DNA of 64,000 nucleotides from a virus. This document shows positions 1 to 64,000 of the stretch, in pieces (position 1 is the first letter of the stretch; each line of letters starts with the position of its first letter). A model generated the notes under the pieces. That model had not been told where the DNA came from. It made no database searches and was given only the letters and a program-made list of their open reading frames with translations. The translations under genes and the position numbers were made by a program. The stretch spans positions 1 to 64,000 of IMG/VR virus record IMGVR_UViG_3300044705_000115. One strand, written 5' to 3'.

Positions 1-215
1 AGGTAGTTGGCGCAGTTCTCGCCCTGCGCCCCCCAGACCGTCACGTCGAAGTAGTTCGGCTTGTCGATCCATTCGCCCGACTGGCCGTCTTTGCGGCGGC
101 TGTTGACCGCCACCCGCAGCTTGCAGATTGCCGTGCCGCCGCCGGTATGGCGCAGCTCGGGGTCCCGGGTCAGGTTCCCGGTGATGACGACGACGTTTAC
201 GTTCGATGCGGCCAC
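1..215 (-). CDS. ssb: Single-stranded DNA-binding protein (SSB), partial at window edge
   Basis: OB-fold SSB that coats ssDNA during replication and repair. The GTG-initiated frame opens with the typical SSB beta-1 strand (residues VVITGNLTRDPELR), then the TxxGxxIxKxRVAV segment and an xxNYFDVxVWGxxGENCANYL block, as in the SSB family. Only the first 71 codons lie in the window; the acidic C-terminal tail is outside. GGAGG lies 4 bases before the GTG, and the start is preceded by the recurrent CCGACCAAGGAGG leader, so the gene appears to be first in its own operon. Confidence 0.9.
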   Translation of the reverse strand, partial: MAASNVNVVVITGNLTRDPELRHTGGGTAICKLRVAVNSRRKDGQSGEWIDKPNYFDVTVWGAQGENCANY

Positions 216-219
216 CTTG

Positions 220-253
220 CCTCCTTGGTCGGGGCCACAAGCCTACGCGCTGC
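220..253 (-). promoter_or_regulatory. Promoter-leader module for ssb
   Basis: On the minus strand GCAGC, then the -10-like TAGGCT (245-240), 7 bases, then CCGACCAAGGAGG (232-220) just before the GTG of ssb. One of 18 such modules in the window. Confidence 0.7.
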
Positions 254-261
254 AGACCCGC

Positions 262-555
262 TCAGGCGACGAGTTCTGCCGGAAAACGCTCACTCTCCTC
301 GACCACGAAGAGGTTCGTGAGCTGGGCGAGGCCGCGGGGCATCGCCCCCTGGCCCGTGTAGGCGTTCTCCCAGATGTTCTTGCCATCGGCGAGGATGCGT
401 TTCCATTCGTCCCGGGCGACTTTCTCTTCGGGCCAGCGCATCCTTTCCAGCCCGCGCTTCCAGGCGAGCTCGAAGCCGATCCCCTTCGGTCGCTGGCGCT
501 CAAGCGATTCGCGCATCTGCGCCGCAGGAGTGGGGAGTGTCCTGCGGGCGCTCAA
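262..555 (-). CDS. Hypothetical protein (97 aa)
   Basis: Not recognised. Mostly helical and rich in charged residues and tryptophan (residues RWPEEKVARDEWKRILADGK). The TTG start overlaps the upstream stop codon (TTGA), which supports translational coupling to the zinc/DUF6582-like gene before it. Last gene of the short operon downstream of the Ro60 gene. Confidence 0.6.
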   Translation of the reverse strand: MSARRTLPTPAAQMRESLERQRPKGIGFELAWKRGLERMRWPEEKVARDEWKRILADGKNIWENAYTGQGAMPRGLAQLTNLFVVEESERFPAELVA

Positions 556-956
556 TCTTCGCTGCCCTTGCCGATGTTGGGATAGCGCCGATGCACCGCC
601 GCGCGGACAGCCGACTCCTCCGGCTTGCCCGCCGAGCGCGAAAGCGCGTTCCGCGCGTGCGATTCATCGTGGATCGGGTAGGAGCCCGGCCCCGGCGCCT
701 TCTCGGGGAAGACGAAGGCCGACTTGGGCAGCGCCTTGCGTTCTTCCATCTTCAGCTTGGCCTCCTCGAGGGACAGGTCGAGTTCGCTCGCCAGCGCCTC
801 GGCCATCTTCGCCTCGTCCTTGACCGATTCGCCCGAACCGCCCTTCAGCCGCAGCTTCTTGCCGCAGCTCTTGCAGGTCACGGTCATGCCGTGCTTGGAC
901 GACTTCGCCTTCTCGCGGTCGCTCGGGTTGATCGAATGAGGAGGACAGCTAGCCAT
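552..956 (-). CDS. Small zinc-ribbon protein with HDExHARNAL motif (134 aa)
   Basis: N-terminal CKSCGKK half-ribbon (about residue 29), an acidic helical middle, then the block YPIHDESHARNALSRS followed by VRAAVHRRYP. That C-terminal block recurs in actinophage proteins (DUF6582-like), often beside or fused to head proteins; its function is not established. The ATG overlaps the stop of the upstream gene, which chooses this start over an in-frame start 30 bases upstream. Confidence 0.7.
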   Translation of the reverse strand: MASCPPHSINPSDREKAKSSKHGMTVTCKSCGKKLRLKGGSGESVKDEAKMAEALASELDLSLEEAKLKMEERKALPKSAFVFPEKAPGPGSYPIHDESHARNALSRSAGKPEESAVRAAVHRRYPNIGKGSED

Positions 957-1173
957 TGGTGGCTCCTTCGAGTTGGAGGCGGGCATCGCCTCGATAGGTG
1001 CGCACCAGGCCCAGCAGGTCGTTCAACTCGTCGGAGGGCGAACCCTCCATTTCTCCCCTTACCTCTGCTTCGAGGCCCGAGAGCGCCTGGTCGCGCAGCG
1101 CAGGGTCGGCCTGGGTCTTCGCTGCTTCAATCCGCCGGCGGAGGTCAGCAGCAGGATCGGAGAACTCGGCCAC
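949..1173 (-). CDS. Hypothetical protein (74 aa)
   Basis: Short acidic helical protein with GTG start, overlapping the next gene by 8 bases. No family recognised. Sits in the operon Ro60, 59-aa protein, this gene, zinc protein, 97-aa protein. Confidence 0.6.
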   Translation of the reverse strand: MAEFSDPAADLRRRIEAAKTQADPALRDQALSGLEAEVRGEMEGSPSDELNDLLGLVRTYRGDARLQLEGATNG

Positions 1174-1206
1174 GAGCGGGAAGTTAGACGCCGCTGCGGA
1201 TGACGC

Positions 1207-1386
1207 TCAGTCGGTCAGCGAGTCGTCGTTGTAAATCGCGCGGGTTGCGGACCAGACCTGCTCTGCGCCCTGGTCGCCGAATAGCTCCTCAGCGACCCCC
1301 TTGGCGTTGTCCCAGCGCTGCTTCTCCTCGGCCGTGCTGACGAAGGGCGGATACTCCTGAATCACTTCTGCCTCTTCGTCAGCCAC
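1207..1386 (-). CDS. Small ChaB-like protein (59 aa)
   Basis: GTG-initiated frame of 59 codons. Residues TAEEKQRWDNAKGVAEELFG and VWSATRAIYND have the helix spacing of the ChaB-like fold common among phage small proteins. The match is by eye and weak. It lies between the Ro60 gene and the 74-aa gene on the same strand. Confidence 0.55.
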   Translation of the reverse strand: MADEEAEVIQEYPPFVSTAEEKQRWDNAKGVAEELFGDQGAEQVWSATRAIYNDDSLTD

Positions 1387-1404
1387 GAGCCGAGAATACC
1401 GCCG

Positions 1405-3111
1405 TTAGACCTCGCCCCGGATGAAAGCCGACATCGCGGCCGGAGCGCTGGTGTCGAAGCCGACGACATCCATGCTTCCGCTGTCGTTCGGATCGGCGAT
1501 GCTGAAATCGGTCGCGGTCATGCCGCAAACGATCAGCTTGGCGTCGATGCCCGATTTCTCGCGGTACTCGCGGAGCGCCTGCATGGGATGGATGTCGCCC
1601 GCCCACGTTTCGTTGTCGGTGTAGACGCAGAAGGCATCGACCTCGCGTTCCTCCTGCATCGCGTAGATCATCGGCAGGGCGCAGTCGGTCATGCCAACGT
1701 GACTGAGCCGGTCGAACTCGGCAGCGACATCGTTCAGCCGCATCGACGGCGTGACCGCCATCGGCGTGAAGCCCCGCTCATCCCGGTAGCCGCTGAAGTT
1801 GCCGTGACCCTGGCCAACCCCCAGCGAGTGCTTGATCCCACCGGGGATTTCGGAGCCAGCGAAGGCTACGGTCTCGTAGCGCGACTCCGAGCGAGCGGTG
1901 ACCATCGCCATGACCGCAGCGGCTTCCAGAGGAAGCAGGCCACCGAGTCCGTAGCGACCCCCAGCGTGGCGCATCGAGTTCGAGACATCGACAGCCAACA
2001 GGAACCGCTTGCCGGTCGGCTCGATGTTCTCGAAGGCCGAGTAGAAGGCGGCGTTCAGCGCATCGACGATCTGCGCCACCGGACTCCAGGTGTTGCCGCC
2101 CCGGTCGCCGTGGCCACTCTTGTACGTCATCAGCGCTGAGAGGACGGTCAGCGGGTGGACGCGAGCGCGACGGATGCGCTCACTGTCGCCGAGCTGGGCG
2201 ATCACCTTCTGGGTCGCCTCCCCGAAGGGGTCGAGCAGTCCCGAGCGCGTCATGTTGCCGAGGTTGCGGATCAACGCCGTCATCGGCATGTCCTCAAGCA
2301 GCGCCTCCTGAACCACCGGATCGGTCAGATGCTCGGAGCGGATCGCCTCACGGGGCAGCTTGTAGTCGCGGATCAGGTTCGCCGAGTTGCGCGGCGACTC
2401 CGCAACCTGGGCCATCCTGAAGCCCTCGATGACGCGCAGCACATGCGAGGGCGCGTCCAAGTCTCCGATGGGCACCGGCTTCTTGGTCGCGTTGCCGGTC
2501 ACGAACTCGAACAGTTCGGCGTGAGCGATCGACGGTGCCTTCGGATGGGCCAGCCGCAGGATGTCGCGGTGAGACCAGCCGTCGCGCTGGCGATACTTGA
2601 TGAGCTGGTAGGCCAGCTTCTCTGCGGGCCGGCCCGTGTACCAAGCGGCGACGCCGTGCCGCGCGGCCGGACCCCAGCCGCGGAACTGCTCCATGAAAGC
2701 CACGAAGTGCAGGATGTGGGTGCCGGTGCGGGCGACGCGCGGCAGGGCCTTGAAGGCGGCGCGGCGCGTCCCCTCGTCCTTGAAGGAGCAGGCCATTGCG
2801 AGGCAGAACAGCGCCGTGTCGTTGTCGCGGGCGAGGCCACGGTCGCTGACCTCGGCGATCAGCTCGACCGTGCGCTCGCCGTCCTCTGCGAGGCAGGCAT
2901 CGAGCGCCGCGACATTGCCCTTGACCATCTCGCGCTGCCCGACGTAGTAGGAGCCGCCTTCGGCGCCTAGGATCAGGAACCGGCGCAGGCGCGTCCAGAT
3001 GTCAACCTCCCAGGCGAAGCCGCCAGCGTTATTGGCGACCTGGCTCGAACCGGGGATCGGCTCGGACTGGGGGGTCTTGCGCGTCGAGTGATCGCGCAGG
3101 TAGTTGCTCAT
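1405..3111 (-). CDS. Ro60/TROVE-domain RNA-binding protein
   Basis: Bacterial-type Ro60 (Rsr), a ring-shaped RNA-binding protein that binds Y RNAs and misfolded RNA. 568 residues. The N-terminal HEAT-repeat TROVE region (about 20-350) carries FAWEVDIWTRLRRFLILG and the SYYVGQRE block. The C-terminal von Willebrand A-like domain has MIDAS residues DVSNSM (about 375-380), T at about 475 (GMTDCALP) and D at about 499 (YTDNETWAG). The linker PTGKRFLLAVDVS matches the family. The start ATG has GGAAGGAG upstream; a perfect 7-bp hairpin precedes it. A tRNA-like Y RNA lies immediately upstream on the same strand, which strongly supports the assignment. No PNPase gene is in the window. Confidence 0.95.
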   Translation of the reverse strand: MSNYLRDHSTRKTPQSEPIPGSSQVANNAGGFAWEVDIWTRLRRFLILGAEGGSYYVGQREMVKGNVAALDACLAEDGERTVELIAEVSDRGLARDNDTALFCLAMACSFKDEGTRRAAFKALPRVARTGTHILHFVAFMEQFRGWGPAARHGVAAWYTGRPAEKLAYQLIKYRQRDGWSHRDILRLAHPKAPSIAHAELFEFVTGNATKKPVPIGDLDAPSHVLRVIEGFRMAQVAESPRNSANLIRDYKLPREAIRSEHLTDPVVQEALLEDMPMTALIRNLGNMTRSGLLDPFGEATQKVIAQLGDSERIRRARVHPLTVLSALMTYKSGHGDRGGNTWSPVAQIVDALNAAFYSAFENIEPTGKRFLLAVDVSNSMRHAGGRYGLGGLLPLEAAAVMAMVTARSESRYETVAFAGSEIPGGIKHSLGVGQGHGNFSGYRDERGFTPMAVTPSMRLNDVAAEFDRLSHVGMTDCALPMIYAMQEEREVDAFCVYTDNETWAGDIHPMQALREYREKSGIDAKLIVCGMTATDFSIADPNDSGSMDVVGFDTSAPAAMSAFIRGEV

Positions 3112-3125
3112 CTGGGGCGCTCCTT

Positions 3126-3148
3126 CCGGGTCAGAGTGGAAGACCCGG
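3126..3148 (-). promoter_or_regulatory. Leader hairpin of the Ro60 mRNA
   Basis: CCGGGTC and GACCCGG form a perfect 7-bp stem with a 9-base loop directly before the GGAAGGAG ribosome site of the Ro60 gene. It could modulate translation; no evidence beyond position. Confidence 0.5.
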
Positions 3149-3223
3149 CGAGCGGGTGATGCAGACGGGGGTGATTTTCTCCAATGAAAAGGTAACCCGC
3201 CTGCTTCGGCCCGCCGGGCCAAA

Positions 3224-3380
3224 GCTATGTCGCGCTGAGCGGGATGTGCGCATCGACGTTTAGCGCTCTACCAACTGAGCTACCGCTGCCTTTCGGCGGC
3301 GGACAGGACTCGAACCTGCGACCTCTCTCTTAGCGTGAGATAACCGATCCGCTTCGGCTCAGCGCGTGCGCGAGCATAGC
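3224..3380 (-). ncRNA. Y RNA with tRNA-like module (YrlA type)
   Basis: About 157 nt, read on the minus strand from 3380. 5' half: outer stem GCTATG, Y stem GCGCTGAGC, bulge CGAAGC, GGAT, then a small 7-base-loop hairpin resembling an anticodon arm (3326-3340), a T-arm with loop TTCGAGT (3303-3319), an acceptor-like stem closed by a GAAA tetraloop (3283-3302), a D-arm GCTC..GAGC (3265-3280), then the 3' strand ATCC, GCTCAGCGC, CATAGC. The tRNA parts are therefore in circularly permuted order and the Y stem replaces the join between D and anticodon arms. This is the known YrlA layout, and it sits next to a Ro60 gene. Ends are inferred from the base pairing. Confidence 0.85.
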
Positions 3381-3499
3381 GAACTCGGAGCGGGTTGGTG
3401 CCTGCGGGGTTCGTTGTCAAGGCGATAACCCGCAAACTCCGGCTCCGAGTCCACTTCTGACCCGGCTGCTCCTCCCAAAGGAGCGCCGAGCGCCGCAGT

Positions 3500-3886
3500 C
3501 TACTCGTCCAGCGTGCTTTCGAGATTCGGCTCGTGCCGTCGACGACGCCTCCTGCCCCAGCGGATCGGCTGCAGTTGCAGCATCGCGCTCCAGACCCTCA
3601 TGTAGGTGTCGGCCCGCTTCTTGCCCTGCCGCCGTTTGACCGCGTCCTTGAAGTTGTCGTAGTCGATTTCGTCGCCGATCTCCAGCATCGTCGCCAGCCA
3701 TTCCCGTCGCGGCACGACAGCCCGATAGCGGTAGTCGGCGTTCTTGGTCTCGAGGATCTTCATGGTCGGCATGTGCTGGATCAAAGCCTCAAGGTCTTTC
3801 CGAACCCTCGCCCGCACCAGCACGTAGTCGCTGTCTTCTCGATGCTCGACCACGCTGTAGAAACCCTTGGTCGTAAAGAGCCACAT
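3500..3886 (-). CDS. Conserved hypothetical protein (128 aa)
   Basis: Begins MWLFTTKGFYSVVEHREDSD, continues with LVRARVRKDLEAL and ADYRYRAVVPR, and ends in a basic tail. The N-terminal block recurs in actinobacterial and actinophage proteins of unknown function; I know no assigned role. The ATG overlaps the upstream stop (TGATG). Confidence 0.7.
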   Translation of the reverse strand: MWLFTTKGFYSVVEHREDSDYVLVRARVRKDLEALIQHMPTMKILETKNADYRYRAVVPRREWLATMLEIGDEIDYDNFKDAVKRRQGKKRADTYMRVWSAMLQLQPIRWGRRRRRRHEPNLESTLDE

Positions 3887-4428
3887 CACGCCTCACCCCC
3901 TTGCCGCTCGAACTCTTCGCGGCGCTTTTTCTCCTGCTTCGCCATGACCGCCCTGCCGTAGCGCAGGGCGACCTCGCTCAGCCTGTCTTTTGCCTTTCGG
4001 TCCCGCGCGACTATCGCACTGCGCTCTGGGCCGGGATGTCCCTCGAACAGGCTGATCGTCAGGTGCGCTTCAGCGATTTCCTGCTCTCTGATTGCGGCCG
4101 AAAGTTCTTCGATCAGCTCGACCGTCGCGCCGGGCCGATGCACGTTCATCAGCCCCTCTACGCGCACCCCTTTGACCATCCGCTCGAGCGCCTGGATGCC
4201 GCGCTCGGAGAGGTTGTCTTGGAAGGTGCCGCCCTCGTAGAGGTCGGGCAAGTGATTCAGCAGGTTCCAGAGCCTCGCGCCGTTCTCGGGATCGCCTGCC
4301 CAAGAATCGGGGTTGTCTGGATGCTTACCGGCAAGCGCTAGGGCTTCGCGTAGCTCGACCACATCGCCTTCGGAGAGCGCCACCAGATGCTTCGGCTCCA
4401 AGTTCGTCGGCTGGAATCCCATGCCCAT
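3886..4428 (-). CDS. Hypothetical protein (180 aa)
   Basis: Helical, acidic first half and basic C-terminus (KQEKKRREEFERQGG). No family recognised. Start is uncertain: ATG at 4428, or a GTG at 4437 that overlaps the upstream DUF3846 stop. Part of the operon that begins at 5322. Confidence 0.6.
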   Translation of the reverse strand: MGMGFQPTNLEPKHLVALSEGDVVELREALALAGKHPDNPDSWAGDPENGARLWNLLNHLPDLYEGGTFQDNLSERGIQALERMVKGVRVEGLMNVHRPGATVELIEELSAAIREQEIAEAHLTISLFEGHPGPERSAIVARDRKAKDRLSEVALRYGRAVMAKQEKKRREEFERQGGEA

Positions 4429-4430
4429 GA

Positions 4431-4805
4431 TCAGCACCCCATCCCGTCGCTCTTGGACATGTCCCCAGCCTCCGGCCCGACCAGCGTGTCGATCAGATCG
4501 TCGGGGATCGACATGGTTTGGCCCAGCGCCGCATCGAAGCCGCAGACGACGAGCGGCCCGTGGATCGCGTCCCCCCGCATCAGCACAGGGGCGAGCAAGG
4601 CAGTCGCTTTCTCGTTCGGCCCGTAGAGGAACTTGCTTTCGTCGTGGATGTAGCAGGTCGCGTCGGAGCGGTCGGGGAATGGAAGCGCGTCGATCAGGCC
4701 GCCGACGAGTCCTTGAAGACCCTCCAAAGCGCTCCCCCTCTCGTCGTCGCGGGGGATGCTGATGACCTTCGCCGCGCCCTCCTCCGGGATAAGCACGACC
4801 CTCAT
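4431..4805 (-). CDS. DUF3846 family protein (124 aa)
   Basis: Matches DUF3846 by pattern: starts RVVLIPEEG, then LQGLVGGLIDAL, a YIHDESKFLYGPNEKAT block and a late IHGPLVVCGFD strand. The family is frequent in phages and actinobacterial mobile DNA; function unknown. Overlaps its upstream neighbour by 4 bases. Confidence 0.8.
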   Translation of the reverse strand: MRVVLIPEEGAAKVISIPRDDERGSALEGLQGLVGGLIDALPFPDRSDATCYIHDESKFLYGPNEKATALLAPVLMRGDAIHGPLVVCGFDAALGQTMSIPDDLIDTLVGPEAGDMSKSDGMGC

Positions 4806-5101
4806 GGCTTTTCTCCCTCGCTGTAGCTGATGGTCGGTGGCTCTTCGTCTTCTTCGCGCTTTCGGTTCTGCTTCTCCACAAGCTCGGCGAGCCTGCGCCT
4901 AATTCTCCGCTGGCGCTTGAAGCTGTCGTAGACGAAGAAGAGGATCAGGAGGAACCCGATGGCCGCGATGAGGCGGCCGAAGCCGTTGGCGTCGGTGTTG
5001 CTCGTGAGACTTCTGCCGGTCAGGGCGGTGTAGGCGAAGCTGACCTCAAGGAGCGCGACGCCCAGCAGCGCAACGACCACCCACCACGGAAACTTGCGCA
5101 T
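4802..5101 (-). CDS. Small membrane protein, two TM segments (99 aa)
   Basis: Two hydrophobic helices (about 6-27 and 43-60) separated by a short polar loop, then a strongly basic, likely cytoplasmic tail. No family recognised. The ATG overlaps the upstream stop (TGATG). Confidence 0.65.
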   Translation of the reverse strand: MRKFPWWVVVALLGVALLEVSFAYTALTGRSLTSNTDANGFGRLIAAIGFLLILFFVYDSFKRQRRIRRRLAELVEKQNRKREEDEEPPTISYSEGEKP

Positions 5102-5322
5102 CAATTCATCTCCAATCTGAATTCGGCGAGCTTCATGGAATGGCCGACCGCTTGGGCCGGAACCGGGATCTCCTCGCCCTCAGCAACGACATGGATCTCG
5201 GCGGTGATCTCCAAGCCGAGGGCTACCTTGATCCGGTTCGGCGCCGTCGTGGACTCACGCATGGCGACTCCGATCAGGGCCGGCCCCTTGCTGTCGAAGA
5301 TGAAGGCTGACATGCGGTCCAT
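5101..5322 (-). CDS. Hypothetical protein (73 aa), first gene of operon
   Basis: Beta-rich 73-aa protein. The ATG is 7 bases after the AGGAGG of a promoter-leader module, which fixes the start. Heads the group 5101-3500 (membrane protein, DUF3846, two unknowns). Confidence 0.65.
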   Translation of the reverse strand: MDRMSAFIFDSKGPALIGVAMRESTTAPNRIKVALGLEITAEIHVVAEGEEIPVPAQAVGHSMKLAEFRLEMN

Positions 5323-5329
5323 TTAGGTA

Positions 5330-5360
5330 CCTCCTTGGTCGGGTGCCAACAAAGTTAGCA
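5330..5360 (-). promoter_or_regulatory. Promoter-leader module, TAACTT class
   Basis: Minus strand: GTGC, TAACTT (5357-5352), TGTTGGCAC, CCGACCAAGGAGG (5342-5330). Same extended sequence as the module at 42441. It overlaps the stop codon of the mIHF-like gene. Confidence 0.75.
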
Positions 5361-5633
5361 CAGATAATCGCGGTGTGCAGCACCCCAAAGTGCCTTGCGA
5401 TTAGACCTTGCGAGAACCCTCACAAGCTCTCGCCGGCGCTCGCGCGTCATGTGCCCAAGTAGCCGATGCTCGGGTTCCCCAAGCCGCTTCATAGCGGCCT
5501 TTGCCTTGGTCTCGCCGAAGAAGGGCGCCCACTGGATTACGTCGAAAACGCGGGCGTTGGCGGCACAGTCGGGGCAGATTTCGAGGACATCGTCGAGCCG
5601 GATGTCGCGCCTGTGCAGAGATTCTTTGAGCAT
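5355..5633 (-). CDS. Actinobacterial-type integration host factor-like protein (mIHF/S13-like)
   Basis: The C-terminal half (VFDVIQWAPFFGETKAKAAM, LGEPEHRLLGHMTRERRRELVRVL) has the helix-hairpin-helix/S13-like pattern of actinobacterial IHF, a nucleoid DNA-bending protein. Sequence resembling the family N-terminus (ANRVRVERRMLKESLHRRD) continues upstream of the first ATG, up to a CTG at 5693 that may be the true start. No clear ribosome site precedes either. Position between a giant virion protein gene and an early-type operon. Confidence 0.65.
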   Translation of the reverse strand: MLKESLHRRDIRLDDVLEICPDCAANARVFDVIQWAPFFGETKAKAAMKRLGEPEHRLLGHMTRERRRELVRVLARSNRKALWGAAHRDYLC

Positions 5634-5703
5634 CCGGCGTTCGACGCGAACCCGGTTGGCGATCGAGAGGTTGTGGAGCCGCTGGTCGGACAGACAAAAA
5701 AGC

Positions 5704-8700
5704 CTATCCGTCGATGCGTTTGACCCTCGTCTTGGCGTCGATCAGGCCGAGGCTGCCCGACTTGAACCCGACCAGCGTTTTGCCCTCAGGCCCAGGCCCG
5801 ACGACGGAGGCGATGGTGCCGTCTTTGTCGGTGATGACGGCGCCGGGCTCGAGTTCTTCGAGCCGGTAGTGCATGTACTTCCCTTTCGACCCCCACTTCG
5901 ATGTGTAGCCGTTGAGCTCGGAGGTCGGCACATCGTCCATCGCCTGACCAGCTTCCGCCAGCACCTTTTCGACATCGGGCGACCACTGCGACTGCAGCGC
6001 CGCCGTGGGGTCGAGCTTCTGCGTGTCTTTCAGAACCAGCGTCGATGGCAACTGGTTGAGGCTGCCCCCCTCGTCCTTGATGATCGTGTTGCCATCGACC
6101 GTGTGGGCAACGACCTCGTTGGCACCGTTCGTCGTCGTGTACTTCTCCCCCGGCTTCAGGTCGCTGACGACGAACTCGCCGGGCATTGGTTTCACGCCCG
6201 CTGCGGGTTTCGCCGGAGCCAGCGGCCAGTCGCTCGTCGTGGCGCCGGGTGGCGCTTTGTGGAAGTTGCCCTGGGCGTCCTGAAGAACCACGCCATCGAG
6301 CGATTTGGCGATGACGGTGTAGTCCTTCAAGTCGTTACCGAAGAACGTTTCGCCCTCGTGGATGCTTTCGATGTTCTCGCTGGCGAGCGCCTTCTTCAAC
6401 TCGTCATCGCCCTTCGCTGTCAGCTTCACCTTGTCGGGGATGAGCTCCGCTTTGACCGAGAACTTGGCGCCGTCGGGATCGGTCATCTCGACCACTGCGT
6501 CTTCGGGGTGCTTGCCTTTGGACGCACCGACCGTGTAGGCGTAGCCAGCGATGGTGACCTTCGTGCCGACCGGCAGTTTCCCGATCGGCGTCTCGTCGCT
6601 GTTCGGCAGCAGACCCTTGGCGGCATCTGCCTGGCCAGGGTCCGTACCCGGCCCCGGCAGCGGCCCGGTGGCGTCGTTGAAGTCGGCGGTTACGGCGCGG
6701 CCACGCAGCTTCGGGTCGGCGCTGTAGAGGAGCTGGCCGTCGGTGACGATGACATCGCCGTCGTTGGCCTTGACCTTCCACAGCTTGCCTTCTTTGCCGC
6801 GGAAGATCGTTCCCACCGGCATGTCGCCGATCTTGTCGTGGGTGTACTTGCCGCCGCTGCCGTGCTTGGAGATATACGCCTCGAAGCCACCCTCCTCGAC
6901 ATGGGAGGGCATCCCCGAACTGCTCGGCGCTGGCGACTCGGCGTGGATCGCCGGGTTCTTGCCGATGAAGGTGATCGGCTTGTCGGGGTAGCTCCAAGCC
7001 GTTTCGGAGGCGGAGAGGTGGCCGGACGGCTGCACCATCGCCACCGTCAGGTTGTCCTCCGGGCCTCCCTTGGCCTGGACTTTGAAAAGCTCCCCGCCGT
7101 CCTTGAAGTAGTCGCCCACCTCCAGGTTGCTGAGGGTCGTCGAGTCCTCGGGTTTGAGCTGGTCGTGGGGGATCGCTTTCTCGCCGAGTTCGTTCTTCGC
7201 CCACAGCTCCGTGACCTTCGCATCGTCGGGGTAAGCCGTGACATCGCCGCTGGCCAGGTTCTTGACCGGCTTCTTGCCCGGCTCAGTCGATGCATTGGGA
7301 TCGCCGAAGACGGCTTCGTAGACATTCCCGGTCCAGTCCACGAACTTGTCCCCGTGTTCGAGGTCGGCAACCTGAAGCTCGGCGCCGGGAACGTAGTCGT
7401 CAGCGCTGAACGGCGCGTCCGCTGACTTCGGCGTGTTCTTGGGCTCGTCAGGCGCCGGAGAGGCTTCGGCATCGAGCAGACGGCGCACCACCTTGGACTT
7501 GGTCGAGACCCCCGCCTCGCCCGTGTCGAGGTTCTTCCACAGCACTTTGTTGCCCTCGGTGCCGGTGACCAGATAGGGGCGCTGAGACTGGCCGCGGCCC
7601 CCGTGGAAGAGGTCGCCGACAGCGAGATCGCCGACCTTGATTTTTGAGCCGATCTTGTGCGCCTGCGGGTCGTAGAGATCAGCGAGAGCTTCGTCGTCGG
7701 GCGAGATCGCCACGACTTTGCCGCCGGACGGTTTCGCCTTGATCGTCCCATCCTTCAAGACCTTCGTGATCGTGTGCTTCTTGCCCTGATAGGGCAGCGT
7801 CATCCCTTTCTGCGGGGTGAGCTGCGGCGCAGCGACATCCTCTTCGTCGGGGACGTAGCCCTCCTTGGCGACGAGAGTCGGCGTCTTGTAGTCGGTGTTG
7901 ATCGTCCCGACTTTCCCCGTCATCAGGTCGAGAATCTGCGTCTTCGCGCCGTTGATCTGGGCTTTGACTTCGTAGGGGTTGCCGTTGACCTTGAATTTCT
8001 CCCCCTCGGCCATCTGGCCGGTGAACTTCTCGCCCGTGCCGTTCACCCAGGCGTTGGGGTCGAACAGCTCCGACTCGGCCTGCAGCTTGTGCGGGTCGGG
8101 CAGGTCGTAATGCTCGCTCAGCTTGAAGTACTGGTTCTGGCCGCCGCCCTCGAAGTTGTAGCTCTCCCCAGTGAACTTGCCGTTCTCGATCTTCACGTAG
8201 CGCAGGCCGAATCCGGTGTCGTCGCCGGGGTCCTCAACGATCAGGTAGAGCGTGCCTTTCAGCCCCATCATGTAGTCGCCGGGCTTCAGTTCCGACTCCT
8301 TGGCGACGGTCGCTTTCGGCGTGCCGTCGGCGTTCTTGAATGCCCACGGCCCCGACTTGTCGAGCTCTGCCGGAGTCCACGGCTTGCTCTGCTGCGATGG
8401 CAGCTTGTCGGCGAAGCGAGCCGAGAACTCGGCGGCCTCCGCCGGCGGGTCGATCCAGAGCTTCTGCGCCTGGCCCTGCATCTGAACATCGGGCGGCGCT
8501 GGCGGGGTCGGCAGCATCTCGCCGTTCTCGATCGCGTCGCGGAAGCGTTCGATGGTGGCGCCGCCGGAGGGCGCTTTGGTGACGCCCATCAGCCACTTTT
8601 TCTGGTTCTCGGTGATGTCGTAGAGCGAGAAGTACATCGACCGCTTGTCGATCTTGATCTGCTCCGCGACGCTGATCTCCAGCTCGCCGACGAAGTGCGT

Positions 8701-10212
8701 CTGCCCTGGGATCGGCTGCGCCGAGTAGGACGACATCAGGACATGGCGGATCGCCAGCGGCGTAGCGAGCGTGTTGTTGCCGAACTGGAAGTTGGCCCCG
8801 AAGTTGAAGCTCTGCGAGAGGCCGGACATGATCGGCTTCTTGCCGTCGATCATGGCCTGCCAGTAGCTCGGCGCGTTCGTGTTCTTGTGGAAGACCGCGA
8901 CATCCGGCGAGCGGGTGCGGTTGTAGAGGTCCCAGGCGACGATGTCTTTGTGGCGGCCCTGCAGCGCCAGCGCCAGTTTGCGCTGCTCGTCCAGCTTGCC
9001 GAGTTCGGTTTTGCCGCCCTTGAACGCCTTGAACATCGAGGCCAGCGAGAGCGTGAAGCCGCTCGACGACCCATACTGGGCGGAATAGGCGTTCTTGACG
9101 ATTGACTGGATCGTCGCCTCGTAGTCCTTGTAGCTCTCGTCGATCAAGTCCTTCGCCTTGCCCGGCGAGTATTTGCCGAATCTCTGCATCAGCTCGGCGT
9201 AATGCTCCTGATCGACCGAGCCGAAGCGCTGCCACTCCTCCGGCTTGATCTTCGAGTGGGCGGGGATCGCGATGGAAGGGTCATGGGTCGTCGGATCGAC
9301 GTAGGGATCGACGGTCGCCACGCCGGATTCGATGCCCTTGGCCTTGTCCGATTTCAGAGCTACCGGCTTGCCCTCCTTCTTGGCGTCAGCGATGAACGCC
9401 TTGCCGCCCTCAAGGGAAGGGCTGAAGACGCCGGTTTCCGCGTCTTTGAAGCTCTTGCCGATGCGGTTGGCGATGACCTTCCCGCCCGCAAGGTGGGCGA
9501 CCTGCCACTCCTTGCCGTCTCCCGAGATGAAGGTCTCGCCGACCTTGATGAACTCGCCCGCCTTCGGCGTCCCTTTCGGCCAGCGGGGGTGCAGGGTCGG
9601 GTCCCACTTGCCCTCCATCAGCGCCTCCGCGAGGCTGGCGGCGGCGCTGCCGCCGAGGGCGAAGCTGTATCGGTCGCCCCCCCAGGCGAGCGTCACGCGC
9701 GAGAACGCGACCGGGATCGGCTTCTCGATATTCGGTCGCCGGCGGGCGTAGTCGAGCGTCATGTGCGGCGTGAAGCCGTGGTCGCGGCTCGGCGGCAGGC
9801 CCGCCTGGTCGAGCGTATCGACGAGTTCCTGCCGCAGCGGAGGGAGGTCGGGAAGATCGACCGAGAGGTAGGTGACCGGCCCAGCGATGAACTGACCGAC
9901 GCCGCTGATCTCTCCGCGCATCTCTTCCGGGCACTTCGCGGCCCAGGTCGCTACGACTCGCAGCGCGTCTTTGAGGTCGAGATCAGCGGCCTTCCCGAGG
10001 AACGCGAGCGTCACATGGAGTTCATCGGCGTCCTCGCCGTCGGCGATGGCCAGCTCGGCCGCCGTGGCGGCGTCGGGGAAGAGAGCGACCATCGCGCCTT
10101 GCTTGGTCGCCGCCGTCGCGGCCTCCATAAGGGAAGCGGCAGCGGTGTCAGCGAGCAGTTCGTCGGGGTCGCCGTCAGCCTCGACCGGCTCGAAGACAGG
10201 TTCGCGCAGCAC
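5704..10212 (-). CDS. Giant multidomain protein: 2H phosphoesterase, ART-like domain, beta repeats
   Basis: 1502 residues from a GTG at 10212, chosen because it follows the upstream stop; an in-frame start at 10308 would overlap that gene. About residues 60-190: 2H-phosphoesterase (LigT-like) with the two HxT motifs HVTLAFLG (about 66) and HMTLDY (about 150). Then the WDPTLHPRWPKGTPKAGEF linker common in actinophage head proteins. Residues about 320-520 have an ADP-ribosyltransferase-like pattern ending in an E-x-E (GELEISV, about 510). From about 640 to the end are some 10 beta-rich units of the form L.vGD.F...G..Y.V. Probably virion-associated; the enzymatic activities are inferred from motifs only. 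Confidence 0.75.
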   Translation of the reverse strand: MLREPVFEPVEADGDPDELLADTAAASLMEAATAATKQGAMVALFPDAATAAELAIADGEDADELHVTLAFLGKAADLDLKDALRVVATWAAKCPEEMRGEISGVGQFIAGPVTYLSVDLPDLPPLRQELVDTLDQAGLPPSRDHGFTPHMTLDYARRRPNIEKPIPVAFSRVTLAWGGDRYSFALGGSAAASLAEALMEGKWDPTLHPRWPKGTPKAGEFIKVGETFISGDGKEWQVAHLAGGKVIANRIGKSFKDAETGVFSPSLEGGKAFIADAKKEGKPVALKSDKAKGIESGVATVDPYVDPTTHDPSIAIPAHSKIKPEEWQRFGSVDQEHYAELMQRFGKYSPGKAKDLIDESYKDYEATIQSIVKNAYSAQYGSSSGFTLSLASMFKAFKGGKTELGKLDEQRKLALALQGRHKDIVAWDLYNRTRSPDVAVFHKNTNAPSYWQAMIDGKKPIMSGLSQSFNFGANFQFGNNTLATPLAIRHVLMSSYSAQPIPGQTHFVGELEISVAEQIKIDKRSMYFSLYDITENQKKWLMGVTKAPSGGATIERFRDAIENGEMLPTPPAPPDVQMQGQAQKLWIDPPAEAAEFSARFADKLPSQQSKPWTPAELDKSGPWAFKNADGTPKATVAKESELKPGDYMMGLKGTLYLIVEDPGDDTGFGLRYVKIENGKFTGESYNFEGGGQNQYFKLSEHYDLPDPHKLQAESELFDPNAWVNGTGEKFTGQMAEGEKFKVNGNPYEVKAQINGAKTQILDLMTGKVGTINTDYKTPTLVAKEGYVPDEEDVAAPQLTPQKGMTLPYQGKKHTITKVLKDGTIKAKPSGGKVVAISPDDEALADLYDPQAHKIGSKIKVGDLAVGDLFHGGRGQSQRPYLVTGTEGNKVLWKNLDTGEAGVSTKSKVVRRLLDAEASPAPDEPKNTPKSADAPFSADDYVPGAELQVADLEHGDKFVDWTGNVYEAVFGDPNASTEPGKKPVKNLASGDVTAYPDDAKVTELWAKNELGEKAIPHDQLKPEDSTTLSNLEVGDYFKDGGELFKVQAKGGPEDNLTVAMVQPSGHLSASETAWSYPDKPITFIGKNPAIHAESPAPSSSGMPSHVEEGGFEAYISKHGSGGKYTHDKIGDMPVGTIFRGKEGKLWKVKANDGDVIVTDGQLLYSADPKLRGRAVTADFNDATGPLPGPGTDPGQADAAKGLLPNSDETPIGKLPVGTKVTIAGYAYTVGASKGKHPEDAVVEMTDPDGAKFSVKAELIPDKVKLTAKGDDELKKALASENIESIHEGETFFGNDLKDYTVIAKSLDGVVLQDAQGNFHKAPPGATTSDWPLAPAKPAAGVKPMPGEFVVSDLKPGEKYTTTNGANEVVAHTVDGNTIIKDEGGSLNQLPSTLVLKDTQKLDPTAALQSQWSPDVEKVLAEAGQAMDDVPTSELNGYTSKWGSKGKYMHYRLEELEPGAVITDKDGTIASVVGPGPEGKTLVGFKSGSLGLIDAKTRVKRIDG

Positions 10213-10228
10213 GCGAGGAAGGGTAGGG

Positions 10229-10411
10229 CTAGAGGCGGCTGATCTGAATCGACTCGCCGCACTTGATGCACGTAACGGCCCCAGCGCCGCGAGATTTGGC
10301 TGTCGCAAGCACCGCCTCTGAGACTGCGTGACGACCTCCCTCCGCGCACTCCAGGCTGTCCGCCTTCATGCCCTGCTGCTTCAGCGAGACTCCCGGTCCT
10401 TCGGCTTTCAT
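10229..10411 (-). CDS. Small protein with CxxC near C-terminus (60 aa)
   Basis: 60 residues ending TCIKCGESIQISRL, a half zinc ribbon. No family recognised. It lies 10 bases after the Lys/Arg-rich gene and ends just before the giant gene. Confidence 0.5.
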   Translation of the reverse strand: MKAEGPGVSLKQQGMKADSLECAEGGRHAVSEAVLATAKSRGAGAVTCIKCGESIQISRL

Positions 10412-10420
10412 GGCGCTCTC

Positions 10421-10582
10421 CTAGTAGCTGATCTCGGGCGGCGCTTCCTCGCCGATCCCTGGATTGGCCCGCTTGCGGCGGGGTCGTCGACGGCGGGCGG
10501 CCTTCGCCCTCGTCCGCGCGGCCGCTTCGGCGGCCGAAGCCTTCGGTTTGCGCTTCGAGGGCTTGGACTTCGGTCGCTTCAT
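10421..10582 (-). CDS. Very basic histone-like small protein (53 aa)
   Basis: Lys/Arg/Ala-rich (KRPKSKPSKRKPKASAAEAA, then a run of arginines), probably nucleic-acid binding by charge. ATGA overlap with the upstream gene fixes the start. Confidence 0.6.
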   Translation of the reverse strand: MKRPKSKPSKRKPKASAAEAAARTRAKAARRRRPRRKRANPGIGEEAPPEISY

Positions 10583-10881
10583 CGCGGCACGTTCTGGGAG
10601 CGAACGGTGAAGGAGCGCTCCTCCGCGCCCTGGTGATTCCCAGCCCCATCGAAGGCGTACCACCACCGGCCCGACCGATCAACGATGATCGTCGCCCTGT
10701 AGACCCCCGTTTCCACTTTGGAAACAGTTGGCGTCAGGTAGTCAGAGGCGGGTGCTTTCGGTGGTCGCACCGTGCAGACGACCACTTCGGGATCAACCCG
10801 TTCCTTGGTGGTCGCGTCGGTGAAGACGACGGTCAGAATCGGCTGGTCGCCGATGTCGTAGATGTTCTCCTGGTCGCTCAC
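10579..10881 (-). CDS. Ig-like phage structural protein (100 aa)
   Basis: Beta-sandwich pattern: N-terminal YDIGDQPILTVVFTDA, middle VSKVETGVYRATIIVDRSG, then RWWYAFDGAG. Similar small proteins accompany tail or head genes in actinophages. GTG start overlaps the stop of the long tail protein (GTGA). Confidence 0.6.
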   Translation of the reverse strand: MSDQENIYDIGDQPILTVVFTDATTKERVDPEVVVCTVRPPKAPASDYLTPTVSKVETGVYRATIIVDRSGRWWYAFDGAGNHQGAEERSFTVRSQNVPR

Positions 10882-13800
10882 GAGAAGCCGTCCGTCATCG
10901 ACAGGTTAGTCGCGGCGCGGTCGTCCGTGTCGCTGCTGAGCGCCGCGATGTCCTCGAGGGAGGTCTTGGTCGAGAGCAGGTCTGCCAGCGCCAGGATCGC
11001 TTTGTGGGCCGCCATGCCTTCCGGCCTGACCCGCTCTTCAAGGTCGGTGAGCTCGTGGAGCGCCTTGACCTGATCCCGTCGCAGGCCCTCTGCGATCGAC
11101 AGCGCCTCGTGGATGTTGACGCCGAGGTTGTGGAGGGTGGTGACCGCATCGTCGAAGGCTGCGGCGTCCTTCGGCGTCAGGCCCAGGCCGCGGCTGCGGA
11201 AGTCGAACGGCAGGATGTGGTCGCGCAGAGACAGGGCGTAGCTGCGGCGCATCTGGTCGGTGAAGGAAGCCGTGTCGCGGCGCCGGGCGGCGGCGCTGGC
11301 ATTCCGCCCGTCAGCAGCGGTCGCCGCGTCGCGGATGCCCTTGCCGGGGCCGCTCCGCCGGCCATCGACCAGAGCGAAGGCGGCTTTCAGTACTTCGGCC
11401 ACATGGTTGCTCCGGGCGTCCTGGGGGATGACCATCTCGTGCAGCGACTTTGAGATCGAGCGCCGCGCCAGCTCGCTCGCCGCGATGCTCTCCGGCCGTC
11501 GCAAGCCGATGCCGCGCCGTACGTGTTCGCCGAGAGCGAGCAGATCGCCGAGGTGCTTGGCGATGGCGCTCGCGTGGCTGTCGGGGACGAAGATGCCCTC
11601 TCGCATGAGGCGCCGGAAGCCGAGCGAGCGGTGATCAGAGACCGTCGCTGCATCTGCCCGTTTGAAGACCGCCGCCCACATCCGCTCGAGCGCGTCTTTG
11701 ACGACTGCGTGCTCGTGGGGGTTGGTGCCTTTGGCGGCCAGGGCTTCGATGGCGTCTTCGAGGGAGAAGAGGTCGGCCACGTTGACGACAGCACCCCAGG
11801 CCCGCTCGCTTTCGTCGGTCAGCACTAGCGCCTCCGCCAGGTGCTTGCCAGCGGCGACCCGGGCGGCATCCAGCAGGCCCAGGGAGTCCGCTGCACGAAG
11901 CTTCGCCGCCCAGGCCCTCGCCACCGCATCGGCGACCTCGACCATGTTGCCGATGCCGATCCCCTCGATCGGGTGGATGGCGTCGGAGACACCGACCATC
12001 TCGGAGAGGCCTTTGCCAACGGCGAGGCGCCGGGCGGCGCTGACGCTGAGCGAGTCGCTGGTGTGAATTCCCGCTGCGCGGCGCACGACTGCGGCCACGG
12101 CTGCCGCGTCAGCCCTCCTCAGCGCCGTAGAGAGCCTGCGCGAGTCCACGGGGGAGAGATGTTCGTCGAGGGCGACATGGGCCGCCCAGACGCTCACAAG
12201 CGCGTCGGAGAGATCGGCGATCTCGTCGATTTCGAGTTCCTGGCCCAGCTTGACGATGAAGTCGTCGCTGAGGGGAATCGAGTCCGCGAGCGAGCGCCGC
12301 GCGATCCAGGCATGGATCAGCAGCTCTTCCAGCAGCGCCGCGTCGGCGATCCGCTTGGATCCGCTCCGCCTCAGCGAGTCGGTCGGGCTGGCAGCGTCTT
12401 TCCGTCGGACGCCGGGGCGCAGGTTGTCAGCATCGGCGGTGGCGAAGGCGTCTTTGCGGGCCACGCCGGCGCGGCGATGCATCACATCGACGATGGTCGC
12501 CGCCTCCGACTTCCGCAGGCCCAGCGTCCGCGCCAGTTTGTCGGTCAGGGCCACCGAGTCCGCCCGCTTCCCGCCCGCCGTGCGTTTGATCGCGTCGGCG
12601 AGGGCGATGATGTCTTTGCGCTGCGGGCCTGCCGCGCGTTTCAGCAGGTCGCTGAGCGCCTGGGTATCGCTGCGCTTCATGCCAGGCCGCTTGCTCCGCG
12701 ACTCCGAGACCGAGAGCAGCGCATCGGTGCGTTTCATCTGGTCGGCGCCTTTGCGCGACTCCGAGGGCGCCACGCTGTCTTCGAGTTTCAGCGTTTTCGC
12801 TTCGCCAGCAGCAGCCTTGAAGCCGATCTGGATGCCGATCGTCGCTTCCGCTTCGCTGACCGTGAAGTTCAGTTCGCCAGTCGCCGTTTCTTTCGTCGGC
12901 ACGACCTTGCGGGCGACGTACTGGGCGTGGGTGCTTTCCACGGCATCGTCGTGGGTCAGGATCGACGCTGCAGGGTAGGCGGTCACTGGGTGCCCGACGG
13001 TGCCACCCACCCAGGCCAGAAGCAGCTCGTCGGCGAATCCGGTGGTCAGCCCTTTCGTTTTCAGCGTGGTCGATGAGGCATTGGTCTGGTTGGTCGAGGT
13101 GTCCAGTCCGACTTTGCCGCCCGAGCGCGGGCGGAAGGACATCACGACAGCCTGGATGCTTGCCGATCCAGACCATTCGATTTTGAGGCTCTGAGAGCCG
13201 TCGTCTTCCTTCCAGAAGACCGCCTGGCGGTCGGTCGAACTCGCTACATCGACCGCCTTTTCCCAGCCAGCAGTGAAGCCGGTGATCGCTGGCGGCGGCG
13301 TCGTGTGGAAGTTGACGAGGACGACGAGCAGATCGCCTTTTTCGGCCCCAGTTGGCCGCGTATAGGTTTTCGAGCTGGAGACGCCTTCGTTGAATTCCGC
13401 CTTCTTGCCCGTCATGAACCAGCGGGCCGGGCGGACGCTGAAGGAGACGTTGGCACGTTCGGCCGAGGTCGCTGCGGTGGCGATCATGGTGCCGGTCGCG
13501 CCAGCCTTCGGCAGGATCGCCGAGGCAACCATGAGCGAGCCGCCGTCGCCTTCCGCCGTCGTGTTGTCGATGCGCTCGTTGATCGACGTGACGGAAGCGT
13601 TGGTCTGAGCGGAGAACTCGGCCGTGCCGGTCGCATCGGGCAGCGAGCCAGCCGAGGCGAAGAAGATGAGGTCGTTATCGACTTTCGTCGTGTGGCCGAA
13701 GACCTGCACTTCTTTGCTCGCGGCCTGCGTGTTGAATTCGCCTTCGTCGAAGGGGTTGTCGCGATCGAAGGTGCCAGCCTTGACGGCGATGATCCGTGCC

Positions 13801-14663
13801 ATCTGGTGATCGCCCGTGTCGGGGACGGTGCGCCCAGGCGCCGTCGACGTGGCGACCTGCCAGAGCACAGTCAGCCGCGTGTTCCCTTTCAGGTTCGATT
13901 CGCCGAAGACATTGCTCCAGCCCGAGATCGTCGGCACCGTTCCCGACCCCTGCGATTCGATGAACATCAGCAGCAGGTCGTCCAGCACGACCCCAGCGGG
14001 CATCCCCGGCGTGATCGTGCCGGTGCCAGCGGCGATGGCACCGACAGCGCGGACTTCCGGCGCCGTGGTCGTGAGCTGGAAGGCGCCTACGTTGGCGACG
14101 CGGCCAGCGGTGCCAGCGATGCCTTCTGACCAGAAGAAGATCGCAGCCCTGAGGGCTACCGATTCCGGCACAGCCCCCGTCGTGCTGAAGGCTTCCGACC
14201 AGGCACCGCCCGTTTTCCGCCAAGCCGTGAGTTTGCCGCTCGGCTCCCAGCTCAGAGCAAAGGAGTCGCCCGCAGCGAGGCCGACTCCGGTTTTTTCCGT
14301 GCCTGCCGGGATGCTGGTGCCGAACAGCGAGAGGGTGCAGGTCGAGGTGCCGGTGCGGATGATCGCCAGCCCTGCTTTCTGGTTTTCCCCAGCGACGCCG
14401 AACTGCATTTCGACCGCTTGGCTGGTGGCTGGCAGAACCGGGATTTCAAAGCCGATTAGGCCTCCGACAGTCCAGACCTGAGCGGTTTTGCGCCGTGCGC
14501 CAGCCGAGCCTTTTTCAGCAGTGATCGTCCATCCGGTAGAAGTCGCCTGGCCGCTGTTGGCTACAGCTTCGGAGGCTTTTTCCCATTCACCAGCGAGCGG
14601 GTTTTCGGTGCGCTTCAGCGTGTCGATGACCCCGAGGCCTTCGACCTGTTCTTTGACCGTCAT
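10878..14663 (-). CDS. Large tail protein with beta N-half and helical repeat C-half
   Basis: 1261 residues. The first 620 or so are Ser/Thr/Gly-rich beta structure typical of tail fibre or minor tail proteins, with recurring units around VGAIAAGTGT and FSVRPARW. From about 630 to 1240 there are roughly 28 short repeats of 18-22 residues built on hRRxDxhxhxDxhxRxxG, which look like a helical rod. No catalytic motif seen. It follows the 149-aa tail protein gene. Assignment as tail fibre is inference from composition and context. Confidence 0.65.
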   Translation of the reverse strand: MTVKEQVEGLGVIDTLKRTENPLAGEWEKASEAVANSGQATSTGWTITAEKGSAGARRKTAQVWTVGGLIGFEIPVLPATSQAVEMQFGVAGENQKAGLAIIRTGTSTCTLSLFGTSIPAGTEKTGVGLAAGDSFALSWEPSGKLTAWRKTGGAWSEAFSTTGAVPESVALRAAIFFWSEGIAGTAGRVANVGAFQLTTTAPEVRAVGAIAAGTGTITPGMPAGVVLDDLLLMFIESQGSGTVPTISGWSNVFGESNLKGNTRLTVLWQVATSTAPGRTVPDTGDHQMARIIAVKAGTFDRDNPFDEGEFNTQAASKEVQVFGHTTKVDNDLIFFASAGSLPDATGTAEFSAQTNASVTSINERIDNTTAEGDGGSLMVASAILPKAGATGTMIATAATSAERANVSFSVRPARWFMTGKKAEFNEGVSSSKTYTRPTGAEKGDLLVVLVNFHTTPPPAITGFTAGWEKAVDVASSTDRQAVFWKEDDGSQSLKIEWSGSASIQAVVMSFRPRSGGKVGLDTSTNQTNASSTTLKTKGLTTGFADELLLAWVGGTVGHPVTAYPAASILTHDDAVESTHAQYVARKVVPTKETATGELNFTVSEAEATIGIQIGFKAAAGEAKTLKLEDSVAPSESRKGADQMKRTDALLSVSESRSKRPGMKRSDTQALSDLLKRAAGPQRKDIIALADAIKRTAGGKRADSVALTDKLARTLGLRKSEAATIVDVMHRRAGVARKDAFATADADNLRPGVRRKDAASPTDSLRRSGSKRIADAALLEELLIHAWIARRSLADSIPLSDDFIVKLGQELEIDEIADLSDALVSVWAAHVALDEHLSPVDSRRLSTALRRADAAAVAAVVRRAAGIHTSDSLSVSAARRLAVGKGLSEMVGVSDAIHPIEGIGIGNMVEVADAVARAWAAKLRAADSLGLLDAARVAAGKHLAEALVLTDESERAWGAVVNVADLFSLEDAIEALAAKGTNPHEHAVVKDALERMWAAVFKRADAATVSDHRSLGFRRLMREGIFVPDSHASAIAKHLGDLLALGEHVRRGIGLRRPESIAASELARRSISKSLHEMVIPQDARSNHVAEVLKAAFALVDGRRSGPGKGIRDAATAADGRNASAAARRRDTASFTDQMRRSYALSLRDHILPFDFRSRGLGLTPKDAAAFDDAVTTLHNLGVNIHEALSIAEGLRRDQVKALHELTDLEERVRPEGMAAHKAILALADLLSTKTSLEDIAALSSDTDDRAATNLSMTDGFS

Positions 14664-14684
14664 CGGGGTTCTCCCCCGGCGGCC

Positions 14685-15134
14685 TTATTCGACCGTGATC
14701 GTCCAGGTGATCGTGAGGGTGTCTTCCGACCCCTTGTTCACGACCGAGAAGACCGCGCGAGCGAACAGCGTGCCTTCCGAGGACGCCGAGAAGATGCCCG
14801 CCTCAGTGATGGCCCCCGTGCCGTCGCCAGCGAGCCATTCGGCTTTGATCGTGACGACTTTGCCCGAGCGCGTCTTTTCCGCGATGGCGTTGCGGTCGAG
14901 CTCGGTTTTGAGTTTGGTGTCGCCGGCGGCGGCGGCTTCGGTGCCGGTTCCGATCGCCATGTGCGTCGGCTTGCCGAGCGTGGGAGCCGCAAGCAGGTTG
15001 TCGGCGATGCCTTCTTTGCCGACCGTCGGGATGAGGTTGTGGATCTCCTCGCGCTGCTTCAGCTCGCCGTCAGGCCCGATCAGATCGACCTGGACGTTGA
15101 TGCTGAAATCGGGCTTCTCGATGACGGCGGGCAT
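14685..15134 (-). CDS. Phage tail-associated protein (149 aa)
   Basis: Pattern known from many actinophage tail regions: N-terminal strands, NLIPTVGKEGIADNLL, MAIGTGTEAA, TKLKTELDRN, then ITEAGIFSA and GTLFARAVFS. Probably a minor tail or fibre-tip component. Upstream sequence CCGCCAAGGAG is a variant of the recurrent leader. Confidence 0.7.
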   Translation of the reverse strand: MPAVIEKPDFSINVQVDLIGPDGELKQREEIHNLIPTVGKEGIADNLLAAPTLGKPTHMAIGTGTEAAAAGDTKLKTELDRNAIAEKTRSGKVVTIKAEWLAGDGTGAITEAGIFSASSEGTLFARAVFSVVNKGSEDTLTITWTITVE

Positions 15135-15252
15135 GTCGCTCCTTGGCGGGAGGATTGGCGGCTGCTGCGGGTGAAGGTAGCAGCGGCAGCAGCCAGTACC
15201 CGGAGAAAAACTTCTGGGAGGAGATGGCGCCGTGGCGGCGAAGGAAGCTGGT

Positions 15253-15298
15253 GCGGGGCCGGTCGGCTGGGAGGCCGCCTTAGGTCCGCCGGCCCCGC
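15253..15298. terminator. 10-bp hairpin between tRNA-Trp and tail genes
   Basis: GCGGGGCCGG and CCGGCCCCGC form a perfect 10-bp stem with a 26-base loop. No U-run follows. Could separate tRNA transcripts from the tail operon. Confidence 0.45.
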
Positions 15299-15312
15299 GT
15301 CGAGTGGATCAG

Positions 15313-15383
15313 CGAGGGACCAGGGAATCGAACCCCGACAGTGCGGCTTTGGAGACCGACCGGCACAACCTACGCTGTCCCCC
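15313..15383 (-). tRNA. tRNA-Trp (CCA), atypical D-arm
   Basis: Acceptor GGGGGAC/GTCCCTC pairs with one G-U; anticodon loop CTCCAAA; T-arm loop TTCGATT. The D-arm is short and lacks the usual GG-containing loop geometry. No encoded CCA. Confidence 0.65.
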
Positions 15384-15477
15384 AAGCTTGGCCCGATTCC
15401 CTCGTCACTCAGTTGGGTTGATCATCCGCATCGCCGAGGCGAGAGGCGTACATAGAGGCGGAGGGGCCAGAACCGGA

Positions 15478-15549
15478 TAGCGAGGGCGGGGATCGAACCC
15501 GCGACTTCCGGGTTATGAGCCCGGCGTTCTGCCACTGAACTACCTCGCA
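15478..15549 (-). tRNA. tRNA-Met (CAT), initiator-like
   Basis: Anticodon stem-loop CCGGG-CTCATAA-CCCGG contains the three G-C pairs of initiator tRNAs, and position 1:72 is a T-T mismatch. The D stem is elongator-like. Confidence 0.85.
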
Positions 15550-15585
15550 GCGTTGGCGCCAGTGTAGCGATCCTGCTGCTGAAAG

Positions 15586-15659
15586 TCGGGACGCCGAGAC
15601 TCGAACTCGGAACCTTGCGGACCCAAACCGCACGCGCTGCCAGATTGCGCCACGCCCCG
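15586..15659 (-). tRNA. tRNA-Pro (TGG)
   Basis: Acceptor CGGGGCG/CGTCCCG, anticodon loop TTTGGGT, T-loop TTCGAGT. Confidence 0.9.
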
Positions 15660-15674
15660 TAGGTGTTCTGCGGA

Positions 15675-15747
15675 TGGGACGGGCTGGAATCGAACCAGCG
15701 GCCTTGGGTGTTTCAAGCCCACGCTCTTCCTACTGAGCTACCGCCCC
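15675..15747 (-). tRNA. tRNA-Phe (GAA)
   Basis: Acceptor GGGGCGG/CCGTCCC, D-arm GCTC..GAGC, anticodon loop TTGAAAC with a C-A closing mismatch, T-loop TTCGATT. Confidence 0.85.
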
Positions 15748-15845
15748 GAGGAGATTCAGGCGGCAGGGACGCGCAGAACCGGCCCTGCCGCTAGGCGGGC
15801 GGTCGAAATCGGAGCGCGTCGGCCAGAAGAGCCATGCGAGGCAGT

Positions 15846-16766
15846 CTAACAGCGGGACATTTCCCGAGAGAAGACGCGACCCAGCTTGGTCAGCTCGATC
15901 ATTTCGCGGTCGAGTTCGGCTTCGCCGAGAACCGCTTCGATCTGAACCTCAACCTGTCTCGCGCCCGGCTTGTAGGCCACGCTTTTTTCGCGGCCCACCA
16001 GCGGTACTTCGTTCCGATCCATCCGTTCGGTGACCGTCTTCACCACCCAGGCTTCTGAGAGTCCGACGATCTTGAACCTGACCTGCAGCGGTTCAACGCC
16101 TTCTTCCTTTGCGATGCGGGTCGTGTCGAAGAGGAGCAGCGTGCAGATGACGCGAACCTTCGGGGACGGGCGGCTCTGCCCATGCCATAGGTAGTGCTGC
16201 GGGTTGCGATAGCTGGCAGAGGGGAAGTCATCGACGATGACGGGGCGGGGCGGGGGCAGCGTCGCGGGGTCGAACAGCTCGCCCATCTGCAAGCCAGCAG
16301 CTCGCAGTTCGCCCGGCGTGTCGCAGAGCGGCAGGTCGTAGCGCTCCGCGACCTTCTCCGCCAGCGGTGACCAGCGCAGCGCAACTGGGAGCCCCTTCTC
16401 CGACCGCAGGCCGCGGCGGTGCTTGGTGGTCTCGCCGAAAGCGAGGAAGGCGCCGAAGACGAAGTTTTCTTCGGCAGTCAGCTTGAAGATGGAGGTATCG
16501 GCCGGACGCACATGCTCCAAGATCGGCGTCTCGTAGGTACGGGGGATCTCGTAGTAGCCGTAGAGTCCGCAGGTGCATCCACTCTGGCCGGGCGTATGGT
16601 CCCGTGGCTTCTTCGGGCAAACGGCGGAGACAGTCTTCCCCGGAACTCCCCACGGGTTCTTGCCACCCCGCAGGTAGTTCCGGTAGCGAGCGGTGAGGAG
16701 GTCTTCTTCGACCCCCCACTCGCGGAAGACGATGATCGGCTTCGCCGAGTTCTCCGGCTCGGACAT
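15846..16766 (-). CDS. Hypothetical protein with CxC-rich motif (306 aa)
   Basis: Around residues 45-65 it has VCPKKPRDHTPGQSGCTCGLYG, resembling the HxxP..GCxCGIYA motif of actinobacterial proteins of unknown function; the remainder is unassigned. The ATG has upstream coupling to a Pro/Glu-rich gene. First protein gene downstream of the small-gene operon 19223-15846. Confidence 0.65.
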   Translation of the reverse strand: MSEPENSAKPIIVFREWGVEEDLLTARYRNYLRGGKNPWGVPGKTVSAVCPKKPRDHTPGQSGCTCGLYGYYEIPRTYETPILEHVRPADTSIFKLTAEENFVFGAFLAFGETTKHRRGLRSEKGLPVALRWSPLAEKVAERYDLPLCDTPGELRAAGLQMGELFDPATLPPPRPVIVDDFPSASYRNPQHYLWHGQSRPSPKVRVICTLLLFDTTRIAKEEGVEPLQVRFKIVGLSEAWVVKTVTERMDRNEVPLVGREKSVAYKPGARQVEVQIEAVLGEAELDREMIELTKLGRVFSREMSRC

Positions 16767-16773
16767 CGCGCCT

Positions 16774-16929
16774 CTAGGCCGGAACCTTCTCCGGCTCCTT
16801 CTCGGGTGCGGGCGCGGCGGGAACCGGCTCAGGCTCCCGCTCCGGCGCACGCTCGGGCTCGCGCGGCGTCTTGACGGGGACGGGATCGGGGATCCGCGTC
16901 GTCTCGATCTCTTCTCCGAGTTCTCCCAT
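16774..16929 (-). CDS. Pro/Glu-rich small protein (51 aa)
   Basis: Disordered-looking, with repeats of PEREPEPVP and APEKEPEKVP. Reading-frame position between two coupled genes supports reality; function unknown. Confidence 0.5.
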   Translation of the reverse strand: MGELGEEIETTRIPDPVPVKTPREPERAPEREPEPVPAAPAPEKEPEKVPA

Positions 16930-16940
16930 GATCTCCTCTC

Positions 16941-17174
16941 CTAGTTGGGGAATGTCCAGGCCGTGAAGGGGACGTAGTCGTATCCGGGCGGCGGCGCTGG
17001 TGCCCCGCCGCGCAGTTCGAGGAAGGCGCCGAGAACGTAGGGTAGCCAGCCCGGAAACGCCCACACGGAGCGCTCCCCTGGCTTCCCTGCAACGCGCAGG
17101 AAGCGCTGGAAATTCTCGACCTCGCGCCGGTCGTGCGGGGTCAGTGAGATCAGGGTCTCGGCGAAGCTAGGCAT
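16941..17174 (-). CDS. Hypothetical protein (77 aa)
   Basis: Contains SLTPHDRREVENFQRFLRVA then a Pro/Gly-rich C-terminus. The ATG overlaps the upstream TAG. No family recognised. Confidence 0.55.
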   Translation of the reverse strand: MPSFAETLISLTPHDRREVENFQRFLRVAGKPGERSVWAFPGWLPYVLGAFLELRGGAPAPPPGYDYVPFTAWTFPN

Positions 17175-17721
17175 CGCGCACCGCAACGACAGCACGGAAG
17201 TCCTCGGAATCGCCGCCAGCGTCGGGGTGGGTCGCCTTCAGCGCCGCGCGGAGCGAGCCGTACTCCTCGACCAGTCGTCGACCCCTCGCAAGAGCGTCTT
17301 CGCTGGTTCCGCCGGCGGGCAGCGCCTTCCAGCCCGTGTACTGCTCGCCGCGCTTGGTGACCCCGTAGCGGTCAACCGCCCGCAGAGCCTCCAGGCCCAG
17401 CGCGATCCCGCGCACGTTGTCGATGAAGCGGTCGAAGGTGTCGGTCGCGTACTGCAGCGGCCCGAACTTCGAGTTGAAGGCGACGATGACGCCGGGGCGC
17501 GAGGGGCGCGAGCCTGAGCGTGGCCAGCCGTCGAGTTTGATCTGATCCTCGCGCAGGTACGCCTGCACGACCACATCCTCAGCATCGAGGTAGGCAAGCT
17601 CCCGTTTGAGCAGGCTCCAGGTCGCGCTCTCGCTCGAGCCGAACAGCGAACGACGTGGCGCCGGGTTCTCCCGCTCGGGCCAGCGCTCGATCGGCCGGAA
17701 GGTGATCTTCTCGACGCCCAT
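17167..17721 (-). CDS. J-domain-like conserved protein (184 aa)
   Basis: Contains DGWPRSGSRPSRPGVIVAF, GPLQYATDTFDRFIDNVR, ALGLEALRAVDRYGVTKRGE and QYTGWKALPAG, the signature of a protein common in actinobacteria and their phages. The C-terminus ALKATHPDAGGDSEDFRAV has the HPDxGG core of a J-domain. Possible co-chaperone for the neighbouring AAA ATPase operon; that is inference. Confidence 0.8.
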   Translation of the reverse strand: MGVEKITFRPIERWPERENPAPRRSLFGSSESATWSLLKRELAYLDAEDVVVQAYLREDQIKLDGWPRSGSRPSRPGVIVAFNSKFGPLQYATDTFDRFIDNVRGIALGLEALRAVDRYGVTKRGEQYTGWKALPAGGTSEDALARGRRLVEEYGSLRAALKATHPDAGGDSEDFRAVVAVRDA

Positions 17722-18111
17722 CTACCTCTCCTCAATCGCGTGGATTTGACGGCGGGGTGGCTCGTTGGGATATGCCCGGCGCAGCGCCGGGCAGTCCTGC
17801 TCCTCCTCGCCCTTGTCGAGCCGCATGTGGCAGTGGATGCAGGTCGGGCGCGGGTCGAGCGAGGAAGCATCGTGCAGCGCATCCTGGGTGCGGCAGAACC
17901 GCGCCGAAGCGGCCTGGTAGCGCTGGACGGCCTGGATGAAACGCTCGGCGTCAACATCGCGCTGCGGGTAAAGCCGATCCTCGCGCACGAGGGCGAAGAT
18001 CGCCTCCCGCGCGTTTTGGACATCGAGGTATGCGTGCGCCCACTCGCGGGCAGCATGGCCGTGGAGGATGCCGTCCTCTACCGGGTCGTATTCGCGTTCG
18101 AGGTCAGCCAT
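17722..18111 (-). CDS. Hypothetical protein with CxxC (129 aa)
   Basis: Helical N-terminus, then PTCIHCHMRLDKGEEEQDCP, a possible zinc site. ATG overlaps the stop of the AAA ATPase gene. Confidence 0.6.
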   Translation of the reverse strand: MADLEREYDPVEDGILHGHAAREWAHAYLDVQNAREAIFALVREDRLYPQRDVDAERFIQAVQRYQAASARFCRTQDALHDASSLDPRPTCIHCHMRLDKGEEEQDCPALRRAYPNEPPRRQIHAIEER

Positions 18112-19223
18112 CAGGCGAAGCCGACTTTGGCCTTCCCTTTCGGGCGACCACCGTCCCGGCGCTCGGCGAGCGCGTAGATGCTGGCGAGCGTGTGCGACTG
18201 AGCGGGCATCTGATCGGCCGCATCGAAGTCAGCCAGCTTTTCGAGCAGGTTGGCGGCCTCGACGACCGACAGCCGGGCGAAATGAACCTCGGAAGCAGCT
18301 CGACCATGCCGAGTCACGGCCTCGTTCAGGTCGCCCAGTTCTTCGTTCGTGGTGACCATCGTCATCACGCGGAGGCCCTGGCCGATCAGCCCATCGACGG
18401 AATTCAGGAAGCGCGAGAGGGCGGCGCCGACCTCGCTCTTGGCGTCCTTCGCCAGCAGCTCGCCCGCGTCCTCGAGGACGAGCAAGCGCCACTTCGCTGG
18501 CGCTTCTCCGTCTTCAAGATCCTCCTCGTCTTCGTCACTGCCAGCGCCAAGCATGACCTGCAGCATGTAGTCAGCATGGGAGCCGAAGAACTGATCGGGG
18601 TCGGTGATGTAGTGGATTTCGGCCCAGTCCTTCCAAGCCTGCCCGAGCGCCCGCAGAGCTGTCGTCTTCCCAGTGCCAGGCTCGCCGTGCCAGAGAACGA
18701 GCTGACCGGAGCGGCCGGGCCGGTAGTCGGGCTGCATCAGCGGCCCAAGGCGCTGTACGGCCTCCGCTGCGTAGTTGCCTTCGATTTCCGCCCAGGTCGG
18801 TGCGAGCAGGTCGCGGCGGGTGGCGTGCGGCCCTTCCGGCGTGTAAGACCAGAAGGTGACCGGGATGCGGCCCTTGTCCTTCGGCTCATGGCGCGGCAAC
18901 ACACCCCGGAAAGACTCGATGCCCGCGCGGGCCTGCTCGGGCTTAACGGCGGCGACTTTGATGTCGGCGTTGCCGTACCCCACCCAAGCGCTGACCGCGA
19001 TCTCGTTGCTGACGATCCACAGGCAGCGGAAGACGCCCGAGTTGATCTCATCGACGATGTCGGGTGCGGGGTCGAGCGTGAACGGGTCCTTGATCACGCA
19101 GGGCCAGGAGGCCGAAGCGAGGTAACGGAGGCCGTTGACGGTGCGGGCCTTGATGAAGTTGGCATCCGCAGGGAAGCCAGTTTCAACTACGAAATCGAAT
19201 TGAACTGCGTTCTGGTCGGACAT
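18111..19223 (-). CDS. AAA ATPase with DUF5925 N-terminal domain
   Basis: 370 residues. The N-terminal 130 residues match the DUF5925 pattern (RTVNGLRYLASASWPCVI, VAAVKPEQARAG). AAA core: Walker A GEPGTGKTT at about 177, Walker B LLVLEDAGELL, sensor TTNEELGDLNEAV and a downstream arginine region GRAASEVHFARL. This protein type is widespread in actinobacteria and phages; the substrate is unknown. Heads an operon of six genes. Confidence 0.85.
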   Translation of the reverse strand: MSDQNAVQFDFVVETGFPADANFIKARTVNGLRYLASASWPCVIKDPFTLDPAPDIVDEINSGVFRCLWIVSNEIAVSAWVGYGNADIKVAAVKPEQARAGIESFRGVLPRHEPKDKGRIPVTFWSYTPEGPHATRRDLLAPTWAEIEGNYAAEAVQRLGPLMQPDYRPGRSGQLVLWHGEPGTGKTTALRALGQAWKDWAEIHYITDPDQFFGSHADYMLQVMLGAGSDEDEEDLEDGEAPAKWRLLVLEDAGELLAKDAKSEVGAALSRFLNSVDGLIGQGLRVMTMVTTNEELGDLNEAVTRHGRAASEVHFARLSVVEAANLLEKLADFDAADQMPAQSHTLASIYALAERRDGGRPKGKAKVGFA

Positions 19224-19262
19224 GGCGGCGACCCTAGCCGCTGCACGAGACGCAGTAACCGC

Positions 19263-19655
19263 TCAAACCGGAATGTCCAGCTTTTCCTGCTCCTCTGACA
19301 CCTCGGGCGGCGCGATGACTTCCGGCACCGCGCCGCAGCCCTTGGCGTGCTCCTCCAACGAGTCCCCCGCCCAACCACACTCGCGGCATTCTCGTTCTGG
19401 CGCTGGCCCCTCCTCTGGCACCGCCTCGACCAGTTCCTCCAGCGATCCTGATTCAGAGTCGCAACCGCCGCAGTGATAGCCGGTGCGAGCCTTGTCCCTC
19501 CATTCGGCTTCCCGCTCGCCAGTCTCGTCGTAAGTCAGGCGAGCGGGGTTGTCCTCGTTGGGTCGAATGCCGTCGATTCCCTCCCAGCCCGGCACCTCGA
19601 CCAGAACACTGATCTGGTCGGTTTTGCCGCACTTCCGGCAGGCGTACTTAGGCAT
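19263..19655 (-). CDS. Multi-zinc-ribbon protein (130 aa)
   Basis: Cysteine pairs YACRKCGK, YHCGGCDS and CRECGW suggest three zinc knuckles in an acidic protein. Overlaps its upstream neighbour by 8 bases. Confidence 0.65.
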   Translation of the reverse strand: MPKYACRKCGKTDQISVLVEVPGWEGIDGIRPNEDNPARLTYDETGEREAEWRDKARTGYHCGGCDSESGSLEELVEAVPEEGPAPERECRECGWAGDSLEEHAKGCGAVPEVIAPPEVSEEQEKLDIPV

Positions 19656-20097
19656 CCTTCCAGCCCGAGATCATCACGTAGCCCCGGCCAGCGAGCATGT
19701 CGGCCTGCTTGCCCTCGAAGCCCAGCGTCTCCGGCGTGATGACCTTCCAGAGGTCGAGTACTTGGCCAAGCGCCATCAACCGCAGCGCCACATCCTGCGA
19801 ACCAACGGCGGCGCCGAGCTCGATGTAGCTCGGGCCGCCAGCCAGCCGTTCGGGTTCGGGGTAGTTCTTGCACCAGCCGATCAGCTCGGGCTTCATCGCC
19901 TCGGCCTTCTCGCGGTCGATCCCCACGACGATGAAGTGCATGTCCACCTGGGCGAGGTCGGGCGGCGCGTCCGCGAGGCTGGGCATCGCGTAGATGTGCG
20001 TGACCTTGACCGCTCCTTTGTCTTCCTCGACGACCTCCTCGCCCTTGCGGAATTCCGCCGTCGCGTCGATCAGGGCTTCTATGAAGGCGGACTCCAT
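19648..20097 (-). CDS. Hypothetical protein (149 aa)
   Basis: Alpha/beta protein, with VTHIYAMPSLADAPPDLAQV and HFIVVGIDREKAEAMK. No family recognised. Coupled to the upstream membrane protein gene. Confidence 0.6.
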   Translation of the reverse strand: MESAFIEALIDATAEFRKGEEVVEEDKGAVKVTHIYAMPSLADAPPDLAQVDMHFIVVGIDREKAEAMKPELIGWCKNYPEPERLAGGPSYIELGAAVGSQDVALRLMALGQVLDLWKVITPETLGFEGKQADMLAGRGYVMISGWKDA

Positions 20098-20555
20098 CAG
20101 CAGACCCGAGCCTGCATTTCGGTCAGCGTCGGCGCCCGCTGCGGGTATTCGTTGAAGCTGGGGCCAACGACCTTCGCTTCAAAGATGTTCGCCTGCCGCC
20201 GGTTGTAATCGACAACGATCTGGCGGTACTTGGCCTTGTACGCGAGGGCCGGATCTTCGAGCAGCGTCGGTGACTGCCGCGACCCCTTCGAGTTTTCGGC
20301 ACCGCAGGCGTTTTCGGCCGCAGCTTCCATCGCGTTCCAGTCTTCGATGACGGCGTGGTACTGCGCCTTCACGTTCTCGGGGCCAGCGACTTCAGCGGCG
20401 GTGTTGAACCAGTTGCCGATCCAGCCGATGACGCCGATGACGACTGCCAGAACCACGACCACGGCGATGACGCCGAGACCCCAGCGGATGCCGGTGCGGA
20501 CGGGGCGGTCGCCGAAGCGATCCGCCTCCCGTTCCGCGCGGTCTTCCCAGCTCAC
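20097..20555 (-). CDS. Single-pass membrane protein (152 aa)
   Basis: Cytoplasmic N-terminus (about 25 residues), one TM helix (about 27-48), and an extracytoplasmic region with two cysteines likely in a disulfide. Coupled to the lipoprotein gene before it, so both may act at the cell surface. Confidence 0.65.
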   Translation of the reverse strand: MSWEDRAEREADRFGDRPVRTGIRWGLGVIAVVVVLAVVIGVIGWIGNWFNTAAEVAGPENVKAQYHAVIEDWNAMEAAAENACGAENSKGSRQSPTLLEDPALAYKAKYRQIVVDYNRRQANIFEAKVVGPSFNEYPQRAPTLTEMQARVC

Positions 20556-21157
20556 TGACCTGCCGCCTGCTTGAGGATCTTCTCCGCCTTGGCCTTGTCG
20601 CCGGCGGCGAGGGCCTTTTCGGCTTCGCCGGTCGCCTTGGCGAGCGAGCCGTCAACCGAGAGCGCGATCGACTGCGTCTGGTATTCGAGCGGCTGCGTCG
20701 TGCAGAGCGTCGGCATGTCGAAGAAATCGACGTACTGGCCGCCGGGCGTGAAGCCGTAGCGATACTGCGGCGGATTCGGGTGGTAGAGGCCATCGACCGA
20801 ACGACGCGGGAGCGCTACTGCGCCGTGCTCGCCGCTGACCCTTTCTTCGGGCCGGAAGAACGTCGTCGTCGAGGAAGTCAGCTTGCCCGCGACAGGAACC
20901 GTGACCGGCTTCTCGGTGGGCGACTGCGGGAACGCGGTGCACCAGAGGATCGTCGCGGGGTTGTCATAGAGTTCCTGCGACTGGTTGTAGTTGTGGAACT
21001 CGACGCCGTTCTTGGGGATGTAGGCGTGGTAGCTGCGGGCGACCGCCGCGACTTCTTCTTCTTCCTTCGAGTGATCTTCTTCGTCGCACGCAGAGATGAA
21101 GATCGCCATCGCCAGCACCGCGACGATGAGCATCAGGAACTTCGGCAACTGCTTCAT
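20552..21157 (-). CDS. Phage lipoprotein (201 aa)
   Basis: Signal peptide with lipobox FISAC at the expected position (about residue 24), followed by an acidic stretch and YHAYIPKNGVEFHNYNQSQE, a motif I have seen in phage surface proteins. A prophage-type lipoprotein could act in superinfection exclusion; here that is speculation. First gene after a promoter-leader module. Confidence 0.75.
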   Translation of the reverse strand: MKQLPKFLMLIVAVLAMAIFISACDEEDHSKEEEEVAAVARSYHAYIPKNGVEFHNYNQSQELYDNPATILWCTAFPQSPTEKPVTVPVAGKLTSSTTTFFRPEERVSGEHGAVALPRRSVDGLYHPNPPQYRYGFTPGGQYVDFFDMPTLCTTQPLEYQTQSIALSVDGSLAKATGEAEKALAAGDKAKAEKILKQAAGQ

Positions 21158-21168
21158 GGCTTGGTGAG

Positions 21169-21204
21169 CCTCCTTGGTCGGTTGGCGGGCAGGGTAGACG
21201 CTGC
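21169..21204 (-). promoter_or_regulatory. Promoter-leader module for lipoprotein operon
   Basis: TGCAGC, TACCCT (21196-21191), 9 bases, CCGACCAAGGAGG (21181-21169). Confidence 0.75.
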
Positions 21205-21219
21205 ACCGACCTCGGGCAA

Positions 21220-21540
21220 CTATCCGCGCAGTTCCTCCTCAACCTCGGCATGGCAGTTTGCGCAGAGGAGGTCGCACTTATCGGCCTCGCGGCGCATCCG
21301 CTCCATCGACAAGGAGTTGCCGCCATGAACAGCCGGGTCTTTCTCAGAGGGGTCGCGGTGATGCCACTGAAGCGCGGCAAGGGAGCGGTCGTAACCGCAG
21401 CGTTCGCATTTGCCGCCTCGCTCCTCGACAAGGATCGTCTTGATCCGTCGCCGGCGCCTAGTCACCGCCTCGGAGAGGCATCGACGACATCGCCAAGCAG
21501 CATGGTCCAGAAGTGCCAGGTCTCGCCGTGGCGCTGGCAC
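21220..21540 (-). CDS. HNH endonuclease, probably frameshifted at its 5' end
   Basis: C-terminal domain RRRRRIKTILVEERGGKC, ERCGYDR, LQWHHRDPSEK and DKCDLLCANCHAEVE is the HNH family common in actinobacteria and phages. Canonical members start C.RHG.T.H before the CRRC. Here that block (KCQRHGETWHF, 21557-21500) is in another frame, ending in a stop after about 30 codons. So either a mutation near 21493-21500 or programmed slippage separates the two. An internal GTG at 21465 overlaps that stop. Confidence 0.65.
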   Translation of the reverse strand: MPAPRRDLALLDHAAWRCRRCLSEAVTRRRRRIKTILVEERGGKCERCGYDRSLAALQWHHRDPSEKDPAVHGGNSLSMERMRREADKCDLLCANCHAEVEEELRG

Positions 21541-21564
21541 TTCCGAATCTCGTCGTCCTTCAAG

Positions 21565-21637
21565 CTCCGACGCCTGGACTCGAACCAGGAACCTCCCCGT
21601 TAACAGCGGGGCGCACCGCCAGTTGTGCTACGCCGGA
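21565..21637 (-). tRNA. tRNA-Asn (GTT)
   Basis: Acceptor TCCGGCG/CGTCGGA, anticodon stem-loop CCCCG-CTGTTAA-CGGGG, T-loop TTCGAGT. A -10-like TAACCT lies about 12 bases upstream. Confidence 0.9.
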
Positions 21638-21711
21638 ATGCAAGTTGAATGCAGGTTAGCCCGGCAGGACGCCTGCTGCACATTCGATCTGAATGCAATC
21701 TGCATTCACGA

Positions 21712-21785
21712 TGAGGCCGACGGGCCACGATCCCGCATCTCCCGGATTAAAAGTCCAGCGCTCTGCCCACTTGAGCTACAGCCTC
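21712..21785 (-). tRNA. tRNA-Lys (TTT), divergent T-loop
   Basis: Acceptor GAGGCTG/CGGCCTC, anticodon loop CTTTTAA. T-arm stem pairs, but the loop reads ATCGTGG instead of TTCGANN. Confidence 0.75.
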
Positions 21786-21798
21786 GCGTTGTCTGAGG

Positions 21799-21873
21799 GG
21801 CGACCGACGGGACTCGAACCCGCGTCTGCCTGGACCACAACCAGGAGCCATACCCATCTCGGCCACGGCCGCC
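21799..21873 (-). tRNA. tRNA-His (GTG)
   Basis: Anticodon loop TTGTGGT. An extra 5' G pairs with C73, the hallmark of tRNA-His. Confidence 0.9.
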
Positions 21874-21935
21874 ATGTGCGGCCGGCTACCCCGCTGACGA
21901 CGCTCGAACGTTCACGCGCCAGCGGGACCGACCAA

Positions 21936-22008
21936 AGCCGGAGACGGGCCTCGAACCCGCAACCGCCCCATTACGAAAGGGGTGCTCATCCATTTGAGCT
22001 TCTCCGGC
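21936..22008 (-). tRNA. tRNA-Thr (CGT)
   Basis: Acceptor GCCGGAG/CTCCGGC, anticodon loop TTCGTAA, T-loop TTCGAGG. Confidence 0.9.
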
Positions 22009-22014
22009 GTGAAG

Positions 22015-22088
22015 TGGTTGGGGAAGGACTCGAACCTTCGGTCTCCGCCTTATCAGAGCGGCGCTCTAACCTGCTGAGCTACCCAACC
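22015..22088 (-). tRNA. tRNA-Ile (GAT)
   Basis: Acceptor GGTTGGG/CCCAACC, anticodon loop CTGATAA. Confidence 0.92.
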
Positions 22089-22096
22089 GGGTGAAG

Positions 22097-22167
22097 TGGA
22101 GGAGGAGGGAGTCGAACCCTCATCGGTCGGTTGCAAGCCGGCTGCTCTGCCATTGAGCTACACCCCC
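22097..22167 (-). tRNA. tRNA-Ala (TGC)
   Basis: Anticodon loop CTTGCAA. The acceptor has a G3-U70 pair, the alanine identity element, which favours Ala over the alternative Cys reading. Confidence 0.8.
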
Positions 22168-22243
22168 GAGCGCCAGTCTTTCGCCTATAGCGGCTGGGCA
22201 CTGGCGACCCTTGCTCGTCGCGGGCCGAAGCCGTTGATCGAGA

Positions 22244-22316
22244 AGCGGTAAGTCGGAGTCGAACCGACGGCCTCCACGTTGGCAACGTGGCGCTCTGGCC
22301 TCTGAGCTATTACCGC
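22244..22316 (-). tRNA. tRNA-Gly (GCC)
   Basis: Acceptor GCGGTAA/TTACCGC, anticodon loop TTGCCAA. Confidence 0.9.
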
Positions 22317-22332
22317 GAGCACTGCGATTGAA

Positions 22333-22405
22333 TGGCGTCGGCGGGAGTCGAACCCGCAACCCTCGGATTAAGAGTCCGCTGCGCTACCTATTGCGCCACG
22401 ACGCC
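22333..22405 (-). tRNA. tRNA-Lys (CTT)
   Basis: Acceptor GGCGTCG/CGACGCC, anticodon loop CTCTTAA. Confidence 0.92.
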
Positions 22406-22423
22406 GGGTTGGTGCGACCTGAG

Positions 22424-22495
22424 TTCCGGGCGGAGGACTTGAACCCCCCTCTCGCGGTTCAGGGCCGCGCGTCTTGCCTGATAGACCAACCCGGA
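22424..22495 (-). tRNA. tRNA-Gln (CTG)
   Basis: Acceptor TCCGGGT/GCCCGGA, anticodon stem-loop CGCGG-CCCTGAA-CCGCG. Confidence 0.88.
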
Positions 22496-22729
22496 TCGGC
22501 TACTGCTTCTCGTAGAGGCCGGGTCTTCGCTGGTGCGAGCCCGGCTAGCTCTGCGCGGGTTGGCCGTGGGGCTTTCGACCCGTGGCCGCATGGCCGCCTG
22601 TGGCGGTAGCCGCAGTCGCGGCGCTGGCGATTCGTTTGCACAGGTAGGCCATGAACGCAGGGTACTGGTCGCGCCCGTCGTCCGCAAATCGAATGACGCA
22701 ATCTGCGCCGAGCCGGTGCCTCTATCTAC

Positions 22730-22873
22730 ATGAAGACGAAATGGATTTGCGCGAAGTGCGGCTTGCCCGCTGTCCCCTACTACTACGGCTGGAAGCATCA
22801 CCCCGGCGGTGGCCGCAAGGTTCCTTGGCCCCATCGGGCCGTTCCGGTCGAAGTGCAGCGCCGGATTCGGTGA
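22730..22873 (+). CDS. Small zinc-binding protein (47 aa)
   Basis: MKTKWICAKCGLPAV, then GWKHHPGGGRK and PHRAVPVEVQ. The CxxC plus downstream His pair resembles small actinobacterial zinc proteins. No ribosome site; a TATCTA box ends 3 bases before the ATG, so translation may be leaderless. First gene of the only rightward island. Confidence 0.6.
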   Translation: MKTKWICAKCGLPAVPYYYGWKHHPGGGRKVPWPHRAVPVEVQRRIR

Positions 22874-22919
22874 GAAGACGCGGTTTCGCAAATTCGGCGT
22901 TGCACGGAGCGCTGGAGGA

Positions 22920-22950
22920 GTGATAACTTCGTTGGCACCGACCAAGGAAC
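22920..22950 (+). promoter_or_regulatory. Promoter-leader module (rightward), TAACTT class
   Basis: TGATAACTTCGTTGGCA followed by CCGACCAAGGAAC. The same extended sequence is found leftward at 51021-51052. It is the only module of the family on this strand. Confidence 0.75.
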
Positions 22951-22951
22951 G

Positions 22952-22967
22952 CCCCGATACCTCGGGG
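22952..22967 (+). promoter_or_regulatory. Leader hairpin before oxidoreductase
   Basis: CCCCGA-TACC-TCGGGG, a perfect 6-bp hairpin between the promoter motif and the AAGGAGAG ribosome site. Confidence 0.55.
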
Positions 22968-22981
22968 AGAAGGAGAGAGCT

Positions 22982-24529
22982 ATGTCAGAACGACCCCCGG
23001 AACGAGTCGCTGCTGCGATGGCGAAGATCGCCAGCGACTCGCAGATGAACGACGGCCTCGAGGCGATGATGGGTCGCGTCTCGGAGTTCAACACGCCGAT
23101 GGCGGCAAAACTCACCGGCATCGCCCTGAACCCCATCGCCCGCAGGCTGTTCGACGACACCCTCGACGCAATGTGGGCGACGACCAAAGTGCCGAGCCAC
23201 GCCCAAGAGATCATCATCGGCGGCGGCCTGTCAGCGGCGATCTACTCGGCGGTCAGGGTGAGCGAGGGTCACCCCAAGCCGCTCGTACTTGAGGCCAAAG
23301 AGCGGGCCGGAGGAGCCTTCGCGTCCAGCCGCGAGGCGACCTTCTTCCTCAACAGCCGCAACCGGCCAGGCAAACTCGGTACGCCGGGGCGCGGTGAGGC
23401 GCTGAACTACCTGCCGGGTGCGGTCGTGCAGCCGTCCGACCTCGGCAGCGAGGAGTACCAGACCAATGCGGCGCTCGCCTTCGCGATCCGCGCGACGCTG
23501 GCGATGACGGCTCGGGTGGTCACGGGCCAGAGGGTCGAAAGCGCTGACTCAAGCGGTGTCGTGCTGGCTGGCGGCAAGAAGGTGAAGGCCACGCGGGTCA
23601 TCTGGGCGACCGGTCTCGGCCAACCGATCTCGCCCCCCGAGACCGACGGCAGGTACTTGATGGACTACCTGCAGTTCCTCTCGCACCTCGACCAGCCGTT
23701 CCCCTTCAAAGGCATCGACCGCGTGGCGGTCGTCGGGGCGCAGGACGCCGGGCGCACCGTCATCGAGGCGCTGACCGGGCAGGGGCCGTCGCGGAACTGG
23801 TCGATCTCCTCGCTCGACTACATCAGCACGATCGACTGGTACGGCGTCGCCGAGACCTGCACCACGAAGGAGCGGTGGGAGCAGAACAACCGATCCCGCT
23901 ACAAAGGCATCGGTCGCCTGCTCCCGAGAGTGACCAACGAAGAAGGCAAGCCCATCGGCGACAGCGAGTTCCGGGTAACGCCGATCACGCGCAGGGCCGA
24001 GAATGTCGGCGTCGGATTCGACGGTGCCTACGTCGATGGTGCCCGCTACGACCTCGTCATCTTCGCGGCTGGCTTCACGGGGATGGATGTCGCCGACATG
24101 ATCGAATACCGCGCGGGTGGCCGCGTGGTGGCGCGGATGGGCGAGTCCGGCCTGTTCGTGATCGGACCCGCCGCGAAGATCGCCGACGAGGTCCGCGAAG
24201 CCAATGTCCCAACCACCGTCCCCGAGAACTCGGCGGCGCTCTTCCGCTACGCCGACCGCACGGCGGCGCTGGCGAAGCACCTGCCCGCGTTGGAGTTGTC
24301 ATCGACCGCTGTCGAGCCGAAGCCGAAAGCGCGAGCGCGAGCAGCGGCCCCGAAGAAGAAGGCAAGGGACACGAGCGACTACCGCAACTGGACTCGGGGC
24401 GACACCATCGAACTCGACGGCAAAGAGGCGGAGGTTCTGTCCGTCGAGGGCCGCGATGTGCGGGTGCGGGAACGCAACAAGGAACCCCGCTACCTCTCCC
24501 AGCCGAGCGCTTGGGAGTTCGTTCGCTAG
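22982..24529 (+). CDS. FAD/NAD(P)-dependent oxidoreductase-like protein (515 aa)
   Basis: Two Rossmann units: IIIGGGLSAAIYSA (about 77) with acidic E at the end of the next strand (VLEAKERAGGAF), and VAVVGAQDAGRTV (about 250). The WATGLG and FAAGFTG segments correspond to the ATG motif and the C-terminal FAD region of flavoprotein reductases and monooxygenases. The last 60 residues are an added basic linker and a small SH3/KOW-like domain (RGDTIELDGKEAEVLSVEGR). Substrate unknown. ATG with AAGGAG upstream. Paired with the 131-aa gene downstream. Confidence 0.75.
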   Translation: MSERPPERVAAAMAKIASDSQMNDGLEAMMGRVSEFNTPMAAKLTGIALNPIARRLFDDTLDAMWATTKVPSHAQEIIIGGGLSAAIYSAVRVSEGHPKPLVLEAKERAGGAFASSREATFFLNSRNRPGKLGTPGRGEALNYLPGAVVQPSDLGSEEYQTNAALAFAIRATLAMTARVVTGQRVESADSSGVVLAGGKKVKATRVIWATGLGQPISPPETDGRYLMDYLQFLSHLDQPFPFKGIDRVAVVGAQDAGRTVIEALTGQGPSRNWSISSLDYISTIDWYGVAETCTTKERWEQNNRSRYKGIGRLLPRVTNEEGKPIGDSEFRVTPITRRAENVGVGFDGAYVDGARYDLVIFAAGFTGMDVADMIEYRAGGRVVARMGESGLFVIGPAAKIADEVREANVPTTVPENSAALFRYADRTAALAKHLPALELSSTAVEPKPKARARAAAPKKKARDTSDYRNWTRGDTIELDGKEAEVLSVEGRDVRVRERNKEPRYLSQPSAWEFVR

Positions 24530-24543
24530 GGCGCTTACAGCCA

Positions 24544-24572
24544 GCCCGTGCCGCCTCAGAGGCGGCGCGGGC
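24544..24572 (+). terminator. 13-bp hairpin between rightward genes
   Basis: GCCCGTGCCGCCT-CAG-AGGCGGCGCGGGC, one G-U pair. No U-run; it may attenuate or protect the 3' end of the oxidoreductase message. Confidence 0.5.
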
Positions 24573-24608
24573 CCAAATCGCAGTGCCAACCCAGACAGGA
24601 GGAGAGCC

Positions 24609-25004
24609 ATGCCCAGACAGCCGCGCTTCCGCGCGAAGCGCACCACGCCCGACCCCTACCCGACGCACGATGTGCTGGTCTTCGTCGGCCCTGAGACGAC
24701 GGAGGAGGAGATCAGGCGCTCGCAGATGGTCAACGTGAGCGACCTCGCGGGGCGCTTCCACGAGAGCGCCTACGGCAACGAACTGACCGAGATCGTGGAG
24801 GTCAGCCCCGGCCCGCACTTCCGCGCCAAGCTGACCTCCCAGGACGAAGTCGTTCTGCTCACGACGGCGCTGACGCTGGAGGAGGTCATGGCGCTGCCCG
24901 AGGATGTGCTGCTCGAAATCTCGCACCCCGACGGCGGCCCCGCCCAGGCGGTCAACCGCTCCCAGCTCGCCGAGTTCGAGCCGCTGGCGGCCACCGTCGC
25001 CTAG
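24609..25004 (+). CDS. Hypothetical protein (131 aa)
   Basis: Starts MPRQPRFRAKRTTPDPYPTH, continues DVLVFVGPETTEEEIRRSQM. No family recognised. ATG follows GGAGGAGAG. Codon use matches its neighbours. Confidence 0.65.
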   Translation: MPRQPRFRAKRTTPDPYPTHDVLVFVGPETTEEEIRRSQMVNVSDLAGRFHESAYGNELTEIVEVSPGPHFRAKLTSQDEVVLLTTALTLEEVMALPEDVLLEISHPDGGPAQAVNRSQLAEFEPLAATVA

Positions 25005-25015
25005 CTTCACGACGC

Positions 25016-25048
25016 GACGCCCGCTGGCCGATCAGGTCGGCGGGCGTC
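25016..25048. terminator. Convergent-gene hairpin
   Basis: GACGCCCGC and GCGGGCGTC, perfect 9-bp stem, 15-base loop, between the end of the rightward island and leftward tRNAs. Confidence 0.55.
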
Positions 25049-25052
25049 GAGT

Positions 25053-25091
25053 TGAACGCAATCCTGAACGCATCTGCGAACGCATCTCCGC
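25053..25091. repeat. Three short direct repeats GAACGCA
   Basis: GAACGCAATCC, GAACGCATCTGC, GAACGCATCTCC in tandem just downstream of the tRNA-Ser(GCT). A related set GAATGCA occurs at 21636-21706 between tRNAs. Confidence 0.5.
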
Positions 25092-25098
25092 ACACCAG

Positions 25099-25190
25099 CG
25101 GAAGGAGCGGGGATCGAACCCGCAGGACCGCCTCTCGACCGTCCACGCCCTTAGCAGGGGCGCCGCGCCGCCAGCCATTGCCGTCCTTCC
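25099..25190 (-). tRNA. tRNA-Ser (GCT)
   Basis: Class II with variable arm GGAC..GTCC. Anticodon stem-loop CGCCC-CTGCTAA-GGGCG, acceptor GGAAGGA/TCCTTCC. Confidence 0.9.
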
Positions 25191-25192
25191 AG

Positions 25193-25274
25193 TGCAGCGC
25201 GATGGACTCGAACCACTCGCCAGAGGCACCGGATTTACAGTCCGGCTCCCGGTTCCGACCGGGTAACGCGCTGC
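25193..25274 (-). tRNA. tRNA-Tyr (GTA)
   Basis: Acceptor GCAGCGC/GCGCTGC, anticodon stem-loop CCGGA-CTGTAAA-TCCGG, class II variable arm. Confidence 0.9.
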
Positions 25275-25282
25275 GGGTTAAG

Positions 25283-25369
25283 TAGGGGCGGAAGGAGTCG
25301 AACCTTCAATGTCCTTTCGGACCTTCCGGGTCTGAGCCGGACGACTTTTGCCAATTTGTCCACGCCCCC
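25283..25369 (-). tRNA. tRNA-Leu (CAG)
   Basis: Anticodon stem-loop TCCGG-CTCAGAC-CCGGA, variable arm GTCC-GAAA-GGAC. First acceptor pair is G-T. Confidence 0.88.
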
Positions 25370-25382
25370 AAGGGGTTTAAGG

Positions 25383-25466
25383 CGGAGGGTGGAGGAGTCG
25401 AACCCCGGCGTGTTACCGCCCCCTGGCTTTCGACGCCAGTTGCCGGCCTACCCAGCGGCACCCTCC
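25383..25466 (-). tRNA. tRNA-Ser (CGA)
   Basis: Acceptor GGAGGGT/ACCCTCC, anticodon stem-loop CTGGC-GTCGAAA-GCCAG, class II variable arm. Confidence 0.9.
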
Positions 25467-25617
25467 GCGAGTGCGACTAGGCGGTCGGTCGGGATCGACT
25501 AGCGAAGTCGCAGGGCCAAATATCGGCCTAGGGATGAGCGCGAGCGCGACGAGGAACTTCGGGTGTCAGCGGCGACGATCATCTGCTCGGGCAGAGTAGC
25601 CGCCGCCGCCGACACGG

Positions 25618-26052
25618 TCAAGCGGCGAGAGGCGGCTGCTCCTCGTCCTGCTTCGGTTTCGGCATCAACGCCTGCACCTTGCCCTGGATCGACGCCAGGT
25701 CGGCCCGCTCGTCGTCGCTGAGGACGGGGTTGCTTCCGTCGGGTACGAGGTCGTCGATGACGCGCAGGATCGTCTTGCGCTCGCGCGGACTCAGGTTGAG
25801 GTCGCCGGAGGGGCTGACGATGTTGGTCGAGCGGTAGAAGTGCTCGACGGCGCCGCGGCGCGGCTCCGTTTTGACGAGTTCGATGGTGCCGAGTTCGAGC
25901 AGCGTCTTGACGTGGTAGCTGACGTTGCCGAGCGGCGCGTGGAGCTGCTTGGAGAGTTCGTTGGGGCTGGCCATCCTGATCTCCAGGCGTTCCAGAATCT
26001 TCACGCGCAGGGGATGGGTGGTCGCTTTGGACAGGTCCGATTTCTCGGCCAT
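25618..26052 (-). CDS. ArsR-like winged-helix transcriptional regulator (144 aa)
   Basis: Winged-helix pattern: HPLRVKILERL, SPNELSKQLHAPLGNVSYHV (recognition helix), KTLLELGTIELVKTEP (wing). A helical C-terminal extension follows. Alone behind a promoter-leader module and closed off upstream by a strong hairpin, so it is a monocistronic regulator. Target unknown; no metal-site cysteines seen. Confidence 0.85.
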   Translation of the reverse strand: MAEKSDLSKATTHPLRVKILERLEIRMASPNELSKQLHAPLGNVSYHVKTLLELGTIELVKTEPRRGAVEHFYRSTNIVSPSGDLNLSPRERKTILRVIDDLVPDGSNPVLSDDERADLASIQGKVQALMPKPKQDEEQPPLAA

Positions 26053-26063
26053 TGGCAAATCCT

Positions 26064-26094
26064 CCTCCTTGGTCGGTTATCGACAATCTTAGAC
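26064..26094 (-). promoter_or_regulatory. Promoter-leader module for ArsR-like gene
   Basis: TAAGAT (26091-26086), TGTCGATAA, CCGACCAAGGAGG (26076-26064). Confidence 0.75.
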
Positions 26095-26119
26095 CAAAAA
26101 GAGGCTTCCTGAACGACAG

Positions 26120-26146
26120 AAGGCCGCCTTCGCGCGAGGCGGCCTT
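26120..26146. terminator. 10-bp terminator-like hairpin
   Basis: AAGGCCGCCT-TCGCGCG-AGGCGGCCTT, downstream of the DUF5662 operon and before the regulator promoter. Confidence 0.65.
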
Positions 26147-26244
26147 CCGCTGGAGCTCAGAACTCGCGTGCGGCGCCAGCGTTGCTGCTGACGCTCCTCA
26201 ACGACGCTCGAGGAACCATGAAGCGAGGGTACTGCTGCAGGCGG

Positions 26245-26766
26245 CTAGAGAAGCCGCATCCGCATCGCGATCCCACGCAGGCGCAGCTCAGTGTCGCGGT
26301 CGTAATCGAACCGGTCGGCGTTCTGCACGATGGAGCGGTCGAGATCCCCGTCAGCGTGTCGACGAACGGCGGCGCCCCAGTCGGCCACCATCTCGATCAG
26401 GTCCGCCGTCGACATGCCCTTGATCCCGTTGCGGTGATGCTCAGGGTGATGGCTGTTCCGCGAGTAGTGGCGCTCGATTGCGGGCTTGATGACGCGAAGC
26501 AGTCCCCGGTACTCCGCTGAGCCGTACTCGGTTTCGCGCAGGCGGTGGGAGGTCGCGGCGAACGCCGCCGCCTCGTCAGGCGAGTACTTCGAGAGGTCGT
26601 GGACGACCGCACGCTGCGCGAGGTCGAGCCAGAGACGCCAGTCCCAGTCGTCTGACATCGGCGAGCAGCCCTCAAGGAAGTCGTCGATGATGAACAGGCT
26701 GATGTTGCGGGCGACCCAGAACTTGTGGGTCGTGGTTCCGGCGAAGTGGCGGATCCAACCGATCAT
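26245..26766 (-). CDS. DUF5662 family protein (173 aa)
   Basis: Contains VVHDLSKYSPDE, HYSRNSHHPEHHRNG, MSTADLIEMVADWGAAVRRH and DRSIVQNADRF, the DUF5662 pattern; conserved His/Asp suggest a metal-bound HD-like hydrolase fold, function unknown. The ATG at 26766 overlaps the stop of the 22-codon gene upstream (ATGA), which favours it over TTG at 26772. Confidence 0.85.
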   Translation of the reverse strand: MIGWIRHFAGTTTHKFWVARNISLFIIDDFLEGCSPMSDDWDWRLWLDLAQRAVVHDLSKYSPDEAAAFAATSHRLRETEYGSAEYRGLLRVIKPAIERHYSRNSHHPEHHRNGIKGMSTADLIEMVADWGAAVRRHADGDLDRSIVQNADRFDYDRDTELRLRGIAMRMRLL

Positions 26767-26831
26767 CGGCAAGTGCAGCGGACTCCGATTCGGATGTGAC
26801 CCAGCGGTCCGCCGTGCCGCGGGCAGTTCAT
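26763..26831 (-). CDS. 22-residue zinc-knuckle micropeptide
   Basis: MNCPRHGGPL..GVRCTCR, with Cys/His spacing for one zinc site. ATGA overlaps with both neighbours are the main evidence that it is translated. Confidence 0.45.
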   Translation of the reverse strand: MNCPRHGGPLGHIRIGVRCTCR

Positions 26832-26905
26832 GGGAGCTGGGGCTGAACGAAGACGCACCAGGCGGCGACGAAGGCCAGAAGGCCGAGCAGCGCGAGGCGG
26901 CTCAT
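26828..26905 (-). CDS. 25-residue hydrophobic micropeptide
   Basis: MSRLALLGLLAFVAAWCVFV then QPQLP, one TM helix. Overlaps the upstream stop and the downstream start by ATGA at both ends. Confidence 0.45.
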   Translation of the reverse strand: MSRLALLGLLAFVAAWCVFVQPQLP

Positions 26906-27252
26906 CCGACTGGACTCTCGATGCCACGGCCCTCGTCCTTGAGCAGCATTGGGGTACCGGAGGCCAGCGCCTTGCGCTTGGTTCGGCCGATGACCGCCTC
27001 GATTTCATCGAGCGCGTCTTCCCCTAGGTCGGCCCGCTTCTCCGCCCGGGCGCGGGCCGCGCTCTCTGACCCTGCACGTCGCTCGGCGCGAACCTCTGCT
27101 TCCTCCGCCTGCTTCAGCTTCTCGCGCAGGATGATGATCTCGTTGGCGAGGAGCTGAAGGTTCTCCCCCTCGTCGCTGCGGGGGCTGCCGCCGAGCGAGT
27201 TGACGACCTCGCTCACGTTGAGGTTGGTCTGCGCCATGCAAGACAGGTTCAT
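26902..27252 (-). CDS. Coiled-coil protein (116 aa)
   Basis: Residues about 30-90 form a heptad-like helix (EIIILREKLKQAEEAEVRAE). Alternative ATG at 27237 is possible; no ideal ribosome site for either. Function unknown. Confidence 0.55.
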   Translation of the reverse strand: MNLSCMAQTNLNVSEVVNSLGGSPRSDEGENLQLLANEIIILREKLKQAEEAEVRAERRAGSESAARARAEKRADLGEDALDEIEAVIGRTKRKALASGTPMLLKDEGRGIESPVG

Positions 27253-27269
27253 CCTTGCTGCGGACGGAA

Positions 27270-27548
27270 CTACTCAGTGATGTATGGAGGCGACCAGCCG
27301 ACGATGTCGGCGAGCGCCAGGTGTAGGGGGGCCGAGACAGTGATTCGCGCCTTCGTCCGACCGTTGCGCACGAAGACGGCCTTGTGCAGCGCCTCCTCAT
27401 CGAGCGGGACATCCATCGTCTCGCCATCGACGGTCCAGGTCGCCGGCGGCAACTCTGGGTCGTGGAGGAATTCGGCCCAGAACGCCCACTTCTTTGCCTT
27501 CGCGTCTCGTGCAGACGTGTCCTGCTCGAGGCGCGTGTAGATGTCCAT
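27270..27548 (-). CDS. Hypothetical protein (92 aa)
   Basis: Contains KWAFWAEFLHDPELPPATWT and HLALADIVGWSPPYI. No family recognised. Coupled to the Fic gene. Confidence 0.55.
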   Translation of the reverse strand: MDIYTRLEQDTSARDAKAKKWAFWAEFLHDPELPPATWTVDGETMDVPLDEEALHKAVFVRNGRTKARITVSAPLHLALADIVGWSPPYITE

Positions 27549-28090
27549 CAGGGCCTCGGGCGCCTCGTCAGTTCGAGCGCCTGGTAGTAGTAGCGGTGCA
27601 GGAAGCTGAGGGCGAACGGGTCGTCCCCGATCCTCTCCATGTGCCAGGCCCAGATCGCGCGGCCACTGCGGCCGTTGCCGTCGGTGAAAGGGTGCAGCGA
27701 CTCGTAGGCGCCGTGCGCCTCCGCTGGCGAGAGGTCGCCCCGGTTGATCGTTTCGAGCAGTTCTTCCAGCCTCCCGGCGATGTGGGGGCCTCCCTCGGGC
27801 GGCCTGTAGACGACCTCCCCTGTCGCGCCATTGCGAATGAAGACATTGCTGCCGAAGCGAACGCGGAGCCGCGCCTTCGGCTCGATCAACTTGACGAAGG
27901 CGCGGACATTCGTCAGCTCGACCTTCGGCAGAGCTAGGAAGAGACGCAGCGCAGTGACATGGTCCTCGCTCGGCTCTTCGATGCCCTCAATCCGATCAGA
28001 CTCGGCAGCGAACTCACGCAAGAGTTCATCGCGCATCTCGGCTTCGGCATAGCGCTGCAGTTGCTCGGGCTCGATCTTCGGCTCGGTCAC
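27548..28090 (-). CDS. Fic domain protein (180 aa)
   Basis: Fic enzymes transfer AMP (or related groups) from nucleotides to proteins. The core HPFTDGNGRSGR (about 132-143) is intact including the catalytic His. Upstream, SDRIEG at about residue 30 fits the inhibitory helix motif (S/T)xxxE(G/N), so the protein is probably an autoinhibited class II member. GTG start overlaps the upstream stop. Could be a toxin or host-modifying enzyme; no separate antitoxin is needed in this class. Confidence 0.85.
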   Translation of the reverse strand: MTEPKIEPEQLQRYAEAEMRDELLREFAAESDRIEGIEEPSEDHVTALRLFLALPKVELTNVRAFVKLIEPKARLRVRFGSNVFIRNGATGEVVYRPPEGGPHIAGRLEELLETINRGDLSPAEAHGAYESLHPFTDGNGRSGRAIWAWHMERIGDDPFALSFLHRYYYQALELTRRPRP

Positions 28091-28293
28091 TCGACCAGCG
28101 CCTTCCCGAAGTCCTCCCAGCGCCGTTTGACGCCGTGGCCGTCTAGCTCCCAGCCGACGACGACGCAATACACCGGGTCGCAGTCCTCGCAGAGGATCGC
28201 CCAAGGATGGGTTTCCGACATCGGCCCCTCGTTCACGGAGAGGCCGCTGACCTCGCCGTGGACGGGGCAGATCAGCGTCTCCTCGTCAGCCAT
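28087..28293 (-). CDS. Small zinc protein (68 aa)
   Basis: LICPVHGE and ILCEDCDPVYC pair into a zinc site. Start ATG overlaps the end of the 59-aa zinc protein. Confidence 0.6.
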   Translation of the reverse strand: MADEETLICPVHGEVSGLSVNEGPMSETHPWAILCEDCDPVYCVVVGWELDGHGVKRRWEDFGKALVE

Positions 28294-28465
28294 GCGCCTT
28301 CGCCTCCAGTACGTACGTCGCCTTGATCGGGCTGGCCTTGTGCCACTTCCCCTTGCACTTCGGCAACTCCGCATCGAGGTTGTAGCTCTGCCCGCTCAGC
28401 CTCTTGCCGCAGGCGGGGCAGCGGTAGTCGATGATCTTCTCGGGGAAGACGCTCTCCTCAGCCAC
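28286..28465 (-). CDS. Small zinc-ribbon protein (59 aa)
   Basis: GTG-initiated. YRCPACGKRLSG and a later KCKGKWHKA form a C-x2-C..C..H site. Overlaps both neighbours by 8 bases. Confidence 0.6.
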   Translation of the reverse strand: MAEESVFPEKIIDYRCPACGKRLSGQSYNLDAELPKCKGKWHKASPIKATYVLEAKAHG

Positions 28466-28931
28466 CCTGAATCACCGCCTTGACCTCGACCATCTGCGGC
28501 CCCATCGCCCGGCACGGGTAGGGGTGGCTCCGGCACTTGCCCGGCGCCATCGAGAGATACCCGCACTCCGCGACAGGGCAGATGTAGAGGGTCAGCTCCC
28601 TGCCCTCCGGTTGCTGCTGGCGGAGTCGGTGGAGATCGCTGATGTGGATGTAGGCGCCGTCGTCGGTCTGGTCCATGCCGACGCCCTTGCCCTTGCGATA
28701 GCTGGGCGTCCACAGTTGGATGCCGAGCGACCGCGCCAGATCAGCGGGCTTCAGGTTCTGCTCGCTCGCCTCCGGCACATCCTTGTCGGCCGCCACGGCG
28801 GCGAAGCTCTCCCAAGTCTCGGGGTCGCACTCGAAGGTACCGACAAGCTCGCCCTCGGTAGGGGCGACGCCGACGAAGCGGGATCGCTCGTCGTACTCGA
28901 AAACCAGCGGGCCGATGGTTAGCTCAGTCAT
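28458..28931 (-). CDS. Hypothetical protein with C-terminal C2H2-like site (157 aa)
   Basis: Last 50 residues contain ICPVAECGYLSMAPGKCRSH, followed by PYPCRAMG, a likely zinc knuckle. N-terminus beta-rich. ATG overlaps the upstream TGA. Confidence 0.6.
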   Translation of the reverse strand: MTELTIGPLVFEYDERSRFVGVAPTEGELVGTFECDPETWESFAAVAADKDVPEASEQNLKPADLARSLGIQLWTPSYRKGKGVGMDQTDDGAYIHISDLHRLRQQQPEGRELTLYICPVAECGYLSMAPGKCRSHPYPCRAMGPQMVEVKAVIQGG

Positions 28932-29520
28932 CGAAGCTCTCCGTGACGGCGCCGAGCCAGTCGGTCGCTTCCTTGGCCCGCTCCTTGACCTCGGCGATCC
29001 GAGCGTCAGCCCGCTCGATTTCGTCCTTGCAGCTTTGAATGACGGAGTCCCTGTAGTGGGCGGCGCTCTGGGGCTCGGACTGCACGCCGAAGCTGCGGTG
29101 TGTGCCGTCCTGGTCGATGGTTCCCTTGATCTGTTCGACCATGAACTCCTTGTAGCGCTCGTGCATCGGCGTCGGTGGCTCCCAAGCTTCCGCCTTGGCC
29201 AGCACCTTTTCCAGCTTCTCCCGATTCTCGTTGGCTTCCTTCTCCCGTTGCTCGTCGCGCAGGGCAGAGAGCGCGGCGACGTTGTCGGATGCCTCCTGGG
29301 CATCGGCGTCGGACCACTTGCTCGCCGCCTCCAACTGCGCTTCGGCCGTCGCCTTGACCTTCTCGTAGTAGGCGGTGTCCGGCTCGAAGGTCTTCGGAAG
29401 CTCTTGGTCGAGCGGGTATTCGCGCAACTGAGGGACGAACTGGCGAGCGCAGCGAAGGGCGAACTGCTCGAAGGTGAGGTCTTCGCCGTCGATGATGCCA
29501 GCGGTTAAAGCGGTAGGCAT
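28924..29520 (-). CDS. Conserved phage protein, coiled coil (198 aa)
   Basis: MPTALTAGIIDGEDLTFEQF ALRCAR is a recurrent phage N-terminus. Two long helices follow (70-120, 150-190). ATG lies 6 bases after the AGGAGG of a promoter-leader module, so it heads the zinc/Fic operon down to 26245. Confidence 0.7.
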   Translation of the reverse strand: MPTALTAGIIDGEDLTFEQFALRCARQFVPQLREYPLDQELPKTFEPDTAYYEKVKATAEAQLEAASKWSDADAQEASDNVAALSALRDEQREKEANENREKLEKVLAKAEAWEPPTPMHERYKEFMVEQIKGTIDQDGTHRSFGVQSEPQSAAHYRDSVIQSCKDEIERADARIAEVKERAKEATDWLGAVTESFDD

Positions 29521-29525
29521 GGCAG

Positions 29526-29562
29526 CCTCCTTGGTCGGTTGACCGCAGAGGCTACCTGCTGC
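29526..29562 (-). promoter_or_regulatory. Promoter-leader module
   Basis: TGCAGCAGG, TAGCCT (29554-29549), 10 bases, CCGACCAAGGAGG (29538-29526). Confidence 0.75.
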
Positions 29563-29573
29563 ATCTTCTCCCG

Positions 29574-30095
29574 TCAGCCTTCTTCCGCGCCCTTGGCGGC
29601 GCCCCCGAGCAGGGAGTTGGCCTCGACCGCATCGTCCTGATGCAGCTCCAGGTGGTTGCCGCCCCCGACCCGCATCGTCGCGCCGTGGCGATCCATCACG
29701 AGAGAACAACGGTGGCTATCCGCGAAGGCCACGAGCGCCTTGATGTGCGCAGCCTCGAAGCGCTCGCGCCGAATCGTGATGCGGCAGTCCCGGTGGACAT
29801 TCGTGCCGTGCTCCTCGTAGTCGCCCCCGTAGACGACGAGTTCGGCCTGAAAGCCGGTCACGGCGACCAGCCGGCGAAGTACCCAGGCGGTGCGGGCGAT
29901 CTTCTCGTCGATCGCGGTGAACGGCGTCGCGGAGCGTCCGGTGCCGAACCGCAGCGTTTCGTACTCCGAGACGGCCTCGTCGAGCGCCGCCAGGCCCGGC
30001 CAGCTCCGTTCCTCGGTGATCTCCCTGACGAGCTCGACCAGCGCATCGGCCCGCTCGAGCGCGACCTCGTTCATGGCGTTCGGTGAAAGCGACAT
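29574..30095 (-). CDS. Hypothetical protein (173 aa)
   Basis: Helical N-terminal half and a beta-rich C-terminal half (FQAELVVYGGDYEEHGTNVH). No family recognised. ATG is 6 bases after AGGAGG; a GCAGC..TAGTC element resembling the recurrent promoter precedes it. Confidence 0.6.
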   Translation of the reverse strand: MSLSPNAMNEVALERADALVELVREITEERSWPGLAALDEAVSEYETLRFGTGRSATPFTAIDEKIARTAWVLRRLVAVTGFQAELVVYGGDYEEHGTNVHRDCRITIRRERFEAAHIKALVAFADSHRCSLVMDRHGATMRVGGGNHLELHQDDAVEANSLLGGAAKGAEEG

Positions 30096-30146
30096 CTGAA
30101 CCTCCTGTTTGGACTCCGCCGGCGACTACCGGCGGCTGCTGCGGAG

Positions 30147-30171
30147 ATTTCCATCGGATGCGGATGGAAAT
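30147..30171 (-). terminator. 9-bp hairpin after DUF3307 gene
   Basis: ATTTCCATC-CGCATCC-GATGGAAAT on the minus strand, immediately after the stop codon of the DUF3307 gene. Confidence 0.55.
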
Positions 30172-30585
30172 TCAGCCGATGACGACCGCAACGAGCGCGA
30201 TCACGGCGATGTGCCAAACCTGATCGGCGGCGATGGTGACCGCCTGCCCGATCGAGAGGTACTGCGGCGGAACCGGCGTCTGCTCCGGTGTCGTCTGGTG
30301 GATCAGCCGCGACCAGCCGATCACCGGCTCTTTCGTGTCGATCACCATGTGGATGAAGCCGATTGCGAGCGCCGCCGCTGGCGGGAAGACGAGCAGCAGG
30401 GCGAGGACGTGGGCGGCGCCGTGGACGTAGAGGCTCGGGTGCCGATCCCACCAACGCGAGGTCAAGGTGCGCCGACCCTGCTTGTGCAGCGCGATCCACT
30501 CGTTCTGGGTGAGCCAGTCAGCGACGAGGTGCGCGACGACACCCCAGACCAGCAGCGTCGTGACCGACTCGCTGAACGAGATCAC
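30172..30585 (-). CDS. DUF3307-like membrane protein (137 aa)
   Basis: Three to four hydrophobic segments. Contains VVAHLVADWLTQNEWIALHK, HPSLYVHGAAHVL and FIHMVIDTKEP, which match the His/Asp-bearing membrane family DUF3307. Function unknown. Confidence 0.75.
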   Translation of the reverse strand: MISFSESVTTLLVWGVVAHLVADWLTQNEWIALHKQGRRTLTSRWWDRHPSLYVHGAAHVLALLLVFPPAAALAIGFIHMVIDTKEPVIGWSRLIHQTTPEQTPVPPQYLSIGQAVTIAADQVWHIAVIALVAVVIG

Positions 30586-30632
30586 GATCCGAAGCTATGG
30601 CCGCAGCGCTGCCCTCGCTGTGAGAGGCATCA

Positions 30633-30690
30633 CGCGCCCGCCGCGTGACAGGGGGATGTCGGGCGTCAGGGAGAGCCTGCGGCGGGCGCG
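30633..30690. repeat. 12-bp perfect inverted repeat
   Basis: CGCGCCCGCCGC (30633-30644) and GCGGCGGGCGCG (30679-30690) separated by 34 bases, between tRNA-Asp and the DUF3307 gene. It would form a leader stem-loop. Confidence 0.6.
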
Positions 30691-30755
30691 GAGAGGAACG
30701 TAGACGAAGCGGGGTGAGCGTCAAGCAAGTCATCCCGCATCCTCCGAGAAACGAG

Positions 30756-30827
30756 CGAGGTCACAGGGACTTGAACCCTGACTTCCGCCTCGACAGGGCG
30801 GCGTCCTGACCTTTGGACCATGACCCC
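30756..30827 (-). tRNA. tRNA-Asp (GTC)
   Basis: Acceptor GGGGTCA/TGACCTC, anticodon stem-loop CCGCC-CTGTCGA-GGCGG. Confidence 0.9.
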
Positions 30828-30835
30828 AGGTTGAG

Positions 30836-30908
30836 TAGCGCCACGGAGGCTCGAACTCCGACTTGAGGCCTGAGAAACCCCTGTCCTGACCGGTTAGACG
30901 ATGGCGCC
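30836..30908 (-). tRNA. tRNA-Glu (CTC)
   Basis: Acceptor GGCGCCA/TGGCGCT, anticodon stem-loop GGGGT-TTCTCAG-GCCTC with wobble pairs, T-loop TTCGAGC. Confidence 0.8.
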
Positions 30909-30924
30909 ACGACGCAGTCTAGAT

Positions 30925-31009
30925 GGTCGGCGCCGACACTGGGCGCCCAAGCACAGGGCCTGTCGAGAGGCGGACCAGACAGTCGTCCCCCCCTTCCCCG
31001 GCGCCGACC
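30925..31009. repeat. 11-bp inverted repeat around a gene-free stretch
   Basis: GGTCGGCGCCG (30925-30935) and CGGCGCCGACC (30999-31009). The core CGGCGCCG is itself palindromic, so each arm may also be a dimer binding site. Confidence 0.5.
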
Positions 31010-31032
31010 GAGACGAATGTTGCTCCCGAATC

Positions 31033-31293
31033 CTACCTACGCCCGGTCCAATAGAGCGGCCAAACTTCCGCATCGTCCGGGCAAATCGAGCCGTACTCAA
31101 GGCGGGCGCAAATCAGCTTGATCTTGCGCGGGTTGCCGCGCACCAACTTTGCGTCTTCGATCACGTAGGCCGCGCCGGCGTGGCTCGCCAGCAGGTCACC
31201 CTCGACCGGCATCGCTCCCTCGACCCAGGGCCAGTCGGACTCGTAGGTCAGCTTGACTTCGGTGCCAGCCTCCCAGCCGACCGGCTTGGCCAC
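31033..31293 (-). CDS. Hypothetical protein (86 aa)
   Basis: Beta-rich; VKLTYESDWPWVEGAMPVEG and YVIEDAKLVRGNPRKIKLIC. Starts at GTG right after the upstream TAG. No family recognised. Confidence 0.55.
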   Translation of the reverse strand: MAKPVGWEAGTEVKLTYESDWPWVEGAMPVEGDLLASHAGAAYVIEDAKLVRGNPRKIKLICARLEYGSICPDDAEVWPLYWTGRR

Positions 31294-31511
31294 TAGATCA
31301 CTTTGACGGTGATGTCGATCATCTCGATCTGCGGCAGACGCACGTAGTAATCGACCTCGCCGATCAGATCGCCGCCGCACCCGCAGAACGGGTCGCCCTT
31401 CACCGTCTCCTCGAGCGGAAAGCGTGCGCCGCAATCGGCGCAGCGGATCGGTCGTGGCCCGACGCGAACCCAGATCGTCGGATCAGCGGATCTGTCGGAC
31501 TTGAACTCCAA
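31293..31511 (-). CDS. Zinc-ribbon protein (72 aa)
   Basis: PIRCADCGARFPLEE and PFCGCGGDL form a four-cysteine ribbon. No ATG/GTG is available after the tRNA-Cys; TTG at 31511, 2 bases after the tRNA, is the likeliest start. Confidence 0.5.
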   Translation of the reverse strand: MEFKSDRSADPTIWVRVGPRPIRCADCGARFPLEETVKGDPFCGCGGDLIGEVDYYVRLPQIEMIDITVKVI

Positions 31512-31512
31512 A

Positions 31513-31584
31513 AGCGCCTGCGGGAGTCGAACCCGCGTCGAGACGGCTTTGCAGACCGCCACCTATCCGCTCGGTCAAGGCGCC
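31513..31584 (-). tRNA. tRNA-Cys (GCA)
   Basis: Acceptor GGCGCCT/AGGCGCT, anticodon loop CTGCAAA, T-loop TTCGACT. Confidence 0.9.
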
Positions 31585-31606
31585 GCTACGGACTGTAGCG
31601 AACCCT

Positions 31607-31858
31607 TCAGCGGTTGACGACCTGGCGGCCACCATCAGGGTCATACCGTTCCTTCTCCCAGTGCCCGTGCCAGCGCCCGACTTCGGGGTTGCACTCCGAG
31701 CAGCGGGCATTGCCGTCGCCAAGCCCGGCCTCGACCCAATCCGGGTGCTCCTCGACTTCTTCCTTGCGGAGGGCGATCTTGCGGCCGTGGTAGCCGCGGA
31801 AGCCTGCGGTGGCGGTGTTCTCGACGCAGCCGCAGATGTCGCAGACGAAGAGGCTCAC
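31607..31858 (-). CDS. Zinc-ribbon protein (83 aa)
   Basis: FVCDICGCVENTA at the N-terminus and RCSECNPEVGRWHGHW at the C-terminus give two CxxC pairs with GYHGRK between, a rubredoxin-like knuckle. GTG start coupled by GTGA. Confidence 0.6.
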   Translation of the reverse strand: MSLFVCDICGCVENTATAGFRGYHGRKIALRKEEVEEHPDWVEAGLGDGNARCSECNPEVGRWHGHWEKERYDPDGGRQVVNR

Positions 31859-32106
31859 GAGACGAGGTGGAACAGCTCGGGGTCTTGCACTTCGCCGTCG
31901 ATACTTCGATGCACCGCGCCCGTCTCCCTCCAGACCGCGAAGTCGTAGGAAGCGGGGAGCGCGGCGTCATAGGCGATTACCCAGGTGAAGGAGACGAGCA
32001 GCCACGGACTCCCAGGCTGGTCGGTGACGCGCACCGCGAAGTCCTTGCGGTCGTGTCCCTCGACTTCCATCCACGCCGAGAGGCGCTGTGCGGCCAAGTC
32101 CATCAT
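31855..32106 (-). CDS. Hypothetical protein (83 aa)
   Basis: Alpha/beta; RKDFAVRVTDQPGSPWLLVS. ATG overlaps the upstream TGA. No family recognised. Confidence 0.55.
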   Translation of the reverse strand: MMDLAAQRLSAWMEVEGHDRKDFAVRVTDQPGSPWLLVSFTWVIAYDAALPASYDFAVWRETGAVHRSIDGEVQDPELFHLVS

Positions 32107-32306
32107 CGGTCGCGCCAGCCTTCGTACATGCGGCGGCCCTCGCTGCTGACCAGCGGCCCCTGCTTCGCCGGACACTCCTGGCAGTAGCGGTTCTGCGCGT
32201 GCATCGGTTCCCGTTCGGGGTAGCCGACGATGCTGTCCCAAGTCCACGGCCCCCAGCGGTGGAAGCCGAACCTGCAGCCGAGACGCTGCTTCAACCGAGC
32301 GATCAC
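32103..32306 (-). CDS. Small protein with CxxC (67 aa)
   Basis: Starts IARLKQRLGCRFGFHRWGPW, then RYCQECPAKQGP. Similar short phage proteins with GFHxWxxW exist; role unknown. GTG start overlaps the upstream stop. Confidence 0.55.
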   Translation of the reverse strand: MIARLKQRLGCRFGFHRWGPWTWDSIVGYPEREPMHAQNRYCQECPAKQGPLVSSEGRRMYEGWRDR

Positions 32307-32665
32307 GCCAGCTCCCGGGCGAGCCAGTCGGCGTCCACCCCAGGGGGCAGCGCAGAACGGGCCGTGAAGCCCGTCCCGTCCTTGGCCCGCTCGAGTTCGT
32401 ACAGCGCCTCCAGAATCGAGCGCTCGTAGCGCCATTTCAGGACTTCCTCGAACTTAAACTGGCCCTCGCCGCGGCCCGGAACCATCAGCTTGACCGGGAA
32501 GACCGCCGCCGAGCCCGGCGCGATCCGGCTGAACTCGCACCAGCGGATGTCGTGGTCGCGGCCGAAGTAGGGGCCGCAGTCAGCGAGGCCCTCAAGGCCG
32601 CCGTAAACCCAGCCGTTCTGCGGTCGGAAGTCCTCCGGCATGTTGATGTAGCGGGGCGGACTCAC
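32303..32665 (-). CDS. Hypothetical protein (120 aa)
   Basis: Contains GWVYGGLEGLADCGPYFGRD and a basic region. No family recognised. GTG start coupled by GTGA. Confidence 0.55.
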   Translation of the reverse strand: MSPPRYINMPEDFRPQNGWVYGGLEGLADCGPYFGRDHDIRWCEFSRIAPGSAAVFPVKLMVPGRGEGQFKFEEVLKWRYERSILEALYELERAKDGTGFTARSALPPGVDADWLARELA

Positions 32666-32856
32666 TTCTCCAGCGAGGGATGCGGCGCCTTGGCCGGGTC
32701 GATGCGCACGTAGACACCGCTCTCGGTCTCCTGCCCGCAGTAGACGCAGGTCTCCTTCTTCGGCTCTTTCAGGCGCACCGCTTCGCGGTCTGGATTGCGG
32801 TCGGTCCAGCAGCTATCGCAGCAGGGCTGTGTCCAGCCGTAGCGCTTCTCGCTCAT
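32662..32856 (-). CDS. Zinc-ribbon protein (64 aa)
   Basis: PCCDSCWTDRNPD and TCVYCGQETESGVYVR, the latter like actinobacterial small ribbons with a CxxC-G-x5-GIYVR strand. Confidence 0.65.
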   Translation of the reverse strand: MSEKRYGWTQPCCDSCWTDRNPDREAVRLKEPKKETCVYCGQETESGVYVRIDPAKAPHPSLEK

Positions 32857-33743
32857 GCGGCCACCAACTCCCGTTCCTGGTCGGCCGCGTAGGCCAGCTT
32901 GCGCCTCACACTCGGCTTCAGGCGGATGCGCGGTTTCCGATCCGTGACATTGGCGGCGGCGACGAAGTCCTCCTCAAGGTCGGGGTCTTCCAGTTGGAGC
33001 TTGGTCGCCAGCGCGACATCGCCATCGGGCATCCAGTCCTCAGGGTGCAGGCAGTAGGAGAAGAGGACAGCGTTGGTCAGCAGGTCGGTCTGCCAGAACC
33101 CGTTGCCAGCCTGCACCACGTAGGAATTGCCGGTCAGCCCGCCGAAGCAGCGGAAGCTTTCCTGCAGGCGGTATTCGAGGAGCTGAGTCGGCGCCAGCAT
33201 GGATTCGAGCAGCGTCTCGGCCCGCTCCTCGGCGCGGCGACGCTCGACCTGCTGCATGATGAACTGGGCGAGCGCCCTGTCCTTCCCGACCTCCTCGACG
33301 AGGCCGTCGAGTTTGCGCGTGTGGTGCAGGGCATCGCGCCAAGTCAACTCGCGCTGCGACCCCTGCATCTCCCAGCCGCCGAAGGATTCGCCCCGCTCAT
33401 CGTCCAGTAACTCGGTGTCCCAGCGGTAGATGCAGGGGCGGTATATCCACTGCTGGGTCGGCTCATGGTGCTGCGGAACTAGGCCGCCTGGCGCCAGCAG
33501 CGCCATCGTCCCGTAGAAGGCCGGGAACATCCTGACTTCCTGCCCGATCTTGCCACCGAGCACATAGAGCATTTCGTAGACCTGGAAGCCATCTTCGGTT
33601 TCGCTGCTCGGCAGCCCGGCGGTGCGCGAATCGGGCCTGATCTTGCCAAGGACAGCCGCCGGCAGGCCGTCCCTGGAGATCCAGTCCTTCGGCGGGATCA
33701 GCTCGGGCTCGCCCGCGTACGGCAGGTCGCCGTTGGTTCTCAT
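32853..33743 (-). CDS. Hypothetical protein (296 aa)
   Basis: Between about residues 165 and 235 it has RAETLLESMLAPTQLLEYRL then FRCFGGLTGNSYVVQAGN and a CLHPE motif. This small domain (a helix, then a beta-hairpin and a Cys-His-Pro) is seen in many actinophage proteins of unknown role. The first 160 residues are unassigned. ATG overlaps the upstream stop. Confidence 0.6.
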   Translation of the reverse strand: MRTNGDLPYAGEPELIPPKDWISRDGLPAAVLGKIRPDSRTAGLPSSETEDGFQVYEMLYVLGGKIGQEVRMFPAFYGTMALLAPGGLVPQHHEPTQQWIYRPCIYRWDTELLDDERGESFGGWEMQGSQRELTWRDALHHTRKLDGLVEEVGKDRALAQFIMQQVERRRAEERAETLLESMLAPTQLLEYRLQESFRCFGGLTGNSYVVQAGNGFWQTDLLTNAVLFSYCLHPEDWMPDGDVALATKLQLEDPDLEEDFVAAANVTDRKPRIRLKPSVRRKLAYAADQERELVAA

Positions 33744-34102
33744 CGGCGGCGCGGCGCGACTGCCCCAGCGATGTCGGCCATGCCCCGGCCGATGTCGGCG
33801 AAGCCCTGCGGCAGGCTCCCGAGACCCCGCGCTTTGGAGTCGAGCGGACCTCCGGCCATCGCGCGGCCACCTTTGCGCTGCGCCTCGGTCTTCGCGGGCG
33901 CGGGCGCGGCGATGACCTTGCCGAGCTTCTTGGAGAACCGCGTGACGCGCTTGCCCTTGGTCTCGGCGACCTCGAAGAACTCGTAGCCATCCTTCTTCAG
34001 CTTGGCGAATTCCTCCTTCGCCTTCTGGGTCGATTCCCGGTCGCTCGGGTCCCACTCGATCTTCGTGTCCCCGCTCTGGTCGAGAACCAGCATCTCGCTC
34101 AT
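33740..34102 (-). CDS. Hypothetical basic protein (120 aa)
   Basis: N-terminus LVLDQSGDTKIEWDP, then a Lys-rich helix, KDGYEFFEVAETKGKRVTRF strand, and a Gly/Ala/Arg tail. ATG follows GGAGGAGCGAC of a promoter-leader module and heads an operon to 31607. Confidence 0.6.
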   Translation of the reverse strand: MSEMLVLDQSGDTKIEWDPSDRESTQKAKEEFAKLKKDGYEFFEVAETKGKRVTRFSKKLGKVIAAPAPAKTEAQRKGGRAMAGGPLDSKARGLGSLPQGFADIGRGMADIAGAVAPRRR

Positions 34103-34108
34103 GTCGCT

Positions 34109-34147
34109 CCTCCTTGGTCGGTTGCTCAGCTCAAACGTAGCCGCTGC
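34109..34147 (-). promoter_or_regulatory. Promoter-leader module
   Basis: TGCAGCGGC, TACGTT (34139-34134), 12 bases, CCGACCAAGGAGG (34121-34109). Confidence 0.75.
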
Positions 34148-34302
34148 ATCAGCGTCTCCACAGCGTCAGCGTGTCGTGAATGCCCTGAAAGCGAGGAATC
34201 TCGATCTGGGCGGTCATCAAGGATGTCGAGGCCATTGAAACCCCGCAGGGCGGATTCCTCAATAAGGCCCTGCTTGCGGGCGACCTGCTCGTACTCCGTC
34301 AT
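34126..34302 (-). CDS. Hypothetical protein (58 aa)
   Basis: TEYEQVARKQGLIEESALRG then an acidic stretch. ATGA coupled to the 40-aa gene. Its 3' end lies within the next promoter. Confidence 0.5.
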   Translation of the reverse strand: MTEYEQVARKQGLIEESALRGFNGLDILDDRPDRDSSLSGHSRHADAVETLMQRLRLS

Positions 34303-34421
34303 GCCGCCTTGCTCTTGCGCTTGGGGGGCGTGGCCGGTTCCTCCAGCAGGGCTTTGTAGACCAGCGCCGCCGCCTCCTCGCGGCCTTCCTTCCTCAGCTC
34401 GCGCACCCACCATTCCGCCAT
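34299..34421 (-). CDS. Small helical protein (40 aa)
   Basis: MAEWWVRELRKEGREEAAAL then a basic tail. AAGGG lies 7 bases before the ATG. Confidence 0.5.
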   Translation of the reverse strand: MAEWWVRELRKEGREEAAALVYKALLEEPATPPKRKSKAA

Positions 34422-34438
34422 CCGGCGACCCTTGCTGT

Positions 34439-34732
34439 TCAAGGCGCGACATACTCTTTCTCCGGGTCGCCGTCGGGTCGACGACGGCCCGAGCCGATGT
34501 GCCGATGCCAGCCGTACGGGGGGTCGTCTCCTTCCCCGTCCCACTCGGCGGCGGCGAGGATCGCCTGCCCCGCCGTCGCGTAGCAGTAGGCGTCGTCGTA
34601 GCCGCCCTCGCCAGCGGGTCCAAGGCAGAGCCGCGCCTTGCCGAAGGTCATCGGCGCGACGCTGAGCTCGCGGCCATCATCGAGGTAGCGGGTGTAGAGA
34701 CAGCCGGGGCGGATGTCGGGCAGGTCGCTCAC
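34439..34732 (-). CDS. Hypothetical protein (97 aa)
   Basis: RPGCLYTRYLDDGRELSVAP then FGKARLCLGPAGEGGYDDAY. Pattern resembles short actinophage proteins; role unknown. GTG start coupled to the gene upstream. Confidence 0.6.
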   Translation of the reverse strand: MSDLPDIRPGCLYTRYLDDGRELSVAPMTFGKARLCLGPAGEGGYDDAYCYATAGQAILAAAEWDGEGDDPPYGWHRHIGSGRRRPDGDPEKEYVAP

Positions 34733-35010
34733 GCCTCAATCGGCCTCTCCAGCTTCACGCCGTTCACGGAGTGGCAGCGGAACTTGCCCGTGCGAACGTT
34801 GACCGTGCCTTCAAGGGCGACCTCGTAGCCCGAGTAGACGAAGTTGCGTTTGGCGGCCTCGGAGAGATTGGCCTCGACCAGCACTGCGTCGCTCTCCAGC
34901 TTGTACCAGTTGTCGTCCTTGTCGGTGCCGACGTAAAGCTTGATCTCGACCTCCGGCTCGGAGGAGCCCGGAACTCCCAGCTTGTTTTCGATGTCGCGCT
35001 GCAGGCTCAC
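34729..35010 (-). CDS. Hypothetical protein (93 aa)
   Basis: Beta-rich: EVEIKLYVGTDKDDNWYKLE and FVYSGYEVALEGTVNVRTG. GTG start with AGGAGG 4 bases upstream, overlapping the stop of the 46-aa zinc protein. Confidence 0.55.
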   Translation of the reverse strand: MSLQRDIENKLGVPGSSEPEVEIKLYVGTDKDDNWYKLESDAVLVEANLSEAAKRNFVYSGYEVALEGTVNVRTGKFRCHSVNGVKLERPIEA

Positions 35011-35147
35011 TCGTCCTCCTTCGTTTCCGCGCTCAGTGCCTCCATCGGCAGCAGGCAGGTTGGGCAGGTCGGCAGGTCGTCCTGCGGCCCTTCGATTGTC
35101 TCGGTGGCGCCGCAGCCGGTGCAGCGGACTTTGACGAGGATCTTCAT
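35007..35147 (-). CDS. Zinc-ribbon micro-protein (46 aa)
   Basis: VRCTGCGATETIEG and PTCPTCLLPMEA form a four-cysteine ribbon. Overlaps both neighbours by 4 bases. Confidence 0.6.
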   Translation of the reverse strand: MKILVKVRCTGCGATETIEGPQDDLPTCPTCLLPMEALSAETKEDE

Positions 35148-35359
35148 CCGGGCGTCGTCCTGACATCGAGGTAGTCGCCAGCCACCAGAGTCGAGAGCGC
35201 GGCGAGGCTGTGCGCCTGGGAGACCTGCGCGTAAAGCTCGGCGCGGCGGTTCGTCTCCTCGTCAGGCGTGTGGCCCGAGTGAACGGCTTCCCGGTCGGCG
35301 GCGTCAGCCCAGCGCCGTGCCTCGCTTGCGTGATGGCGAGCTTCGTCAGCCGCGCTCAC
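35144..35359 (-). CDS. Hypothetical helical protein (71 aa)
   Basis: ADEARHHASEARRWADAADR and HSLAALSTLVAGDYL. GTG start overlapping DUF6283 by 14 bases. Role unknown. Confidence 0.5.
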   Translation of the reverse strand: MSAADEARHHASEARRWADAADREAVHSGHTPDEETNRRAELYAQVSQAHSLAALSTLVAGDYLDVRTTPG

Positions 35360-35756
35360 GAAGCGCCTCCATCTTCGCCATGACGCGCTTCGCCGCCGCG
35401 TCGGGGTTGTTGATGCGGGCGATCCCGTGCTGGGCGGCCTCAGCGCCGGAGCCGAAGACCTCCGTGGACGTCTGGTAGCCAACGATGGCGTCAAAGGTCT
35501 TGGAGTCGAGCCGCCCATCGGAGTAGCCGACGCGGATCGCCAGCGAGTGTTCCATGTCGTGAGCGGCGCACCAGCCCGCGCAGACGCGCCCGTCCTGGCG
35601 GTGGCAGAGGAAGATGCCGTGCGGCTGGAATGGCGTCTCCTTGTCGTACTCGATCAGCTTCAAGTACTCGTCCAGCACCCAGATGCCGGACGGCACATCG
35701 ACCCGATACGGGCAAGAACCGCAGGGGTTCGCCGCCGGCGGCAGAATCTCGCTCAC
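35346..35756 (-). CDS. DUF6283 family protein (136 aa)
   Basis: NPCGSCPYRVDVPSGIWVLD, then FLCHRQDGRVCAGWCAAHDM. Conserved Cys spacing of DUF6283, common in actinobacteria; the cysteines may bind a metal or an Fe-S cluster. Directly follows the 152-aa gene. Confidence 0.85.
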   Translation of the reverse strand: MSEILPPAANPCGSCPYRVDVPSGIWVLDEYLKLIEYDKETPFQPHGIFLCHRQDGRVCAGWCAAHDMEHSLAIRVGYSDGRLDSKTFDAIVGYQTSTEVFGSGAEAAQHGIARINNPDAAAKRVMAKMEALRERG

Positions 35757-36215
35757 CTAGAAGACCTCCTCCGGCTCCGGGTCGAGCGTTTCCCCATCGA
35801 AGAGCGGCGGCGTCGGGGTAGAGCCAAGGCGGTTCGGCTTGACGATGTTCCCCTTCTTGGTCTCGATGATCGTGGTGCCGCCATCACGTAGGCGCTGCAC
35901 GGAAGTCGGCTCGACGACCTCGCCGTCGATCCAGACCTTTGACTTCCCGCGCTCGGTGTACGGATCACCCTCGATCCGTACGTATCGACCCTTGCGGGTC
36001 CATCCCTCGACGAAGGGCGCCTCTCCTTCGACGACGATCATCCCTCCCTGCCCCATCTGGTTTCCAACGCGCACGCGGGCCACGACGACATAGGTACCGC
36101 TCGCGGCCGCTCGGTATCGCAGCGTACCCTCGAGGCTCCCGCCCCGTTCTACTTCCGCCTTGATCTCGCCAAGCAACTCGACCAGCTCTTTGCCGGTCAG
36201 CATTCGCCCGTTCAC
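35757..36215 (-). CDS. Hypothetical protein (152 aa), operon head
   Basis: Mostly beta after a short helix (KELVELLGEIKAEVERGGSL). GTG lies 6 bases after AGGAGG of a promoter-leader module, which decides the start over an ATG four codons in. Confidence 0.6.
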   Translation of the reverse strand: MNGRMLTGKELVELLGEIKAEVERGGSLEGTLRYRAAASGTYVVVARVRVGNQMGQGGMIVVEGEAPFVEGWTRKGRYVRIEGDPYTERGKSKVWIDGEVVEPTSVQRLRDGGTTIIETKKGNIVKPNRLGSTPTPPLFDGETLDPEPEEVF

Positions 36216-36221
36216 TGGAAA

Positions 36222-36255
36222 CCTCCTTGGTCGGAGCCGCCAGCCTACCTGCTGC
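36222..36255 (-). promoter_or_regulatory. Promoter-leader module
   Basis: CGCAGCAGG, TAGGCT (36247-36242), 7 bases, CCGACCAAGGAGG (36234-36222). Confidence 0.75.
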
Positions 36256-36267
36256 GTTCCAAGATCG

Positions 36268-36465
36268 CTACTGGTTTTGCACGCGGCGCACAAGCGCTCT
36301 TGTGTTCTGCAGCGAGCGGCGGTCGGAGGGCGTGCGGTGGAGCATCACGGAGCCCTTCTCGTGAACCAGCATCACGCCCTGGGCCTTGGGCCGAACCTCG
36401 AAGCCAGCATCCAGCGCTTCTTCGATCAGGACGCGGAACTCCTTCCGAAAGCCCGTGACCTTCAC
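36268..36465 (-). CDS. HicA-like small protein (65 aa)
   Basis: VKVTGFRKEFRVLIEEALDA GFEV, then a His-containing strand and TPSDRRSLQN. Layout (helix, strands, TPSD, helix) is that of the HicA-like dsRNA-binding fold found in actinophages. No HicB partner is adjacent. GTG start coupled by GTGA. Confidence 0.55.
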   Translation of the reverse strand: MKVTGFRKEFRVLIEEALDAGFEVRPKAQGVMLVHEKGSVMLHRTPSDRRSLQNTRALVRRVQNQ

Positions 36466-36743
36466 GGCTCGAACTCGACCGAGACGCTGGGGAAGTGCAG
36501 GGTGATCTCCTCGGTTAGCAGCGGGTTCCACCGCAGCCACCGCAGGGGTTGTCGCCACGGCACCGGCTTCGGTGTCTTCACGCGCGTCGTGAAGGTCATC
36601 TCGAAGGTTCGCGCGACGGTGGGCGCTGGGACGATGCCTAGGAGCTGGCGGTAGACCTCGCCTTCGATGCTCTGAACCCTCAACGACCCGCTGCGTTGGG
36701 GGCGGTTGCCATCGAAGGCTTGGGCTAAGTCGTCGGCGTTCAT
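36462..36743 (-). CDS. Hypothetical protein (93 aa)
   Basis: Beta-rich with PWRQPLRWLRWNPLLTEEIT. ATG overlaps the upstream gene. No family recognised. Confidence 0.55.
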   Translation of the reverse strand: MNADDLAQAFDGNRPQRSGSLRVQSIEGEVYRQLLGIVPAPTVARTFEMTFTTRVKTPKPVPWRQPLRWLRWNPLLTEEITLHFPSVSVEFEP

Positions 36744-37030
36744 GGCTCCTCGCCAAAGCCGACCTTCGGCTTCGGGTCGCCGTCGGGATGGTGGGTCTCG
36801 TGGTAGTCGTAGGTGGTCTCGCCCCGGTAGGTCTGCCGTGACTCCTGCCGTGACTCGTCGCGGGCGGTACGGTTGTGGATGTAGTGGCCGCCGGAAGGCC
36901 CGTGGGCGACCGAGCCGAAGGCTTCGGCGGCGGCCTTCAGCAGATCGGCATCCCCCTCTTTGGCGGCGTTCTCGACGCAGGCGATTACTGCGTCGTACAG
37001 GGCCTCTTCGGCGTCAGTTCTCTTCGCCAT
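36740..37030 (-). CDS. Hypothetical protein (96 aa)
   Basis: Helical first half, then a His/Arg/Tyr-rich low-complexity region (SRQESRQTYRGETTYDYHET). Role unknown. Confidence 0.5.
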   Translation of the reverse strand: MAKRTDAEEALYDAVIACVENAAKEGDADLLKAAAEAFGSVAHGPSGGHYIHNRTARDESRQESRQTYRGETTYDYHETHHPDGDPKPKVGFGEEP

Positions 37031-37235
37031 CTGGCGGCCTCAGCCGAAGGTTGAAGTGCTCGCAGAGCGCGTTGAGGCGGTGGCTATTGGCGTGCGTGAC
37101 GGCCATCGTGGCGTCCTGGGGGTGGCCGTCATCGTGGAAGCGTCCCGCCATCTCCTCGAAGGTCTGGGCGTCCCGTAGGTGCTGCTGGATTTTCAGCCGG
37201 CGAGCCTCGGCGACATCGGCGGGGTCAGGCGGCAT
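37014..37235 (-). CDS. Hypothetical helical protein (73 aa)
   Basis: Two helices with HPQDATMAVTHANSHRLNAL between. Overlaps its neighbours. No family recognised. Confidence 0.5.
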   Translation of the reverse strand: MPPDPADVAEARRLKIQQHLRDAQTFEEMAGRFHDDGHPQDATMAVTHANSHRLNALCEHFNLRLRPPDGEEN

Positions 37236-37404
37236 CGGCTTCCTCCAGCGGCAGGCTGCGGAAGGTCTCGACCCGCTTCTCGGGGTGGCCGAGCTTGACG
37301 ATGACGCGGCCCTCCTCGGGCGCTGCGCGGCGCGAGCGCTCCTTCCAGCCTCGCTCGAGCATCTTCGCCAGCCCCTCCTCGTCGATCCAGTTGGCGATCT
37401 TCAA
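37225..37404 (-). CDS. Hypothetical protein (59 aa)
   Basis: LKIANWIDEEGLAKMLERGW then VIVKLGHPEKRVETFRSLP. TTG at 37404 overlaps the upstream stop; an ATG at 37425 is an alternative start. Confidence 0.45.
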   Translation of the reverse strand: MKIANWIDEEGLAKMLERGWKERSRRAAPEEGRVIVKLGHPEKRVETFRSLPLEEADAA

Positions 37405-37796
37405 CTCAGTTCTTCTCCCATCCAACGGCGCATCTCTATCGAGAGCGAGGAAAGATCCTTCGATAAGTTCTGCATCTGGCGCTCCAGCGCCATCTTGAAG
37501 TCGAGGGCCATCTTTCGCGCCCGCTCCTCGGCAGGATCAACCTCGTGCATCGGCTGCCACTCGATCCACTCCCTCGGGAAGCGGCGCTCCATCTCTCGCC
37601 GAACCCCTGGGTCGCACTGCGGCCCCACTTCAATCACGCGGTCGGTTTCCCAGTCGAGGTGGAGGCCTTTGATTTGCATCGGCTGGGAGACGACCTTGAT
37701 CGGGGTCTTGGTCGGATCGACCCCGCGGCTCTTCATCCACTGAACGCCGATGCCTTGGGTGCAGAGCAGAACGATCAGCGGCTTGCGGGCGGACAT
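37401..37796 (-). CDS. Hypothetical protein (131 aa)
   Basis: N-terminal strand KPLIVLLCTQGIGVQWMKSR, then KVVSQPMQIKGLHLDW and a helical C-terminus. GAGGG precedes the ATG. No family recognised. Confidence 0.55.
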   Translation of the reverse strand: MSARKPLIVLLCTQGIGVQWMKSRGVDPTKTPIKVVSQPMQIKGLHLDWETDRVIEVGPQCDPGVRREMERRFPREWIEWQPMHEVDPAEERARKMALDFKMALERQMQNLSKDLSSLSIEMRRWMGEELS

Positions 37797-37827
37797 TGCC
37801 CTCAACTACTAGCTGCTGCGCCCGACG

Positions 37828-37986
37828 TTATTCGCGATCCTTTTCCCAAATTCCGGCACCGAAGAAGGCGAGCGCCGCGACCCCGAAGATCGCGGCGCCG
37901 ATGAGATTCTGGCCGTGACCAGGAGCGGCCGCCACGGCGGCTGCCCAGACCGAGATGCCGGTCAGAACGATCCATCGCGTCCTCAT
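37828..37986 (-). CDS. Small membrane protein, two TM helices (52 aa)
   Basis: Hydrophobic segments WIVLTGISVWAAAVAA and LIGAAIFGVAALAFFGAGIW, charged ends. ATGA coupled to the gene upstream. Confidence 0.55.
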   Translation of the reverse strand: MRTRWIVLTGISVWAAAVAAAPGHGQNLIGAAIFGVAALAFFGAGIWEKDRE

Positions 37987-38582
37987 GGCGCAGCGACCTT
38001 CTCCTCGGCCTCCTGCATGGCGAGCCAGTCCTTGTGGATCTCCGCCAGCTCCGCCTCGGCCTCAGAGTCGCCGGACATCAACTTGCCTAGCGCGATCCCG
38101 AGCGCGATCGCTGGCGTCTCCTGGGGGTCGAGGCCCGCGACCTCCAGCGCCAGCGGCCCTGGCCCTACGCGGTCAGCGGCCTCTGTGACGCCGTAACGGT
38201 CGCTCAGTTCGCGCCCCGCACGCGCGAGGCGCACGATGGCCTCCTCAAGGGTTCGCCGCGCCGGCGGGGCCGGAAGCCCTTTGCGGAAGGCTGCGCTCAG
38301 CGCCTCTTCGATCGGCTGCTGGTCGCGCAGGTTCGGGGCGTGAAAGGCGCGGACGGCGGCTTTGATCGACTCCGGGCGCATCATCCGCCGCTCGAGGTCG
38401 TCGGCGATCTCCCGGTACATCGGCTCGATGGCGACCCTTGCGTCCTCGAGCCAAGCCTTCCGCTGCTCGCGGCTCAGCTCGTACCAGCCGACATCGAGGC
38501 GCCGGCGACGCATGGCCCTGCCGTACATCTGCTTGGCGAGGGCATCAATAAGACGAGATGGAACTTGAAGGTCATCAGACAC
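37983..38582 (-). CDS. Hypothetical protein (199 aa), operon head
   Basis: Helical. Contains ALAKQMYGRAMRRRRLDVGW and YELSREQRKAWLEDARVAIE, a segment resembling phage proteins that precede nucleotide-metabolism genes; identity uncertain. GTG is the first start after the promoter-leader motif at 38590. Confidence 0.6.
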   Translation of the reverse strand: MSDDLQVPSRLIDALAKQMYGRAMRRRRLDVGWYELSREQRKAWLEDARVAIEPMYREIADDLERRMMRPESIKAAVRAFHAPNLRDQQPIEEALSAAFRKGLPAPPARRTLEEAIVRLARAGRELSDRYGVTEAADRVGPGPLALEVAGLDPQETPAIALGIALGKLMSGDSEAEAELAEIHKDWLAMQEAEEKVAAP

Positions 38583-38589
38583 TCGATTC

Positions 38590-38616
38590 TCCTTGGTCGG
38601 TTGCGAGCATCCTATT
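38590..38616 (-). promoter_or_regulatory. Promoter-leader module
   Basis: TAGGAT (38614-38609), GCTCGCAA, CCGACCAAGGAG (38600-38590). Lacks the upstream GCAGC. Confidence 0.7.
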
Positions 38617-38623
38617 GCCCTGA

Positions 38624-39256
38624 TCAAGCCCCCAGATCAACGCTTCCTTCCAGCCACTTTGCGGCGTCCACGAACTCCACCCCAGCCGCCTCAGCCGCCG
38701 CCCTGTCGCTGTCCCTGTCGCCCACAAACACGGTGTCTCCGGGCATCGTCCCGTGCTTGACCATCGCCTCGATCAGCATCCCCGGCGCGGGCTTGCGCAG
38801 ATGGAGTTCGTGCGGGGTCGGGTCGCCGTGGCCCGGATAGGCCGTCGCCACATGCACCGAGTAGGGCTGCCAGTTGAAGTTCACCAGCAGGTCGAGCGAA
38901 CGCCTGATACGCAGACGGACTTCCTCCTCGGTCTGGAAGCCGAGCGCGACTCCCCCCTGGTTGGTGGCGATGGCGAAGGAGTTGCCGAGCGAGGGCAGCG
39001 CAAGGTCGCGGATCAACGAACCCACGCGGGGCAGCAGAGCAGGTTCGACATACGCGCGGTCCTCGCGCGGCACGAGCTGGGAGCCGCGCCCATTGCAGAC
39101 ATCGCACTTCCGATGCCCCGGCGCTCGCGGCGGATGGAAGATCGGGTTGCCGGGGTCATAGACCTCGCCCGAGCCGCCGCAGCGCTCGCACTTGCGGTCG
39201 ATCAGGTGGTCCTCGACCAGCGTCCCGTCGAGGTCGAAGATGAACAGCCGCTTCAC
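38624..39256 (-). CDS. HAD-like phosphatase with DnaJ-type zinc insertion (210 aa)
   Basis: HAD motifs: DLDGTLV (about 9), TNQGGVAL (about 98), RKPAPGM (about 153) and VGDRDSD (about 174). This resembles histidinol-phosphate/heptose-bisphosphate phosphatases and polynucleotide 3'-phosphatases. Between motif I and II, CERCGGSGEV and CDVCNGRGSQ form a DnaJ-like CxxCxGxG zinc module that is not part of ordinary HAD enzymes. Possible nucleic-acid 3' end repair; substrate not shown by sequence. Confidence 0.75.
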   Translation of the reverse strand: MKRLFIFDLDGTLVEDHLIDRKCERCGGSGEVYDPGNPIFHPPRAPGHRKCDVCNGRGSQLVPREDRAYVEPALLPRVGSLIRDLALPSLGNSFAIATNQGGVALGFQTEEEVRLRIRRSLDLLVNFNWQPYSVHVATAYPGHGDPTPHELHLRKPAPGMLIEAMVKHGTMPGDTVFVGDRDSDRAAAEAAGVEFVDAAKWLEGSVDLGA

Positions 39257-39498
39257 GGCTCCTCGCTTTCCCGCGCCCGCTTGGTGGCGATGTAGGCTCG
39301 GCGTTCGTCACGCTCAGACCAGTAGGTGCGCCAGTCCTTCGCGCCGCCGTAGAGGCTGGTGAGTCCCAGCAGATAGACAACGACCGCGCCAGCCGTTTCG
39401 TTGGCGGCAGCTAGGAAGACCAGGACGATGCACAGCGCGATTTGCAACACCGCAGAAAGCAGTTCCATCCGCGAGGGCTCAGGCGGAGGCGGCGACAT
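39253..39498 (-). CDS. Membrane protein (81 aa)
   Basis: Two TM helices (LLSAVLQIALCIVLVFLAA, AGAVVVYLLGLTSLYGG) and a charged C-terminal tail. ATGA coupled to the HAD gene. Confidence 0.6.
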   Translation of the reverse strand: MSPPPPEPSRMELLSAVLQIALCIVLVFLAAANETAGAVVVYLLGLTSLYGGAKDWRTYWSERDERRAYIATKRARESEEP

Positions 39499-39929
39499 CA
39501 GATCGTCCCCATCGCCGTCGCGTAGGCCAGTTCAAGGAGCTTCGCGCCCCGGTCGAGCATCGGCACCATCATCCTCCGCGACTCGGCGATGACGCCCGCC
39601 ATGTGCGCTGCGGAGGTCGGGTCCTCGGGATCGCCGAAGTCAGGACTCTCCTGCGGATGCTCTTCGTCGAATTTCACCAGCCAGTACTCGGGCTTCGAGA
39701 GCGCGTTGGCGAGGTCGCGGCCCGCGATGTAGATGGGGATGACGCGCTGGATGCGCTCCGGGCTGATGCCTTCGCCCCGATTCACGATGCCGTTCGTCCA
39801 GCGCTCCACGTTCTCGGCGTCCTCCGGCCCTGGCCAAAGGATCGGCATGACGGCCCGCAGAGCGTGGTTGGCATCGCGCAGCACTTCACGCTCGGCGTAC
39901 TCGAATTCGACGTAGGTGAGCCTCCTCAT
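39498..39929 (-). CDS. Hypothetical protein (143 aa)
   Basis: Helical, contains VEFEYAEREVLRDANHALRA and GRDLANALSKPEYWLVKFDE. No family recognised. Confidence 0.55.
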   Translation of the reverse strand: MRRLTYVEFEYAEREVLRDANHALRAVMPILWPGPEDAENVERWTNGIVNRGEGISPERIQRVIPIYIAGRDLANALSKPEYWLVKFDEEHPQESPDFGDPEDPTSAAHMAGVIAESRRMMVPMLDRGAKLLELAYATAMGTI

Positions 39930-40123
39930 GGCGCCACCGAATCGACCGCGCCGCCAAGCGCCTTCGCCTGGATCGTCTGGTAGACGATCTCGCGCACAGC
40001 CTCTTTCAACTCGGCGGCGAGGATGTCGTCAGCCCTGACCTCGATGTGAACCGCTCCCGGCCCGAGCGTCATCGAGCCTGCCTCGTATGGGCCGATCTGA
40101 ACGTTGATTTCTACGCCCTTCAC
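39926..40123 (-). CDS. Hypothetical protein (65 aa)
   Basis: Beta N-terminus (EINVQIGPYEAGSMTLGPG) and one helix. GTG overlaps the upstream stop (GTGA), which decides the start. Confidence 0.5.
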   Translation of the reverse strand: MKGVEINVQIGPYEAGSMTLGPGAVHIEVRADDILAAELKEAVREIVYQTIQAKALGGAVDSVAP

Positions 40124-40431
40124 TCTGCAGCCCTCCATTCGCCGTCGCCTTGGTAGACAAGGCCGTCCTCGTTGATTTCTCCAATCCGCTCGCGGTCGCG
40201 GCGGTCTTCGTCCAGCAGCCGGACCTCCTCGCGGTCGAGCGATGCCTTCTCGCCCTGGCGGGCGCCATCGAGCAGCGCCCTGATTTCGTCGCGTATCTCG
40301 ACCGCGCAGCCCGCGCAGACCTTGATCCCAGTTCCGTCGATCTTAGTGGCGGCTCCGCCTGATCGGACCTGAACCTTGACTTCGTGCGAGCGGTCTTGGG
40401 TTCCGCAGCGCGGGCAGGTTCGCTGGCCCAT
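40120..40431 (-). CDS. Zinc-ribbon protein (103 aa)
   Basis: RTCPRCGTQDRSH and KVCAGCAVEIRDEI pair into a ribbon, followed by a charged helix. Coupled to the sigma-like gene. Confidence 0.6.
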   Translation of the reverse strand: MGQRTCPRCGTQDRSHEVKVQVRSGGAATKIDGTGIKVCAGCAVEIRDEIRALLDGARQGEKASLDREEVRLLDEDRRDRERIGEINEDGLVYQGDGEWRAAE

Positions 40432-41183
40432 CAGCCCATCGCCTCCGCCATTGCGCCGATCTCCCTGATGGAGGTCGTCCCGAGTACCCGCAGCGTGGTT
40501 CGCAGGCCGGGGAACCCGTTGGCCCTGCGCCGCTCGCGGTCTTTGGGCCAACGCCCTGCACGAGCGTAGAAGGCGCGGTAAGCCGCCAAGATCGCCTCGC
40601 GGCTCCAAGGGCCGGGCATCTTCGGCGGCGGCGGCGTCCCCGCCAGTTCGCTGATCGTCGTGTTGTTGTGGCCCAGATCCCAGAGAATCGAGCGGCCCGG
40701 CAGTCGCGGGTCGCTGAGGAAGTCCTTGCTCGTCGGTCGTCGACCCTCTTCGCGTACGAAGGCGCGAACGGCCTCGACCGCCAGCTCGAGCGACCAGCCG
40801 CCCCAGTGCCGATGGATGACTGGCCGATTACCGCGCTTGACGGCTTCCATGCGCCTGCGCATGACGGGGTTCGCGGCTATCTCCGCGAGTTCCACATGCG
40901 AGTCGAAATCGACCTCCTCGATAGCAATCTCCTTGGGCGCAGTGTCCTCGTCTGCTTCAAGGAAGGCATCGAGAGAGACATTGCTGCGCTCGCGGCGCCG
41001 CATAGCGTTGAGGAGGCGGCGCCGAGCGCAAGTGACGATGTTCGGCGCGGTCATTTCCCAGCCCTTCTCCAGCGCCTCGGCAACAGCGACCTGGATCGCT
41101 TCTTCCGCATCGTCACGGTTCGCGGCCGAGTGCGCCCGCAGCACGGTCGGCAGAACATCGTCAAAGTCGAAGGCAACCTGCAT
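40431..41183 (-). CDS. Sigma-region-2-like protein with two homing-endonuclease-associated repeats (250 aa)
   Basis: N-terminal 85 residues (NRDDAEEAIQVAVAEALEKG, IVTCARRRLLNAMRRRERSN) follow the pattern of sigma-70 region 2 helices. The C-terminal half has two units: GGWSLELAVEAVRAFVREEG RRPTSKDF and PWSREAILAAYRAFYARAGR WPKDRE, typical of the DNA-binding homing-endonuclease-associated repeats frequent in actinophages. Likely DNA-binding regulator. Region 4 is absent. Confidence 0.65.
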   Translation of the reverse strand: MQVAFDFDDVLPTVLRAHSAANRDDAEEAIQVAVAEALEKGWEMTAPNIVTCARRRLLNAMRRRERSNVSLDAFLEADEDTAPKEIAIEEVDFDSHVELAEIAANPVMRRRMEAVKRGNRPVIHRHWGGWSLELAVEAVRAFVREEGRRPTSKDFLSDPRLPGRSILWDLGHNNTTISELAGTPPPPKMPGPWSREAILAAYRAFYARAGRWPKDRERRRANGFPGLRTTLRVLGTTSIREIGAMAEAMG

Positions 41184-41659
41184 CAGCCAATCTCCTTCCT
41201 GTACTCGTCGGTGACATGGCGAAGCGTCGAGAAACTGCCGATGTGGGCGAACACCCGCTGGTCGTCGGGGTGCATGTCGGCCACCGCGTCGCGGATCGAC
41301 TGGGTCAGGCGCTCGTAGTTGCCGACCAGCGTCTCGTAGTGGGTCAGCGCCTCTAGACGCATGATGTGCGCCGCGACCGCCTCCTCGTCGTACTCCCACG
41401 CCGGAACCCACTCCTTGTCCCCGCAGCGGCGAAGTTCGAGCGGCTGGTCGGCGCCGGGCGAAACGCATCCTACGGGCAGAGGCAGGACTTCTTGGCGCGG
41501 GATGTGGGGGCGGGTCTTCTGCTTGGAGGGCTCGCGGTCGATGTAGAGGGCGACCTGCCCATTGCCGTAGGTATGGAGGTCGCCTTCCTTGCCCTCCCAG
41601 CGCCCGATCACATGGAAGCGGTTTACGTGGTCGTAGAGCTTGGGCATCGAGTTGATCAT
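41183..41659 (-). CDS. Hypothetical protein (158 aa)
   Basis: N-terminal beta domain (HVIGRWEGKEGDLHTYGNGQ) and helical C-terminus. No family recognised. Confidence 0.55.
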   Translation of the reverse strand: MINSMPKLYDHVNRFHVIGRWEGKEGDLHTYGNGQVALYIDREPSKQKTRPHIPRQEVLPLPVGCVSPGADQPLELRRCGDKEWVPAWEYDEEAVAAHIMRLEALTHYETLVGNYERLTQSIRDAVADMHPDDQRVFAHIGSFSTLRHVTDEYRKEIG

Positions 41660-41880
41660 CGTTCCCTCTGCTCCTTCCTGACGCGCCGCTCGCGCAGGAT
41701 GTCCAGTTGGTTGCTCGCCTGCGTGATCAGGTCGATCAGCTTCTTCTCCGTCAGCGGGACGCGCCGCAGGCGGTCTGATTTGCCGACCGCGAGGTCTAGC
41801 GTCGGGCCGCTGTCCTCCTCGCCGGGCCGAGCCGGAGGCTGGCGGCTGATACCGATCAGGCGAATCTCTGCGTCAGCCAT
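41656..41880 (-). CDS. Hypothetical protein (74 aa)
   Basis: Short strands then a helix EKKLIDLITQASNQLDILRE. ATGA coupled. Confidence 0.5.
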   Translation of the reverse strand: MADAEIRLIGISRQPPARPGEEDSGPTLDLAVGKSDRLRRVPLTEKKLIDLITQASNQLDILRERRVRKEQRER

Positions 41881-41882
41881 GA

Positions 41883-42422
41883 TCAGACCTTCTCGACAAC
41901 CGTGCGCGGGAAGCGGATCGGGTTGGCGTAGGGCTTGCCGCCGGAGCGCTTGACCCTGTCCAAGTCGCTCTCCTCGACCTTGACGGAGACGGTGGTGCCG
42001 TTGATGCCAACGACCTCGCCGTGCATGTTCATCAGATACTTGGGCTTGACATTCGGGCCGATGGCGACCTTGTCCCCTTTGGCCAGTTTGCCCGCGCGGT
42101 CGATGCGACGCGAGTCGGGAACCAGTTGAGAGCCGCTACCCGTCTCCTTGATGGCGACCTCCGTACCCAGCTCGTAGTCCGCGCCGTTCTTGTCGATGAA
42201 TTTCAGGTCGCGTTTGATGTCTCTCAACGAAATCCAGCGACCCTCTTGTTGGGCGGCCTTATCCGCCACAGCGAAAACCTGCTCGTCGGGCAGTTCCGCG
42301 AAGACGCCTTTGCCCTCGTAGGCGGCGCCGTCGGACAGGCGCTCGAAGAAGTCGCCGCCCGCTTCCGGCAGGGTCAGAACATCGGCTGCGGTCGAGCCAC
42401 CCTTGATCAGCAGAACCTTCAT
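41883..42422 (-). CDS. Hypothetical protein (179 aa), operon head
   Basis: Beta-rich with KGDKVAIGPNVKPKYLMNMH GEVVGINGTTVSVKVEE, a KOW/SH3-like barrel that could bind nucleic acid. ATG has AGGAGG 7 bases upstream, downstream of a promoter-leader module. Confidence 0.6.
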   Translation of the reverse strand: MKVLLIKGGSTAADVLTLPEAGGDFFERLSDGAAYEGKGVFAELPDEQVFAVADKAAQQEGRWISLRDIKRDLKFIDKNGADYELGTEVAIKETGSGSQLVPDSRRIDRAGKLAKGDKVAIGPNVKPKYLMNMHGEVVGINGTTVSVKVEESDLDRVKRSGGKPYANPIRFPRTVVEKV

Positions 42423-42440
42423 GTCGAACCTCCTCGTAAG

Positions 42441-42466
42441 CCTTGGTCGGTGCCAACAAAGTTAGC
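42441..42466 (-). promoter_or_regulatory. Promoter-leader module, TAACTT class
   Basis: GTGCTAACTTTGTTGGCA then CCGACCAAGG; identical over this stretch to the module at 5330. The ribosome site is a separate AGGAGG 10 bases on. Confidence 0.75.
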
Positions 42467-42493
42467 ACAGAGAGGAGGACGGTGCAGCAGGAA

Positions 42494-42670
42494 TCAGGTC
42501 GGATCGCCGATCAGCCCGTGGTCGGCGGCGGCGAGCAGAGCTGTCTTCGCTCGCGCCGTGTCCCAGCGGAGCCGCTTCGCTACTTCTGCGGCATCCGCGT
42601 TGCCGCCGAGTTCTTCGACAGCAACGGCGGCGTGGTGCATATCGCCGAGCGTGGAGGCGCCTCGAATCAC
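42494..42670 (-). CDS. Small winged-helix-like protein (58 aa)
   Basis: VAVEELGGNADAAEVAKRLR then WDTARAKTALLAAADHGLIG has helix-turn-helix spacing. GTGA coupled to the gene upstream. Confidence 0.55.
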   Translation of the reverse strand: MIRGASTLGDMHHAAVAVEELGGNADAAEVAKRLRWDTARAKTALLAAADHGLIGDPT

Positions 42671-43122
42671 AGGCTCTTTTTGCCCTTCCTGAGGCCAGGG
42701 TCGAGTTCGGGCATCGGGAAGATAGAGACATCGCCGCCATCGGTGGGCATGTGGCGGTCGCCTATCCGCAGGCTCAGGCTGTCGGCTGGCTTGAGGATGA
42801 CATCGAGCTTGTAGTAGGAGAGCGGTTCGTTGAACTGGTTGACCAGCTTGGCGTAGCTGACATGGACGGTCGAAACCTTCTCCGCCCCCAGCAGTCGCCG
42901 CCACACAGACGGCTCACCTGGGCGCTGCCAGAAGAAGACATCCGGCTCGTAGAGGACGCGCAGACCACTATCGCCGGGATTCTTCAGTTCCGGCTGCTTC
43001 GCCTCGTAGAGGCAGTGCTGCGGAGCGAGGCTGGGATCGCCGATGATCGGCAAGCCGAAGTTGTCGAGGAGGATGATCCGGCCCGGCCGCTTCACGGGCC
43101 GGAACCTACTGCCGCCAGGCAT
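42667..43122 (-). CDS. Hypothetical protein (151 aa)
   Basis: Beta-rich: RIILLDNFGLPIIGDPSLAP, VHVSYAKLVNQFNEPLSYYK. No family recognised. Overlaps the upstream gene by 31 bases. Confidence 0.55.
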   Translation of the reverse strand: MPGGSRFRPVKRPGRIILLDNFGLPIIGDPSLAPQHCLYEAKQPELKNPGDSGLRVLYEPDVFFWQRPGEPSVWRRLLGAEKVSTVHVSYAKLVNQFNEPLSYYKLDVILKPADSLSLRIGDRHMPTDGGDVSIFPMPELDPGLRKGKKSL

Positions 43123-43379
43123 TCATCGACAACCTCGACGGTGCGGCGATCCCGGTATTTGGGGTCGCCGATCGTCGCCTCAAGCCGGTCGGTCCCCTCG
43201 GCGACGACATGCTGATGCTCGGGCGCGTGTGCGACGGCCATCGTCGTCTGCTCGCCCTTGTCGGTGCGGACGCCCACGTAGATGCGGCAGCCGCAGGGAA
43301 GCTCGGCGGCTTCGCGGGAGACGAACGCGAAGGGGAACTGGCCGCCGGCGGGGATGTACCACAGCCCTTCGACGATCAC
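43092..43379 (-). CDS. Hypothetical protein (95 aa)
   Basis: Contains ELPCGCRIYVGVRTDKG. GTG coupled to the DUF6166 gene. Confidence 0.55.
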   Translation of the reverse strand: MIVEGLWYIPAGGQFPFAFVSREAAELPCGCRIYVGVRTDKGEQTTMAVAHAPEHQHVVAEGTDRLEATIGDPKYRDRRTVEVVDECLAAVGSGP

Positions 43380-43672
43380 TGCGCCTCCACCCAGAGCGCG
43401 ATGTCATCAGACCTGAGCTCGAATGCACCGCCGAACTCGAGCGGCTCGATGATGTCGGCCTTGAATGCCTGGTAGTCCACGGGCAGCTCGTCGTCTCCCG
43501 AGAGGCCGAAGTGGTCGAGCAGTATGCAGCGGGCGAGGTCCGAAGGGCCCGATCCGCCGTAGCCCCAGGAGAACCCGGTTGGGCTGTGGCGGACGAAGTG
43601 CTGCAGGTTCTCGACATGGCCGGGGGTTTCAACGACGACATGATGCGGCGGCTCGCCGCGGTAGAGCTTCAC
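43376..43672 (-). CDS. DUF6166 family protein (98 aa)
   Basis: KLYRGEPPHHVVV, HSPTGFSWGYGGSGPSDLAR and ILLDHFG, the DUF6166 signature. GTG at 43672 overlaps the upstream stop and matches where the family starts; an ATG 45 bases upstream is less likely. Confidence 0.85.
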   Translation of the reverse strand: MKLYRGEPPHHVVVETPGHVENLQHFVRHSPTGFSWGYGGSGPSDLARCILLDHFGLSGDDELPVDYQAFKADIIEPLEFGGAFELRSDDIALWVEAQ

Positions 43673-44139
43673 GACGCCCTCAGGACGGTCTCGAACTTCC
43701 AGCAGCCGCCGGTCCATCGAGAGGACGCCGTGTGGATGCGCCCATATGGAAGGCGCCCATGCAGCTCTTGAAACTCCAGCTCCGGCGGATGGAAGTCGCC
43801 GAAATCGAAGAGGTGGATGATCGTCCCCATCGGCAAGCCGTAGCGCTCGGTCTCGAAGCGGCTGCGGACGCTGTCGCCCACGGCCAGCGGGCGTCCGACC
43901 CCATCGACCACCGGCACGCTGTCTTGCCAGCGGGCCAAGGGAAACTCCCGCCCTCTCCACATCCGCGCCGAGTCGAGCAGGTCGTCGCCAGTCTTGAACT
44001 CCTGCGCGTACTCCTCGATCAGCGCGATCCGTTCGTTGCCGTCCTGTCGGCGCCCGCGCCGCTTCATCGCCACGGCGGCGTCCAGCGCCTCCACCATGAA
44101 GGCGACTTCCTCGTCTCTGGTCGGTGCTGCGGGCTTCAC
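43669..44139 (-). CDS. Hypothetical protein (156 aa)
   Basis: C-terminal half GDSVRSRFETERYGLPMGTI IHLFDFGDFHPPE looks like a small beta-barrel. GTG coupled. No family recognised. Confidence 0.55.
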   Translation of the reverse strand: MKPAAPTRDEEVAFMVEALDAAVAMKRRGRRQDGNERIALIEEYAQEFKTGDDLLDSARMWRGREFPLARWQDSVPVVDGVGRPLAVGDSVRSRFETERYGLPMGTIIHLFDFGDFHPPELEFQELHGRLPYGRIHTASSRWTGGCWKFETVLRAS

Positions 44140-44291
44140 TCGCTCCCCCTCTCCGGGATGTAGAACCCAAGCAGGCCCTCTTTGTGGCTGAACCCGATCA
44201 CGACCGGTTTCGGTATCTGCCGCGCCGGCTCGGCCCCCTCGTTCTCCTCGGCCTCCGGCTTCTCTGCCTCGCTCACATCGTCGCTAGCCAT
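44136..44291 (-). CDS. Acidic small protein (51 aa)
   Basis: Glu-rich N-terminus, then VVIGFSHKEGLLGFYIPERG. Overlaps both neighbours. Confidence 0.5.
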   Translation of the reverse strand: MASDDVSEAEKPEAEENEGAEPARQIPKPVVIGFSHKEGLLGFYIPERGSE

Positions 44292-44431
44292 CGGTCTCTC
44301 GTCTCCTCCCACATCGACGGTTCGTCGTGTTCCTCTGCCCAGTGCAGCAGATAGCTGTACCGGAAGTCCTCGGCCATCAGCAGTTGCAGCGCCAGCAGGT
44401 TCAGGAAGTGCCGACGCAGTCCGCTGTCCAT
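44273..44431 (-). CDS. Small helical protein (52 aa)
   Basis: GLRRHFLNLLALQLLMAEDF then WEETRDRWLATM. TGATG coupled to the gene upstream. Confidence 0.5.
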   Translation of the reverse strand: MDSGLRRHFLNLLALQLLMAEDFRYSYLLHWAEEHDEPSMWEETRDRWLATM

Positions 44432-44805
44432 CAGGACAGCAGGTCTATCGACGGCTTCCAGTAGGGCTCGACCTTCGCCCAGAACGCTTCGATCACTTCC
44501 ATCCGCCGGCGGTATTCGCGTACGCGCAGGGACTCGAAATCATCGGGCCAGGTGCCGATTGGCTCGTTGCGGGCGTTGACCAGCCGGTCGCCGATCCACT
44601 GGACGCCAGGCAGGTAGCCGGGGGCGCCGAGCATCGGGCGCTTCTGGATGCTCGTGAAGGCGGCCTCGGGGTCGATGACCACGCCCTCGTTCTCCAGCGT
44701 CACGCCGCCATCGTCGTCTACGGACTCCGGCGCGGCGTCTTCCCGCTGCTGGCGGCGCTCTGCGGCCTTCTGGCGGCGTTCCTCCCTGCGCCTCGCCTTC
44801 CCCAT
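44431..44805 (-). CDS. Hypothetical protein (124 aa)
   Basis: Very basic N-terminus (KARRREERRQKAAERRQQRE), acidic linker, then an alpha/beta part. No family recognised. Confidence 0.55.
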   Translation of the reverse strand: MGKARRREERRQKAAERRQQREDAAPESVDDDGGVTLENEGVVIDPEAAFTSIQKRPMLGAPGYLPGVQWIGDRLVNARNEPIGTWPDDFESLRVREYRRRMEVIEAFWAKVEPYWKPSIDLLS

Positions 44806-44949
44806 CTAAACCACCGCCCCTGCGAGAGCGATCACGCCCAACACGGCCGCCACGGCGGCCATGACGAGGAAGACGCTCACGACCAGCATCACCACGATCA
44901 GGGAGACGAACAGCATCGTGAACATCGCTTCTTCCATCCGGTCGGCCAT
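44806..44949 (-). CDS. Small membrane protein (47 aa)
   Basis: Long hydrophobic stretch MLFVSLIVVMLVVSVFLVMA, amphipathic start. TGATG coupled. Confidence 0.55.
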   Translation of the reverse strand: MADRMEEAMFTMLFVSLIVVMLVVSVFLVMAAVAAVLGVIALAGAVV

Positions 44950-45104
44950 CAGGGCGCCTCCCAACGGCCCTGCCGCTCGTTCCAGACCCAGCCCCAGCGC
45001 TTCATCTCGACATGCTTGGGGTCGTCACAGCGACAGGTGCCGTCCTCGCGGAAGTGCTGCGGCGCGAGGATCCCGAGCGGGCAGGTTGAGAGCCGCACCC
45101 TCAT
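44949..45104 (-). CDS. Small Cys-containing protein (51 aa)
   Basis: STCPLGILAPQHFREDGTCR CDDP; possible zinc site, then EMKRWGWVWNERQGRWE. ATGA coupled. Confidence 0.5.
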   Translation of the reverse strand: MRVRLSTCPLGILAPQHFREDGTCRCDDPKHVEMKRWGWVWNERQGRWEAP

Positions 45105-45292
45105 CGCCGTGGCCCCAGCGCTTCTAGGCAGTCGATCTTCAGCGTTTCCTTGCTCAGCCCCCGCTGCTTGCCTTCGATGACCAGCGTGGCGCTGCCGCAT
45201 TCAAAGGTCGTGCGGTTGTCGTTTTCGACGATCAGGAACATGGCTAAGACCACGACGACCATCACGAGCGCGGCGAAGACTGCGGCGCCCAT
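45101..45292 (-). CDS. Small membrane protein (63 aa)
   Basis: One N-terminal TM helix (FAALVMVVVVLAMFLIVE), soluble C-terminus with two cysteines. TGATG coupled. Confidence 0.55.
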   Translation of the reverse strand: MGAAVFAALVMVVVVLAMFLIVENDNRTTFECGSATLVIEGKQRGLSKETLKIDCLEALGPRR

Positions 45293-45492
45293 CAGACCGC
45301 CGCCGCGACGATGATGGCCGCCCCGATGATCGCCACGCCGATGATCACCGCGAAGAGAACCAGCCCGCGAAAGATCGCGTTGCCGATGACATGGAAGTTC
45401 TGCTCGTAGTGGTTCCCGTTGCCGCTGAGATTGACATGGAAGGCTCTCGCTGGCTGCTCGATCTGAACGCGCTGCGGCTCGTTCGCCGCCAT
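45292..45492 (-). CDS. Small tail-anchored membrane protein (66 aa)
   Basis: Polar N-terminus, C-terminal hydrophobic segment LVLFAVIIGVAIIGAAIIVA. Confidence 0.55.
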   Translation of the reverse strand: MAANEPQRVQIEQPARAFHVNLSGNGNHYEQNFHVIGNAIFRGLVLFAVIIGVAIIGAAIIVAAAV

Positions 45493-45725
45493 CAGCCCGC
45501 ACCTGCCGGGAAGCGCCAGGTTCCGCCCGGCACGCCGGAGGCGTCTTCCTCGGCCATGTGGGGGTAGCGCTTGACGCCGCGCACCCTTTTGACCGGTTCG
45601 TCGCCGTCGCCGACGCCGAACACCGAGAGCGTCACGATCTGATCTTCGGCGTTCTCGACGGCAGTGACGATAGCCGCGAGGTCGCGGCCGTTCTCGGTGC
45701 GGTAGATGACCGCCTGGGCCAGCAT
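45492..45725 (-). CDS. Hypothetical protein (77 aa)
   Basis: AVIYRTENGRDLAAIVTAVE and beta strands. TGATG coupled to an 11-codon leader frame. Confidence 0.5.
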   Translation of the reverse strand: MLAQAVIYRTENGRDLAAIVTAVENAEDQIVTLSVFGVGDGDEPVKRVRGVKRYPHMAEEDASGVPGGTWRFPAGAG

Positions 45726-45760
45726 CAGGCGTGCCTCTGGAACTTCACCTTTTCGCTCAA
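45725..45760 (-). CDS. 11-residue leader peptide
   Basis: TTG start 8 bases after the AGGAGG of a promoter-leader module; encodes LSEKVKFQRHA; its stop overlaps the next ATG. It may load ribosomes for the downstream gene. Confidence 0.4.
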   Translation of the reverse strand: MSEKVKFQRHA

Positions 45761-45768
45761 CGCGAAAT

Positions 45769-45800
45769 CCTCCTTGGTCGGGTGCGAGCAGGCTACCGGA
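45769..45800 (-). promoter_or_regulatory. Promoter-leader module
   Basis: GTAGCCT (-10 at 45795-45790), GCTCGCAC, CCGACCAAGGAGG (45781-45769). Confidence 0.75.
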
Positions 45801-45801
45801 T

Positions 45802-46308
45802 TCAGAGACCCCTGCGGCGCATCTCCCGCGCCGGCGGCCAGCGCATCCCGTTACTTGCGGTCTTACTGCCCTTCAGCACGTTGCAGCGCTTGCACATCGT
45901 CTGCAGGTTGTCGTCCTTGGAGGAGCCGCCGCGGGAGACGGGGATGATGTGGTCGAGCGTCAGCTCGCGCTTGTCGTTTTCGCCGCAGCGCACGCACTCG
46001 TAGCCGTCGCGCTTGTAGATGCGCTCGCGCTTGGCCTTGCTGATCTTGCCCCGGCGCCCGCGCTTCTTGCCTTCGGCCTTGGCGAGGGCTCGCTTCTGGG
46101 CGCGGCTGTATGGGCGCTTGGTCTTGGCGCCCTGATCCCCGACTCCGGCGCCCGGCGACGGCGGCTCGGCCACATCCGGGCCGATGCGCCGCCAGCCTTT
46201 GTCGCGGTCCTTGGTGACCTTGACCAGCAGGGTTCGGCAGAAGTCGCACTCCGTCGGCGGAAGCTTGGAATCGAAGATCGTGCCGCAGTACCGGTGTTCC
46301 CAGCCCAT
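45802..46308 (-). CDS. HNH endonuclease (168 aa)
   Basis: C-terminal HNH: RDGYECVRCGENDKRELTLD HIIPVSRGG, then NLQTMCKRCNVLKGSK, with both zinc CxxC pairs and the catalytic DHI. The N-terminus has its own YCGTIFD/CDFC knuckle and a very basic linker. Could be a homing or packaging-associated nuclease; stands alone between a terminator and a promoter. Confidence 0.85.
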   Translation of the reverse strand: MGWEHRYCGTIFDSKLPPTECDFCRTLLVKVTKDRDKGWRRIGPDVAEPPSPGAGVGDQGAKTKRPYSRAQKRALAKAEGKKRGRRGKISKAKRERIYKRDGYECVRCGENDKRELTLDHIIPVSRGGSSKDDNLQTMCKRCNVLKGSKTASNGMRWPPAREMRRRGL

Positions 46309-46324
46309 CGCCTGATCAAATCAA

Positions 46325-46359
46325 GCCGCCCGGCCTCTGGGATGAGAAGACCGGGCGGC
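46325..46359 (-). terminator. Terminator-like 9-bp hairpin
   Basis: GCCGCCCGG and CCGGGCGGC with a 17-base loop, followed on the minus strand by TTGATTTG. It separates the peptidase gene from the HNH gene. Confidence 0.6.
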
Positions 46360-46432
46360 GGGGGACTGCATCAGGGAGGAGAGTTACCTCTATGTGGCTA
46401 CGGTCACCGCAGCAGGGCAAACCTTAGACCGC

Positions 46433-47146
46433 CTAGCGGTCGGTGACTAGGCCCACTTCGCCTTCCTCGCGCAGGAGCCGATCAACGGTCTCCAGCGGCA
46501 TGTGGACGATGTGGGGGTAGGCGCGACCCCACGAGTTGAGGATCGGCAGCAGTTCGGAGTCGTCGGGGATCCCCACGACCGCCTTGACTTCCTCGGCGCT
46601 GGTCGCCCAGCGGTAGGCGGCGATGCCCTCGCGCAGGTAGGGGCCGTAGTCCTTGCCCGCCCTCAAGGTGACATGGCCCTTGTCGAGCAGGATGCTGAGC
46701 GCGGCGCGGACGGTCGAGCCTTCGCCCGGCGGCGTGTCCGGGAATTCGTCGGCGAGCTGGGCTTCGCGGTAGAGCCAGAGCGCGTCGTAGCGCTTGCGGT
46801 TGAGCAGGGACATCATCCGGCTCGCGCCGAAGCCCGTGCAGGCACCTTCGCGCCCCTGGTCGTAGAAGTCCCACCAGGCGACGGGATCGCCGAGCGCTGG
46901 CGGCTTGGCCGCGAAGCAGTGCCCGCCGCGGACGGTGCCGAGATGATCGACATCGCGGCCGATCAGGTAGATGTAGGCGCCGCTGGCGCTGCGGACTTTG
47001 ACCGGCGTGTCGAAGTCCGTGTACCAGTTGGAGCCGATCACGATCGGCGAGTTGACGGGCTGTTCGGCGGCGCGGAGGGCGCGGAGGGGGTACTTCTCTA
47101 CGTGGGCGAAGTCGGCTGGGATGCGGCGTCCGAGCGGCCCTTGCAT
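46433..47146 (-). CDS. C1-like cysteine peptidase, blocks in permuted order (237 aa)
   Basis: DQGREGACTGFG gives Q97 and catalytic C103, NSWG gives N204. The blocks that normally lie between them in phage C1 peptidases (a GPVVIGxxWY strand and GGH) occur at the N-terminus instead: PIVIGSNWYTDF at about 34 and GGHCF with H76. GEGSTVRAAL and YRWATSAEEVKAV keep their usual place. This looks like circular permutation, but fold and activity are not proven. Ends at a hairpin terminator. Confidence 0.65.
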   Translation of the reverse strand: MQGPLGRRIPADFAHVEKYPLRALRAAEQPVNSPIVIGSNWYTDFDTPVKVRSASGAYIYLIGRDVDHLGTVRGGHCFAAKPPALGDPVAWWDFYDQGREGACTGFGASRMMSLLNRKRYDALWLYREAQLADEFPDTPPGEGSTVRAALSILLDKGHVTLRAGKDYGPYLREGIAAYRWATSAEEVKAVVGIPDDSELLPILNSWGRAYPHIVHMPLETVDRLLREEGEVGLVTDR

Positions 47147-47304
47147 GGCTCGGATTCTAGGTTCTCCGCAGCAACGAGCCGGTCTAAATCTTTCCTAAGC
47201 CGCCGAATGCGGTCGTTGTACAGCACCTTGTTCTGCTGCAGAACCCGTCGCCGCCCGCGTTCGGCAAGGTCGAGTTCGGCTTCCACTATCTCGCGGTCGG
47301 TCAT
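47098..47304 (-). CDS. Coiled-coil protein (68 aa)
   Basis: EAELDLAERGRRRVLQQNKV and DRIRRLRKDLDRLVAAENL. Overlaps the peptidase start by 49 bases. Confidence 0.5.
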   Translation of the reverse strand: MTDREIVEAELDLAERGRRRVLQQNKVLYNDRIRRLRKDLDRLVAAENLESEPCKGRSDAASQPTSPT

Positions 47305-47305
47305 G

Positions 47306-47650
47306 TCAGTAAGCGCTGAGGAGGATGTCGAGCCAACGCAGCATGTGCTGGCGCTGAGCGGAGTCCTTGATCACGCGGCCCGAGCCGCGAGCGAGCCGGA
47401 ACAGCAGGCCAGCGGCGATGACAGCGACGGGATCGTGGATAGGCTCGGCTGGCCGCTCCGGCGCTAGGCGTAGCTCAAGGGGACCGACCTGAACCAGCGG
47501 GCCGCTCGCATACTCGTGGCCCTCGTCTCCCCAGCGGGCCACGATGGTCGGTGGCACCCCTCCGCCGCCTTGGTCGCAGGTGTAGATGTCGTGGCCGACG
47601 AGCTGGCCCCTGAACCTGCAGCGCTCGCAGTCGTGCTGGAACTCGGGCAT
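47306..47650 (-). CDS. Hypothetical zinc-containing phage protein (114 aa)
   Basis: HDCERCRFRGQLVGHDIYTC, then VARWGDEGHEYASG, a pattern found in several actinophage proteins; helical C-terminus. TGATG coupled. Confidence 0.65.
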   Translation of the reverse strand: MPEFQHDCERCRFRGQLVGHDIYTCDQGGGGVPPTIVARWGDEGHEYASGPLVQVGPLELRLAPERPAEPIHDPVAVIAAGLLFRLARGSGRVIKDSAQRQHMLRWLDILLSAY

Positions 47651-47832
47651 CAGCGGTCCCACCAGAAGGAGAACGGCAGCACGACGACGGCGGCGATGAT
47701 GATCCACTGCGTCAAGGACAGCGTCGTGCCGATCACGATTTCGACAGCCGTCGCCGCGATCACGATCAGCAGCAAGGAGATAACCGTTCCGAGCCACCAG
47801 CGCGGCTCCCCGATAACGCCCAGCGGGTTCAA
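47650..47832 (-). CDS. Small membrane protein, two TM helices (60 aa)
   Basis: LGTVISLLLIVIAATAVEIV and LTQWIIIAAVVVLPFSFWW. TTG start overlapping the upstream stop. Confidence 0.5.
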   Translation of the reverse strand: MNPLGVIGEPRWWLGTVISLLLIVIAATAVEIVIGTTLSLTQWIIIAAVVVLPFSFWWDR

Positions 47833-48038
47833 AGCACGAACTCCTCCAGGGTCGCCGTCACATGGGCCATCTTCTCGGCGACATCGATCGCGGAGCGCGG
47901 GCCGTGAACCCGCATGTGTTGGCGAGTCGCGTCGGTCATCTGCCGTTTCGCCTCCTCCGTGCCGACTTCCTCTTGCCAGTCGGAGTAGGCGAAGGGGTCG
48001 TCCAGCAGGCTCAGCGGGAACTCCTCGAAGGTACTCAT
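47829..48038 (-). CDS. Hypothetical protein (69 aa)
   Basis: Acidic N-terminus and one long helix (EEAKRQMTDATRQHMRVHGP). ATGA coupled. Confidence 0.5.
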   Translation of the reverse strand: MSTFEEFPLSLLDDPFAYSDWQEEVGTEEAKRQMTDATRQHMRVHGPRSAIDVAEKMAHVTATLEEFVL

Positions 48039-48319
48039 GCATTCGTCCTTTCCAGTAGGCCGCGTATCTCGGTCGCAGCGTTTACTTCGCCCTCGGCCCG
48101 GGCGATGTCGTTGGGCAGACCCTCCTTGGTGGCTGGGCCACGATCTTTCTCGATTCGGCGGCATTCGGCAAGCGCAGCGGATATTGCGTCCTCGCGGTCT
48201 TTGACCTGGCCCCGCGACATCGCCAGCAGACAAGCTAGGAAGTCGGTCTCCTCGTCCACGGTGAAGAGTTTGGGGATGCCCTTCCGCTCGAGCAGGCGGT
48301 TGATCCACGATCTGATCAT
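48035..48319 (-). CDS. Hypothetical helical protein (94 aa)
   Basis: WINRLLERKGIPKLFTVDEE, then charged helices. No family recognised. Confidence 0.5.
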   Translation of the reverse strand: MIRSWINRLLERKGIPKLFTVDEETDFLACLLAMSRGQVKDREDAISAALAECRRIEKDRGPATKEGLPNDIARAEGEVNAATEIRGLLERTNA

Positions 48320-48329
48320 GGCTCTGCCT

Positions 48330-48716
48330 TCAATCCCACAGGTGGCCGTACCACTCGTTGAACAAGGCTCTGGCCTCGCCGATCACTTCCGTCTTCTCCC
48401 GCGCCTCAGCCGTGTCCTCCAGCGGGTAGCCGCCCTCCTCGGCATAGAGCGAAAAGCCAGCGACGATCTTGTCGAGGATCGCGCCCCAAGCGGCGAGCGC
48501 GTCGGCATCGCTGTCGGTGGCCTCTGACAACTGCATGGGCCAGCCGTGCAGGTTGTCCCTGATCTCCTGCACGCCGCCGGCGATGACGCAGGCGAGGTAG
48601 CCGTCGAAGTCGTAGGTGTCCTCGGTCGAGTAGCCGCGCCGTGCCCGCTGCGCCCAGTTCGTCAACCAGCGACGCGGCGAGTACTCGGAGGCGAGCCGCT
48701 GGATCCGGCGGATCAT
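48330..48716 (-). CDS. Hypothetical protein (128 aa)
   Basis: YDFDGYLACVIAGGVQEIRD and WGAILDKIVAGFSLYAEE suggest an all-helical protein of a type seen in phage small-gene regions. ATGA coupled. Confidence 0.55.
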   Translation of the reverse strand: MIRRIQRLASEYSPRRWLTNWAQRARRGYSTEDTYDFDGYLACVIAGGVQEIRDNLHGWPMQLSEATDSDADALAAWGAILDKIVAGFSLYAEEGGYPLEDTAEAREKTEVIGEARALFNEWYGHLWD

Positions 48717-48904
48717 GCCTTCTCCCCGAAGCGCCGCCCGTACTCCAAGACGACGATGACGCGCTGCCAATGCCAGTGCCAGTCTTCCTCCTCGAAGCGG
48801 CGACGAAGCTCCTCGTCTGAGGAGTCCGCGATCAGCTTCCTCCATGCATCGCGTTCTTCGCCTTCGCGGTAGGAGCGCTCGTTGCTGGCTTCCGGCCAGT
48901 TCAT
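48713..48904 (-). CDS. Trp/His-rich small protein (63 aa)
   Basis: EEEDWHWHWQRVIVVLEYGR near the C-terminus. ATGA coupled. Confidence 0.5.
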   Translation of the reverse strand: MNWPEASNERSYREGEERDAWRKLIADSSDEELRRRFEEEDWHWHWQRVIVVLEYGRRFGEKA

Positions 48905-49095
48905 CCCATCGTCGCCTGACAGTGCGGGCAGCGGCAGGACATGCCGGGTCGCAGGTCGCCGCAGTTCTGGCAGTGGGTGATCATCTTGGCGCTCGGCGGG
49001 TTCTTGTGGCCGCAGTGGCAAGTCCACGCGCTCGGGTCGTACTTGCCCTGCACCGTGGCTTTCTCGCTCATCAACTGCGTCAGCGGGTTCTCCAT
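48901..49095 (-). CDS. Double zinc-ribbon protein (64 aa)
   Basis: WTCHCGHKNPPSAKMITHCQ NCGD then SCRCPHCQATM: three CxC/CxxC sites, RanBP2-like first finger. Confidence 0.6.
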   Translation of the reverse strand: MENPLTQLMSEKATVQGKYDPSAWTCHCGHKNPPSAKMITHCQNCGDLRPGMSCRCPHCQATMG

Positions 49096-49439
49096 CGTTC
49101 CTCCTCGGGCTTGAACTGCCAGTTGTCGATCCGGCCGAACCACGAGGCCAGCATGTAGCCAGCGGCCGCGACCTTGTACTCGTGCGAGAAGGCGAAGCAG
49201 CCGATGGTCGTCTGAACGGCTTTGAAGGCGTCTTCGGCGACGATGCCCTCGTAGGGGTAGAACTCGACGCCTTTGGGCAGGCCGTTGCGGAACCACGATT
49301 CGACGATCTCCGTCCACTCGTTGCCGTCCCAGAACTCCTTCGGGATGTCCTCCTCCGCAGGCGCCCACTCGGTCGCTCGCGCGGGGAAGGCTACATCGAC
49401 TTTGGTGATGTCGCTGGGCGGTGGCCCTAGCTCAGCCAT
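49080..49439 (-). CDS. Hypothetical protein (119 aa)
   Basis: WTEIVESWFRNGLPKGVEFY, AAAGYMLASWFGRIDNWQF. No family recognised. Confidence 0.55.
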   Translation of the reverse strand: MAELGPPPSDITKVDVAFPARATEWAPAEEDIPKEFWDGNEWTEIVESWFRNGLPKGVEFYPYEGIVAEDAFKAVQTTIGCFAFSHEYKVAAAGYMLASWFGRIDNWQFKPEEERWRTR

Positions 49440-49770
49440 CGCTTTTATCCTTCGCTGCGGCTAAGGCTTCAAGCCAGCGCGTTATCAGTGCTTCGGCCTC
49501 TTCGTGATCGAAGTCGATTGCCTCGCCTGGGTCGTCGGCTTCCCGCTCTAGCACTGCCGAGAACAACTCGAAGAGCATCAGCGCAGAAAGCGGCTGACGA
49601 AGCCCTGCCTCCCACTCCTCCCGGAGGGCTGAGACCTCGGCTACTTCAACTTTCTCCCCCAGCTTGAAATGCACATCGGGAGTTGCGGGACGAACCTCGA
49701 CGGGGCCTCCCTGCGGCGGACCGACCAGCATCCAGCGCCGTGCCTTGCTCATTGTCTTGACCTCATCCAC
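49432..49770 (-). CDS. Hypothetical protein (112 aa)
   Basis: Beta N-terminus and acidic helical C-terminus. GTG chosen because GGGAG lies 6 bases upstream; ATG six codons later is possible. Confidence 0.5.
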   Translation of the reverse strand: MDEVKTMSKARRWMLVGPPQGGPVEVRPATPDVHFKLGEKVEVAEVSALREEWEAGLRQPLSALMLFELFSAVLEREADDPGEAIDFDHEEAEALITRWLEALAAAKDKSDG

Positions 49771-50125
49771 CCAGTACTCCCTTCAGCATCGGTTCGAGCC
49801 GCAGCGCCTCGTCGCGGTCGATCACGAGCATGGTGATGGTGCGCGGGTCGTCGGGGTTAGCGTGGATCCGCTGCCACTCGAACTGGTCGTAGATGACCAT
49901 CGCCGCATCGAAGTTCTGGGTCTGGAACACATCGTTTGCGCGACCGCCGCCGATGATCGACCCGATCTTCTGGCCCTCCCGGTTCTCGGCGACAGCGACC
50001 AGCACCTTGCCCTCCGGCACATCGGCCAGCGAGGCCCCGGTGAAGTCCTCAGCGCCGTGGTCGTTGCGCAGGCGAGCCGCCTTGCCGATGCTCAGGCGGT
50101 CGGGCCAGTCGAGGTAGACGCCCAT
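49763..50125 (-). CDS. Hypothetical protein (120 aa)
   Basis: Mixed alpha/beta: KVLVAVAENREGQKIGSIIG. No family recognised. TGATG coupled downstream. Confidence 0.55.
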   Translation of the reverse strand: MGVYLDWPDRLSIGKAARLRNDHGAEDFTGASLADVPEGKVLVAVAENREGQKIGSIIGGGRANDVFQTQNFDAAMVIYDQFEWQRIHANPDDPRTITMLVIDRDEALRLEPMLKGVLGG

Positions 50126-50364
50126 CAGCTTCTCCCCGTAGGCGGCGTAGGGAACCAGCTTGCAGCGCGGGTCGCTGTCGCGTGGACATTGCGCATCGTC
50201 AGCATCGCAGCCTTCTGGCCCACGACGGTACTCTCCAACGCCCTGATGTAGGCGTCGATCTGCTCGCCCGTCGCTGGCTCGTCACCCGGTGGCCAGCCCG
50301 CTTCCTCGCGGATGCGCGGCAGCGTTTCTTCCTGTGCCTGCTGCAGCGTGTCGCGGAAGGCCAT
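50125..50364 (-). CDS. Hypothetical helical protein (79 aa)
   Basis: QQAQEETLPRIREEAGWPPG and TGEQIDAYIRALESTVVGQ. TGATG coupled. Confidence 0.5.
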   Translation of the reverse strand: MAFRDTLQQAQEETLPRIREEAGWPPGDEPATGEQIDAYIRALESTVVGQKAAMLTMRNVHATATRAASWFPTPPTGRS

Positions 50365-50549
50365 CAGTCCGCCGCCAGCAGGTCGTACCAGTTGCCCTCG
50401 GCGTCCTTCTCGAACCCAGCGTCCCGTAGCCGCTGCTCGATTACCTCGGGGTGGTTGGCTTCTAGGTGGGCTTTCTGGCCCGGCAGGTCGGCGGTCGGCA
50501 GCTTGAAGCCGCAAACCGGACAGGCGATGTTCTCTTCGTCGTCGGGCAT
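50364..50549 (-). CDS. C2H2-like zinc finger protein (61 aa)
   Basis: ACPVCGFKLPTADLPGQKAH LEANH is a classical C-x2-C..H-x5-H finger. ATG follows GGAGGAGGATTCG of a promoter-leader module. Confidence 0.65.
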   Translation of the reverse strand: MPDDEENIACPVCGFKLPTADLPGQKAHLEANHPEVIEQRLRDAGFEKDAEGNWYDLLAAD

Positions 50550-50557
50550 CGAATCCT

Positions 50558-50584
50558 CCTCCTCGGTCGGGTCGGCCAAGGTTA
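50558..50584 (-). promoter_or_regulatory. Promoter-leader module (variant)
   Basis: TAACCT (50584-50579), TGGCCGAC, CCGACCGAGGAGG (50570-50558), one base off the consensus. Confidence 0.65.
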
Positions 50585-50639
50585 CCGCCCGAAACCGGCA
50601 GCGAGGGCGCTGAATGGCCCTCGCTCCGGCTTCGGTCAC

Positions 50640-50969
50640 CTAGGCGTGCGTCAGGGTGTTGAGCGCGAACGCCTTCCAGTCGAGGCAGGCGTCGAGGTTG
50701 ATGCCGTCGAGCAGACCGTTGAGGTCGTCGATCGCCTTCGGGTCGGGCTTGCCGTTGACCGGCGGCTTGTAGCTGTCGCAGTTGAACGAGACTGCGCAGA
50801 CCGGTTGTCCTTTGTCGTCGGTCTCGATCTCCCCGACGACGATCCGCTCGTCGAGGTTCAGCGTGTCGATCCGGCGCTGCAGGTCCTTGATCGCCTCCGG
50901 GCCGGCGCCCAGGTAGCTGAGGGTGGTGACCAGCCGCGTCGTCGCGTCGTGGTCGAGTTCCTTGGTCAT
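50640..50969 (-). CDS. Hypothetical protein (109 aa)
   Basis: Helix then strands (ERIVVGEIETDDKGQPVCAV). ATG at 50969 has AAGGAGAAGGC; an in-frame ATG at 51002 lacks one. Confidence 0.55.
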   Translation of the reverse strand: MTKELDHDATTRLVTTLSYLGAGPEAIKDLQRRIDTLNLDERIVVGEIETDDKGQPVCAVSFNCDSYKPPVNGKPDPKAIDDLNGLLDGINLDACLDWKAFALNTLTHA

Positions 50970-51020
50970 GCCTTCTCCTTCGTTGTGCGCCCAGCCCGAC
51001 ATGCCACGGGGGGCGGGCGT

Positions 51021-51052
51021 TTCCTTGGTCGGGATGCCAACGAAGTTATCAG
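51021..51052 (-). promoter_or_regulatory. Promoter-leader module, TAACTT class
   Basis: TGATAACTTCGTTGGCA then CCGACCAAGGAAA. Same extended sequence as the rightward module at 22920. Confidence 0.7.
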
Positions 51053-51056
51053 TCCT

Positions 51057-51545
51057 TCAGCAGCCCTCGCAAGGCTCGGCCAGCGATGGCAGGGAGCGCC
51101 ACCAGCGCAGATGGACATCGGGGACGGACGTATAGCCCCAGAAGGTTCCCGTCTCGGTCGGGATCGCCGGAACCATGAAGCCGATCTGGTCGGTGCGAGC
51201 GAAGTAGCCGGGGATCATCCCGTCATCGTCGATCCCCATCACATCCTTGCTTTCGCGCTCGCCGGCGCAGCGGGCGCACAGAAGAGTCTGCTCATCGGCG
51301 AAGGTCTGGAACTCGCGCCAGAGCTTCACCCCCTCCTCTCCGCATCCCTCGCAGGCGTAGGGAATCCGCCTCTTGGAGCCCGTGCCGCCGCACCCGCCAC
51401 AGGTGACGAAGCCAGCTCGCTGCCCGCTGACGCTGATCATCAGCGTGCCGTAGCCCTCGCATCCAGGGCATTGCTCGTCGCCGTCGAGTTGGCGCTGCCG
51501 AGCCAGCTCATCGGCCTTCCATTTGATCTCCGGTGGGATCGACAT
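51057..51545 (-). CDS. Protein with DnaJ-type zinc repeats (162 aa)
   Basis: CPGCEGYG, CGGCGGTG, CEGCGEEG and CARCAGE follow the CxxCxGxG pattern of the DnaJ central domain, without J-domain. Possibly a protein- or RNA-binding scaffold. First and only gene behind its promoter-leader module. Confidence 0.7.
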   Translation of the reverse strand: MSIPPEIKWKADELARQRQLDGDEQCPGCEGYGTLMISVSGQRAGFVTCGGCGGTGSKRRIPYACEGCGEEGVKLWREFQTFADEQTLLCARCAGERESKDVMGIDDDGMIPGYFARTDQIGFMVPAIPTETGTFWGYTSVPDVHLRWWRSLPSLAEPCEGC

Positions 51546-51549
51546 CGCT

Positions 51550-51580
51550 CCTCCTTGGTCGGGAAGGCGAGCCTAGAAGA
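51550..51580 (-). promoter_or_regulatory. Promoter-leader module
   Basis: TAGGCT (51575-51570), CGCCTTC, CCGACCAAGGAGG (51562-51550). Confidence 0.75.
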
Positions 51581-51616
51581 TGAGGCGCCCGGCCGCTAGC
51601 CACACGGCGACCTCCG

Positions 51617-51807
51617 GCTTGACGGGGCGGGTCTCGGTACCGAGATACCCCGCACCGCACCGACGCTCTTTTGAAGCCCTCCCCGGACTACGGACGGGGG
51701 TTGGTGTTTCCCCGCACCGCCTCGAGGCAACTGCTGTCGGCCCTCCGTTGCCAGAGGCCGCAGCCGGATCAGTGAAGCTTCGTTGGCGTACTGAGCTACG
51801 GGCGCAG
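51617..51807 (-). other. Gene-free structured stretch with a tRNA-like 5' half
   Basis: From 51805 leftward: GCGCCCGTAGCTCAGT, a D-arm-like tRNA 5' end without matching T-arm; then hairpins around 51731-51762 and 51684-51702 (CCCCG/CGGGG), and a strong hairpin GCGGG..TCTCGG-TA-CCGAGA-CCCGC near 51619-51647. It may be a degenerate tRNA or a structured RNA. Confidence 0.4.
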
Positions 51808-51880
51808 AGCGGTCGACGAGACTCGAACTCGCTACCTCCACCTTGGAAGGGTGGCGTCGCTCCTGTGCGACCTCGACCGC
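51808..51880 (-). tRNA. tRNA-Gly (TCC)
   Basis: Acceptor GCGGTCG/CGACCGC, anticodon stem-loop CCACC-CTTCCAA-GGTGG. Confidence 0.9.
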
Positions 51881-51980
51881 GAGACGGCTCGCCGAGCCGC
51901 CGCGTCTTCGAGTCCGAGGAGGATTCGATGAGAGAGGCGACGGCTGCGGTCCGCCATGCGGCGAGACTACCAGCGCCGAG

Positions 51981-52802
51981 CTACAGCGGGTAGGCCCGGC
52001 TCCCGCCTTCCTTCTGGATCGGTGGCCGACTGCGAAGGCGGGCGGTCTTGCGCAGGCGTTTGGCCAGCGCGTAGGCGACGCCACCCCAGCGGTCGGTTCC
52101 CGGCGTCCCGAAAATCTCGGCTTCGCCCTGGGCCTGCCGCAGCGCTTTTGCGGGCACCACAGCCGTCAGCCGTTTCCACTGGGCGGGCGTGAGGTCGAGG
52201 TCGTAGTCGTCGCGCACGAGCAGGCCCAGCGCCCTGATCCAGTGCGAGGTATTGGCTTTCGGGTCCTCGCGCCAGTGCGTGTTCAGCGTCAGCGTGCGGC
52301 GGAGCTCGTCGGGGCCGAGCATCTGGTAGATGCCGTCGAGCGCGTTGACGGTTTCGATCCGGTGGTAGGGCTTGCCCTTGGAGAGTTTGCCGATCTCGAA
52401 GTTCAGCCCCTCTGTGATGGCCTTGATCTCGACGGCGACCGGCTCCTTCATCTTCACCCGCTCGAGGAAATGCTCCAGCGGCGAGACGCGCCGGCGGTCG
52501 CGGTCGATGGCGAGCTTCAGCGCCGCCTTTTCCTGAACGGAGCGAACCTCCGAGTGGACATCGCAGCGCCACTCCTTGACGCCGCGGGCTTTCCCCGCGA
52601 GGAAGCGATGGCGGCCGTCGATGATGCCGTACTTCGGGAAACCGTCCTTGCTCGGCAGCGGCGCCACCACCAGGACGACGACATAGGAGGGATTCCAGTT
52701 CTCGATCATCTGATCGACGCGCCGCTCCTCCAGCGTGTGGTCGATCTGGACGTCTGGGTCAGGGATCAACTGCTCGGTAGGGAGAACCCGCAACGAAGGC
52801 AT
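51981..52802 (-). CDS. ParB-like nuclease domain protein, DUF6551-like (273 aa)
   Basis: N-terminal ParB/Srx-type fold: EERRVDQMIENWNPSYVVVL, KYGIIDGRHRFLAGKARGVK (DGRHR core), then EKAALKLAIDRDRRRVSPLE. The helical remainder is typical of phage DUF6551 proteins. DGxHR suggests nucleotide or DNA phosphodiester chemistry. ATG follows the promoter-leader motif. Confidence 0.85.
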   Translation of the reverse strand: MPSLRVLPTEQLIPDPDVQIDHTLEERRVDQMIENWNPSYVVVLVVAPLPSKDGFPKYGIIDGRHRFLAGKARGVKEWRCDVHSEVRSVQEKAALKLAIDRDRRRVSPLEHFLERVKMKEPVAVEIKAITEGLNFEIGKLSKGKPYHRIETVNALDGIYQMLGPDELRRTLTLNTHWREDPKANTSHWIRALGLLVRDDYDLDLTPAQWKRLTAVVPAKALRQAQGEAEIFGTPGTDRWGGVAYALAKRLRKTARLRSRPPIQKEGGSRAYPL

Positions 52803-52814
52803 CAGTTCTCTCCT

Positions 52815-52850
52815 CCTTTCTTGGTCGGGTTCCAGCGTTCTAGACGCTGC
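52815..52850 (-). promoter_or_regulatory. Promoter-leader module
   Basis: TGCAGCGTC, TAGAAC (52842-52837), 8 bases, CCGACCAAGAAAGG. Confidence 0.65.
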
Positions 52851-52861
52851 ACCCGACGCAA

Positions 52862-52932
52862 TAGGGCGGCCCGGAATCGAACCGGGACCTACGGGTTATG
52901 AGCCCGGCGCTCTGCCGTTGAGCTACCGCCCA
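52862..52932 (-). tRNA. tRNA-Met (CAT), initiator-like
   Basis: Loop CTCATAA closed by GGG/CCC pairs, acceptor GGGCGG/CCGCCC with T1-T72 mismatch, as in the copy at 15478. Confidence 0.85.
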
Positions 52933-52936
52933 GCGC

Positions 52937-53167
52937 TTATCGGCCGAAGCATTCGTCGAGCCGTCGGCGAACCCACCGCATCGCGTGCGTGTGGGCCGCA
53001 GAGCGCTGCTCGCGCTCTCCAAGCCGCACCGCCGAGTCCGCTGGCAAGCGCCTGCCCGTTGCCTCCTCTGCGACATCTAGAGCGCTGGCGCGGACGCTCA
53101 TGCCAAGCCCCCGCATACGCGAGAAGGCTGGCACCGGATAGCGGTAGTGGTCGGGGAAGTAGGTCAT
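52937..53167 (-). CDS. Hypothetical protein (76 aa)
   Basis: Helical, basic C-terminus. No family recognised. Confidence 0.5.
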   Translation of the reverse strand: MTYFPDHYRYPVPAFSRMRGLGMSVRASALDVAEEATGRRLPADSAVRLGEREQRSAAHTHAMRWVRRRLDECFGR

Positions 53168-53195
53168 GGCTCCTCCTTCGGTTTGGCGAACCGCA

Positions 53196-53693
53196 TCAGT
53201 GCGAGCGCGAGTGAACCGGGCATCCGTCGCGCAGGGCGGCTGCCAGCTCGGGCCGGATGTCGCTGCGCTGATGCGCCTCGAAGATGCGCGTGATCAGCCC
53301 CTCGTCAGCGAGCATCGCCGTGGCGCTGTCGGCACAGGTGCAAACCTCGCTCTCGCGCTCGTGCGGGTTCTTCCACGGCAGCGCCAGCCCATCGCCGAGA
53401 CGGCGCGGCAGGACATGGAAGTGGAGATGGCGAACAGTCTGTGTCGCCTCCTTGCCCTTGCTCGTGATGAGGTTGGCGGGGGTGCCGTAGCTGGCCGACC
53501 ATTCGGCTGCCCGCGCCGCGACCTTGCCGGTCACCAAGGGGTTCTCGGCGAAGTCCTCGACATGCACCCACGGGACGACGAGGACATGCCCTGCGGTCAC
53601 CTGGCGCAGCGGCTCGATGACGTAGCAGTCGCCGTAGTCCATCAGCACATCGCTCGGCCCCTCGTAGTCGCAGAACGGGCAGCCGTCTCTCAC
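53196..53693 (-). CDS. HIT family hydrolase/transferase (165 aa)
   Basis: HLHFHVLPR carries the His triad HxHxH; upstream GHVLVVPWVHVEDF and N-terminal CPFCDYEG zinc site match HIT proteins that cleave nucleotide phosphoramidates or Ap4A-type dinucleotides. The C-terminal 45 residues are an added helical piece. GTG start coupled. Confidence 0.85.
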   Translation of the reverse strand: MRDGCPFCDYEGPSDVLMDYGDCYVIEPLRQVTAGHVLVVPWVHVEDFAENPLVTGKVAARAAEWSASYGTPANLITSKGKEATQTVRHLHFHVLPRRLGDGLALPWKNPHERESEVCTCADSATAMLADEGLITRIFEAHQRSDIRPELAAALRDGCPVHSRSH

Positions 53694-53821
53694 TTTCCCT
53701 CCTTGTCGAAGGCTTCAAGCTCTCGCCGAATCCTGGCCATCTCGACGAGGTCCTTGGCCTGGTTCATGCGGTCGATGATCTTTTGGCGTTCAGCGCGGCG
53801 CTGCGCCTTGGCGTCGCTCAT
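53690..53821 (-). CDS. Small helical protein (43 aa)
   Basis: QRRAERQKIIDRMNQAKDLV. Overlaps both neighbours by 4 bases. Confidence 0.5.
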   Translation of the reverse strand: MSDAKAQRRAERQKIIDRMNQAKDLVEMARIRRELEAFDKEGK

Positions 53822-54126
53822 CGAAGCAACGCTTCTTCCCACGGCTCCAGCGCGTAGGCCGCCGCAAGCTCTTTCGCCTGCTCCAAGGTGAAGCGATGGT
53901 GCCGCAGGAACTCGGCGTCTCGGCTCGCTGGCGGTTGTGGCTCGAGTACCCATCTGCCGTCGTCGCACAGCACGCGCCGCTGCCGTTCGATCTTCCATCG
54001 GTCGAGGTCAGCGATGCGGACGAAGCCATCTACGATGGCGCCACTGCGCTTGATCTCGGTGTAGTCGTATGGATGTCGCGGAAAGTCCGGCCCCTCGATG
54101 AGGTAGCCGCATACAACGAAGTCCAT
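53818..54126 (-). CDS. Hypothetical protein (102 aa), operon head
   Basis: MDFVVCGYLIEGPDFPRHPY and FRHHRFTLEQ-like region near residue 80. No family recognised. ATG after a variant promoter-leader motif. Confidence 0.55.
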   Translation of the reverse strand: MDFVVCGYLIEGPDFPRHPYDYTEIKRSGAIVDGFVRIADLDRWKIERQRRVLCDDGRWVLEPQPPASRDAEFLRHHRFTLEQAKELAAAYALEPWEEALLR

Positions 54127-54135
54127 AGGCGCTCT

Positions 54136-54170
54136 CCTCTCCTCGGTCGTTGGACGAGAGGAAGCCTACC
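54136..54170 (-). promoter_or_regulatory. Promoter-leader module (variant)
   Basis: TAGGCT (54168-54163), TCCTCTCGTCCAA, CGACCGAGGAGAGG. Confidence 0.6.
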
Positions 54171-54239
54171 GGTAAAGAAGAGATACGGGAAACGATTGTC
54201 CGCGGCCCGCCCAGACACGGGCCGTCGGTCAACCGGAAC

Positions 54240-54416
54240 CTAGCGCGTGTGAATCCAGGCCGAGAGCGTTGCGATCCACTTGGCCGGATAGGCCCCGTGG
54301 CGGGCGAGCGGGTTTTCCGGCGTCCCTTCCTGGCCCGGCACTCGCCAGAACCAGTTGAAGAGCGGCACCCACGAGCCTTCTTCCTTTTCGACGATGAACT
54401 TCTCCTGCTTTGGCAT
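54240..54416 (-). CDS. Hypothetical protein (58 aa)
   Basis: PKQEKFIVEKEEGSWVPLFN and a Trp-rich C-terminus. No ribosome site stands out. Confidence 0.45.
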   Translation of the reverse strand: MPKQEKFIVEKEEGSWVPLFNWFWRVPGQEGTPENPLARHGAYPAKWIATLSAWIHTR

Positions 54417-54453
54417 GGCGCCGATTGTCCGCGCCGCCTCGGACGCGAGCGTC

Positions 54454-54672
54454 CTAGCTACGAACCTGGCGCCACAGGTAGCGCCTCGCCGGGTACTCAA
54501 CCGGCTCGACGGTTCCGGTGTTCTGCCAGAGGCAGTAGAGGCATTTGCGGGTCGTCTGAATCGAGAGCATCGTCAGAGATGCGATGCGCTTGGTCGAGTA
54601 AGGGCCAGCGATCTCGTTGCGCTCCAACCCGCGAAGAGCGCTCCTGACTTCTCTCAGTGCTTTGGTCGTCAT
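54454..54672 (-). CDS. Winged-helix-like protein (72 aa)
   Basis: GPYSTKRIASLTMLSIQTTR KCLYCLWQNTGTVEPVEYP fits an HTH plus wing. A TAGCGT box ends 12 bases before the ATG; it starts right after the terminator of the upstream segment. Confidence 0.55.
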   Translation of the reverse strand: MTTKALREVRSALRGLERNEIAGPYSTKRIASLTMLSIQTTRKCLYCLWQNTGTVEPVEYPARRYLWRQVRS

Positions 54673-54693
54673 GGCGATGACGCTACGCACAAC

Positions 54694-54716
54694 AAAAAAG
54701 GCTGGCAACCGGCCAG
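54694..54716 (-). terminator. Intrinsic terminator
   Basis: CTGGC-CGGTT-GCCAG-CC followed by TTTTTT on the minus strand. The clearest U-run terminator in the window. Confidence 0.7.
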
Positions 54717-54812
54717 TGACTACCTACAGCGCAAGACGGAAGGCTCCGAGCCGCTGCCACCCGCGACGACTCGGAGCCCTTCCCACCGAAAGGAGAGGCC
54801 CAGCCGACCCCT

Positions 54813-54849
54813 CGACCGGCAAGCTGACGGCGCCCGGTCGATCAGCTTG
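54813..54849. repeat. Interleaved perfect inverted repeats
   Basis: CGACCGG (54813-54819), CAAGCTGA (54820-54827), CGGCGC, CCGGTCG (54834-54840), A, TCAGCTTG (54842-54849). Confidence 0.8.
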
Positions 54850-54874
54850 GCGTCCCCCGTCGCCGCTAGCTTAC

Positions 54875-54944
54875 TCAATCTGCGATCTGCGATTTGCGAA
54901 TTGCAAATTGCGATCCGCGATTCACGGTTCATGAATCGTGAAGA
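54875..54944. repeat. 7-base iteron array and palindrome, AT-rich
   Basis: On the minus strand ATCGCGG, ATCGCAA, TTTGCAA, TTCGCAA, ATCGCAG, ATCGCAG, ATTGAG in register (about 54920-54875), next to TTCACG..CGTGAA (54921-54942). Markedly AT-rich for this genome. Confidence 0.75.
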
Positions 54945-55020
54945 GTGGCTGCGCGGCGCGATGCGCTCGCCCGCAGGCGATGCCTCGCGCCGCGCTTGCC
55001 CGGCCGGAAACTGTGGGGGG

Positions 55021-55269
55021 CTAGCCGCCGGGCGGCGTCCAGCCCAGCTTCTCCCGCGCTCCCTCGTCGTGCGTGATGAAGTTGCCAGCCGATGCGCCAA
55101 GGTCGCGCAGGATGGTGCTGGCCTCTTCTGGGAAGCAGGCGCCCGCCCCGCCGAACCGTTTGTCGGCGCCGTCCCAGACGAACAGGACGAAGCTCACCTT
55201 GCCCTCTCGCGCGGCCCTCTCGCGCTCGGCCTTTTCGCTGGCTTCCTGCTCAGGGGTGAAGTCGGTCAT
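55021..55269 (-). CDS. Hypothetical protein (82 aa)
   Basis: Acidic/basic helix then FVLFVWDGADKRFGGAGACF PEEAS. No family recognised. Follows the methyltransferase gene. Confidence 0.55.
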   Translation of the reverse strand: MTDFTPEQEASEKAERERAAREGKVSFVLFVWDGADKRFGGAGACFPEEASTILRDLGASAGNFITHDEGAREKLGWTPPGG

Positions 55270-55278
55270 CGCTTCCTC

Positions 55279-56019
55279 CTACTTGTCCAAGATCACGGTG
55301 ATGGTGTTGACGGCGGTGCCGCTCGCCTTGAAGGAGTTCGCGGCGTTGGGGATGTGATAGCCGTGCTGCCCGACCAGATCGGCGAAGGCGATGTTCTTGC
55401 GGCGCTCCCCGGTCAACGCGCCGGCGCCCATGACCGACACCAGCTTGCCGCCCGGCGCGAGCAGCGAGAACGCCTTCGTCACATGGTCGATGTCCTGCTG
55501 GCGCTCGAAGGGCGGGTTCATCACCACGCGGTCGAAGAGCAACGGGAACTCCGCCGCCATGAAGTCCTCCACGAGCAGGTTGGGCAGGCTCAGATGCTCG
55601 GCGTGCTTGGGCTGAATCTCCACCGCCCACAGGTTCTCCGGCGCCACCCCCATCTGCAGCACCCGCTCGACTATCGCGCCGCGCCCGGCGGATGGCTCGA
55701 GGACGGTGTGGTTGGCGTGGACATCGGCGAGGTCGACGAGCAGATCGACCAGCCGCTCCGGCGTCGGGAAGTAGCCCATCTTGTCGATTGGCTCGACCTT
55801 GCCCTCGGCGAGCAGCGCTTCAAAGCGCTCGCGTGACTCCGGCTCGGTCAGCACATGGCCGCCCTTGCTGCGGTTCCACTTCGCGCCGATCGACTTCAGC
55901 ACTTTGTCCACGCGGACGTATTCATCGCGGTCGAGCTGGGTCTTCAAGACGAGCAGGTCGCCGTCGAGCTCAGCGTCGGCGAGGATCGTCAGAATGGCAG
56001 GGTCTACTGCGCGGGGCAC
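55279..56019 (-). CDS. N6-adenine-type DNA methyltransferase-like protein (246 aa)
   Basis: SAM motif I LEPSAGRGAIVERVL (about 108), VEIQP after strand 2, and catalytic NPPF (VMNPPFERQQD, about 168), then LLAPGGKLVSVMG. NPPF is the N6-adenine/amino-MTase signature. The N-terminal 90 residues (YVRVDKVLKSIGAKWNRSKG) are a module often fused to phage MTases. No target-recognition domain or partner endonuclease is adjacent, so host-evasion or epigenetic use is likely. ATG follows a promoter-leader module. Confidence 0.85.
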   Translation of the reverse strand: MPRAVDPAILTILADAELDGDLLVLKTQLDRDEYVRVDKVLKSIGAKWNRSKGGHVLTEPESRERFEALLAEGKVEPIDKMGYFPTPERLVDLLVDLADVHANHTVLEPSAGRGAIVERVLQMGVAPENLWAVEIQPKHAEHLSLPNLLVEDFMAAEFPLLFDRVVMNPPFERQQDIDHVTKAFSLLAPGGKLVSVMGAGALTGERRKNIAFADLVGQHGYHIPNAANSFKASGTAVNTITVILDK

Positions 56020-56023
56020 GGCG

Positions 56024-56058
56024 CCTCCTTGGTCGGTTGGCGCCAGCCTATCCGCTCA
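56024..56058 (-). promoter_or_regulatory. Promoter-leader module
   Basis: GAGCGGA, TAGGCT (56050-56045), GGCGCCAA, CCGACCAAGGAGG (56036-56024). Confidence 0.75.
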
Positions 56059-56685
56059 GAGGCCGAGCGGCGCCTTGAAGCCCCGCCACATCAGTTTCTC
56101 GCCCACGATGCGGAAGACGATGCCGGTGCGCAGCTCGATCAGGTCGGCGACCTCGGCGAGCCGGGAAGCGCCCAAGTCCTTCAGATGCACGGTGTAGAAC
56201 TTCTGATGGATCGTGTCGCGTGTGCCGAAGCGGTAGTAGCGCAGCGGGTCAGGCTCGTCTAGCTCTTCCTCTTCGACGCCCCAGGCGCCGTCGCGCTTGA
56301 GGATCTCGATCTGCTCCGGCGTCAGGTCTGCCATCGGGATTTCGTCCGGGCCGGGCGGCCTGTACTCAGAGCCGCCTTTCGCGTAAGCCCCTTCCTTTGC
56401 CTCGTAGCGCCCGCCGATGTAGGTGAGCCGGTCGGGGTCAGGACTCGCCACGTCGATGTAGACCTTGTGCGGCCAGCCGTACTTCCAGTCGGCGACCTCG
56501 AGGCGCTTCGCAGCGCCGGGTTCGCAGAGCTTCACGAAGGTCTCGGGATCGACCGAGCCGCAGTAGGAGCAGTAGCGGGCGCCGGGAATGACGAGCCAGC
56601 CATGATCGTCGCGCTCCTCCCAGACAGCGTCCGCAGTGAGGAAGGGGGACGAATCCGCGCGATGGACATTCGGCAGGTCGCTCAC
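56056..56685 (-). CDS. Hypothetical protein (209 aa)
   Basis: RYCSYCGSVDPETF zinc site near residue 38, then strands (HKVYIDVASPDPDRLTYIGG) and HLKDLG..EVADLIE helices. Similar proteins occur in phages with no known role. GTG start. Confidence 0.6.
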   Translation of the reverse strand: MSDLPNVHRADSSPFLTADAVWEERDDHGWLVIPGARYCSYCGSVDPETFVKLCEPGAAKRLEVADWKYGWPHKVYIDVASPDPDRLTYIGGRYEAKEGAYAKGGSEYRPPGPDEIPMADLTPEQIEILKRDGAWGVEEEELDEPDPLRYYRFGTRDTIHQKFYTVHLKDLGASRLAEVADLIELRTGIVFRIVGEKLMWRGFKAPLGL

Positions 56686-56695
56686 GGGCCGCACC

Positions 56696-56929
56696 CTAGC
56701 TGTCCCAACGGCGCAGACAGGTGCTGCACACCGAGTCGATCTCGCTTCTCGTCGCACAGTCCGCGAAGATCACCATCGCTGGCACCTTCCGCAGGCCGCA
56801 GCACGCTACGGCTGGCTCTGAGCAACACGCCGCCTTGTCGCTGTCGCTGGCGATGTGCAGGACGGCGGATTTGCGGAAGCGCACGAGCGTCGGGCGCTCA
56901 GCGGTGGTGCTGCGGGCAGGCTCAGTCAC
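56696..56929 (-). CDS. Cys-rich small protein (77 aa)
   Basis: ACCSEPAVACCGLRKVPAMV then DSVCSTCLRRW. GTG start overlapping the upstream stop. Probably zinc-binding. Confidence 0.55.
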   Translation of the reverse strand: MTEPARSTTAERPTLVRFRKSAVLHIASDSDKAACCSEPAVACCGLRKVPAMVIFADCATRSEIDSVCSTCLRRWDS

Positions 56930-57137
56930 GGATCGACTCGAAGCTACGCACCAGCACGGACGCCGCCTCCAACTCCCTCAGCGGCGGCACTGGCTCGCCC
57001 TCGGGCGGGAGGATCAGCAGATCCATCGTCGACCATTCGCCGAGCATCGGGGATTTCTGATGGAGGATCGCCAGCACTTCGGCCCGCGACATGTGGGTCG
57101 CGTAGCGGTTTCCGTTGACGGTGATGATCGTCGCCAT
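56922..57137 (-). CDS. Hypothetical protein (71 aa)
   Basis: IITVNGNRYATHMSRAEVLA ILHQK. TGATG coupled. No family recognised. Confidence 0.5.
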   Translation of the reverse strand: MATIITVNGNRYATHMSRAEVLAILHQKSPMLGEWSTMDLLILPPEGEPVPPLRELEAASVLVRSFESIRD

Positions 57138-57562
57138 CAGGCTGGCGCCTTCTCGCGCTCGCGGTCACGGCGGTTGGCCTCGGCGACGATCTCGGCCATG
57201 CTCTTGTGTTCCTCGGCCGAGAGCGCCTGCAGGATCGCGTTCGTCCCCGCCCACAGCGGCGGTTCGCGCTTGCCTTCCTCGGCCCAGATGCGCTTGACGG
57301 TTTCGAGCATGTCGAGCGCCGCCCAGAGCGCTTCGGCGTCGAGGACGGGCGCCTGGCTCTCGCCCATGATGTCGGCCGCTTCGTTCAGCACCTTGGCCTC
57401 GCGCAGGCAGCCGGTGTAGGCGTCCGCCGCCGCGTCGAAGGTGTCCTGCAGGTCGAAGGGCAGCACCCGTGTCGCCCGCTGCGGCCCCAGCCATGAGAGC
57501 GCTTCGCCGTGGCGCTTGGCCCAGATTTCGGCCTTCGTCGCCTCCTCCCTGATCAGCCTCAC
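57137..57562 (-). CDS. Hypothetical helical protein (141 aa)
   Basis: FDAAADAYTGCLREAKVLNE and AEALWAALDMLETVKRIWAE. GTG coupled. Confidence 0.55.
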   Translation of the reverse strand: MRLIREEATKAEIWAKRHGEALSWLGPQRATRVLPFDLQDTFDAAADAYTGCLREAKVLNEAADIMGESQAPVLDAEALWAALDMLETVKRIWAEEGKREPPLWAGTNAILQALSAEEHKSMAEIVAEANRRDREREKAPA

Positions 57563-57771
57563 CAGATCGCCCCCGCCGCGAGGATGACGCCGCAGATGAT
57601 CGACACGACGACCGCGTAGATCAGGATGCCGAGCGCCGTCACCAGCACCTTCTCGCGGACGCTGCCTTTCTTCGGCTCCCCGCCGGCGACGAGGCCGACG
57701 AGGATCACGAAGGCCATGACGAAGGCGACGAGGATCAGAGTCAGGGCGAGCCGCCCCAAGATGTCATCCAT
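57559..57771 (-). CDS. Membrane protein, two TM helices (70 aa)
   Basis: LILVAFVMAFVILVGLVAGG and ALGILIYAVVVSIICGVILA, with a basic loop between. Confidence 0.55.
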   Translation of the reverse strand: MDDILGRLALTLILVAFVMAFVILVGLVAGGEPKKGSVREKVLVTALGILIYAVVVSIICGVILAAGAIW

Positions 57772-58006
57772 CCGTGACCGCCTTCTCGACGAACTTCGCG
57801 TAGCGCTTCGCCATCCCTAGCCCGACCGCTGCTGCCTCAAGGTCGAAGTCGATCTCGGCGGCGAGAACGCCCCAGTCGGTGAGCATCTGCGCCGCATCGA
57901 CCGCGTAGGGGTCCTCGATGGTCGCCTCCATGTCGCGTTCGAGCAGTTCCCTGACGATGCGCTCGGCGTCGGGCGATAGGTAGCGGCGGTGTTCGGGGGC
58001 GGGCAT
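57764..58006 (-). CDS. Hypothetical helical protein (80 aa)
   Basis: YLSPDAERIVRELLERDMEA. TGATG coupled. Confidence 0.5.
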   Translation of the reverse strand: MPAPEHRRYLSPDAERIVRELLERDMEATIEDPYAVDAAQMLTDWGVLAAEIDFDLEAAAVGLGMAKRYAKFVEKAVTDG

Positions 58007-58323
58007 CAGTCGCCTCCTCCGAACCCGAACACGGCGCGAGCCTTCGCTTCTGCTGCCTCCCGCTTGCCCTCGTAGGCGAGTTGCGCTCCGCTGAAAGCGA
58101 AGGTCGCCCAGATCCACGGGCCGAACAGCAGCACCGCGACGACGAGGCCCGCGATTTTCAGCGGCTTCGGCAACGCGAAGTAACGCTGCACCCACTTCGG
58201 CGCGTCCTTGGGCAGGAAGGTCGCCTTGTGAACCTCGTCGATGATCGGTTCGGCGACGATGCGGCCTGCCACCGACCACACCGCGATCAGCACCCAGACT
58301 GGCACCACGATCCTGCGCCTCAT
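58006..58323 (-). CDS. Membrane protein, two TM helices (105 aa)
   Basis: VVPVWVLIAVWSVAG and LKIAGLVVAVLLFGPWIWAT. Charged helical C-terminus. ATGA coupled to the lipoprotein gene. Confidence 0.6.
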   Translation of the reverse strand: MRRRIVVPVWVLIAVWSVAGRIVAEPIIDEVHKATFLPKDAPKWVQRYFALPKPLKIAGLVVAVLLFGPWIWATFAFSGAQLAYEGKREAAEAKARAVFGFGGGD

Positions 58324-58538
58324 TCTTCTTCCCCTTCCAGGTCGAACGCCGAGTTGTCCTGACAGACCACGACGCTCGGCGTCCCGTAGCGGTCGGTCGA
58401 GATTTGCCTGACGCCGCCGTGGGCAGCGCAGGCGGCAGAGGCATCGGCCGCGTCGGGCGGTCGGTAGCCGCCCAAGCCGCCGCAACCGACCAGCGACCCT
58501 GCGAACGCGAGGGCGAGAACCAGCGCGAGCGGTCTCAT
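58320..58538 (-). CDS. Small lipoprotein (72 aa)
   Basis: Signal peptide with lipobox SLVGC at residue 19, mature part with two further cysteines and an acidic C-terminus. ATGA coupled. Confidence 0.65.
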   Translation of the reverse strand: MRPLALVLALAFAGSLVGCGGLGGYRPPDAADASAACAAHGGVRQISTDRYGTPSVVVCQDNSAFDLEGEEE

Positions 58539-58777
58539 ACGAAGTAGATGAGGACGGAGTTGTCGCGCTCGCCGACGGTCATCATGCCCTCGCGCTGCGC
58601 CTGCTGGTTGATGTCTTCCAGCCGCCCAATCTGACCGAGCATCGCCGGCACGGTGATTTCGATCTCCACCTTGTAGCTGCGCTCGCCCCCATGCGAGATG
58701 GACACCAGCCGAACGTCGCTGTCCGGGCAGTGGGACTCCAACACGCGAAGCAGGGGTTCTGCTTCTAGGTACTTCAA
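58535..58777 (-). CDS. Hypothetical protein (80 aa), operon head
   Basis: TTG start 5 bases after the AGGAGG of a promoter-leader module: LKYLEAEPLLRVLESHCP, then YKVEIEITVPAMLGQIGRLE. A longer in-frame start would run through the promoter. Confidence 0.55.
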   Translation of the reverse strand: MKYLEAEPLLRVLESHCPDSDVRLVSISHGGERSYKVEIEITVPAMLGQIGRLEDINQQAQREGMMTVGERDNSVLIYFV

Positions 58778-58782
58778 CTGGT

Positions 58783-58815
58783 CCTCCTTGGTCGGTTCGG
58801 TGAAGACTACCCGCT
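58783..58815 (-). promoter_or_regulatory. Promoter-leader module
   Basis: GAGCGGG, TAGTCT (58809-58804), TCACCGAA, CCGACCAAGGAGG (58795-58783). Confidence 0.75.
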
Positions 58816-59032
58816 CGCCAGGGCGCTCGGGGCCGTAGTCGGGCGCCGCTCCCGCCGGGGCCACGGCCTGCCTCGAAGGTGGCCGAGCTTTCGTATGTCC
58901 CGGCGGCAGCGAACTCCGGCACTAGGCGGACTCAGGACATGCCGCACCCGCGACCCTTCCCCGTCCCTGTATCAACCGCCGGCGGGTAGGTCCGCGCTCG
59001 CCGAACCTAGCCGCGCGTGAGGACGGCGTCGA

Positions 59033-59203
59033 TCACCAGAACAGCCAGAAGGCGAAGCTGATCGAACCGCCCATGCACAGACCGCCTGCGGAATAGGCCG
59101 CATTTCGCGTCTCGGGGCCGAAGAACCAGACTGCGTTGCCGAGCAGCAGTAGGACGATGGCCAGTGTCAACAGGAGCCAACGTGGGACGACGATGTAAGT
59201 CAC
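59033..59203 (-). CDS. Small membrane protein, two TM helices (56 aa)
   Basis: WLLLTLAIVLLLLGNAVWFF and GGLCMGGSISFAFWLFW. GTG start shortly after the head protein stop. Its 3' end runs into a degenerate copy of that protein's last codons. Confidence 0.55.
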   Translation of the reverse strand: MTYIVVPRWLLLTLAIVLLLLGNAVWFFGPETRNAAYSAGGLCMGGSISFAFWLFW

Positions 59204-59212
59204 GGCGGCAGG

Positions 59213-62200
59213 CTACGACCGCGTCAGGACGGCATCTATCACGAGCGAGCCGTTCTCCTCGTGAGCGCCAGCGATGCGGACGCTCTGGCCGCGGTTGATC
59301 AGTACCGCGCCCGGCTCGGTCGAGTACTCGCCCATTGGCAGCGCCGGGGCGCCGGCTGGCACGAGGATGCGCATCACGGCTTTGCCGGTCTCCGCCTGGG
59401 AGGGATCGATCGAGGCGATCAGGTAGCCAGCGTCCCGCAGGCGACGGCCCCGCAGCGCTTCTGCGTCCTGGGCGCCAAGTCCCTCGATCGAAGTCGGCAC
59501 GTAGACGTAGGCGTCTTCGGGCGAGCGCACATCGCGCATCAGCGCGTCCATGACATCGACCGTCTTCGCGTGGTCGCCAGGGTCGCCGGAGCGCAGCGCC
59601 GCGTTGATGGCCTCGCCGCCATCCGCCAGGTCGCCCAGCGCGTGTTCCTCCTCGGGGTAGAGGCCGCCGGCCTTCCTCAGCCCGGCGTCGAGTTCGCGCT
59701 GTGCGTCCGCGCCCTCAGCGGGGCCGGGCAGGCCCTCGGTGCCATCGGCGATCTCCCCCATGAACGAGACCCGCGCCTTCAGGTTTTCGCGCACCCGCTC
59801 GCGCATCGCCTCATCCGCGAAGGGCGCGGCATCGACGAGCGCGTCGATCCGCTGCGGCGTCAGCCGCTCGGCGATGTCCCCAGCCTGGTCGCGGAGCATC
59901 TGGTCGTTCAGCGCCATGCGCCCAAACGCCTGCCCGCCGCCGGGCGCCCGCATCGTCCAAGCCTCGGTCGGCACCGGGCCGTAGGGCTTCGGTTTGCCCA
60001 TCGCCCGGAACTCGAAGGTGCCGCCCTGGTCGAGGCGGATCGGTTCGCCGTCCGGCCCCCAGAGGACGTTGTCCTGGTCGAGTCCGACGACATCCCAGTT
60101 GCCGAGCAGCGCATCGGCCATGAAGCCTTCCCCGAGCGGCTGGCTCTCGCCATTCCAGCGTTCGATGTCGCCGTCGCGGGCGGGGTAGGCGACGGCCGTC
60201 CAGCTCTTGCCGCCAGTGGGGAAGGCGTGCTGCTGGGCAGTGGCCTTGCCGAGCGAAGCGATCTGGCCGCTCCATGCAGAGTTCGCAGCGTCGAAGTCGG
60301 CCTTCGAGACCTCCTGATCACCGACGAAGTAGGTCTTCTTGCCATCAACCGTCTTCACTTTCGGGTCGCCCTTGGGAGGGGGTGACGGCTCCTCGACTGG
60401 CGCCTTTTTGAGGGAGCTATCGACCTGCATCTGACCGGCGTTCGGCACGTCGATCCCCAGCTCGCGGTAGACCGCGTTGGCCAGCAGCTCGCTCGCCACG
60501 CGGTCGCGGTTGCCGCGGTAGGGCTTCACCAGCCATTTGCGCCCGTCTTTGTCGGTGGCGAACTGGGCGCCGTTGGATCCGCCGGCGGGCTTGAAGTCGG
60601 TCAGCCCCGCATCCTCGGCGCTGTAGCTCGGCACGCCGAGTACTGGCGCCGGCGGTTTTTCGGCCAGGCTCATCTGCAGCGCCTTGTCCTCCTCGGCAGG
60701 CGCACGCTGCTCAGTCCCGTCGCTGGGCGCCATCTGCGGCGGCACAGCTTTGCCCAGGCGGTCGTCGGTGATGCCGTGGCGTTCGAGTACCCCGACGGTC
60801 TCGGCGTTGGCGAGGCGCTGTGGCGTCGAGTACAGCTTGCTCTCGCCGTCGGGCTTGGTGAAGCGCATCGAGCCTTTCGGCCCGCGTTTGATGTTCGAGC
60901 CGTCGGCCAGCGTGACCATCTCCGGCGCGGCACTGTTGAACGGCTCGTAAGCGGGCAGCGCCGCCATCTTGCGAAGGAGCGAGCGCCGCGGGTCCGAGTA
61001 GTGCCGCGCGTCGAAGAACTGCGGCCCTGACCCCTTCGTCAGCTTGACCGGCTCCCCAGGCGCGTTCTGCGCGGTCTCCGCAGCGATCTGCGGGGCTTCT
61101 ACCGCTCCCCCCGTGTCCGTGGGTCCATCCCCGGTCTTCGACGGCTCAGCGGCGCTGAGAACGCCCTCGGGGACTACCGGGAGCTTCGTGTCGTAGTCGG
61201 GAACCAGCGCACCGCTCTCGTCGGCGATCCCGAGCTCGTGGTCGCGCTCCCCGCGCAGAGTCGCCCGCACGCGGATGCCAGCTTCGCCGGGCGAGATGCC
61301 CTGCTGCTTGGCGAGCAGCCCGCCGAGCAGAAGTACTCGCGCCTGATGCCCCTGCCGGAAGCCCATCGTCTCCACCAGTCCGGCGCGGGCCTCGGCCGGT
61401 ACGCCCGCCTCATCGAGCAGATGCGCGAGCCGCGTGCGCTCCAGCGTGTACGCGCCTTTGGCCGTGGGGTGGTCGGGGTTGGCCTCGGCCCACTTGCTCG
61501 CGCCCTCGAACCCGTCAGCGGCGAGCCAGCGCTTGCCTTCGATCCGCCCCGTCTCCTCGGCCAGCGCCTCCTCGAGGGCGTAGCCGTCCGGCGTCGAGTA
61601 CTCCTCGGGCGTGACCGGGTTTACCCCGTGGCCGACCGCCTCGTGCGCGGCCCGGGAGTAGAGCAGGTAGCCCCGGCGCTGCGCCTCGGCGTTTTCGGGG
61701 TTGGCCCGCAGCTCGTCGAGATGGCCAGGCGCGTCCTTGCCGATCTCGCTCCTCCCGTCGAACCAGCGCAGCGCCGTGGTGTCGGGCTCGTTGGGGTTTA
61801 CGTCGATCCCCTGAAAGACCGCCTTGGCATCGTGCGCCGCGGCGGCCTCGTCGACCCCGTCCTGAACGCGACCGCGCCAGGCGTGGAAGTCCTTGGGCGG
61901 CCCGCCAGCGTGCGGATGCGTGTCCTCGTTGGCTGAGACCGGGCCGTGGCCGCCGGGCATCTTGTCCACACCGACTTCGCGCAGCCGCTTCGCCGTCTCC
62001 TCGCTCTTCGCCCATGCCCGGCGGTAGCTATCCGGCGTGTGACCGCCGGGCGGGCGCGGCACCGCCACCTTGGCCGAGCCGGCGCGGCCACGCTTCTTGG
62101 TGTTCACGGCCAGCAGGTCGCCGACGGCATCTTTCAGGTCGTGGCTGACTGCTGCGGCGAAGCCGCCGACTTTGGGCATGAACTCCCCGCCCTTGACCGT

Positions 62201-63058
62201 GCCTTTGGCGAAGCGCCGGTCGTAGGGGGCCTCGATCAGGTTCATGGCGACGCGGTGATCCTCCATCGCCTCGACTAGGCGCCGCAGTTCGTCCTCGTCG
62301 GTGACCGCCTCGCGCAACTCGGCGAAGCGTTCCTGAAGCTGGCGGGCCAGTGCGATCCCGTCCTCGGGCGGCGGAGGCGTGAAGTCGTGCGGCAGGAAGC
62401 CCTCGCTGATCGCTTCATCCAACCCGTAGAGGCGGCAGGGGCAGTTGGGGTGGCGCGGAGGGTGGATGACGTCCAGCACCGCCCACGGCCAGAACTTCCC
62501 CGCCATCACCAGGCAGTCGATCGTGTGCGACTTCACGAACGGGCTGAGCCGCCAGTAGGCGCCGAGCGGCGAGGTCCGCTTCAGCGACTCGCGCTCCTGG
62601 GCGGAGATGGAGCGGCTGAGCATCGCTTCCTGCCGCTGGCGGATGTAGCGGAACTCGCGTTCGAGCAGTACTCGCAGGGCGGCTTCGGGGTCGTTGGAGG
62701 AGAGCAGCGCCTTCGGGATGTCGCGCTCGAGCCGCGCTTCCATCTTGCGGATGAACTGCGCCCCGCGGTCGGCCTCCTCCTGGGCCAGCTTGCGCAGCAG
62801 GTCTTCTGGCTCGGCCGGGAACTGCCGGCGGAGCGTCTGCCACAGCCAGAAGATGTCGTCGGAGCCGTTCCCCCAGAACTTCCGCAGCGCCTCGATCGAA
62901 GCGGCGGTGGTGGCGGCGAGCGCGGCTGGCTCGAGGACGGCGGCCCCGGTCGCCGGGATCGCGGTCGCCGCCGCGGCGGTTGCGGCTCCTGCACCGGCCG
63001 CTCCGGCGGCCCCAGCGCCCGAGCTGCGTGGTTCTTCGGCGCGGCGAGGCTGCGGCAT
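59213..63058 (-). CDS. Multidomain MuF-type head protein with HExxH, kinase-like and ART-like domains
   Basis: 1281 residues. About 50-215: MuF/SPP1 gp7-like head morphogenesis domain, ending HPPRHPNCPCRLYGL. 471-510: HEAVGH with a downstream acidic helix (EEALAEETGR), a zincin-like metallopeptidase motif. About 820-1020: kinase-like fold related to HipA/PI3K-type phage domains, with KWLVK (K845), NWDVVGLDQDNVLW (about 987) and RLDQGG (D1010). About 1120-1281: ADP-ribosyltransferase-like fold in which the expected first Arg, S-T-S and E-x-E residues are not seen, so probably inactive. Likely injected or head-internal; that is inference. Confidence 0.8.
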   Translation of the reverse strand: MPQPRRAEEPRSSGAGAAGAAGAGAATAAAATAIPATGAAVLEPAALAATTAASIEALRKFWGNGSDDIFWLWQTLRRQFPAEPEDLLRKLAQEEADRGAQFIRKMEARLERDIPKALLSSNDPEAALRVLLEREFRYIRQRQEAMLSRSISAQERESLKRTSPLGAYWRLSPFVKSHTIDCLVMAGKFWPWAVLDVIHPPRHPNCPCRLYGLDEAISEGFLPHDFTPPPPEDGIALARQLQERFAELREAVTDEDELRRLVEAMEDHRVAMNLIEAPYDRRFAKGTVKGGEFMPKVGGFAAAVSHDLKDAVGDLLAVNTKKRGRAGSAKVAVPRPPGGHTPDSYRRAWAKSEETAKRLREVGVDKMPGGHGPVSANEDTHPHAGGPPKDFHAWRGRVQDGVDEAAAAHDAKAVFQGIDVNPNEPDTTALRWFDGRSEIGKDAPGHLDELRANPENAEAQRRGYLLYSRAAHEAVGHGVNPVTPEEYSTPDGYALEEALAEETGRIEGKRWLAADGFEGASKWAEANPDHPTAKGAYTLERTRLAHLLDEAGVPAEARAGLVETMGFRQGHQARVLLLGGLLAKQQGISPGEAGIRVRATLRGERDHELGIADESGALVPDYDTKLPVVPEGVLSAAEPSKTGDGPTDTGGAVEAPQIAAETAQNAPGEPVKLTKGSGPQFFDARHYSDPRRSLLRKMAALPAYEPFNSAAPEMVTLADGSNIKRGPKGSMRFTKPDGESKLYSTPQRLANAETVGVLERHGITDDRLGKAVPPQMAPSDGTEQRAPAEEDKALQMSLAEKPPAPVLGVPSYSAEDAGLTDFKPAGGSNGAQFATDKDGRKWLVKPYRGNRDRVASELLANAVYRELGIDVPNAGQMQVDSSLKKAPVEEPSPPPKGDPKVKTVDGKKTYFVGDQEVSKADFDAANSAWSGQIASLGKATAQQHAFPTGGKSWTAVAYPARDGDIERWNGESQPLGEGFMADALLGNWDVVGLDQDNVLWGPDGEPIRLDQGGTFEFRAMGKPKPYGPVPTEAWTMRAPGGGQAFGRMALNDQMLRDQAGDIAERLTPQRIDALVDAAPFADEAMRERVRENLKARVSFMGEIADGTEGLPGPAEGADAQRELDAGLRKAGGLYPEEEHALGDLADGGEAINAALRSGDPGDHAKTVDVMDALMRDVRSPEDAYVYVPTSIEGLGAQDAEALRGRRLRDAGYLIASIDPSQAETGKAVMRILVPAGAPALPMGEYSTEPGAVLINRGQSVRIAGAHEENGSLVIDAVLTRS

Positions 63059-63094
63059 CGCAGCAGAGGATAGGCGCGGGGGCGGGCTCTTACC

Positions 63095-63295
63095 TCAGCC
63101 GCACGCTACGCAGAGTACATCCGAGCGCAGTGGCGAGGCGCATCGCTTGCAGACGCCGTAGTCCGGCTTGCAGTCCGGGCAGAGCCATTCGCTGTTCTCG
63201 ACTCGGGCGCAGATGCCGCAGACCGGGCGCTGGCAACCGAAGCAACGGAATGCCTCGTCGTGGTCCTCGCCGTCGCCCTCGCGGTGACAGATCAC
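63095..63295 (-). CDS. Multi-CxxC zinc protein (66 aa)
   Basis: VICHREGDG, FRCFGCQRPVCGIC, WLCPDCKP and VCKRC..LCVACG: four zinc-knuckle pairs (B-box/PHD-like spacing). GTG overlaps the upstream stop. Confidence 0.65.
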   Translation of the reverse strand: MICHREGDGEDHDEAFRCFGCQRPVCGICARVENSEWLCPDCKPDYGVCKRCASPLRSDVLCVACG

Positions 63296-63573
63296 ACAGG
63301 GTCGCCCTTCCAGTCCGTCCCCTCGACGGGCCGCAGGTCTGTGCTGGCCTTCGCCGCGCATCCGGCACACCAGATGTGGTAGCGGCGGTGCGGTTTGGCG
63401 ATCAGGTACGGCTCGCCCTCGGCGAGTCCCTTCAACTCGACGCTCGGTGGCAGTTTCGCGTAAGAGCCGCAGAGCGTCGGGAGCATGGCGCGGCTGTTGC
63501 GCCGCCCGGCGAAGCTTGGACTGCCGAAATAGGCCGGGTCGGACGGGAGGTGGATGACGATGGGGTCATCCAC
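63292..63573 (-). CDS. Hypothetical protein with CxxC (93 aa)
   Basis: Strands then HIWCAGCAAKASTDLR near the C-terminus. GTG at 63573 chosen over 63582 because of ribosome-site spacing. Confidence 0.5.
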   Translation of the reverse strand: MDDPIVIHLPSDPAYFGSPSFAGRRNSRAMLPTLCGSYAKLPPSVELKGLAEGEPYLIAKPHRRYHIWCAGCAAKASTDLRPVEGTDWKGDPV

Positions 63574-63826
63574 TGGGCGCACACCTCGGGCAGAACTCGC
63601 CGCGCTCGTTGGTGGTCCAGCCCTCCGGCAGCGCTGGCTCGCTGACGCGCTTGATGGAGCCGCAGGAATCGCACATCACGCTCATCGTCTCGGAGCCCGC
63701 GCCGGCGCCGCGGCGAATCGCCTCGGCTCGCATAGAGGCGAAGCGCTCCTCAACCGTCTCCTCGCCGGTCGCCTTCATCTCGATGGTGCCAGTGTCTAAG
63801 TGGAGGATGTTTCGCTTGGTCGGCAT
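63566..63826 (-). CDS. Zinc-ribbon protein (86 aa)
   Basis: SVMCDSCGSIKRVSE and EFCPRCAPSG form a ribbon preceded by a helix. A TAGGAT box lies 5 bases before the ATG; possibly leaderless. Confidence 0.6.
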   Translation of the reverse strand: MPTKRNILHLDTGTIEMKATGEETVEERFASMRAEAIRRGAGAGSETMSVMCDSCGSIKRVSEPALPEGWTTNERGEFCPRCAPSG

Positions 63827-63908
63827 CGCGCTATCCTAGCCGCCATGCTCCTCAGCTACGGAACCCGGCCCCGCTCCGAGAGCGCTCCCGGCCCGCTGGA
63901 ACGCTAGC

Positions 63909-63925
63909 GCGGCTCGACCGCGCTT
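63909..63925. terminator. Hairpin between divergent units
   Basis: GCGCGG-CTCGA-CCGCGC, 6-bp GC stem between the leftward zinc gene and the rightward tRNA-like sequence. Confidence 0.4.
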
Positions 63926-63942
63926 CCTCAGCAGTACTCATG

Positions 63943-64000
63943 CGTCCGTAGCTCAGATCGGTTAGAGGCACGGCAACGTGTCCAGAGCGTCGCCCTTTCA
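63943..64000 (+). tRNA. Partial tRNA-like sequence at window end
   Basis: GCGTCCGTAGCTCAGATCGG resembles a tRNA acceptor and D-arm. What follows (GGCACG-GCAA-CGTGTCC) forms a tetraloop hairpin, not an anticodon arm, so it may be a tRNA-like RNA instead. Truncated. Confidence 0.35.

Follow-up and report, generated by a model that had tools for sequence, protein, structure and literature searches.

A repeated tag at translation starts of non-structural phage genes and a recT-adjacent RNA predicted to pair with it

Main finding

In this phage genome (G000, a 130,043-base record) and in its relatives, which are uncultured phages, about one gene in ten (8–15% of genes) carries the same sequence tag at its translation start, and it is likely that one antisense RNA reads this tag over 10–12 nt, tag and RNA changing together between lineages. 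We consider it quite probable that the RNA is phage-encoded, acts in trans and, by targeting the tag, coordinately blocks translation of a non-structural regulon. Sequence comparison shows that the tag sits at start codons and spares structural genes, that a complementary RNA sequence accompanies it, and that the two differ in matching fashion between clades; from these we infer expression of the RNA, pairing in vivo, repression as the outcome and the timing of its action.

Tagged sites in the window

The window, a stretch of 64,000 nucleotides from position 1 of the record, was previously described in a sequence-only reading as holding 18 promoter-leader sites (17 leftward, one rightward) that end in CCGACCAAGGAGG. 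This family is confirmed as real: we could reconstruct it as 11 exact copies and seven variants that retain most of the core, so that 18 copies of CCGACCAAGGAGG is a slightly generous count, although the family stands. All 11 exact 13-mers are on the minus strand (order-2 Markov expectation 0.1), and matches with at most three mismatches numbered 82 in the window versus 34 expected. The complete record holds 16 exact copies (reversed control, 0).

Exact copies behind a TAGNCT box were found at 220–232 (TAGGCT with TGCAGC upstream; GTG at 215, the gene extending past the record start), 29526–29538 (TAGCCT with TGCAGC upstream; ATG at 29520), 36222–36234 (TAGGCT; GTG at 36215), 45769–45781 (TAGCCT; next called start at 45725, no good start codon being found close to the motif), 51550–51562 (TAGGCT; ATG at 51545), 56024–56036 (TAGGCT; GTG at 56019) and 58783–58795 (TAGTCT; likely TTG at 58777, 80 aa). 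The other exact copies are at 5330–5342 (TAACTT; ATG at 5322, gene 5101–5322), 21169–21181 (TACCCT; ATG at 21157, gene 20552–21157), 26064–26076 (TAAGAT; TTG at 26058 or ATG at 26052) and 34109–34121 (weak −10; ATG at 34102), and the first and last of these four are also tagged in the G001 ortholog. Among the variants, the core CCGACCAAGG is present at 22938–22950 on the plus strand (TAACTT; a separate hairpin and Shine–Dalgarno sequence, then ATG at 22982) and, on the minus strand, at 42438–42450 (TAACTT; separate Shine–Dalgarno GAGGAGG downstream; ATG at 42422) and 51020–51032 (TAACTT; ATG at 51002). The remaining minus-strand variants are CCGACCAAGGAGA at 38588–38600 (TAGGAT; GTG at 38582), CCGACCGAGGAGG, which is the G010-clade form, at 50558–50570 (TAACCT; ATG at 50549), CCGACCAAGAAAG at 52816–52828 (TGCAGC upstream; Shine–Dalgarno GGAGGAG after the tag; ATG at 52802) and ACGACCGAGGAGA at 54138–54150 (TAGGCT; ATG at 54126).

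The proposed −10 boxes, TAGNCT or TAACTT at 7–13 bases, held up in spacing at nearly every site and less so in sequence: a −10-like TAnnnT lies 7–13 nt 5′ of the motif, with about eight sites of the TAGNCT class, four of TAACTT and the remainder other TAnnnT. The start codon, proposed to lie 4–9 bases beyond the ribosome site, comes 4–12 nt after the end of the 13-mer at most sites; the exceptions are the three with a separate Shine–Dalgarno sequence (those ending at 42450 and 52828, and the rightward one) and the site at 45781. An imperfect palindrome, GCTAACTTTGTTGGC, spans the −10 box at 5345–5359 (minus strand) and is common to the TAACTT-class promoters of G000 and G001, making it a candidate operator; promoters of the G003/G010 clade instead have a GCACACGnnGTGTGC dyad with an extended −10.

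Tagged genes across relatives

Across the relatives, the tag consensus is CCGACC[A/G]AGGAG, mostly 4–9 nt from the start codon and 6–35 nt from the −10 box. None of 236 structural genes is tagged, versus 184 of the 1358 remaining genes (Fisher p = 4e-14); the shared leader suggested earlier is supported, on non-structural operons. Orthologs keep their tags together, both between G000 and G001 (p = 1e-5) and between G010 and G012 (p = 3e-16). Comparing the tagged leader with cultured phages gave no significant match. In the G018/G015 clade, the main start element is a different hairpin–Shine–Dalgarno sequence. Intergenic matches to complements of these G015/G018 elements nearly all lay opposite the elements themselves, on the antisense strand, and a terminator was found in none.

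An RNA complementary to the tag

Most relatives holding recT encode, adjacent to it, a predicted promoter–RNA–terminator unit that contains their own tag's exact complement: tag CCGACCAAGG is matched by CCUUGGUCGG, and tag CCGACCGAGGAG by an invariant CUCCUCGGUCGG. In this genome, the complementary RNA gene lies beyond the window, at record positions 97,295–97,153 (minus strand). That the leader could be the target of an antisense switch, as had been suggested, is thus matched by a predicted partner here and in most recT-holding relatives. G000, G001 and G002 each have a predicted promoter, a structured RNA (fold z −3.2 to −4.0) and a predicted terminator upstream of recT. A hairpin in this RNA presents CCUUGGUCGG; its stem varies (GUCC/GGAC, ACCC/GGGU), and its loop, UUGGUC, lies inside CCUUGGUCGG. 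A related RNA occupies the same recT-adjacent place in G008 and in L283/L284.

In G010, G012, G022, G009 and seven IMG/VR loci, the RNA is convergent with recT, and its sole long invariant block, CTCCTCGGTCGGGAT, contains the full 12-nt complement of CCGACCGAGGAG. This invariance refers to 11 sequences of the G010 type, aligned by themselves; at the short recT loci, the tags of the same genome lay out of reach. The flanking stems co-vary, with native stability reached by 1 of 5000 arm swaps. Searching with a model of the G010-type RNA returned one further match, L294 (E = 1e-9), and six of the seven exact matches to CACTCCTCGGTCGGGAT in all of IMG/VR were recT-adjacent RNAs. Promoter and terminator features, as read from sequence, are predicted in most copies of the unit, and in some predicted folds the complement is partly tied up in local stems. 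We did not find the recT-adjacent RNA in G003, despite its tags and recT; the G021 and G011 records are without the recT region. The G018/G015 clade has the RNA only in a weak form with few matching starts. Against Rfam, no match of the RNA exceeded the gathering score, and an initial wide search for hairpins bearing an anti-tag gave too much noise.

Predicted pairing and its consequences

The complementarity to the tag is exact over 10–12 nt, and 16–32 starts per genome match over at least 9 nt, most of the signal coming from one phage family. Where the tag changes from A to G between clades, the RNA changes from U to C; this is a single event, and G–U pairing lets either seed pair nearly equally with either tag. 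The computed duplex of a tag with its own seed reaches −21 to −25 kcal/mol, versus −10 to −11 kcal/mol with the 16S tail, and covers all of the Shine–Dalgarno sequence in the G010 clade and part of it in the G000 clade.

In the mechanism we propose, the tag (CCGACCAAGG[AGG] in this phage) would mark the ribosome-binding sites of about 20–30 non-structural genes per genome. The small transcription unit next to recT would run from a −10-like box through some 100 nt of structured RNA to a hairpin resembling an intrinsic terminator, and would display the complement of the tag on a short hairpin. With the tag matched exactly by this exposed stretch, dozens of early genes could come under a single RNA at once. 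Pairing over 10–12 bp, about twice as stable by computation as that between tag and 16S tail, would mask part or all of the Shine–Dalgarno sequence; because the stronger pairing covers it, the RNA should block ribosome binding, and the early/middle non-structural regulon would be shut down together. These letter-level predictions could be tested by compensatory mutation, and, if the proposal holds, the natural tag/anti-tag pair could serve gene control.

Alternative explanations

It is barely credible that the motif acts at DNA level, as an operator or promoter element where transcription begins. In G000 and G001, the −10 box lies 6–16 nt upstream of the tag, which allows transcripts to start at the motif as the sequence-only reading had it, and the promoters have palindromes of their own. 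In the relatives, however, the tag lies up to 35 nt 3′ of the −10 box, in many cases with a covarying 5′ hairpin ahead of it, up to half of the tagged starts are promoterless (8–15 per genome in G010, G012, G021 and G022), and some tags fall within upstream coding sequence. Because the spacing varies and promoterless internal starts are tagged, we reject a promoter or transcript-start element, and the tag is, judging by its placement, an RNA or translation-start element. We give very little credence, too, to the tag being merely a strong ribosome-binding site that acts in cis in a favourable upstream context. It does contain AAGGAGG or GAGGAG at normal spacing, but a plain Shine–Dalgarno sequence serves 28–52 further genes per genome that lack the tag, the two are separate at three window sites, and the strongest letters lie outside the Shine–Dalgarno sequence (in G000, 89–100% conservation for CCGACC and 78% for the thirteenth base). 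Moreover, the 16S tails of 30 Actinomycetota genes were all CCTCCTTTCT, with which CCGACC cannot pair, and conservation of the tag reaches beyond 16S-tail pairing. A GGT 16S tail was not found in 296 Actinomycetota genomes, and within this phylum, the one sampled, we reject an extended anti-Shine–Dalgarno reading.

That a phage or host protein recognizes the tag, the recT-adjacent RNA being coincidental or otherwise employed, seems improbable. Other factors may read such tags, as the cluster K start-associated sequence (SAS) has no conserved complementary RNA, and small conserved proteins (the G000_1 and G000_135 families) track the CCGACC tag across genomes. The proposed search for a leader-binding phage factor yielded the complementary RNA as a likely partner. 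The protein candidate G000_1, modelled as a small helical protein, matches no solved fold. DUF3310, suggested for Adephagia, gave no match, and neither did the control search. The exact 10–12-nt complement stays invariant while the rest of the RNA changes fast, and it does so at a conserved locus, which is hard to explain if a protein reads the tag. An outcome of pairing other than simple repression is unlikely, though less remote: stabilization or maturation of early messages, their degradation by a recruited RNase, or titration of the RNA by abundant tagged messages as a timer would rest on the same complementarity, and tagged leaders of the G003/G010 clade bear a covarying 5′ hairpin of a message-protecting kind. 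Yet full or partial cover of the Shine–Dalgarno sequence predicts blocked initiation, and we saw no leader structures for the RNA to open.

Relation to known systems

Actinobacteriophage SASs, known since 2011, have had no known function or partner; a partner is now proposed from sequence and, if correct, this would be the first mechanism for such a system. The cluster K SAS (Adephagia 2024, PMC11373665) is an asymmetric sequence of ∼13 bp that overlaps the Shine–Dalgarno sequence 3–9 bp from the start, occurs in 11–19 copies per genome in a single orientation at non-structural genes only, and is conserved beyond 16S pairing; about half of the copies have an upstream promoter and dyad. Our tag shares the many copies at ribosome sites near start codons, the restriction to non-structural genes and the conservation past 16S pairing, and the earlier description as SAS-like in concept but different in sequence was apt: the consensus there is GGGATAGGAGCCC rather than CCGACC[A/G]AGGAG, and the phages are unrelated. 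In the extended SAS, about half of the sites have upstream a 17-bp inverted repeat together with a SigA-like promoter (PMC11373665); here, promoters with dyads of their own are present, and we saw no 17-bp repeat. The covarying RNA hairpin and the complementary RNA also set the present system apart. In cluster K, no complementary RNA proved to be conserved. In Anaya (K1), a hairpin loop, CCUCCUAUCC, is complementary to the SAS and lies within a 386-bp gap that 177 phages conserve; such a loop occurs only in K1 phages and is not conserved, being absent from Hammy, Marshawn, Cain, Keshu and MacnCheese, and we rejected it as the cluster K partner.

Microbacterium cluster EF phages have an SAS-like 13-bp motif, GGGAAAGGACCCC, in ten copies that coincide with ribosome-binding sites; an element upstream of it is weakly conserved, complementarity to 16S was noted, and no partner RNA is reported (PMC7302621); our tag is likewise a repeated 13-bp element at such sites and differs in sequence. 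Phage VP882 encodes VpdS, a trans-acting small RNA that affects phage and host messages; it is described as Hfq-binding and, unlike the RNA proposed here, is not reported to read a shared start tag (PMC12197685). P22 sar and lambda OOP are short phage RNAs that pair with phage messages, sar blocking translation initiation (PMC12197685). Both are described as having a single gene as target, whereas the recT-adjacent RNA is matched to a tag shared by 16–32 starts per genome and, if the proposal holds, would form a compact post-transcriptional switch over a large share of the genes. As in sar-type antisense RNAs, the complementarity is to the ribosome-binding site of the targets, and both structure and pairing region are conserved among relatives.

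A tag at the start codons of non-structural genes

The window contains 11 exact copies of CCGACCAAGGAGG, where 0.1 would be expected; all are on the minus strand. Another seven sites show the same layout with a variant sequence, so that all 18 sites proposed in the sequence-only reading were borne out. Nearly all of them have a TAnnnT box 7–13 nt 5′ of the tag, and the start codon usually lies 4–12 nt after it. At 42450 and 52828 (both minus strand) and 22938 (plus strand), the Shine–Dalgarno (SD) sequence is separate from the CCGACCAAG core, which argues for a role of this core beyond that of a ribosome site.

A motif search of the whole record (G000) and its relatives, as that reading had suggested, recovered 16 exact copies of CCGACCAAGGAGG in the record (reversed control, 0) and found the core again in other genomes. 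Relatives were collected by a motif and start-codon scan and then by the head protein G000_193. The CCGACCAAGG core is present 18–25 times each in G001, G002 and G003, genomes whose proteins in common with G000 have a median identity of only 41–54%. Similarly, CGACCGAGG stands at 23–26 gene starts each in G010, G012, G021 and G022, and at 8 in the fragment G011. The relatives G018 and G015 have a different start element, in which GGAAAGG or AGAGAGG comes immediately after a hairpin. A four-protein tree groups G000 and G001 with G002 and G008, G003 with the G010 group, and G015 with G018. The hairpin element was seen at 14–22 sites (G018, L202–L208; G015, L222–L226), and its GGAAAGG or AGAGAGG can pair with the actinobacterial 16S tail at its extreme end (CCUUUCU). 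A family of small Cys-rich, zinc-ribbon-like proteins (L122:7887–8138, minus strand) is encoded in all eight large CCGACC-tag genomes and is absent from G018 and G015.

The motif had also been placed at the transcript start, a claim that did not hold in the relatives. Across nine genomes, the tag-to-start distance is mostly 4–9 nt and the −10-to-tag distance 6–35 nt; furthermore, the G010 group has 8–15 tagged starts per genome that lack a recognisable promoter, several of them within the preceding coding sequence. Judged from these positions, the tag is attached to the start codon and not to the promoter. None of 236 structural genes is tagged, compared with 184 of 1358 others. If a gene is tagged, its orthologs tend to be tagged too. 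Tagged genes include recT, exonuclease and SSB (recombination), other non-structural functions and many unknowns. Genes with a plain SD have no consensus CCGACC 5′ of it, indicating that the tagged genes are a separate class. CCGACC is unable to pair with the 16S tails of actinobacteria, the phylum sampled.

Promoter and tag are separated by a short hairpin with covarying arms in G003 and the G010 group (native mean −10.5 kcal/mol versus −6.4 when swapped; 0 of 2000 permutations equal). A dyad, GCACACGnnGTGTGC, adjoins the extended −10 and is common to promoters of G003, G010, G012, G021, G022 and G011 (loci L139–L144, L183–L196, L209–L221 and L230–L232), with the covarying hairpin downstream. 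The dyad is a candidate operator at which one regulator could act on all of these promoters, and the hairpin a candidate structured 5′ message end. At 59669 (minus strand) of G002, in L135, an 11-bp hairpin has the tag core GACCAA as its loop and leaves the SD outside, which makes this tag a possible loop–loop target.

A candidate antisense RNA beside recT

In G000, G001 and G002, the gap 5′ of recT holds a reverse-orientation tag without a linked gene start; its position in G000 is 97,264 on the minus strand, beyond the window. In each case the tag belongs to a small predicted unit, in which a −10-like box precedes a structured RNA and a strong hairpin of terminator type; the unit lies at 97,295–97,153 (minus) in G000, 129,150–129,271 (plus) in G001 and 1,421–1,314 (minus) in G002. 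The complement, CCUUGGUCGG, is displayed as a hairpin with the loop UUGGUC, closed by GUCC/GGAC in G000 and by ACCC/GGGU in G001 and G002. Where the tags are altered (G008 and loci L283 and L284), a related RNA at the same place has altered loops too.

The unit lies on the opposite side of recT, convergent with it, in G010, G012 and G022, and also in G009 and seven IMG/VR loci (L286, L288, L289, L291, L292, L296 and L306). The only long invariant block across these 11 RNAs is CTCCTCGGTCGGGAT, which holds the exact complement of the G010-clade tag CCGACCGAGGAG; the flanking stems vary and co-vary (1 of 5000 swaps equally stable). A model built from them found one further member, L294. Six of the seven exact IMG/VR matches to the 17-mer CACTCCTCGGTCGGGAT are the recT-convergent RNA, and the seventh, in a coding stretch, looks like chance. 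An A in the tag (CCGACCAAGG) is matched by U in the RNA, and a G (CCGACCGAGG) by C. G018 and L312 carry a weaker form upstream of recT; in G018, only some three to five starts match it. G003 yielded no copy of the RNA, and the recT region is missing from G021 and G011. A single uncultured phage family supplies most members, and the RNA matched no Rfam family.

Complementarity of at least 9 nt to the RNA is present at 16–32 starts per genome. By computation, the RNA pairs with the tag at −21 to −25 kcal/mol, where the 16S tail reaches −10 to −11; the RNA–tag duplex covers the whole SD in the G010 clade and part of it in the G000 clade; in some predicted folds, the complement is itself partly paired. 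We propose that the RNA would bind the tags at these 16–32 starts and, once bound, would block initiation, the simplest outcome of such pairing. Since the tagged genes serve recombination and other non-structural functions, the RNA may turn down an early/middle gene set as a block. We infer the timing and direction of this action, as we do, by comparison only, the step from complementarity to actual pairing.

Comparison with known systems

The suggested likeness to mycobacteriophage start-associated sequences (SAS) was upheld: the tag resembles the cluster K SAS in the positional respects tested, and differs in its letters. No conserved complementary RNA was found in cluster K phages. On paper, the RNA would also work like P22 sar (PMC12197685), but on a regulon of targets. 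We found no description of such a pair of tag and complementary RNA in the open-licence papers searched. Separately, a non-coding region of ∼390 bp with a terminator-like hairpin and invariant stretches is conserved in 177 cluster K mycobacteriophages (L323:35682–36068; Mycobacterium phage Anaya 59,681–60,067); one of its loops is complementary to the SAS in K1, which is not retained in other phages.

Features of the phage genome

The full IMG/VR virus record (130,043 bases, 66% GC; the window is its first 64 kb) belongs to a contractile-tailed phage, with a tail sheath and a large terminase distantly like those of SPO1-type phages. No close cultured relative was found. The nearest sequence links point to actinobacteria as possible hosts; G000 shares 64 bp of tRNA-like sequence with Streptomyces phage Manuel, and one relative was binned with an Actinobacteria MAG. 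Outside annotated records, gene coordinates come from a simple custom gene caller and are approximate.

The window contains 21 tRNA genes. Within a tRNA cluster, an unannotated tRNA-like sequence not called by ARAGORN (15317–15380, minus strand) shares 89% identity with an unannotated inter-tRNA gap of phage Manuel; its anticodon region is CUCCAAA, possibly that of a tRNA-Trp. The protein encoded at 1405–3222 (minus strand) matches PHROG 850, annotated as RNA-binding protein and presumably Ro/TROVE-like; it is present in G000 and G001 and absent from G002 and G003. A 1534-aa protein (5704–10308, minus strand) has an RNA-ligase-like domain at its N-terminus that also occurs in Arthrobacter and Rhodococcus phages.

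What the first reader, a model, noticed from the sequence alone, without database searches (positions are those of the whole stretch)
1405..3380. Phage Ro60 protein with its own adjacent tRNA-like Y RNA
The TROVE protein has an intact vWA MIDAS, and right upstream on the same strand lies an RNA with a T-arm, a GAAA-capped acceptor stem and a D-arm in circularly permuted order, closed by a 9-bp Y stem with a 6-base bulge and a further 6-bp outer stem. Established: bacterial Y RNAs of YrlA type mimic tRNA and pair with Ro60. Inference: the phage brings a complete RNA-quality-control or RNA-decay adaptor module. It also retains an anticodon-arm-like hairpin (loop ACGCTAA).
Basis: partly seen in the sequence, partly recalled or inferred. 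Interest (0 to 1): 0.85.

Follow-up and report, generated by a model that had tools for sequence, protein, structure and literature searches.

The report
Phage Ro60 with three Y RNAs
A bacterial virus carries the Ro60 RNA-binding ring protein together with three small partner RNAs, one of which is a tRNA look-alike that keeps all four tRNA arms, including an anticodon arm that the published description of this RNA class (as far as it could be read here) lacks.

Summary
The minus-strand ORF 3111-1405 is a complete Ro60 (TROVE and vWA domains, all five MIDAS residues, modelled ring fold). Models built without the window find A and C at 43 and 47 bits and B at 114 bits; real tRNAs in the window reach only 41. 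Homologous Y RNAs lie beside Ro60 in many phages and bacteria: 227 on Ro60's strand against 2 on the other in 178 loci, with strong covariation. B is YrlA-like but below the Rfam YrlA cut-off (36.5 against 69 bits). It carries an anticodon arm that the Rfam consensus lacks: in 60 comparable elements 70% keep all three checked base pairs (14% after shuffling), with a conserved 7-base loop. So B is a circularly permuted four-arm tRNA joined to the Ro60-binding stem. Related loci also hold the other opening: tRNAs in normal order with the Y stem inserted between D and anticodon arms. Phage Ro60 with Y RNAs is known; the anticodon arm and second topology look like new variants. Expression, Ro60 binding and RNA decay are untested.

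The parts
1405..3111 (-). Ro60 (TROVE + vWA) protein, 568 aa, intact MIDAS (D375, S377, S379, T475, D499) and H189 (equivalent of human H187)
   Evidence: Pfam and PHROGs hits, PDB relatives 2nvo/1yvp, AF2 model pLDDT 88.9 with TM-score 0.85 (query) and 0.91 (target) to Xenopus Ro in complex with RNA, conservation
3380..3453 (-). Y RNA A: minimal (stem-bulge) Y RNA, short loop, GCCGGAG...GGGUUAUC / CACCAACCCGC signature
   Evidence: R1 model without the window 43.2 bits, E 1.3e-7; Rfam nematode sbRNA model 40.4 bits, over its cut-off 38; fold z -4.9
3230..3366 (-). Y RNA B: tRNA-like (YrlA-type) Y RNA with a five-way junction of Y stem, anticodon arm, T-arm, capped acceptor and D-arm
   Evidence: R2 model without the window 114.1 bits, E 4.5e-30, next best 41 bits; Rfam YrlA 36.5 bits, below its cut-off 69; MFE fold contains all arms
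3357..3366 (-). B: lower Y-stem helix, 5' strand CGCGCUGAGC (pairs with 3240-3231)
   Evidence: 10 bp
3231..3240 (-). B: lower Y-stem helix, 3' strand GCUCAGCGCG
3345..3352 (-). B: upper Y-stem helix, 5' strand GCGGAUCG (pairs with 3255-3248, one G.G mismatch)
3248..3255 (-). B: upper Y-stem helix, 3' strand CGAUGCGC
3326..3340 (-). B: anticodon-arm-like hairpin UCUC-ACGCUAA-GAGA (loop 3336-3330)
   Evidence: in MFE fold; class covariation with pairing-blind register 85% of cells paired, 70% all three pairs (controls 54% and 14%)
3303..3319 (-). B: T-arm GCAGG-UUCGAGU-CCUGU
3283..3302 (-). B: acceptor-like stem CCGCCGCC / GGCAGCGG (one A.C mismatch) closed by a GAAA tetraloop (3294-3291), no free CCA end
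3265..3280 (-). B: D-arm GCUC-AGUUGGUA-GAGC
3142..3220 (-). Y RNA C: minimal (stem-bulge) Y RNA, GGGCCGAAG...GGGUUACC / CAUCACCCGC signature
   Evidence: R1 model without the window 47.4 bits, E 1.5e-8; fold z -5.6

Best explanation
The locus is a phage-encoded Ro ribonucleoprotein module: the Ro60 ring and, directly upstream on the same strand, three Y RNAs. Each Y RNA would dock on the outside of Ro60 through the conserved bulged-C Y stem. A and C are minimal Y RNAs that would mainly stabilise Ro60 and gate its RNA-binding surface. B carries a tRNA look-alike domain (all four tRNA arms, circularly permuted, acceptor end capped) as the effector handle. By analogy with Deinococcus RYPER and Salmonella YrlA, that handle is read by host proteins that recognise tRNA or by host PNPase, so that the RNP steers structured or damaged RNA to decay or repair during infection. 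Shown by sequence: protein family, three RNAs, structures, co-orientation and conservation. Inferred: transcription, binding, effector and purpose.
For: Ro60 identity and fold; conserved Y-RNA-contact histidine and MIDAS. Covariation of minimal Y RNAs from other loci (19 sequences): 87% of cells paired against 66.5% dealt out and 33-45% slid, 71 against 25 double-sided changes. Models built without the window find A, C and B, and nothing else of the kind in 130 kb. 227 elements on Ro60's strand against 2 on the other in 178 loci. Literature: Ro60 site = 7-bp helix, one bulged C, opposite bulge (PMC4726728); Rsr is tethered to PNPase by Y RNA, and the YrlA tRNA-like domain is modified by DusA/TruB (PMC8394870); a Listeria phage has an Rsr-like protein in its virions and strongly transcribed non-coding regions within 2 kb upstream (PMC12282133).
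Against: No RNA or binding data. No clear sigma-70-type promoter or terminator in the region; enrichment of -10-like hexamers before Y RNAs across loci is weak. No PNPase or RtcB in the record. The Y RNA models find nothing convincing in Listeria phage A511, a relative of the one Ro60 phage with transcript data, whose Rsr belongs to a far more diverged class.
Confidence: 0.62

Rival explanations
1. Anticodon-nuclease decoy or sensor: the anticodon arm of B is bait. Host tRNA-cutting toxins attack or are blocked by the Ro60-bound tRNA mimic, sparing the phage's own tRNAs (21 in the window). Not exclusive with the best explanation.
For: The arm keeps a 7-base loop with U33, R37 and A38 and compensating stem changes. 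Wolin and colleagues suggest the YrlA tRNA-like domain could inhibit an anticodon nuclease competitively, in a Salmonella YrlA that was not a substrate (PMC7790460). The phage carries many tRNAs.
Against: The three bases at 34-36 vary freely (31 different triplets in 60), which does not point to one nuclease. The window's loop has C, not U, at 33. Many Y RNAs lack the arm.
Confidence: 0.2
2. Cis-acting leader: the three stems are the 5' untranslated region of the Ro60 mRNA, and Ro60 binds them to repress its own synthesis; they are not separate RNAs.
For: They fill the gap to within about 30 bases of the start codon with only 9-13 bases between them, and no strong promoter was found for each.
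Against: In Forza, Sixama and GMA2 Y RNAs also lie downstream of Ro60 inside tRNA arrays, and several other loci have them downstream of Ro60. A tRNA domain with conserved tertiary bases is not needed for a leader.
Confidence: 0.12
3. Degenerate or tandem tRNA genes that only look like a Y RNA.
For: The Rfam YrlA model also scores junctions of real tandem tRNAs at 27-32 bits.
Against: R2 gives 114 bits against at most 41 for real tRNAs. Y-stem covariation, capped acceptor, and the position next to Ro60 in phages and bacteria.
Confidence: 0.02

Closest known systems
YrlA RNAs (Rfam RF02553; Chen et al. 2014, Wang et al. 2018)
   Same: Ro60-binding stem as the two ends; T-arm, capped acceptor stem and D-arm in circularly permuted order; encoded beside Ro60
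   Different: Extra anticodon arm between Y stem and T-arm (13-base insertion against the Rfam consensus); 36.5 bits against cut-off 69; by my recollection of Wang et al. the Y stem takes the anticodon-stem place in YrlA, so four-way rather than five-way junction
Minimal Y RNAs: Deinococcus Yrn1 (RF01053), nematode stem-bulge RNAs (RF01656), vertebrate Y RNAs
   Same: Bulged C, CCGA(A/G) 5' motif, GUUAYC after the upper helix, CAxCAAC 3' motif; A passes the nematode family's cut-off, as do RNAs beside Ro60 in two bacterial MAGs
   Different: Phage and bacterial origin; the pyrimidine-rich loop and La-binding tail of vertebrate Y RNAs were not looked for. PMC4726728 calls bacterial Y RNAs not homologous to vertebrate ones; the shared motif speaks for a common Ro60 site but does not decide between descent and convergence
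Deinococcus radiodurans Rsr / Y RNA / PNPase (RYPER)
   Same: Ro60 ring plus Y RNA; Rsr (2nvo) is the best PDB sequence match
   Different: No PNPase in the phage record; tethering not testable here
Other phage Ro60 proteins (342 INPHARED records; Thermus phage phiLo Ro60 structure 9l5y; Listeria phage CKA15)
   Same: Phage Ro60, often with Y RNAs in the unannotated gap upstream
   Different: This phage's Ro60 is at most 45% identical to named phages and about 56-59% to one uncultured virus, L028

Membership tests
Ro60 / TROVE-vWA protein | TROVE and Ro60 vWA domains over curated cut-offs | tested here: met
   128.6 and 192.1 bits against cut-offs 23 and 27.7
Ro60 / TROVE-vWA protein | MIDAS DxSxS...T...D in the vWA domain | tested here: met
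   D375, S377, S379, T475, D499, invariant
Ro60 / TROVE-vWA protein | Ring fold of Ro60 | tested here: met
   AF2 pLDDT 88.9, pTM 0.88; Foldseek TM 0.85/0.91 to 1yvp_B
Ro60 / TROVE-vWA protein | Binds Y RNA and misfolded RNA ends | not testable with these tools
   Only the contact histidine (human H187, window H189) could be seen as nearly invariant; its role in Y RNA binding is from my knowledge
Y RNA (Ro60-bound stem) | Paired 5' and 3' ends with two helices, bulged C and 3' bulge | tested here: met
   Window RNAs; covariation in relatives
Y RNA (Ro60-bound stem) | Encoded beside Ro60, conserved in relatives | tested here: met
   227 against 2 elements by strand in 178 loci
Y RNA (Ro60-bound stem) | Expressed as a stable RNA bound to Ro60 | not testable with these tools
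   No RNA data; only the Listeria phage CKA15 precedent
YrlA (Rfam RF02553) | Score over the curated gathering cut-off (69 bits) | tested here: not met
   36.5 bits; none of 19 related loci searched passes either
YrlA (Rfam RF02553) | Permuted T-arm, capped acceptor, D-arm closed by Y stem | tested here: met
YrlA (Rfam RF02553) | No anticodon arm: Rfam consensus has no helix between Y stem and T-arm | tested here: not met
   UCUC-ACGCUAA-GAGA at 3340-3326, conserved class-wide
Nematode stem-bulge RNA (RF01656) | Score over the curated cut-off (38 bits) | tested here: inconclusive
   A 40.4 (over), C 36.0 (under); read as a shared Ro60-binding stem, not as membership in a nematode family
RYPER (Ro60-Y RNA-PNPase) | Y RNA tethers Ro60 to PNPase | not testable with these tools
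   No PNPase/RNase PH domain in the 130-kb record; host unknown

The most novel reading that the evidence does not exclude
Y RNA and tRNA form one modular RNA: a complete tRNA whose D-arm/anticodon-arm junction holds the Ro60-binding stem. It exists in two circular permutations, opened at the Y stem with a capped acceptor (as in the window) or opened at the acceptor like a normal tRNA with a capped Y stem (relatives, e.g. L118, L183). The anticodon arm is kept because cellular factors (anticodon nucleases, tRNA-modifying enzymes or the ribosome) read it, which would make phage Ro60 particles sensors or decoys for tRNA damage.
Probability: 0.25. Interest if true: 0.85.

Novelty: new variant of a known kind. 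Interest (0 to 1): 0.6.

Why it matters
Ro60 and its Y RNAs are a human autoimmune target whose bacterial and viral roles are poorly known. Showing that tRNA-like Y RNAs often keep a full anticodon arm, and that the same parts occur as a tRNA interrupted by a Ro60-binding stem, gives a concrete structural basis for the proposed link between Ro60 and tRNA damage. It also gives covariance models that recognise RNAs which Rfam's YrlA model misses. Phages with tractable hosts (Mycobacterium smegmatis C1 phages, Gordonia BearBQ, Microbacterium FuzzBuster) carry the same RNAs, so the questions are directly testable.

Tried and rejected
Rfam YrlA alone as proof: rejected because real tandem tRNAs score 27-32 bits with it. 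Tandem degenerate tRNAs: rejected. Orphan Y RNAs in phages without Ro60 (suggested): Xanthomonas phage Olaya has a diverged TROVE protein next to its RNA, so not an orphan; the Caulobacter and Acinetobacter hits were not followed. Own promoters for each Y RNA: only a weak excess of TANNNT at -15 to -6 (51 against about 32 expected). Y RNA models on Listeria phage A511, to match published strongly transcribed regions: R1 nothing, R2 only weak tRNA-type matches. RtcB and RNase PH in the phage: none. Tandem-array artefact for the non-permuted form: 10 or more of 16 checked cases have no T-loop upstream and no D-arm downstream. The main papers (Chen 2014; Sim 2020) are not held, so prior mention of an anticodon arm could not be excluded.

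Full report
Setting. The window is the first 64 kb of a 130,043-base virus record. The minus-strand ORF 3111-1405 is Ro60: TROVE 4.9e-37 and vWA_Ro60 8.7e-57, PHROG RNA-binding protein 1.8e-71. PDB relatives are Deinococcus Rsr, Xenopus Ro and human Ro60. The AF2 model (pLDDT 88.9, pTM 0.88) matches Xenopus Ro in complex with RNA at TM 0.85/0.91. The five MIDAS residues are invariant in alignments of 21 and 31 phage proteins. The histidine equivalent to human H187 (window H189) is nearly invariant; its role in Y RNA binding is from my knowledge. 342 named phage records carry a homologue, nearly all at 33-46% identity, most of those fetched with an unannotated gap of 300-500 bases in front.

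Three Y RNAs. In the gap 3499-3112 a permissive Rfam scan found a YrlA match (36.5 bits, cut-off 69) and two matches to the nematode stem-bulge RNA family, 40.4 and 36.0 bits with cut-off 38. The nematode match at 3383-3451 was the only non-tRNA hit over cut-off in the whole window. Inspection of 23 related loci showed a repeated signature: lower stem, GCCGA(A/G), upper stem ending GGUUAYC, then the complementary upper strand, a CAxCAAC-type bulge and the lower strand. An alignment of 19 minimal Y RNAs from other loci, window left out, has 87% of cells paired (66.5% dealt out, at most 45% slid), 13 of 17 pairs with changes on both sides, and 71 double-sided cells against 25 expected. The model from it (R1) finds C at 47.4 bits (E 1.5e-8) and A at 43.2 bits (E 1.3e-7) as the top hits of the window and only these in the 130-kb record. 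Folding z-scores are -4.9 (A) and -5.6 (C).

Generality. R1 gives 105 hits in 79 viral and 93 in 80 bacterial Ro60 loci, all on Ro60's strand. An independent two-helix scan finds 227 elements on Ro60's strand against 2 on the opposite strand in 178 loci. Arrays hold up to about seven copies. The closest relative, L028, has six R1 hits in front of Ro60, prophage prophiGD43A-5 has six elements, and in Forza, Sixama and GMA2 further copies sit in the tRNA arrays.

The tRNA-like RNA. B folds into a five-way junction: Y stem, anticodon arm, T-arm, acceptor stem capped by GAAA, D-arm. The MFE contains every arm (-58.5 kcal/mol, against -56.6 for the drawn structure). It carries the bases that hold tRNAs together (U8, A14, G15, G18, G19, A21, C48, UUC, A58; read directly from the sequence). 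A model (R2) from 19 sequences of other loci gives B 114.1 bits, E 4.5e-30; the next best, real tRNAs and their junctions, reach 41 bits. It is the only such RNA in the record.

The anticodon arm. The Rfam YrlA consensus has no helix between Y stem and T-arm; B has a 13-base insertion there. I scanned all loci for Y-stem-linked tRNA-like domains without using this hairpin as a criterion. Elements fall into two groups by the distance from GUUA to the T-arm. With 18-21 bases (n = 60), and with the register chosen from loop letters only, 85% of the three-base-pair cells are paired and 70% of elements have all three, against 54% and 14% after dealing out the 3' strands (maximum of 2000: 65% and 28%) and 34-54% of cells in slid registers. 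With shorter spacers (n = 17) none has all three. Loop consensus: C32 in 42, U33 in 52, A/G37 in 56 and A38 in 49 of 60; bases 34-36 vary freely. The choice of register favours these loop letters, so the loop counts are inflated to some degree; the pairing counts are not. A separate test with several loop lengths shows the excess at 7 bases and, more weakly, at 9, which is the 7-base hairpin less one pair. Alignment A4 used for R2 was selected for this hairpin, so its own covariation is not independent evidence for it. No YrlA hit over the Rfam cut-off was seen in 19 related loci. Xanthomonas phage Olaya, whose neighbouring gene is a strongly diverged TROVE/vWA protein, has the same arm, UCGA-CUGUUAA-UCGA.

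A second opening of the same circle. In other loci the parts occur in normal tRNA order with the Y stem inserted between D-arm and anticodon arm: acceptor 5', D-arm, Y 3' strand, short cap, Y 5' strand, anticodon arm, T-arm, acceptor 3'. A classifier finds 51 permuted and 29 non-permuted elements, 3 both; with shuffled flanks the rates are 1.2% and 2.1% per element, i.e. about 2 and 3 expected among 147. About 22 of the 29 have 7/7 acceptor pairs and lengths of 120-146 nt. Most of the 16 checked ones have no T-loop upstream and no D-arm downstream, which excludes a tandem-array illusion for those. L118 2782-2904 folds exactly this way by MFE. L183 ends in ...CGGGUCC-A-CCA. This form is not in the window.

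Mechanism. Shown: protein, RNAs, structures, conservation, co-orientation. From the literature: Ro60 binds a helix with a bulged C and an opposite bulge (PMC4726728); in Deinococcus the Y RNA tethers Rsr to PNPase, and the Salmonella YrlA domain mimics tRNA (PMC8394870; PMC7790460). Inferred: the phage RNP uses host PNPase or host tRNA-binding factors, since no PNPase or RtcB gene was found in the record. A phage precedent is Listeria phage CKA15, where an Rsr-like protein is in virions and three strongly transcribed non-coding regions lie within 2 kb upstream (PMC12282133); my models find nothing convincing in its relative A511, so that class is too diverged or different.

Novelty. That phages carry Ro60 and Y RNAs is known (Chen et al. 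2014 as cited in PMC12282133; PMC7824862; PDB 9l5y). I could not read Chen 2014. The review that I could read describes only D, T and acceptor arms, and the Rfam model agrees. So the four-arm form, and above all the Y-stem-in-tRNA form, are likely new variants, subject to that check.

Noticed in passing
L118 2782-2904, L183 2682-2805, L165 2696-2818, L057 2246-2391, L080 2153-2427, L061 3532-3804, L064 4765-4881: tRNA-like RNAs in normal (not permuted) order with a Ro60-binding Y stem inserted between D-arm and anticodon arm; 29 in 24 viral and bacterial Ro60 loci in the classifier, about 3 expected by chance.
   Followed up: partly
L190 1640-2956 (Xanthomonas phage Olaya): Gene annotated hypothetical protein is a strongly diverged TROVE/vWA protein with a permuted tRNA-like RNA with anticodon arm right upstream; blastn also points to similar RNAs in Caulobacter and Acinetobacter phages.
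   Followed up: partly
L013 1726-1804; L025 2143-2351; record ON637770.1 near 100197: Y RNA regions deposited as tRNA genes: tRNA-Thr in prophiGD43A-5, pseudogene tRNA-OTHER in Rhodococcus phage Trina, tRNA-Ser in Microbacterium phage Big4.
   Followed up: no
window 5704-10308 (-): 1534-aa protein with a 2'-5' RNA ligase / 2H phosphoesterase domain (PF13563, 4e-11) near its N terminus, encoded upstream of the Y RNAs on the same strand.
   Followed up: no
window 10878-14663 (-): 1261-aa protein whose C-terminal half repeats a degenerate motif of the type RKDA...LTDSL; no Pfam family.
   Followed up: no
L126 2860-2933, L165 1677-1742, window 3383-3451: Rfam's nematode stem-bulge RNA model passes its own cut-off on Y RNAs beside bacterial and phage Ro60: the Ro60-binding stem looks the same from phages to worms.
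   Followed up: partly
L016 4991-5047 (Gordonia phage GMA2): Unannotated Pistol ribozyme match (56.8 bits, cut-off 34.5) within the tRNA array.
   Followed up: no
window 3264-3259 and relatives, just after the D-arm: GCUAAA(C) is strongly conserved between D-arm and upper Y strand in the tRNA-like class; no role assigned.
   Followed up: no
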